Below are positions 1 through 22,083 of a DNA stretch of 22,083 nt, one piece after another. Both the position numbers and the translations under genes were made by a program. The DNA is from Chloroflexota bacterium (GTDB lineage Bacteria > Chloroflexota > Anaerolineae > UBA3071). The stretch lies in assembly GCA_014383605.1 (NCBI GenBank), contig JACNHM010000274.1, forward strand, positions 1 to 22,083, given 5' to 3'. The notes under the pieces were generated by a model. The model was not told the DNA's origin and did not search any database. It was given only the letters and a program-made list of their open reading frames with translations. Numbering within the stretch: position 1 is the first letter of the stretch; the number at the start of each line of letters is the position of its first letter.

Positions 1-521
1 TCGAAGTCCTCTCCGTCGTAGAAGCCCGTCGCCGAGACCTCATCACCGGCTTCCAGGGAGAAGTCCTGATCCTGCCAGTACCAGGACGGCCCCAGCTTGA
101 TGGCCAGTTCCTGGCCGTCGTCGGTGGCGATGGTCACCGTCTGATCATCCAACGCCGCCACCGTGCCCGCGTAGGTCAGCCATGCCTCGACGCTGGCCTG
201 AGGCTCCGGATCGGGTGAAACAGCCCCCTCGCCTTGCTGTCCGCCAGCGCCGCGGCCGCTGCCCTGACCGTTGCCGGGCTCACCCACTGGGGCATCGGCA
301 CTGCTCTCCTGAGTGCTCTCCTGCCCCTGGCGGCCATAGCCCTTGCCACCGGCCTGATTGGCCGCAGCACCAGAACCATCCTCTGTCTCCTGCTGAACTG
401 AGCGGCCATGCCGCTGTCCACCTTCGGCACTGGCCGAGCCGCCGATGAGATCCACAGCAGCCACAGCCAAAGCGCCCACCAGAACGGCGACTAAGGCGCC
501 GATAAGTATCTTCTTGGTCAT
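1..521 (-). CDS. Secreted OB-fold-like protein, partial (3' end beyond the left edge)
   Basis: An open frame starts at ATG 521 on the minus strand and runs off the left edge without a stop (about 173 codons seen). An AAAGGAG box about 10 nt upstream supports the start. Residues 1-32 look like a signal peptide (MTKK, then a hydrophobic Ile/Leu/Val/Ala run ending in SASA). Residues about 33-105 are low-complexity, rich in Gly, Gln, Ser and Glu. From about residue 112 a beta-rich domain begins (WLTYAGTVAALDDQTVTI, then LGPSWYWQDQDF, then GDEVSATGFYDGEDF). It resembles small extracytoplasmic OB-fold domains of the DUF5666 or YdeI type; that resemblance is from memory and the family is not certain. 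The function is unknown. The gene lies downstream of the DUF2202 gene on the same strand, is separated from it by a terminator, and has its own promoter with the same operator pattern, so the two are probably co-regulated rather than co-transcribed. Confidence 0.8.
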   Translation of the reverse strand, partial: MTKKILIGALVAVLVGALAVAAVDLIGGSASAEGGQRHGRSVQQETEDGSGAAANQAGGKGYGRQGQESTQESSADAPVGEPGNGQGSGRGAGGQQGEGAVSPDPEPQASVEAWLTYAGTVAALDDQTVTIATDDGQELAIKLGPSWYWQDQDFSLEAGDEVSATGFYDGEDF

Positions 522-580
522 CTTTCGTTTTCTCCTTTGTGTTTGTTACGTGCCGCATCCATGGGCACGTTTCTACACCG

Positions 581-634
581 AGTGTAGCAGATGGTTGTGG
601 AGGGATTATGGAGAAAACGTGGGGGAAATGTAAA
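581..634 (-). promoter_or_regulatory. Promoter with four 11-bp-spaced activator half-sites
   Basis: Reading the minus strand, hexamers TTTACA (629-634), CCCACG (618-623), TCCATA (607-612) and TCCACA (596-601) are spaced exactly 11 bp apart. Six nucleotides after the last one comes TGCTACACT (581-589), an extended -10 element. No recognisable -35 box is present. The start codon of the partial left-edge gene is about 60 nt downstream. Tandem 11-bp half-sites are typical of OmpR/PhoB-type response regulators acting at -35; the identity of the regulator is inferred. The same layout, with the same spacing, lies in front of the DUF2202 gene. Confidence 0.7.
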
Positions 635-645
635 GGAAACTGGCG

Positions 646-678
646 AAAAAACAAGAGGCGGGAGTTGCCTCCCGCCTC
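646..678 (-). terminator. Rho-independent terminator of the DUF2202 gene
   Basis: A perfect 10-bp GC-rich inverted repeat (655-664 and 669-678, loop TTGC) is followed on the minus strand by a T-rich run with six consecutive T (646-654). It lies 26 bp past the DUF2202 stop codon and just upstream of the operator repeats of the next minus-strand gene. Confidence 0.85.
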
Positions 679-704
679 GTCAGTAAACCGTTACTTTACT
701 CTGT

Positions 705-1415
705 CTAGCGTCCGCGTCCCCCGCCACGGCCTCCTCTACCACCGCCCCCCTGGCCTCCGCCGCCCCCCCTCTCCATCGGCGAGCTCACGATGGCATCGTA
801 CGCCTCCTGGCTGAGGTACTGCGGCGCGTAGGTCTCGCCAGTCTCTCGCTCCAGCGTTCCGACGAAGGAGCGCAGGTGGTTGCGGGAGCCCCGCAGCAGG
901 TTCTCGTAGACCCGCTGGATGTCGGCCTTGTCGGTCTGGGCGATGTGCTCTTCCAGATCGAGGATGTCAATCTCCTCGATGGCCGCCCCCACGCGCAGGG
1001 CATCCTCCAGCGATTGCCCGCCCGTCTCCACTAACTGATCGTACAGCTCCTGCAGCGTCGGGTTGGCGAACTCGCCTGTGTCCTGGCCCTCTGCCGGGTC
1101 TTCCAGGCCGTAGCGCTCCATCAGTCCCAAGACAGCATCCATGTGTTGCTGCTCGCTGCTGGCGATGTTCTGGAAGATGGGCAGCTCCCACGCCTCGTAG
1201 AGCGTCAGGTACACATCCCGGGCCAGCTTCTCCTCTTCCCGCATGTACAGCAGGCCTTCGATCTCGGCCTCGCTCAGCTCGCCTGACGGGGGCTGGCCGC
1301 CAGGGGCGTTGCCGTTCCCCGGCCCTTGCGCTCCAGCGACGGTGCTGACCGCCATTACCCCAACGAGGGCCATAGACGCAGCCAACACACCGATACGTTT
1401 CCAGTTACTCTTCAT
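705..1415 (-). CDS. Secreted DUF2202 ferritin-like protein
   Basis: 236 aa. Residues 1-29 are a signal peptide ending in STVAGA. A Gly/Pro/Asn-rich spacer (30-45) leads into an all-helical domain with DUF2202 hallmarks: REEEKLARDVYLTLYE (59-74), SEQQHM (87-92), an acidic EEIDILDLEEHI helix, and GSRNHLRSF near the end. Glu60-Glu62, Glu88 and His91 are the likely metal ligands of a ferritin-like four-helix bundle. DUF2202 proteins are predicted di-metal carboxylate proteins; the substrate is not known. The C-terminus is a Gly/Arg-rich tail (GGGGGQGGGGRGG type), unusual for the family core and possibly for binding polyanions or the surface; that is inference. The start is supported by an AAGGAG box, with a long spacer of about 13 nt. 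The first 81 codons and the leader are repeated identically at the right end of the window. Confidence 0.92.
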   Translation of the reverse strand: MKSNWKRIGVLAASMALVGVMAVSTVAGAQGPGNGNAPGGQPPSGELSEAEIEGLLYMREEEKLARDVYLTLYEAWELPIFQNIASSEQQHMDAVLGLMERYGLEDPAEGQDTGEFANPTLQELYDQLVETGGQSLEDALRVGAAIEEIDILDLEEHIAQTDKADIQRVYENLLRGSRNHLRSFVGTLERETGETYAPQYLSQEAYDAIVSSPMERGGGGGQGGGGRGGRGGGRGR

Positions 1416-1485
1416 GGTATTCTGTATTCTCCTTTTTCAACTTGATTGTTAACGATCATCGTTCGCAGGAGAGCCCTTGATTGTC
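1171..1485. repeat. Left copy of a direct repeat: DUF2202 5' region and leader
   Basis: Positions 1171-1438 are identical, base for base, to 21612-21879. The match continues from 1431-1485 to 22029-22083, where the window ends, interrupted in the right copy only by a 149-bp insertion and its target duplication. Both copies have the same orientation, about 20.4 kb apart. The left copy is the intact gene; identity stops abruptly inside codon 82. Confidence 0.95.
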
Positions 1486-1512
1486 GCAAGGACTCGCCTG
1501 CTTCCGAAGTGC

Positions 1513-1566
1513 ACTATAGCATATCATTGTGGAGGAGTTGTGGAGGCAAGATGGGCGAACTGTAAA
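1513..1566 (-). promoter_or_regulatory. Promoter of the DUF2202 gene with four 11-bp-spaced half-sites
   Basis: On the minus strand TTTACA (1561-1566), CCCATC (1550-1555), TCCACA (1539-1544) and TCCACA (1528-1533) are spaced exactly 11 bp apart. Six nucleotides further is TGCTATAGT (1513-1521), an extended -10 element. The arrangement matches that in front of the left-edge gene in order, spacing and distance to the -10. The 5' UTR would be about 90 nt. Confidence 0.72.
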
Positions 1567-1639
1567 ACAGACATTTTGAAAGGGCCATGTTTTGCGGCTA
1601 TGCATCGTCTTCTACGATGTGTCATTGTCAATCCCTCTA

Positions 1640-1992
1640 CTCTAACTCGCCCCCCCCTGACGTGATGATCCAGTCAGACTGATCTGCGCGTGGCGCGAAA
1701 CCTGGAATCGGTGCGCCGAATGGCCATTCCGGAGCAGCGTTGGGGGCAGCAGGCAGCCTTGTGATCCCTTTTCGCCTGCTTCCTCGGATTGGCAGACCTA
1801 TTGTCCTGGGTTCTGCCGACCAAACCAGGCCAAAGTCAGGCGGTTTTCACAATGTCTGCGGCTTCATTGTCCGATTTGCCAGAAACGACTCATATGACTA
1901 TACTTCCTTGCGTATTAGCCAGATCCGAGGGGCATCGGCAGCATGGGCTGCGGCGCGGCTGCGTCCCTTCCCCGGTGACATCGTCGCCATCG
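1640..1992. other. Intergenic stretch with no recognisable gene
   Basis: I see no convincing reading frame in this stretch. The open frames are short, lack ribosome binding sites and do not translate into anything recognisable. It separates the minus-strand pair from the transposase remnant and may hold further decayed mobile-element sequence. Confidence 0.5.
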
Positions 1993-2247
1993 TCAGCGCG
2001 TCCCCCCATGCATTCCACAGATCGCCGGCTGCCTTCCCACGTGCTGTCCCAGCGTCAGGTCTCGTTCGGGAAAGCTGCCCCAGGCCAAAGGGCCTAACAG
2101 AGCCAGGTAACGCATGGCCACTGGCGAGTGACGGACAAAACCTGGCAGTTCCCTCGGATGCTGAGCGAGGTGGTGAAGGTTTCGCTCGGGATCGGGTCGT
2201 ACAGGCTGCCGCCAGGAGCGAAACCGTGCTATTATAGGACTTGCTTG
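1993..2247 (-). pseudogene. Transposase N-terminal remnant (frameshifted, truncated)
   Basis: The minus-strand frame from 2247 to a stop at 1993 encodes about 84 residues whose middle part, HPRELPGFVRHSPVAMRY followed by LALLGPLAWGSFPERDL, resembles the N-terminal region of DDE transposases I recall from Chloroflexota (pattern: MRYL, then LGPL, W, FPERDL). The family assignment is from memory. An AAAGGAG box (2260-2266) and an ATG (2249-2251) lie just upstream but in another frame, so the gene has at least one frameshift at its start. Similarity fades after FPERDL, and there is no catalytic domain. The overlapping 117-codon frame that begins at the same ATG looks like a shadow of this remnant. 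No inverted repeats or target duplication were identified, so the original element is not delimited. Confidence 0.5.
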
Positions 2248-2330
2248 TCATGGTGTTTTCTCCTTTCGGATTGCAACGGCGTCGTTTCAACTCCATTGTA
2301 ACCCAGGAGAGCACCTGACGAGCAAACGCA

Positions 2331-2380
2331 ACAGGGGTCAGAGCCGGTTACGTCCAAACGTAACAGGCCAGAACCCCTGT
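2331..2380. repeat. 50-bp REP-like palindrome
   Basis: Two 23-nt arms (2331-2353 and 2358-2380) pair around a CCAA loop with five mismatches in the middle. The outer 8 bp (ACAGGGGT/ACCCCTGT) and inner 7 bp (GTTACGT/ACGTAAC) are perfect. The arm beginning AGGGGTCAGAGCC resembles REP-like palindromes that are dispersed in many bacterial genomes. It lies 37 bp upstream of the first giant gene and could act as a transcription barrier or leader hairpin. Confidence 0.7.
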
Positions 2381-2417
2381 CGAACCCCCCGGTAGGGATT
2401 GACGAGGAGGAGTCCAG

Positions 2418-5400
2418 ATGGAGCACAGGAGATGGATTTCTGTCCCCTTGGTGGTCAGCATGGTGCTGGCGCTGCTGGCGGTCACCTCAGCGCCTGCCCT
2501 GGCTTCCCCAGATGCTCTTGGTGATCCGCCGACGCCGGTCGCGAGCGGCCCGCCAGCAGCCGCCAACGATGCGCTGTACCCGCCGCGCACAGCGCCCGGC
2601 GCGCCACCCTCTGCGCTATCCCTAATCGCTGATTCATCGCCCACCATCGCCAGGCCCAAATCGTCAATCGTAGACCCGGAATCTCCGTCCGCCGCGCAGA
2701 CCATCATGAGTTGGGAGTACGACCAGATCCGCCCGTCTGTCGCCTACGGCAGCGGGCTGAACGAATACCTGGTCGTCTGGGAGGACCATCACTGGGCATG
2801 GGGCAGCGACTCGGATATCTACGGTCGGCGCGTGAGCACCGCCGGCATTCCGCTCGGAAGCGCGTTCGGCATCTCGTGGGATGGCAACCCCCGAGAGGCG
2901 CCTGACGTGGCCCACAACTGGCCCAACCAGGAGTACCTGGTGGTGTGGGAGTATGAGTACTCCCTCTCGGACCACGATATCTACGCCCGTCGCGTGGACT
3001 ATGACGGGACCCTCATCGGCGGAGAGATCGCCATTGCCACGCCATCCGACTACGACCGCAACCCGGTCATCGCCTATAGCCCCTACCAGGACGGCTACCT
3101 GGTGGTGTGGGAGCGCCGGGTCGGCGACCCCGAATTCGGCCAGGTCGACATCTATGCCCAGAGGCTCGACTGGAACGGGAGCCCGCTGGGCTCTCCCATC
3201 GCGCTGGACACGGGCTCGGCCAGGCAGGAACACCCGGCCATCGCCTACAACTCGGCGTGGGACGAATACCTGGTCATCTGGCAGGACAAGACGGCCGGGA
3301 ACTGGGACATCACAGGCCGGCGGGTGGATGGCGACGGCACGCTGCTCGGCGGCGAATTCGTCATCGAGGCCCCAGGCCACGACCAGACCTGGCCTGACAT
3401 CGCGTACAACAACACCCGGACCGAGTACCTGATCGTCTGGGAGGACCAGATCGGCGGGTCAGGCACCGATTGGGACATCAAGGCCTGGCGGAGGAACATT
3501 GCCGGGGGCGCGGTTGGGTGGTACCTCATCTCTTCATCCGGGAGCAATCGCCGGATGAAACCCGCTGTCACCTACAAGTTCGCGGCCGATGAGTACTTGG
3601 TGACCTACGAGTACGAGTACAGCGCCAGCGACCTGGACCTCTGGCAGAGCCGTTTGCGGTGGGATGGCGTTGCACGTCAGACCGACGCCGTCATTTCCAA
3701 CGCCTGGAACATCCATGAGGCGAGACCAGCAGTCGCCTCGGACGGCGCCTGGTCCAACCTGGTGGTCTGGGAGGACGGCCGCAACCCCAACATGAATCTG
3801 GACCTGTATGCCGACGTGGTCACCGTGTACCAACTCGCCGGCACCGTCTACGAGGGGAACCCGGTCGACATCACCTCACCGCTGCCTGATGTGCCGGTGG
3901 CACTGTACTGCTCCAACGACTCTGGCAGCCTGGGCAACCGGGTGGAAGGGATGACCACCAGCCGGGTGGGGTACTTTGGGCTGATCGTGGCCGGCCCGTG
4001 TGAGTTCTACAACATCCTGGAGACCGACCTCCAGGGCTACGTCTCGGTGGGGGCCGGTTCCGTGGGCGGCACGCGCATCAACGACAACTGGATACAGTAC
4101 ACCCATCCCCTGGCGGGCAAGACGCTGGGTGACAACCGCTTCTGGGATCTGCCGCCAGCCACGGACACTCCCACGCCCACGCCCACTCGCACGGCGACAA
4201 CGACGCCGACCCGCACGCCCACGGCTACACCCAGCCACACGCCGACCCGCACCCCGACACCCACGCCTACTCGCACGCCGACGGCGACGCCGACTCGCAC
4301 GCCGACAGCCACCCCCACCCGCACACCGACCTCCACGCCGACGGCCTCGCCGACTGCGACGCCCACGCGCACCCCCACGGCCACGCCCACCCACACGCCA
4401 ACAGTCACGCCGACCTCCACGCCCACCCACACACCTACAGCCACGCCGACCTCCAGGCCTACCCACACGCCCACGGCCACGCCCACCCCGACGCCCACCC
4501 GCACCCCCACAGCCACGCCGACCCGCACACCCACGGCCACGCCGACCCACACGCCAACGCCCACTCCGACAGAGGTACTGGCTCAGGTGGAGGGCCGGGT
4601 GATCCTGGAACGGCGGGCCAGTAATGCGGGGGCGCAGGCCTGCCTGGACGGGGAGTGCGTCAGCACGGGCGATACCGGGGACTTCGCTTTTCCAGGCGTG
4701 GCGCCCGGCGAGGTCACGGTATCCGTCAGCCGCGCCAGCTATCTGCGCAGTTGGCGCGCCGTGGCGGTGGAGCAGGGGGCGCACATCCTGCCGCCGGTCA
4801 CGCTGCTGGGCGGGGACGTCAACGGGGACGACCACATTGAGCAGTTCGACGCCATGTCCGTGGGGCTGGCCTGGGATGCCACTCCTGGCGACCCGGCCTG
4901 GGACGAACGCTGCGACATCACCACCGATGGCCTGGTCAACATCCTGGACATGGTCGCCGTGCAGTACAACTGGGACCAGACCGCGCCGGGCCCCTGGGGC
5001 GACACGGCGGTCCAGCGACCTCTGGCCTTTTCGGTGCCGCAATGGGCGGACAAGGAGCGACCTGCCCTCCTGCGCCTCAGCCCAAGCCAGGCATCCCTTA
5101 GCGCCCTCGGCGAGACCGTCGACGTAGCTATCCGCATTGAGGACGCCGCCGGCCTCTATGGCGGCCAGGTCCGGCTGGCCTTTGACCCTACCGTTCTCCA
5201 GGTGCTCGACCTCGACACCCGGCCCGAGGCGCCGGGCGTGCAGATCCGGCCTGGCGACTATTTCTTCGATCCCGTCCATCAGTTCGTCGTGGCCAATCGC
5301 GTCGACAACGTCGCCGGCACCATCGACTTCGCCGTGACCCAGTTGCGCCCGGCAGAGGCACGGACCGGGAGCGGTGTGCTGGCCACGGTGAGGTTCGAGG

Positions 5401-5558
5401 CCATCGGCCCGGGCAGCAGCCTGGTCCGCTTCGTCGGCGCACGTCTGGGCGACGATAGCCGGCCCGATCCCCGGCAGATTGAGGCCAACACCCAAGACGC
5501 CCTGGTGACCGTCGGCGGGCCGCTGCGCCTCTATCTGCCGGTGATACGTAGACCCTGA
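2418..5558 (+). CDS. Giant secreted protein 1: seven-repeat propeller, Thr-Pro linker, dockerin- and cohesin-like modules
   Basis: 1046 aa; start chosen at ATG 2418 because AGGAGG lies 7 nt upstream. Residues 1-29 are a signal peptide (cleavage after APALA). Residues about 110-470 hold seven repeats of about 55 residues, each with a core like EYLVVWED followed by DIYGRRV (cores near 115, 172, 228, 283, 336, 392 and 447), consistent with a seven-bladed beta-propeller. Residues about 471-580 are a beta-sandwich-like domain ([19 protein letters not shown]), possibly of the carboxypeptidase-regulatory or SdrD-B type. A Thr-Pro linker covers 583-718. The shared cassette follows: regulatory-like domain 720-800, dockerin-like pair 797-860 ([12 protein letters not shown] and [12 protein letters not shown], Asp at EF-hand positions 1, 5 and 12), cohesin-like domain 882-1035, tail LYLPVIRRP. 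No enzymatic motif was seen, so a binding or structural role is likely. It is the only one of the four lacking the extra cohesin-like domain before the regulatory-like domain; the linker takes its place. Confidence 0.93.
4164..4572 (+). repeat. Thr-Pro-encoding tandem repeat (linker of giant protein 1)
   Basis: About 135 codons made almost entirely of variants of [10 protein letters not shown], encoded by degenerate 6- to 18-bp repeats of the ACGCCGACCCGCACG kind. Such linkers are typically extended, O-glycosylated and protease-resistant in secreted proteins. The strong DNA periodicity makes the length prone to slippage. The reverse strand gives a Val-Gly-rich open frame of 175 codons, which is an artefact of the repeat. 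Confidence 0.9.
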
Positions 5559-5608
5559 GAGTTGGGAGCAAACGAGGCATGGGCGCTCCCTCAAATGGAC
5601 ACTGGCAG

Positions 5609-5676
5609 TATGGTAGATTGGTAAGCTGGTAAAATGGTGTGTGTACCAATCTACCGATCTACCAATATACCGATCT
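5609..5676. repeat. Inverted pair of octamer arrays
   Basis: The left arm (about 5609-5638) has 8-nt-period units of the TGGTAGAT type. The right arm (5645-5676) has the complementary ACCAATCT/ACCGATCT units, also with an 8-nt period. An 11-bp segment (5612-5622) is perfectly complementary to 5645-5655. The arrays would form a hairpin between giant genes 1 and 2. The same octamer family appears as a direct array after gene 2. The rest of the 5559-5706 spacer holds only the ribosome binding site of gene 2. Confidence 0.75.
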
Positions 5677-5706
5677 GATGACTACAAGCTCAGGAGGGGG
5701 AAAACG

Positions 5707-8700
5707 ATGAACCACAAGAGACGAGCGAATTGGCTGGCCGCAGCGGCGATTGGCCTGCTGTTCGGCCTCACGCTGGCCGGGGCCGCCGCCGCAGGCGAGC
5801 CCGCCAGCATGGCGCCGGCCGATGTGCCCGAGCAACTGGCCACCGACCACATCCAGTCGATGACGGCCAACAGCACGCACATCTTCTATACCATCAGCGT
5901 GGGCGGCGAGTTCTGCCCCGCCGATGGCGAGCCGGCCCTCAAGCGCGTGCCGCTGGGCGGCGGCACGGTGCAAACGCTGTATCATAGCTGCACCTTCGAT
6001 CCGTACCAACTGGCCGCCGACGACACCCACGTCTACTTCGCCGACTGGCACGATGACAAGATCAAGCGCATCCCCGTAGCCGGCGGCGCACCCACCGTCG
6101 TCACCAGTGGCAGCTCGCTCATCCTGCACCGGGGACTGGCCCTGGACAGCACGCACGTCTACTGGGGCGACCACGCCGGCATCCGTCGCCTGCCCAAGGC
6201 CGGCGGCGCGGTACAGGTCCTGGCGGTGGACACCCAAAGCGTGAAGCTGGCCGTGGACGGAACCCACGTCTACTGGTCGGTGTGGGGTTCGGGCACCGGC
6301 CAGGTGCGGCGGGTGGCCAAGACCGGCGGCGCGATCCAGAACGTGGTCACCGGCCGGGATGACCCCTACGGCCTGGCGCTGGATGCCACCACCGTCTACT
6401 TCACCGAGTTGGGCACTGGCCAGGTATACCGGGTGGGAAAGGACGGGACCGGCTTGACCGCCTACGTCGCCGCCGACATCTCCCCCTACATGGCCGAAAC
6501 CATCGCCGTGAACGACACCCACGTCTTCTGGACCGACACCACCGGCACCCACACCGGCCGCGTGCGGCGCGTCCTCAAGGGGGGCGGCACGGTGGAGAAC
6601 CTGGCCTTGGGACTGTTCGGTCCGCGTGACGTGACGCTCACCAGCACCCACGTCTACTGGGGTGACTACGACGGCGTATGGCGGCTGCCCATCGCCGCGG
6701 CGGAAGCGAAAGTGGACCTCACCATCTCGGACATCGAGGGGACCCAGGCCATCCAGTGTCTGGACAACACCACCGGGGCCACCGCCTGCGCCGACAACAG
6801 CGTGCCCCTGATCGCCAACAAGCTGACTTACGTGCGCGTCTACCCGGCGGTGGACCTGGCCGACACGGTCAACGTCAACGCCCGGCTCTTTGGGACCAAG
6901 GCGGGGGCACCCTTGCCCGGCTCGCCCATCGCACCCAACGACACCACCGTCTTCGTCAGCACCCTGGGCGCCCAGCGGGAGAGCCCCTCCAGCTCATTCA
7001 ACTTCCAACTTCCCGCGAGCTGGCGCTCCGGCATTATCGTGCTACAAGCGGAGATCAATCCGGGCATGGTGATCCCCGAGTCCAACACGGCCAACAATAT
7101 GTCCTCGTCGGTCACGGTCAGCTTCGCTGCAGCCCGCAACCTGAGCGTGGCCTATGTGCCGGTGAACTACACCTGGTCGGGATGGACAGGAGCCCACACG
7201 GCCAGCGCGGCGACCATGACCGCGGCCGAGGGTTTCCTGCGCACCCTCTTCCCGGTGAGCCAGTTGACCTACTTCGCCTGGCCCTCGGGTTCGGCCTTCA
7301 ACCAGAACATCAACGTCTTCGATAGCGCGCTGATCACCGAGCTCAACAACCGCTATCTGGCCTCCACCAGTCCGCCGGATCAGGTCTTTGGCTGGCTGCC
7401 CAGCGGATCGTGGAACAACGGCCTGTCGGACCCCACCTGGCTCGGCGGAGCGGGCCACGTGTCGGCGGGCGACGAGGTGCTGCAGAACGCGGTCATCGCC
7501 CACGAGATCGGCCACAACCTGGGCCGCCGCCACCCCCCCTGCGCCGATCCCGCCTCCGACTGGCCCTATGGCGTGGGCACCTCTGCCATCCAGGAGGTAG
7601 GCTTCGACGTCTTCAGCCTCACCGCCCACGTGGCCACCAAGCGGGACTGGATGGTGGGCGGCAACTGCGGCAACAGCAGCCTGGACATGTGGATTTCTCC
7701 GTGGAACTGGACCCAGGTCCTCAACGGGACCATTGATTGGCTGGCCCAGGCCCAATGGACGCCGAAACAGCAGGAAGGCCCCATGGCCATCGTCTCCGGG
7801 CAGGTCACGGAAGAGGGCGGCGAGCTGAACCCATTGTGGCTGCTCGACGAGGACTTACCGCCGATGGGCATCCCCGAGGGCAATGCCTACTGCCTCCGCT
7901 TCTTCGATGGGGCGAACCTTCTGCTGCGGGAACTCTGCTTCGACGTGGATATCAGCAACCGGCGCTGGACCGGCGAGTCGACGGTGGGCACCTTTGGCAT
8001 GCGCCTCCCCTTCCCGCCGGATACGGCCCTGGTCCAGCTTTCCCGGGGCATGGAGGTCCTGGACGAGCGCCATGTCAGCGAGAACGTGCCCGAGGTGCAC
8101 GTGATCAGGCCCAATGGCGGCGAGCTGTGGGAAGGCATCCACGTCGTAGAGTGGGAGGCGGGCGACCCGGACATGGAGGGTCTCACCTACAACGTGCTCT
8201 ATAGCCCCGACGGCGGCGAGAGCTGGCAGTCGCTGGCCGCCGGGCTGACGGAGCCCTTCCTGGAAGTGGACTCAGCGCAGATCCCTGGGACCGAGATGGG
8301 CCTGATGCGCGTCCTGGCCACCGACGGCATCTTGACCGGCCGCGACCAGTCGGACGAGCCCTTCCGCGTGGCGCCCCATCCGCCGGCGGTGCACATCCTG
8401 CAGCCGGAGGACGGCGCGGGCTACGAGCCGGGCGAGCAGATCGTCCTCACCGGCTCGGCCTACGACCTGGAAGATGGCCGGCTGGAAGGCGACCGTCTGC
8501 GCTGGTCGATCGAAGGGGTCTACGGCCAGTGGTTCGGAGAGGAGGTCGCCCTGCGCATCGAGGAGCCGGGCGCCTATCTGGTCACGCTGGAGGCCTACGA
8601 CAGCCACCAGATGGTGGGCCAGGACCGCATCACCATCTTCGTCGGCCCCACCCTGTCTATCACGCCACCCTACGTCACCGTCGGCGTGCCACAGACGATC

Positions 8701-10056
8701 ACCGTGGAACTGCGCATCCATGACGTGCTCAGTCTGTACGGCGCCCAGGTGGAGCTGACCTTCGACCCGCAGGTCGTGGAGGTGGTGGATGCCTACGACT
8801 TCCTGCCCGGCGTGCAGATCCTGGAAGGGGACTTCCCTGTACCCGATACCGTGATCCGCAACCAGGTGGACAACCAGCGCGGCACCATCCAGTACGCCGC
8901 CAGCCTGCAGGGGGACAAGCCCGGCGTCAGCGGCTCGGGCGCCCTGGCCCGCATCGTCTTCCACAGCAAAGAGGAGGGGATCAGCACGGTGCGTTTCGTC
9001 CGGGCGATCCTCTCCGATCCCCAGTCGGTGCCCATCCCCTTCCGCACCGAGGATGGCGTGATCGTTGTCCGCCAGGCCGTAGGACTGCTCACCGGCCGGG
9101 TGATCCTGGAACGGCGCACGAGCAACGCCGGCGCGCAGGTCTGCGTGAACGACGGCTGTGCGCCGACCGCCGACGACGGCTCCTATATGCTGGCCGACGT
9201 CCCGCCAGGGCCGCAGACAGTTTTCGTCAGCCGCGAGAGCTACCTGCGCTCCTGGCGCCAGGTGGACGTGCCCGTGGGCCCGCTGGCCCTGCCCGAGGTC
9301 ACGCTGCTGGGCGGCGACGTCAACGGCGATGATCACATCGAACAGTTCGACGCCATGTCTGCCGGCCTGGCCTGGAACACCACCCCCATGGATGCCGAAT
9401 GGGACCGGCGCGCCGACGTCACCGCCGACAGCAATGTCAATATCCTGGACATGGTGGCCATCCAGTTCAACTGGGACCAGGTGGCGCCCGGCCCCTGGGA
9501 CGAGGCAGTGGCCGTGCGGCGGCTGGCGCAATTGAGCCGCCCGCTCACCCAACCAGACCTGGTCACCCGCGTCGTCATCCACCCCAGCCAGGCGAACCTG
9601 AGCGTCACGGGCCAGACCGTGGACCTGGACATCCGCGTGGAACAGGTCACCGACCTCTACGGCGGCCGCGTGCAACTCTCCTTCGACCCCACTGTGCTCC
9701 GGGTGCGCGACGCCGATCCGCGCGGCAGCGCCCCTGGCGTGCAGATCCGGCCTGGCGACTTCCTCGACCCCTTCAACCAGTTCGTGCTGGTGAACCAGGC
9801 GGACAACACGGCCGGCACCATCGACTTCGCCGTGACCCAGTTGCATCCGGCCACGGCCCGCTCCGGCAGCGGCGTCCTGGCCACAGTGACCTTTGAGGCG
9901 CTGGCCCAGGGTAGCAGCGCGGTGCACTTCGTCGACGTCCGGCTGGGCGATGACACCCGCCCCGACCCAGTGGAGATCCCTGCCCAGACACAGGACGGGC
10001 TGGTCACGGTGGGCGGTCAGGTGCGGGTCTACCTGCCGATGATGCTCACGCCGTGA
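5707..10056 (+). CDS. Giant secreted protein 2: beta-propeller, metzincin protease, tandem cohesin/dockerin cassette
   Basis: 1449 aa; ATG 5707 chosen because AGGAGG lies 9 nt upstream, although the frame is open further 5'. Signal peptide 1-29. Residues about 46-335 carry seven repeats with a core like THVYWGD (near 57, 107, 149, 186, 229, 271 and 313), a YWTD-like propeller. Residues 336-475 look like a CARDB-type Ig domain (VDLTISDIEGTQAI, ESNTANN). The protease domain (about 475-690) has the complete zinc motif HEIGHNLGRRH (His599, Glu600, His603, His609) and a candidate Met-turn at RDWMVGG (Met649), making it a likely active metzincin. Ig- or PKD-like domains follow (about 795-890 and 893-980). 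The cassette is: cohesin-like 984-1118, regulatory-like 1125-1200, dockerin-like 1200-1262 ([24 protein letters not shown]), cohesin-like 1290-1437, tail VYLPMMLTP. No propeptide with a cysteine switch was recognised. It probably cleaves extracellular protein or peptide; the substrate is unknown. Confidence 0.93.
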   Translation: MNHKRRANWLAAAAIGLLFGLTLAGAAAAGEPASMAPADVPEQLATDHIQSMTANSTHIFYTISVGGEFCPADGEPALKRVPLGGGTVQTLYHSCTFDPYQLAADDTHVYFADWHDDKIKRIPVAGGAPTVVTSGSSLILHRGLALDSTHVYWGDHAGIRRLPKAGGAVQVLAVDTQSVKLAVDGTHVYWSVWGSGTGQVRRVAKTGGAIQNVVTGRDDPYGLALDATTVYFTELGTGQVYRVGKDGTGLTAYVAADISPYMAETIAVNDTHVFWTDTTGTHTGRVRRVLKGGGTVENLALGLFGPRDVTLTSTHVYWGDYDGVWRLPIAAAEAKVDLTISDIEGTQAIQCLDNTTGATACADNSVPLIANKLTYVRVYPAVDLADTVNVNARLFGTKAGAPLPGSPIAPNDTTVFVSTLGAQRESPSSSFNFQLPASWRSGIIVLQAEINPGMVIPESNTANNMSSSVTVSFAAARNLSVAYVPVNYTWSGWTGAHTASAATMTAAEGFLRTLFPVSQLTYFAWPSGSAFNQNINVFDSALITELNNRYLASTSPPDQVFGWLPSGSWNNGLSDPTWLGGAGHVSAGDEVLQNAVIAHEIGHNLGRRHPPCADPASDWPYGVGTSAIQEVGFDVFSLTAHVATKRDWMVGGNCGNSSLDMWISPWNWTQVLNGTIDWLAQAQWTPKQQEGPMAIVSGQVTEEGGELNPLWLLDEDLPPMGIPEGNAYCLRFFDGANLLLRELCFDVDISNRRWTGESTVGTFGMRLPFPPDTALVQLSRGMEVLDERHVSENVPEVHVIRPNGGELWEGIHVVEWEAGDPDMEGLTYNVLYSPDGGESWQSLAAGLTEPFLEVDSAQIPGTEMGLMRVLATDGILTGRDQSDEPFRVAPHPPAVHILQPEDGAGYEPGEQIVLTGSAYDLEDGRLEGDRLRWSIEGVYGQWFGEEVALRIEEPGAYLVTLEAYDSHQMVGQDRITIFVGPTLSITPPYVTVGVPQTITVELRIHDVLSLYGAQVELTFDPQVVEVVDAYDFLPGVQILEGDFPVPDTVIRNQVDNQRGTIQYAASLQGDKPGVSGSGALARIVFHSKEEGISTVRFVRAILSDPQSVPIPFRTEDGVIVVRQAVGLLTGRVILERRTSNAGAQVCVNDGCAPTADDGSYMLADVPPGPQTVFVSRESYLRSWRQVDVPVGPLALPEVTLLGGDVNGDDHIEQFDAMSAGLAWNTTPMDAEWDRRADVTADSNVNILDMVAIQFNWDQVAPGPWDEAVAVRRLAQLSRPLTQPDLVTRVVIHPSQANLSVTGQTVDLDIRVEQVTDLYGGRVQLSFDPTVLRVRDADPRGSAPGVQIRPGDFLDPFNQFVLVNQADNTAGTIDFAVTQLHPATARSGSGVLATVTFEALAQGSSAVHFVDVRLGDDTRPDPVEIPAQTQDGLVTVGGQVRVYLPMMLTP
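9501..9899. repeat. 399-bp tract identical to 20453-20851 (copy in gene 2)
   Basis: Compared base by base, these 399 bp match the corresponding part of gene 4 without a difference. The tract begins just after the dockerin-like module and covers most of the last cohesin-like domain. The flanks differ at 9500 and 9900 and diverge quickly, including at synonymous sites, which points to recent gene conversion or a segmental copy. Confidence 0.95.
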
Positions 10057-10090
10057 GGCGTGGGAAGGTCGGTCCTGGGTAGGTCGGCAG

Positions 10091-10135
10091 ATTGGTAGAT
10101 TGGTAGATTGGTAGGTTGGTAGGTTGGTAGGTTGG
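10091..10135. repeat. Tandem octamer array ATTGGTAG/GTTGGTAG
   Basis: Three ATTGGTAG units (10091-10114) are followed by two GTTGGTAG units (10115-10130) and a partial unit. They lie 34 bp past the stop codon of gene 2. The family is the same as in the inverted array at 5609-5676. A reading frame through it would give a meaningless TNLPIYQS-type repeat, so it is taken as non-coding. Confidence 0.85.
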
Positions 10136-10139
10136 GACC

Positions 10140-10318
10140 GCTGGCCGAGGCCTTGGGGCCGGGTGCCGCGATGCCTCGGCGGCCTGGCGCGATAGCACCT
10201 GCCGACCCTCTGCCGTGGTGCCTGGTGGCCTTGGTGCCCGGCGCGCCCTGATGCCTCGACCTCGGCGACCGGGCTCGTCGTGCCGCGGCGCTTCGTTGCC
10301 CCGGCGCCTCACTCACCC
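10140..10318. repeat. GC-rich degenerate short repeat (TGCCTCGG-like)
   Basis: The spacer between the octamer array and gene 3 is very GC-rich and contains many loosely spaced variants of TGCCTCGG, GTGCCTGG and GTGCCCGG, often at about 8-nt intervals. No gene or promoter is visible. The periodicity is weak, so this may be a decayed array related in design to the one beside it. Confidence 0.35.
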
Positions 10319-10333
10319 GAAGGAGACAAGCCT

Positions 10334-13300
10334 ATGCGCACTCCAATGACCTGGATCGTGATCCCCCTCTTGGCCGTCGTCGCAGCGGTGTTGAGCGCCG
10401 GAGCGGCCACGGCCTCCGGCACCACCTGCAATTCCTGCGCCGACTGTACGACCAAGATCAACAGCGGGCTCTACGACACCGTGACGCTCAGCGTGAACAT
10501 CGTTGGCCACTCCGGTGGCTGCATTGGCTTCCACGGCGTCAACAATGTGGTATTCGACTGCAATGGCCTTCAGATAGATGGTGACGACGCAGCCATCGAC
10601 CCGGACCGAGGCGTGGGCATCTTCTCGGCGACGGGCAACACCGTGCGCAACTGTACCATCACCGACTTCAGCGACGGCATCTATCTGTACTACGCCAACA
10701 ACAATACCTTCACCAACAATACGGCCCAATCGAACACCGTGGACGGCATCCGGTTGGAGAATTCCCATTCCAACACCATCAGCTCCAACACGGCGAGCTA
10801 CAACGGCGACGATGGGATCTCCCTCACCAGCTCCAACAACACGGCCATCAATGGCAACACCGTCTGCCAGAATGTGGGGCTGGACTTCAACCTCAGCAGC
10901 AGCTCCGGCAATAGCGGTGACAACAACTCCTGCGACAAGCCCGACGGGTGGAATGACGCCGGGACGAGCGGTTGCACCAGCAGTTGCCCGACCACGGCCA
11001 AGTGCACTTCCTGTTCCGACTGCTCGGCCAAGCTCAACGGCAGCTACGAGACAGTGATGCTCGCCAGCAACATCATGCAACACGCGGGCACCTGCATCGT
11101 GTTCGGCGCCAGCAACGTGGTGTTCGATGGCGGCGGCTACGTGATCGATGGCGACGACCTGGGCAGCGATTCCGGCATCACCATGTCCGGCCGCAGCGGC
11201 AACACGGTCAGGAACTGCACGGTGCAGGACTTCCAGCACGGCATCTCCCTGTACAATTCCTCCAACAATACGGTGGAGAAGAATACGACGAAGTCCAATA
11301 GCTCCAATGGCATCTACCTGAGCGGCTCGGCCAGCAACCACCTGTACACCAATCAGGCCAGAGACAACGGCACGGGCATCAACCTGAGCAGTTCGGCCAG
11401 CAACCAGCTCTACAACAACGATGTCACCGCCAACAAGAGCGTGGGCATTCGCCTGGACCTGTCGGACTCCAATCAGATCTCGTTCAACGACGTGCACGAC
11501 AACGATCACTCTCAGCCGGCCTGGGGGCTCTATCTCTACAGTTCCGATTCCAATACCATCCACAACAACATGCTGGAGGACAACTACCAGGGCATCAAGC
11601 TGGACAACTGCACCAGCAACACCATCAACCTGAACACCATCTGCTCCCAGCAAGGCACCGACGTCAGCATGGTGGGCGGGTCCACTGGCAACTCCGGCGA
11701 CAATAACACCTGCGAGGACACCTACAACTGGAATGACACGGGCAAGAAAGGCTGCACCTACCGCTGCTATCTCTGCTCCGATGGGAAGAAGAACGGCGAT
11801 GAGAAGGGCATCGACTGCGGCGGGACCTATTGCCCGCCCTGTTCGTTGTGTGCCACCGGCGCCAAATACGCGCCGACGGACACCATCTGTACGCAATCCT
11901 GGCCCACCAGCCAGGGGCCGGACATCGACCTCAATTCCGAGAACGCCTCGTGCAGCCTGGTGGAGGTGTGCGCCAAGGATCTGGACTATCTCGTGGAGGA
12001 TGCCCTGCTCTGTTGTGAGTACGAGGACTACACCACCAAGCTTTCGGGCAACCGGGAGAAGGGCAAGGAAGCGGCCTGCTCCTACGCCCAGGGCCAGGCC
12101 TACTCCAACGACTTCCGGCACAAGGTCACGCCCACCACGCTCAAGCAGTGTCTGGGCCACTACCTGATCCGCAGCTTCGGCGCCGAGGCTGTCTACATGC
12201 AGGGGTACTTCTACGGCGAGCTCTGCTGTCACGGACACGACGAGTGTCCATCCGCCTGCCGCGAATGGCACGTCGAACCACCCGCCTATGAGATGGGGAT
12301 CTGGTACGCCTGCGCAGAGAACACCTGCCCGAAGCCCGACTTCAAGATGGGCGGGCACGTCTGTGAATACACCGACGCCTGGATCTTCGGCACGTACGGC
12401 AACGACGGCTACTGGAACTCGGACACTGACTTCCACGCCAACAACGACAGTTTCGGGGAGCCGCCGGCACATGCCACCATCAACCGGCTCTCCACCGGGA
12501 CGTGCGTTGACTACGCCGTGGCTCTGGCCACCGCGCTGCGCAAGGTGGGCTACGCCAAGCAGGACGTGCTGGGGGTGGACGGCGATGGACACGGCTACAA
12601 CCTGGTGCGCTTCCCCGGCGAGGTCAAGTGGCACTACGTGGATACGGTCAGCAATCGAGGCGACGAAGTGTTCGGCGGCAGCGGCTTCACCAGCCCCGAC
12701 CATCACTGCTGCAAGGGCACTCCCAACTCCTGTTCCAGCATGACCACGGAGAAAGAGTGCACGCAAGGCGGGTGCACCTGGTCGGCGGGATCCTGCACGG
12801 GCACGCCCAGCGAGAGCGCGTGTGGTGTGTTCACCACCGGTTCCTCCTGCCAGGCCGCCGCGGGCTGTAGTTGGCAGTTCTGTGTCTGGTACGACTACTG
12901 CCGCAGCCTGGACGATGGATGCTACAACGATTCCTACGATGAGGATACGGACAATTGCCCGAGCAACAGCAATATCTACGGCTGCGAGAGCGTCGCCACT
13001 GCCAGTTCGTTGGCCGCGGTCACTCCCCTTGCCCCGCCTCTGGAGACCTCACCGAACCCCTGGGCCTTGCCCGCTGCGCCCGAGCAGCAGGACGGAGAAT
13101 GCACGGAGCTCCATCCCTGCGTACGCCGGGAGGTGGTCGAGGTGCAGGAGCCTCCGCCGCCCGTGGACCTGGAGGTGCACAAGTACGTTAGCCGCGAGGA
13201 GATCATCCTGGGCGACGCGGTGGAGATCGCCATCGTCGTCCGCAATAACGAGGATGTCCCGGTGCAGGCCGTGGTCCAGGAGACATTCGTGCCCGGCGTC

Positions 13301-15952
13301 AACTACCTGGGTCTGCACCCGGAAGAGGCGCGGTATGAGGGTTACCACTACCTGTTTCATCAGTGGACCCTCCAGTTGCCGCCCAACGAGGCGGAAACCA
13401 TGCTCTTCCAGGTGCTCCCCACGTCGGTGGGAGTCCACACGCTGGAGCCAACCAGGGTGTCGGCGGGAGGCAGCTCGTACCGGGCCTCCACGCCGCCGGT
13501 CAAGGTCGTCTGCAACCCCAACGGCGTGTGCGACCGGGGCGAGGACTACCGCACCTGTCCCCAGGACTGCGCCACTGGCACTGCCGACGACTATTGCGAC
13601 CTGACCGCCGACGGGCGCATCGACCCAGACTGCACGTACGACGTGGATCCGGACTTCAATCCCGAGGCCGACAGCGACGGCGATGGCGTACGCGACGCCG
13701 ACGATCGCTGCCCCCTCACCAGACGGGGGTCCACGGTCGACCGCGTCGGCTGCTCTTGTGATCAAAAGATCTGCGATGACGGCGATCCGCTCACCGCGGA
13801 CCGCTGCGATGCCCGGACCGCCTCCTGCCGCTACCTGCCCGATGGCGATGGTGACGGGGTGCCCGATGCAGAAGACAACTGCCGGGGCGTCCCCAACCCC
13901 GACCAGGCGGACAGCGACGGCGACGGTTTGGGTGATGCCTGCGAGATCGGTGGCATCGGTAGCGATACTACGTTGGCCCCCGGAGTGTACCATATCCCGG
14001 CGCCAGAAGGACAGGCAGCCATCACCATCGGCAGCTCCGGCGTGGTACTGGACTGCAACGGCGCGCTGCTGATGGGCACCGGTACGGGGTACGGCATCCA
14101 CGTGCCCGAAGGGGTCAACGATGTCGTCATTCGTAACTGCACGGTGCGTGGCTACCGGTATGGCATCACCGTCCGTGGCTCCAGCGGCGATGAGATCGTA
14201 CACAATACCCTGGAGTTCAACGAGTATGGCGTCGTCCTCGACCGGTCATCCCGTGTGCAACTCGTGGAGAACCTGTTCAGCGGCAATGGGCGGGGCGGCG
14301 TCTACCTGGAGGGTTCCGAGGCCAACGCAGTGCTGGATAACACGATCGTGGGAAGCGGCAAGGCGGGGATCTTCGTGCACAGCTCACCCGGCAACGAGAT
14401 CTCAGCCAACTACGTCTGCGGCCAGGCCGGCTCCGACATCTATGTCTACGAATCGGAGGGCAGCGGCGGCGACAACACCTGTGGCACGGCCGAGGGTTGG
14501 AACGACGAGGGCACGCGCGGATGCAGCTACGAATGTCAGGACGCTGTGCTACACGTGTCGCCGGCCTGGAGCAGCGCGCTGGTGTCGGACACGGTGGTGG
14601 TCGAATTGCGGCTGGTGGATGTGGAAAACCTCTACGCCGCGCAGATAGAGCTGGCCTTCGATCCCGCGGTGCTCGAGGTGATCGACGCCTATGACTTCCA
14701 GCCCGGCGTGCAGATCGAGGAAGGGGAGTTCCCCGTGCCGGATACCGTCATCCGCAACCAGGTGGACAACCAGCGCGGCGCCATCCAGTACGCCGTCAGC
14801 CTGCAGGGCGACAAGTCCGGGGTCAACGGCTCGGGCGTTCTGGCCCGTATCCTCTTCCACGGCAAGGCGGAGGGTGTCAGCCCGCTCCATTTCACCCGCG
14901 CGATCCTCTCCGATCCGCAGTCGCTGGAGATCCCGACCCGTGTGGTGGACGGCGTGGTGGCGGTGCACGGGGCGGCGGGGGTCATCAGTGGCCGCGTCGT
15001 GCTGGAACGCCGCGCCAGCAACGCTGGTGCGCAAGTCTGCGTCGGCGACCACTGCACGAACAGCGCCGCGGATGGCTCTTACGTGCTGGCCGATGTCCCG
15101 CCCGGGCTGCAGACTGTCTTCGTCCGGCGCGAGAGTTACCTGACCACCTTTCGCCAGGTAAATGTGCCCCCAGAGCCGGTGGGCCTGCCCGAGGTCACGC
15201 TGCTGGGCGGCGACATCAACCAGGACGACCGCATCGAGCAGTTCGACGCCATGTCGGCCGGCCTGGCCTGGAACGCCACGTCCATGGACCCCCAATGGGA
15301 TCGCCGCGCCGACATCACCGACGACGGCAACGTGAACGTCCTGGACATGGTGGCCATCCAGTTCAACTGGGATAGCCTGGCGCCTGGCCCCTGGGGCGAG
15401 GCGGTGCTGCTGCGCCAGGCCGCTGATCTCGCCCGGCCGCCGGTATCCGAGGACGCGGCCAGCCGGGTGGTGCTCAGCCCCGGCCTGGCAGCTCCCACCG
15501 GAGCAGGCCAGACCGTGGACCTGGAGATTCGGGTGGAGGAGGTGACCGACCTCTACGGCGGGCGCATCCAGCTCTCGTTCGACCCCACCGTGCTGCAGGT
15601 GGTGGACGCCGATCCCAGCGACGGCGCCCCCGGCGTGCAGATCCGGCCCGGCGACTTCCTCGATCCCTTCCACCAGTTCGTGCTGGTCAATCGGGCCGAC
15701 AACAGCGCGGGCACCATTGACTTCGCCGTCACGCAACTGCATCCGGCCACGGCCCGCTCCGGCAGCGGCGTCCTGGCCACGGTGACCTTCGAAGTCGTGG
15801 GCCAGTCCAGCAGCGCTGTGCATCTCGTGGGCGTGCGCCTGGGCGACGACACCCGCCCCGATCCGCTGGAGATTCCCACCCAGACCCGGGATGCGCTGGT
15901 CACAGAGGGCGGGGGAGTGCGGATCTACCTGCCGGTCACGCTCGTGCCGTAG
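10334..15952 (+). CDS. Giant secreted protein 3: three beta-helices, transglutaminase-like domain, cohesin/dockerin cassette
   Basis: 1872 aa; ATG 10334 chosen because GAAGGAG lies 8 nt upstream. Signal peptide 1-28. Residues about 30-228 and 229-480 are two NosD-type parallel beta-helices (PbH1 repeats such as GNTVRNCTI, GIYLYYANNNTF), each closed by a Cys-rich cap. Residues about 480-710 are Cys-rich and unassigned. A transglutaminase-like core follows with a plausible catalytic triad: Cys724 in TGTCVDYA, His753 in GDGHGYNLVRFPG and Asp770 in HYVDTV. Another Cys-rich stretch (about 790-895) precedes a DUF11/CARDB-like domain (about 940-1055) and thrombospondin type 3 calcium-binding repeats (near 1114 and 1170-1206). 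A third beta-helix with the same cap covers about 1208-1402. The cassette is: cohesin-like 1405-1545, regulatory-like 1550-1622, dockerin-like 1624-1690 (DINQDDRIEQFD, DITDDGNVNVLD), cohesin-like 1712-1862, tail IYLPVTLVP. Beta-helices suggest polysaccharide binding or lysis, but no catalytic residues for that were identified. The transglutaminase-like domain could cross-link or hydrolyse amides; which is unknown. Confidence 0.93.
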   Translation: MRTPMTWIVIPLLAVVAAVLSAGAATASGTTCNSCADCTTKINSGLYDTVTLSVNIVGHSGGCIGFHGVNNVVFDCNGLQIDGDDAAIDPDRGVGIFSATGNTVRNCTITDFSDGIYLYYANNNTFTNNTAQSNTVDGIRLENSHSNTISSNTASYNGDDGISLTSSNNTAINGNTVCQNVGLDFNLSSSSGNSGDNNSCDKPDGWNDAGTSGCTSSCPTTAKCTSCSDCSAKLNGSYETVMLASNIMQHAGTCIVFGASNVVFDGGGYVIDGDDLGSDSGITMSGRSGNTVRNCTVQDFQHGISLYNSSNNTVEKNTTKSNSSNGIYLSGSASNHLYTNQARDNGTGINLSSSASNQLYNNDVTANKSVGIRLDLSDSNQISFNDVHDNDHSQPAWGLYLYSSDSNTIHNNMLEDNYQGIKLDNCTSNTINLNTICSQQGTDVSMVGGSTGNSGDNNTCEDTYNWNDTGKKGCTYRCYLCSDGKKNGDEKGIDCGGTYCPPCSLCATGAKYAPTDTICTQSWPTSQGPDIDLNSENASCSLVEVCAKDLDYLVEDALLCCEYEDYTTKLSGNREKGKEAACSYAQGQAYSNDFRHKVTPTTLKQCLGHYLIRSFGAEAVYMQGYFYGELCCHGHDECPSACREWHVEPPAYEMGIWYACAENTCPKPDFKMGGHVCEYTDAWIFGTYGNDGYWNSDTDFHANNDSFGEPPAHATINRLSTGTCVDYAVALATALRKVGYAKQDVLGVDGDGHGYNLVRFPGEVKWHYVDTVSNRGDEVFGGSGFTSPDHHCCKGTPNSCSSMTTEKECTQGGCTWSAGSCTGTPSESACGVFTTGSSCQAAAGCSWQFCVWYDYCRSLDDGCYNDSYDEDTDNCPSNSNIYGCESVATASSLAAVTPLAPPLETSPNPWALPAAPEQQDGECTELHPCVRREVVEVQEPPPPVDLEVHKYVSREEIILGDAVEIAIVVRNNEDVPVQAVVQETFVPGVNYLGLHPEEARYEGYHYLFHQWTLQLPPNEAETMLFQVLPTSVGVHTLEPTRVSAGGSSYRASTPPVKVVCNPNGVCDRGEDYRTCPQDCATGTADDYCDLTADGRIDPDCTYDVDPDFNPEADSDGDGVRDADDRCPLTRRGSTVDRVGCSCDQKICDDGDPLTADRCDARTASCRYLPDGDGDGVPDAEDNCRGVPNPDQADSDGDGLGDACEIGGIGSDTTLAPGVYHIPAPEGQAAITIGSSGVVLDCNGALLMGTGTGYGIHVPEGVNDVVIRNCTVRGYRYGITVRGSSGDEIVHNTLEFNEYGVVLDRSSRVQLVENLFSGNGRGGVYLEGSEANAVLDNTIVGSGKAGIFVHSSPGNEISANYVCGQAGSDIYVYESEGSGGDNTCGTAEGWNDEGTRGCSYECQDAVLHVSPAWSSALVSDTVVVELRLVDVENLYAAQIELAFDPAVLEVIDAYDFQPGVQIEEGEFPVPDTVIRNQVDNQRGAIQYAVSLQGDKSGVNGSGVLARILFHGKAEGVSPLHFTRAILSDPQSLEIPTRVVDGVVAVHGAAGVISGRVVLERRASNAGAQVCVGDHCTNSAADGSYVLADVPPGLQTVFVRRESYLTTFRQVNVPPEPVGLPEVTLLGGDINQDDRIEQFDAMSAGLAWNATSMDPQWDRRADITDDGNVNVLDMVAIQFNWDSLAPGPWGEAVLLRQAADLARPPVSEDAASRVVLSPGLAAPTGAGQTVDLEIRVEEVTDLYGGRIQLSFDPTVLQVVDADPSDGAPGVQIRPGDFLDPFHQFVLVNRADNSAGTIDFAVTQLHPATARSGSGVLATVTFEVVGQSSSAVHLVGVRLGDDTRPDPLEIPTQTRDALVTEGGGVRIYLPVTLVP

Positions 15953-15966
15953 GGGCGGGCACCCAG

Positions 15967-15995
15967 ACCCTAAAGGGCTTACAGACCTTTAGGGT
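15967..15995. repeat. Perfect hairpin between genes 3 and 4
   Basis: ACCCTAAAGG (15967-15976) pairs perfectly with CCTTTAGGGT (15986-15995) around a 9-nt loop. No T-run follows, so it is not a standard terminator. The palindrome resembles dispersed elements with an ACCTTTAGGGT core known to me from several bacterial genomes. It ends 7 nt before the ribosome binding site of gene 4 and may shape translation or message stability. Confidence 0.65.
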
Positions 15996-16019
15996 TTGCA
16001 CAGGGGAGGTATGGTAACG

Positions 16020-19000
16020 ATGCAGAGAAAGCTTGTACCTTGCCACATCATCGTCCTGACGCTGCTTCTGCTGGCGCTGCTGCCTGGCCCGTCGGGGGCC
16101 GGTCAGCGCGCCGCGCCCGAACTGCAGGGGCAGATCACCTTCGAGGAGACCATCCCGCAGCCGGAGATGGTACGCAGCCAGTACTGCAACAACCCGGCAA
16201 CCAACAAGGGCGTCGAGTTCCTCAACCACGGCGGCCGCATCTTCACCCCCTCCGTGACCACGGCCAGCCCCACCCACGCGCTCACCAACCAGTTCTCTGG
16301 CGATGAGTTCGGGGAGTTCAAGACGGTGCAGATTCGCTTCACGACGGGGCAGTCGGCGGTGAGCGTGCAGGCGGGGCTCAACCGCGCCTACAGCTTCGGC
16401 GTGGTGGCGCACATGTGGGCCTATAGCACCGATACGCCCGGCTCTGGCACGCCCGTGGCCTTGGACAACATCCAACTGGGCGTCGGCCCGACCGAGGTGC
16501 TGCACGAGCTCTCCGTCACCTCGGCCAGCGCCAACATCCGCAGCGTGGAAATCTGGTTCAGCGGCCCGGCCGCCGGCAACGCGACCCACGAGGTAATCGA
16601 CGACCTGACCTACAGCACCATCGGGCCGCCGTGCATCACCGACACCGCCGCGCCCAGCGTCCAGATCACCAAGCCCGCGGCGGATGGCACGACGCAACAG
16701 ACGTCCTACCAGGAACTAGCCTTCAAGGCCAGCGATAGCCAGACCGGCATCGCCAAGATCCAGGTCCTGTTCTTGAGTGGCTCGGGGCAGGAGCTGGGCT
16801 CGTTCTACGTCTGCGGGGGCACCGGGCCACTGTGCCTCTACGACGTGGTGCCTACCCAGGCGAGCTACGACTTCTACACGGTCATGCCCAACGACACGGC
16901 GAAGGTCCGCGTCAAGGCCTGGGACTTTGCCGACCACGTAGGCCAGGCCGACCGCACGATCAACGTGGTGGCGATCGGCTACTTCAACCTTTGGGTCCAG
17001 GCCATGGAGATCACTCAGGCCACCCAGCCCTGGCTGCCGACCAACGCGCAGCCCACGCTGGCCGGACCCACCCCTCCCAGCCACCAGTACCCGGCGGCGC
17101 CCACGTCCGTGCCCCTGGTGGCCAACCGCACCACCGTGGTGCGGCTGTACGCGGGCGTGGCCGGTACGACTGGCAACCAGCAGGTGGACAAGGTACGGGC
17201 CCAGTTGCGCTGCTTCTCCGACGCCGCGTACACGACGCCCTGCGCTGGCTCGCAGGTCATCGACGCCCAGAACCAGCCGCCCAACATCCTGAAAGAGATC
17301 ACCGTTCGGCCGGCCGACAGCCTGGATACCAAGCGCAGGGATACCCGGCTGAGCTGGAACTTCGTGCTGCCCAGTAGCTGGACCGGAACGGGCACCATCC
17401 ACCTGGAGGCCGTCCTGCAGGCTCCGACGGGCCTGCAGGAGTGTGCGGGATGCGTCGACGCGGCCAACCGCTTCCGCATCTGGGACGTGCAGTTCCACAC
17501 CGTGCCCGCCCTGACCAGCCTGGTGCACCTGGTCTCGGTGCAGCGCAAGCTGGGCAACCAGACCTTCAACGCCACGCAGTACGCACTGGACAGCGCCTCG
17601 GACCTTATTTCCCGCCACTATCCCATCGACGAAGCCACCGTGTTTACCGCGGCCAGCGCCACGTGGACCTACGACGACTGCGGCGACACCTGCGATCCCG
17701 ACCCGCAGAAGAACCTGGGCGCGCGCTGCAACAGTGCCTTCAATGATCTGAAGAACGACTACCCGAACAAGGCCAACAAGCAGGCCGTCTACGGGCTGAT
17801 GGACACCGGTTTCCCCTGCGCTGGCCTCGGTGGCGGCGGCTACTCCTACGGCGCCAATCCCTCCGCCCTGGGCCACGAGGTAGGCCATGCCATGGGGCTA
17901 CTGCACGCCGGCCCACCGCCAGGTCACGGCGTGTGCAACGCCGAATGCCAGAACAACTGGTGCGACACGGATTGGCCCAACAACCACGGCACCACGGGCG
18001 CCTTCGGCTTCGACATCATCGCCATGAAGGTCATCCCCGGTGGGCAGACGCAATGCCTGACCGCTGGCGTCTGCGATAACGGGGTCAACGAGGATAACGA
18101 CACGGTAGGCGGCTGCGCCATCCCCGATGATGACTGCGCTGGCCAGCCCGACACCGACCCGCCCGCCGATTTCACCGATCACCCGCACGACATCATGTCC
18201 TACGGCCCCTGCTCCGAGTGGATCTCGCCGCGCAACTGGATCCGCATCTACAATGCCTTCACGGGCAGCAACCTGCCCTATCCCAAGAGCACGACCATCT
18301 GGGCTGTGGAGCCCGCGGTGGCAGGGGATGGGGGAACGGATGAGCAGATTGCAGAGAAAGCTGCGCTGCCCGCGCCGCAGCTCGTGCCGGGCCAGAGGGG
18401 CAGTTATCTTCTCCTACGCGGACAGGAGCTGTCGGAGGGCGAGTGGAGCCTTCCTCCGGCCTATGAGATGGAGCTGCCCTCCGGGACCTCCGACCACGAG
18501 GGACAGGGCGAGCACAGCGTGGCGCTGTTGGGCCGGACCGGGCAGGAGCTGCTCGTACGCCGGTTCGAGGTCCCGCTGTTGCACGCTGACCTGAGCGAGC
18601 CTCCCGACGCGCTGGCCGTGCCCCTCAGCTTCGGCGAACTCCTGCCGCTGCCCGAAGGCGTGGTGACGGTGCAGTTTCGCCGCGGCGACGAGGTGCTGGC
18701 CGAGCGGCAGCGCAGCGAACAGCACCCCAGCGTGCAGATCATCTCCCCCACCGCCGACGGCTTCCAGGGCCAGCCGGACGAGCCGTTGATCATCTGGAGC
18801 GGCGAGGATGGCGACGGCGATCCGCTGCACACCATGATCCAGTACAGCCCCGCGCCTGGTCCAGACGGCGAGCGGGAGTGGCAGACGCTGGCGAGCGACT
18901 GGACAGAGCAGGTCTTCCCCGTGGACTTGGGCGGGCTGCCCGGCGGCGAGGAGGCCATGGTGCGCGTGCTGGCCAGCGATGGGTTCAACACGGCCATGGC

Positions 19001-21011
19001 CACCTCGCCCGTGTTCGCTGTCCAGCGCAAATCGCCGGTGGCCCGCATCCTGTCCCCCGCGACCGAGACCGTAATGGAGGAAGGCGACCGGCTGGTGCTC
19101 GTGGGGACGGCGTCGGACCTGGAGGATGGCCTGCTCGACCCCGAAGCGCTGCACTGGTTCGCTGGCCGCTACATGCCCTTGGGCACGGGACGCCATCTGG
19201 ACGTGGACATCCTGCCGCCGGGACAATACCGGGTGAGCCTCATGGCCGAAGACGGCCAGGGTATGGTGGGACTGGACAGCATCTCCGTGACCGTCCTGGA
19301 CCGGCCCAATTCCCAGCCCACTGCCAATGCCGGGCCGGACCGCACGGCGGGGCTCAATGCCACCGTCCGGCTCGATGGCAACTCATCAGAGGACCCGGAC
19401 GGCGATCCGCTCGCCTTCGCCTGGTCCGTGGCCGTCCAGCCACCCGGCAGCCAGGTCTCGCTCGCCGGCGCCGACACGCCCTTCCCCACGTTCTCCGCCA
19501 ACACCGAAGGCGACTACGAGATCGAGTTGCTGGTGCACGATGGCCAGGTGGGCAGCCTGCCCGACCGCGTCACCGTGCAAGTCGGCGGTCCCGCCCAGCC
19601 GCGGCTCTTCGTCGCGCCGGTAGAGAGCACCCTGCCCGTCTCGGCGACGGCGACGGTCGAGTTGCGCGTGGACAACATCGAGAATCTCTATGCCGCCCAG
19701 GTGGAGCTGGTCTTCAACCCGGAGGTCGTGCAAGTGGTGGACGCCTACGACTTCCAGCCCGGTGTGCAGATCGAGGAGGGCGACTTCCCCGTGCCCGACA
19801 CCGTCATCCGCAACCAGGCCGATAACACGCAGGGCACCATCCACTACGCGGTCAGCCTGCAGGGCGACAAGCCCGGCGTCAGCGGATCGGGCACGCTGGC
19901 CCGCATCACCTTCCATGGCCTCCGCCCGGGTGAGAGCCCGCTGGCCTTTACCGGCCTGGTGCTCTCCGACCCCCGGTCGGTGCCCATCGAGGCCGCGCCG
20001 GAGGGCGGTGTGCTGCTCGTCCGGGAGGCTACGACCACACTGATCGGCCGGGTGATCCTGGAGCGGCGGGCCAGCAATGCCGGCGCCGTGGTCTGCGTTG
20101 ACGAGCGCTGCAGCCCGGCCAGCCCAGATGGCTCGTTCATCATCCCCGGCCTGGAGCCTGGCCCGCACACCGTGGCCGTTGGCCGCGAGAGCTACCTGCG
20201 CTCCTGGCGCGAGGTCCATCTGCCGGAGGGTGTGCTCCTCCTGCCGGAGGTCACCCTGCTCGGTGGCGACGTCAACGGTGATGATCACATCGAGCAGTTC
20301 GACGCCATATCCACCGGCCTGGCCTGGGACACCACCCCCATGGACCCCGAATGGGACCGGCGCGCCGACATCACCGACGACAGCACCGTCAACATCCTGG
20401 ACATGGTCGCGGTGCAGTTCAACTGGGACCATGTGGCGCCCGGCCCCTGGGGCGAGGCAGTGGCCGTGCGGCGGCTGGCGCAATTGAGCCGCCCGCTCAC
20501 CCAACCAGACCTGGTCACCCGCGTCGTCATCCACCCCAGCCAGGCGAACCTGAGCGTCACGGGCCAGACCGTGGACCTGGACATCCGCGTGGAACAGGTC
20601 ACCGACCTCTACGGCGGCCGCGTGCAACTCTCCTTCGACCCCACTGTGCTCCGGGTGCGCGACGCCGATCCGCGCGGCAGCGCCCCTGGCGTGCAGATCC
20701 GGCCTGGCGACTTCCTCGACCCCTTCAACCAGTTCGTGCTGGTGAACCAGGCGGACAACACGGCCGGCACCATCGACTTCGCCGTGACCCAGTTGCATCC
20801 GGCCACGGCCCGCTCCGGCAGCGGCGTCCTGGCCACAGTGACCTTTGAGGCACTGGCCAAGGGCAGCAGCGCGGTGCACTTCGTGGACGTGCGGCTGGGC
20901 GACGACACCCGCCCCGACCCGGTGGAGATCCCCGCCCAGACCCAGGATGCGCTCGTGACGGTAGGTGGGGAGCTGCGGGTTTACCTGCCCGTGGTTCTGC
21001 GCAGCAGATAG
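16020..21011 (+). CDS. Giant secreted protein 4: metzincin protease with PKD and cohesin/dockerin cassette
   Basis: 1663 aa. ATG 16020 is preferred over ATG 16011 because the GGGGAGG box (16003-16009) is 10 nt from the former and only 1 nt from the latter. Signal peptide 1-28. Residues about 40-205 are a beta-sandwich domain with no family recognised, possibly carbohydrate-binding (DNIQLGVG, RSVEIWFSGP). An Ig-like domain covers 214-315, then a domain related to the pre-protease domain of gene 2 (322-490; LWVQAMEITQATQ, VPLVANRTTVVRLYAG). The protease has HEVGHAMGLLH (His619, Glu620, His623, His629) and a clear Met-turn DIMSYG (Met726), separated by a Cys/Asp-rich insert (GVCDNGVNEDNDTVGGC). 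Ig-like domains and a PKD domain (about 1100-1190; TANAGPDRTA, SSEDPDGDPL) follow. The cassette is: cohesin-like 1194-1335, regulatory-like 1341-1412, dockerin-like 1415-1480 ([24 protein letters not shown]), cohesin-like 1502-1650, tail VYLPVVLRSR. The protease core and the domain before it are paralogous to gene 2, but the N-terminal targeting domain differs. Confidence 0.93.
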   Translation: MQRKLVPCHIIVLTLLLLALLPGPSGAGQRAAPELQGQITFEETIPQPEMVRSQYCNNPATNKGVEFLNHGGRIFTPSVTTASPTHALTNQFSGDEFGEFKTVQIRFTTGQSAVSVQAGLNRAYSFGVVAHMWAYSTDTPGSGTPVALDNIQLGVGPTEVLHELSVTSASANIRSVEIWFSGPAAGNATHEVIDDLTYSTIGPPCITDTAAPSVQITKPAADGTTQQTSYQELAFKASDSQTGIAKIQVLFLSGSGQELGSFYVCGGTGPLCLYDVVPTQASYDFYTVMPNDTAKVRVKAWDFADHVGQADRTINVVAIGYFNLWVQAMEITQATQPWLPTNAQPTLAGPTPPSHQYPAAPTSVPLVANRTTVVRLYAGVAGTTGNQQVDKVRAQLRCFSDAAYTTPCAGSQVIDAQNQPPNILKEITVRPADSLDTKRRDTRLSWNFVLPSSWTGTGTIHLEAVLQAPTGLQECAGCVDAANRFRIWDVQFHTVPALTSLVHLVSVQRKLGNQTFNATQYALDSASDLISRHYPIDEATVFTAASATWTYDDCGDTCDPDPQKNLGARCNSAFNDLKNDYPNKANKQAVYGLMDTGFPCAGLGGGGYSYGANPSALGHEVGHAMGLLHAGPPPGHGVCNAECQNNWCDTDWPNNHGTTGAFGFDIIAMKVIPGGQTQCLTAGVCDNGVNEDNDTVGGCAIPDDDCAGQPDTDPPADFTDHPHDIMSYGPCSEWISPRNWIRIYNAFTGSNLPYPKSTTIWAVEPAVAGDGGTDEQIAEKAALPAPQLVPGQRGSYLLLRGQELSEGEWSLPPAYEMELPSGTSDHEGQGEHSVALLGRTGQELLVRRFEVPLLHADLSEPPDALAVPLSFGELLPLPEGVVTVQFRRGDEVLAERQRSEQHPSVQIISPTADGFQGQPDEPLIIWSGEDGDGDPLHTMIQYSPAPGPDGEREWQTLASDWTEQVFPVDLGGLPGGEEAMVRVLASDGFNTAMATSPVFAVQRKSPVARILSPATETVMEEGDRLVLVGTASDLEDGLLDPEALHWFAGRYMPLGTGRHLDVDILPPGQYRVSLMAEDGQGMVGLDSISVTVLDRPNSQPTANAGPDRTAGLNATVRLDGNSSEDPDGDPLAFAWSVAVQPPGSQVSLAGADTPFPTFSANTEGDYEIELLVHDGQVGSLPDRVTVQVGGPAQPRLFVAPVESTLPVSATATVELRVDNIENLYAAQVELVFNPEVVQVVDAYDFQPGVQIEEGDFPVPDTVIRNQADNTQGTIHYAVSLQGDKPGVSGSGTLARITFHGLRPGESPLAFTGLVLSDPRSVPIEAAPEGGVLLVREATTTLIGRVILERRASNAGAVVCVDERCSPASPDGSFIIPGLEPGPHTVAVGRESYLRSWREVHLPEGVLLLPEVTLLGGDVNGDDHIEQFDAISTGLAWDTTPMDPEWDRRADITDDSTVNILDMVAVQFNWDHVAPGPWGEAVAVRRLAQLSRPLTQPDLVTRVVIHPSQANLSVTGQTVDLDIRVEQVTDLYGGRVQLSFDPTVLRVRDADPRGSAPGVQIRPGDFLDPFNQFVLVNQADNTAGTIDFAVTQLHPATARSGSGVLATVTFEALAKGSSAVHFVDVRLGDDTRPDPVEIPAQTQDALVTVGGELRVYLPVVLRSR
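20453..20851. repeat. 399-bp tract identical to 9501-9899 (copy in gene 4)
   Basis: This is the second copy of the identical tract in the last cohesin-like domain, offset from the first by 10952 bp. Immediately outside it the genes differ (20452 and 20852), and differences then recur every few bases. Confidence 0.95.
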
Positions 21012-21284
21012 GCGCAATGTTCCGCCACACCAACAGACAGGCCAGAGCCCACGGCGCTGGCCTGTCTCTACTACGCCGGCCTGGCCGTGCCCCTGAGCCA
21101 CGAGTGGGCGGAGATCTACTGCAACCTGGCTGCCCGATACATGGCCGCCAGGGGGGCGATCTTGTCCGAAGACATGCAGCCTCGTCCCTTCACGGACTAC
21201 GAGGAGCGGCTGCTACAGGAGCTGCGCTGGGACATCCGGTGCAGCCAGGTGCGAGAGGCGAAGAAGCGGAGGAAACGAGAATGA
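21012..21284 (+). pseudogene. C-terminal remnant of an unrecognised protein
   Basis: Directly after the TAG of gene 4 the same frame stays open for 90 codons. From about 21036 it reads like real protein: TALACLYYAGLAVPLSHEW, then AEIYCNLAARYMAARGA, PFTDYEERLLQELRWDI and a basic end KKRRKRE. No ATG with a ribosome binding site opens it; the GTG at 21087 has none. I take it as the tail of a gene whose front was lost. The family is not recognised. Read-through of the gene 4 stop is possible but unlikely, since gene 4 already ends in the YLP tail. Confidence 0.4.
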
Positions 21285-21286
21285 CT

Positions 21287-21502
21287 GCCCACCTCCCCAA
21301 CCTCGAAGGGCAACGCCCCTACCCGCCCCTGCTCGGCGACCCACTGCCGGCTCAGCTCCTCAAAGGCGGTCATGCCCACAAAGGCGCGTAACCCCTCCCG
21401 GATGCGGGGCAGCACCTGCTCCGGCCGGTAGGCCAGGTCATCCTGGTGGGGGGCCAGGAACCGAAAGTAGAAGCGAAAGTAGGGATCAAGGAGGAGGAGA
21501 CT
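21287..21502 (-). pseudogene. DUF234-type ATPase C-terminal remnant
   Basis: The minus-strand frame from 21502 to 21287 encodes SLLLLDPYFRFYFRFLAPHQ followed by YRPEQVLPRIREGLRAF, VGMTAFEELSRQWV and GALPFEVGEVG. This is the pattern of the C-terminal DUF234 domain of archaeal/bacterial AAA-type ATPases (DPYFRFYFRF, then FVG, then FEELSRQWV). The P-loop part is absent, the frame upstream is not recognisable, and after EVGEVG the similarity ends at the junction with the plus-strand remnant. It is a fragment of about 72 codons with no function expected. ATPases of this group are common, often multi-copy, genes in Chloroflexota. Confidence 0.6.
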
Positions 21503-21553
21503 CCTCCATCGGCAAGATAAACCACATGCAGAATAGTATAAGCAGCATGCGGC

Positions 21554-21856
21554 TTATTGTATCACAGGGTATTCGCTTTCTACGATGTCTTGATGGGCGA
21601 CACCTAAGTTGTGGAAGATGGGCAGCTCCCACGCCTCGTAGAGCGTCAGGTACACATCCCGGGCCAGCTTCTCCTCTTCCCGCATGTACAGCAGGCCTTC
21701 GATCTCGGCCTCGCTCAGCTCGCCTGACGGGGGCTGGCCGCCAGGGGCGTTGCCGTTCCCCGGCCCTTGCGCTCCAGCGACGGTGCTGACCGCCATTACC
21801 CCAACGAGGGCCATAGACGCAGCCAACACACCGATACGTTTCCAGTTACTCTTCAT
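21554..21856 (-). pseudogene. Truncated second copy of the DUF2202 gene
   Basis: From ATG 21856 the frame encodes the same first 81 residues as the intact DUF2202 protein (signal peptide, spacer and the EEEKLARDVY helix), then 19 unrelated residues (HNLGVAHQDIVES and so on) to a stop at 21554. The SEQQHM metal motif and the other helices are missing, so no ferritin-like fold can form. The ribosome binding site and start are intact, so a short secreted peptide could still be made. Confidence 0.8.
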
Positions 21857-22083
21857 GGTATTCTGTATTCTCCTTTTTCGGTGGTCTCCCCCTTTCGTGT
21901 TGATGTCCTTTCTTCACCGCAGAGCGCACGGAGCACGCAGAGATTCTTTGGTTTTCTCAGCGTGCTCGGCGGTCTCCGCGGTTGAAAACCAGTCGAAACT
22001 GGCGTCAACACGATTGAGGGGGACTACCCCTTTTTCAACTTGATTGTTAACGATCATCGTTCGCAGGAGAGCCCTTGATTGTC
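21612..22083. repeat. Right copy of the direct repeat (DUF2202 5' region), interrupted by a MITE
   Basis: Positions 21612-21879 equal 1171-1438 without a mismatch, and 22029-22083 equal 1431-1485 (with the duplicated CCTTTTTC shared). The copy continues past the window edge, so whether it includes the operator and promoter cannot be seen. Perfect identity indicates a very recent duplication, or an assembly error at a repeat. Confidence 0.93.
21872..22036. mobile_element. 149-bp MITE (21880-22028) with 8-bp target duplication
   Basis: Comparison with the uninterrupted left copy shows an insertion of 149 bp flanked by CCTTTTTC on both sides (21872-21879 and 22029-22036); this octamer occurs once in the left copy. 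The ends form imperfect terminal inverted repeats of about 26 bp (GGTGGTCTCC at the left, GGTAGTCCCC at the right on the opposite strand; about 20 of 26 match, both with a CGTGTTGA core). The middle is a second, larger imperfect palindrome (about 21915-21987) of the CACCGCAGAG...GCACGCAGAGA type. It has no coding capacity and must have been moved by a transposase in trans. It sits between the DUF2202 ribosome binding site and any upstream promoter. Confidence 0.85.

Follow-up and report, generated by a model that had tools for sequence, protein, structure and literature searches.

Four tandem exoproteins of a Chloroflexota bacterium share a candidate type II-like cohesin and dockerin adaptor

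Four neighbouring exoproteins each carry both a plug and a socket, a dockerin and at least one cohesin, on the same chain. The window (the whole stretch of DNA analysed, 22,083 nucleotides) contains the four genes, here p1 to p4, in tandem, and the original prediction proposed that their products could assemble head-to-tail or branched without a scaffoldin. Likely starts were chosen by eye from ribosome-binding sites and signal-peptide-like N-termini, the latter seen in each of the four proteins. The genes and their candidate active sites are:

2418..5558, + strand: gene p1, 1046 aa, likely start ATG 2418 (ORF list, Pfam; propeller repeats and signal peptide by eye)
5641..10056, + strand: gene p2, 1471 aa, likely start ATG 5707
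7501..7533, + strand: metzincin zinc motif HEIGHNLGRRH of p2 (motif search)
10280..15952, + strand: gene p3, 1890 aa, likely start ATG 10334
12503..12505, + strand: candidate catalytic Cys of the transglutaminase-like core of p3 (Pfam region; assigned by eye)
15996..21011, + strand: gene p4, 1671 aa, likely start ATG 16020
17874..17906, + strand: metzincin zinc motif HEVGHAMGLLH of p4 (motif search)

The order of p1 is signal peptide, propeller-like repeats, PT-rich linker, X-like domain (X), dockerin (Doc), cohesin (Coh2) and tail, without the cohesin Coh1. The other three end in Coh1-X-Doc-Coh2 and tail, preceded in p2 by propeller-like repeats, a metzincin motif and an Ig-like part, in p3 by beta-helices, a transglutaminase-like core, a TSP3-like part and a beta-helix, and in p4 by Big_7 (sub-threshold), a metzincin motif and PKD. 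The beta-helix families of p3 were found well above their Pfam cut-offs. The propellers of the original prediction correspond to EYLVVWED...DIYxRR units, repeated and recognised by eye, in p1 and to weak propeller-like profile matches (SinM) in p2. Its transglutaminase-like domain was matched in p3 by Transglut_core, but below the Pfam cut-off (16.5 vs 23), with Cys, His and Asp assigned by eye in sequence order. Two metzincins had also been proposed; p2 and p4 match HExxHxxGxxH exactly, with the Met-turn pattern in p4 only, but Peptidase_M66 was sub-threshold in Pfam (17.4 in p2 and 13.0 in p4 vs the cut-off of 20.6). The N-terminal domains had been called unrelated, which fails for p2 and p4: residues 384-1001 of p2 align with 368-1100 of p4 (25% identity, E 1.6e-37) in the stretch before the cassette, so these stretches are homologous and the heads are not four unrelated ones. 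As predicted, no glycoside hydrolase family was found in p1 to p4 with the Pfam and NCBIfam lists at E<=1, and the locus was therefore rejected as a cellulosome. Nor did Pfam reveal among p1 to p4 a scaffoldin that combines several cohesins with a cellulose-binding module.

Some other features were observed in the window. The PT-rich linker of p1 (4135-4626) is encoded by a 12-base repeat, with long, probably spurious ORFs opposite. Short GGTAGATTGGTAG-type repeats, partly inverted, were seen by eye in the p1/p2 gap (5580-5650) and the p2/p3 gap (10090-10135). A DUF2202 gene (705-1415, - strand) is partially repeated at the right end of the window (21554-21856, - strand): 1171-1438 equals 21612-21879 and 1439-1485 equals 22037-22083, both exactly. 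In the second copy, 157 bases separate the two exact blocks and the 3′ part differs. This repeat is either a real duplication or an assembly-end effect.

The modules of the common C-terminal part were mapped as follows:

4578..4799, + strand: X-like (CarboxypepD_reg-type) domain of p1 (alignment to p2; no own Pfam match)
4800..4997, + strand: dockerin of p1, two calcium loops (Pfam, loop motifs)
5061..5513, + strand: Coh2 of p1, its sole cohesin (Pfam, tree)
8647..9069, + strand: Coh1 of p2 (Pfam, conservation, AF2 model, PDB sequence search)
9079..9300, + strand: X-like domain of p2 (Pfam, fold)
9301..9498, + strand: dockerin of p2, two calcium loops (Pfam, conservation, fold, loop motifs)
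9562..10011, + strand: Coh2 of p2 (Pfam, AF2 model, fold, PDB sequence search)
14543..14965, + strand: Coh1 of p3 (Pfam, tree)
14975..15196, + strand: X-like domain of p3 (Pfam)
15197..15394, + strand: dockerin of p3, two calcium loops (Pfam, loop motifs)
15458..15907, + strand: Coh2 of p3 (Pfam, tree)
19599..20021, + strand: Coh1 of p4 (Pfam, tree)
20031..20252, + strand: X-like domain of p4 (Pfam)
20253..20450, + strand: dockerin of p4, two calcium loops (Pfam, loop motifs)
20514..20963, + strand: Coh2 of p4 (Pfam, tree)

Cohesin (PF00963) was above its 24.1-bit cut-off in all four proteins (whole-protein scores 27.2, 59.1, 62.1 and 56.2 for p1 to p4), with one stretch in p1 and two in each of p2 to p4, where the cohesins flank the dockerin as had been foreseen. 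The HMM search was less favourable to the other half of the pair: Dockerin_1 (PF00404) matched all four proteins, each below the cut-off of 22.9 (20.4, 20.4, 16.6 and 14.5), a cut-off passed by a homolog in locus L142 (29.9). Because this is a score limit and not a structural feature, we call the module a dockerin by fold and loops, not by Pfam membership; both F-hand calcium loops are intact in the four dockerins of the window, and with this wording every chain carries a cohesin and a dockerin, as predicted. CarboxypepD_reg was detected below its cut-off in three of the four proteins, with no match in p1.

Over the 327 columns of the shared part, p1, p3 and p4 have 61%, 74% and 86% protein identity to p2, so the sharing of the cassette is not by chance. 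Together with the Pfam matches and the homolog search, these identities led us to reject a chance origin, and the ORFs, Pfam and identities agree on four tandem exoproteins with a common cassette. While the aligned cassettes of p2 and p4 are 86% identical overall, their DNA is identical over 399 bases in the linker/Coh2 region (9501-9899 = 20453-20851), which points to recent copying or gene conversion. Recent duplication of Coh1 and Coh2 from each other was considered and rejected: a single branch of the tree separates them (27 and 50 rows; support 89/87, with an unsettled bootstrap), and their identity within the window is 37-43%. The best-conserved module is the dockerin (mean top-residue frequency 0.70, up to 50 rows). 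Both of its calcium loops are near-invariant (50 rows), and helix 2 is better conserved than helix 1 (0.81 vs 0.57), which fits a one-sided binding mode.

Through AF2, Foldseek and VIA-align, we obtained the cohesin jelly-roll and the X-dockerin dyad fold, the two folds whose lack the original prediction had named as counting against it. The Coh-X-Doc order and folds match the C-terminus of the Clostridium thermocellum scaffoldin (PDB 3kcp, 4fl4), with an rmsd of 8.9-10.5 for the whole cassette, which implies that the angle between Coh1 and X is either different or flexible. X-Doc is also related in sequence to the Coh-X-DocII structures of this scaffoldin, CipA (E 4.6e-12). The closest solved relative of X-Doc was the ScaA X-dockerin (PDB 4wi0, 4u3s); ScaA, a name given in PDB titles, is taken here to be the scaffoldin of Acetivibrio cellulolyticus. 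Considering these fold and sequence matches to X-Doc, the CarboxypepD_reg part, which had been named a regulatory domain of the cassette, is read instead as the counterpart of an X-module. The best solved sequence relatives of Coh1, Coh2 and X-Doc belong to type II pairs, those of Coh1 weakly (best E 0.004). By fold, the top matches of Coh2 were 4uyq_A (17.0) and 1ohz_A (16.9), presumably type I or other cohesins, vs 16.2 for 3l8q_B, presumably type II; differences below 1 are ties, so that Coh2 in the model is tied between types by fold and closer to type II by sequence.

The model of the X-Doc-linker-Coh2 part of p2 reached a pTM of 0.86, though linker residues 143-158 had pLDDT <50. For independently placed domains a pTM of 0.47-0.54 is expected, and 0.86 requires a relative error of about 2-3 Å between the parts; we read this, from the pTM alone, as a predicted Coh2:X-Doc contact, with Coh2 placed confidently relative to X-Doc in a same-chain model. 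A longer model including Coh1 had a pTM of 0.70, which fits Coh1 or Coh2 partly floating. A linker of 6 residues joins Coh1 to X in 57 of 86 cases, whereas that between Doc and Coh2 is 10-46 aa (median 23, n=122) and 21 aa in all four window proteins; from these lengths, Coh1 can hardly reach its own dockerin, while Coh2 may. Complementarity of the cohesins and X-Doc is thus plausible from sequence and model.

Scanning one genome per species, we found 15 loci, of which the best lies in a Chloroflexi MAG (L001, 59%) and several, with weak matches, lie in Bacillus or Gottfriedia. Protein searches returned 76 and 105 proteins, 180 of them distinct; where the displayed name gave the organism (14 homologs), 13 were Chloroflexota kin and one a Methanosarcinales archaeon. 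Pfam families on the proteins retrieved include VWA, NosD, LamG, SdrD_B-like, FG-GAP and PKD. With purpose-built profiles, we called 71 Coh-X-Doc-Coh, 37 X-Doc-Coh, 20 single cohesin, 9 Coh-Coh-X-Doc, 8 X-Doc, 7 Doc-Coh, 6 Coh-Doc and 22 other architectures among the 180, a set in which many are contig fragments and complete cassettes are favoured by the cassette query. Of 396 genomes of the class, 72 had a match to the cassette profile at 1e-20, and three (G001, G155 and G118) have a near full-length cassette among the matches listed, with at most four candidates scored per genome. Cohesin/dockerin matches were 17/5, 15/21 and 7/12, respectively.

The docking model reads equally as a closed monomer, in which Coh2 would fold back over the 21-residue linker to cap the dockerin on the same chain and give a compact X-Doc-Coh2 end and no polymer. 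Calcium loss, force or a competing dockerin would open and thereby regulate it, and Coh1 would stay an outward socket. The docked placement was predicted within one chain, the linker is constant in the window and near its median elsewhere, and the 71 and 37 homologs above have X-Doc and Coh2 together; but the query itself favours such chains, linkers of 10-15 aa (15/122) may not allow closure, and X-Doc occurs without a following cohesin in 8 of 180 homologs (some maybe cut by contig ends) and, in L142, in an X-Doc-only protein 16 bases upstream of a full cassette gene. We regard the closed monomer as a doubtful explanation.

The neighbours of other cassettes bear on the scaffoldin-free assembly. 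In L001, a 402-aa protein (signal peptide, X-Doc-Coh2, tail) stands directly before the full cassette protein; L143 encodes at 3414-5219 a protein with two cohesin and three LysM stretches, and G001 a protein with five cohesin stretches. Together with L142, they indicate that dockerin carriers, multi-cohesin proteins and likely wall anchors occur in related genomes. A head-to-tail or branched polymer of p1 to p4 alone would have a plug and a socket of the same type, by sequence, on every chain, and seven cohesins to four dockerins would permit branching; but the dockerin-only, multi-cohesin and cohesin-LysM proteins of relatives are an ordinary division of labour, and within-chain closure would end the chains. 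We consider this polymer improbable.

Besides the protein at L143 3414-5219, the cohesin-LysM proteins P0154 and P0157 are possible wall-anchoring scaffoldins. Locus L102 (G001:C250) contains at 8352-19998 a cellulosome-like cluster with cohesins of another kind: a five-cohesin protein with an FLPL end, a cohesin protein with a TP-rich stretch and a hydrophobic C-terminus, several small proteins with cohesins, and a protein of 1669 aa whose end is weakly dockerin-like. The protein at L102 13591-14823, called cohesin-bearing, matched no Pfam family and scored 42.5 bits in the genome search and 46 with a purpose-built profile.

The C-terminal series as originally described was incomplete, since a tail common to all four proteins had been missed. 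It lies past the last cohesin strand, reads R-[VIL]-YLP-x..., and has low pLDDT in the p2 model:

5514..5555, + strand: YLP tail of p1 (alignment, motif)
10012..10053, + strand: YLP tail of p2 (alignment, motif, AF2 model)
15908..15949, + strand: YLP tail of p3 (alignment, motif)
20964..21008, + strand: YLP tail of p4 (alignment, motif)

A strict tail pattern was found in 19 of 450 ORFs of at least 150 aa, vs 47 of 22,500 random internal 20-mers, on contigs of G001, G003, G005, G011 and G025 picked for cohesin, dockerin or cassette matches. By a crude hydrophobicity test, 15 of the 19 have a signal-peptide-like start (85 of 431 among tail-less ORFs); three of the remaining four begin at a locus edge and one (L104) 85 bases off a contig end. 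A Pfam scan of nine of the 19 showed no cohesin at E<=0.01 in five (two from L089, one each from L090, L113 and L115); exported tail proteins without a detected cohesin include two C13-type peptidases and one DUF6345 protein. On the first contigs (up to 20 kb each) of 40 genomes from the class, the tail ended 6 of 368 ORFs, with about 1.2 expected from background and one of the six probably a membrane-helix end; in the same sample, genomes with cassette matches had it in 1 of 182 ORFs, about background. The tail is thus not uniform in the class, and none of 84 ORFs from the Bacillus/Gottfriedia loci had it. YLP/FLP tails were also seen on exported proteins in L172, L177 and L198. A literature search on the tail found nothing, and it may be published elsewhere; we regard it as a candidate surface signal.

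The tail suggests a further explanation, that the cassette is mainly a rigid spacer presenting it to a sorting or anchoring machinery, with cohesin and dockerin kept for stability and not for assembly. A loose tail pattern occurs in 58/71 Coh-X-Doc-Coh and 23/37 X-Doc-Coh homologs, vs 0/9 Coh-Coh-X-Doc and 0/8 X-Doc, and the five tail proteins, of nine scanned, in which no cohesin was detected agree with such a spacer. However, a spacer would need neither two near-invariant calcium loops nor the peak of conservation in the dockerin, and the tail is rare in the class-wide sample, so that this explanation appears very improbable.

We favour, at somewhat less than even confidence, a non-cellulosomal, type II-like adaptor, [Coh1]-X-dockerin-(flexible linker)-Coh2-YLP tail, with which every exoprotein would serve as cargo by its X-Doc and as acceptor by its cohesins. 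Its basis is the folds, the module order, the conserved calcium loops, the type II kinship and the predicted Coh2/X-Doc placement. The proteins would be exported and calcium would fold the dockerin; the X-Doc face centred on the conserved second helix would plug into a cohesin of the family, with Coh2 as the best-supported partner, and the other cohesin would be left free for further dockerin proteins. The result might be a short mixed cell-surface assembly of peptidase-like, beta-helix/transglutaminase-like and propeller-like proteins, held by LysM-type wall-anchored cohesins and/or the YLP tail. Beyond this basis, we infer that the modules really bind, that calcium is needed, that contacts form between chains and that the proteins stay at the surface, as well as their substrates and the presence of anchors in the window's own organism, such anchors being known from the genomes of relatives only.

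In a wider form, we might speculate that a self-complementary type II-like unit on diverse Chloroflexota exoproteins builds peptidase-like, transglutaminase-like and binding proteins into a calcium-dependent, latch-switched surface network, with the as yet unnamed C-terminal surface signal [YF]LP[LVM]..[RK] on the same proteins, which seems to us rather unlikely. The locus offers four closely related natural test proteins with plug and socket on one chain, and it predicts that Coh2 binds X-Doc and that Coh1 binds between chains only. If true, this would reveal how exported peptidases are arranged on the surface of some Chloroflexota, and it would provide an assembling tag made of one component. 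The YLP tail, which occurs on exported Chloroflexota proteins whether or not a cohesin was detected in them, is a candidate surface signal of an undescribed kind.

Non-cellulosomal cohesin- and dockerin-like modules were reportedly described by Peer et al. in 2009, and the cassette belongs to that general kind. The C. thermocellum scaffoldin resembles it in the order, folds and X-Doc kinship given above; unlike there, other domains here precede Coh-X-Doc, Coh2 and the tail are added after it, and in sequence both the cohesins and the dockerin lie nearest to type II, so that they may be self-complementary. In the available parts of PMC12997984, Clostridium perfringens has cohesins and dockerins on glycoside hydrolases, with one GH31 protein carrying both; the likeness is that putatively active proteins themselves bear both modules, 4 of 4 here (dockerin sub-threshold), whereas those are glycoside hydrolases with single cohesins and ours are peptidase-like and other proteins with a conserved Coh-X-Doc-Coh. 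The same parts mention the A. cellulolyticus scaffoldin with GH9 and seven cohesins, which likewise joins a catalytic domain and cohesins on one chain and has the closest solved X-dockerin, but is a cellulosomal primary scaffoldin. In the available parts of PMC9012536, ANME archaeal proteins combine one dockerin with as many as five cohesins per chain, and the role of many archaeal cohesin/dockerin genes is called open. They are also non-cellulosomal, with a surface role proposed, but scaffoldin-like and S-layer or transporter-linked, and those parts do not describe an X-Doc-Coh2-tail unit. Both modules on one chain thus have precedents in C. thermocellum, C. perfringens and ANME, as far as these parts go. 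Such chains are already published and relatives distribute the modules over different proteins in the usual way, so the evidence does not reach as far as an undescribed scaffoldin-free polymer, which is not supported. New in this locus are a pair that seems to match itself within one chain, a Coh2:X-Doc contact predicted by modelling, and the YLP tail.
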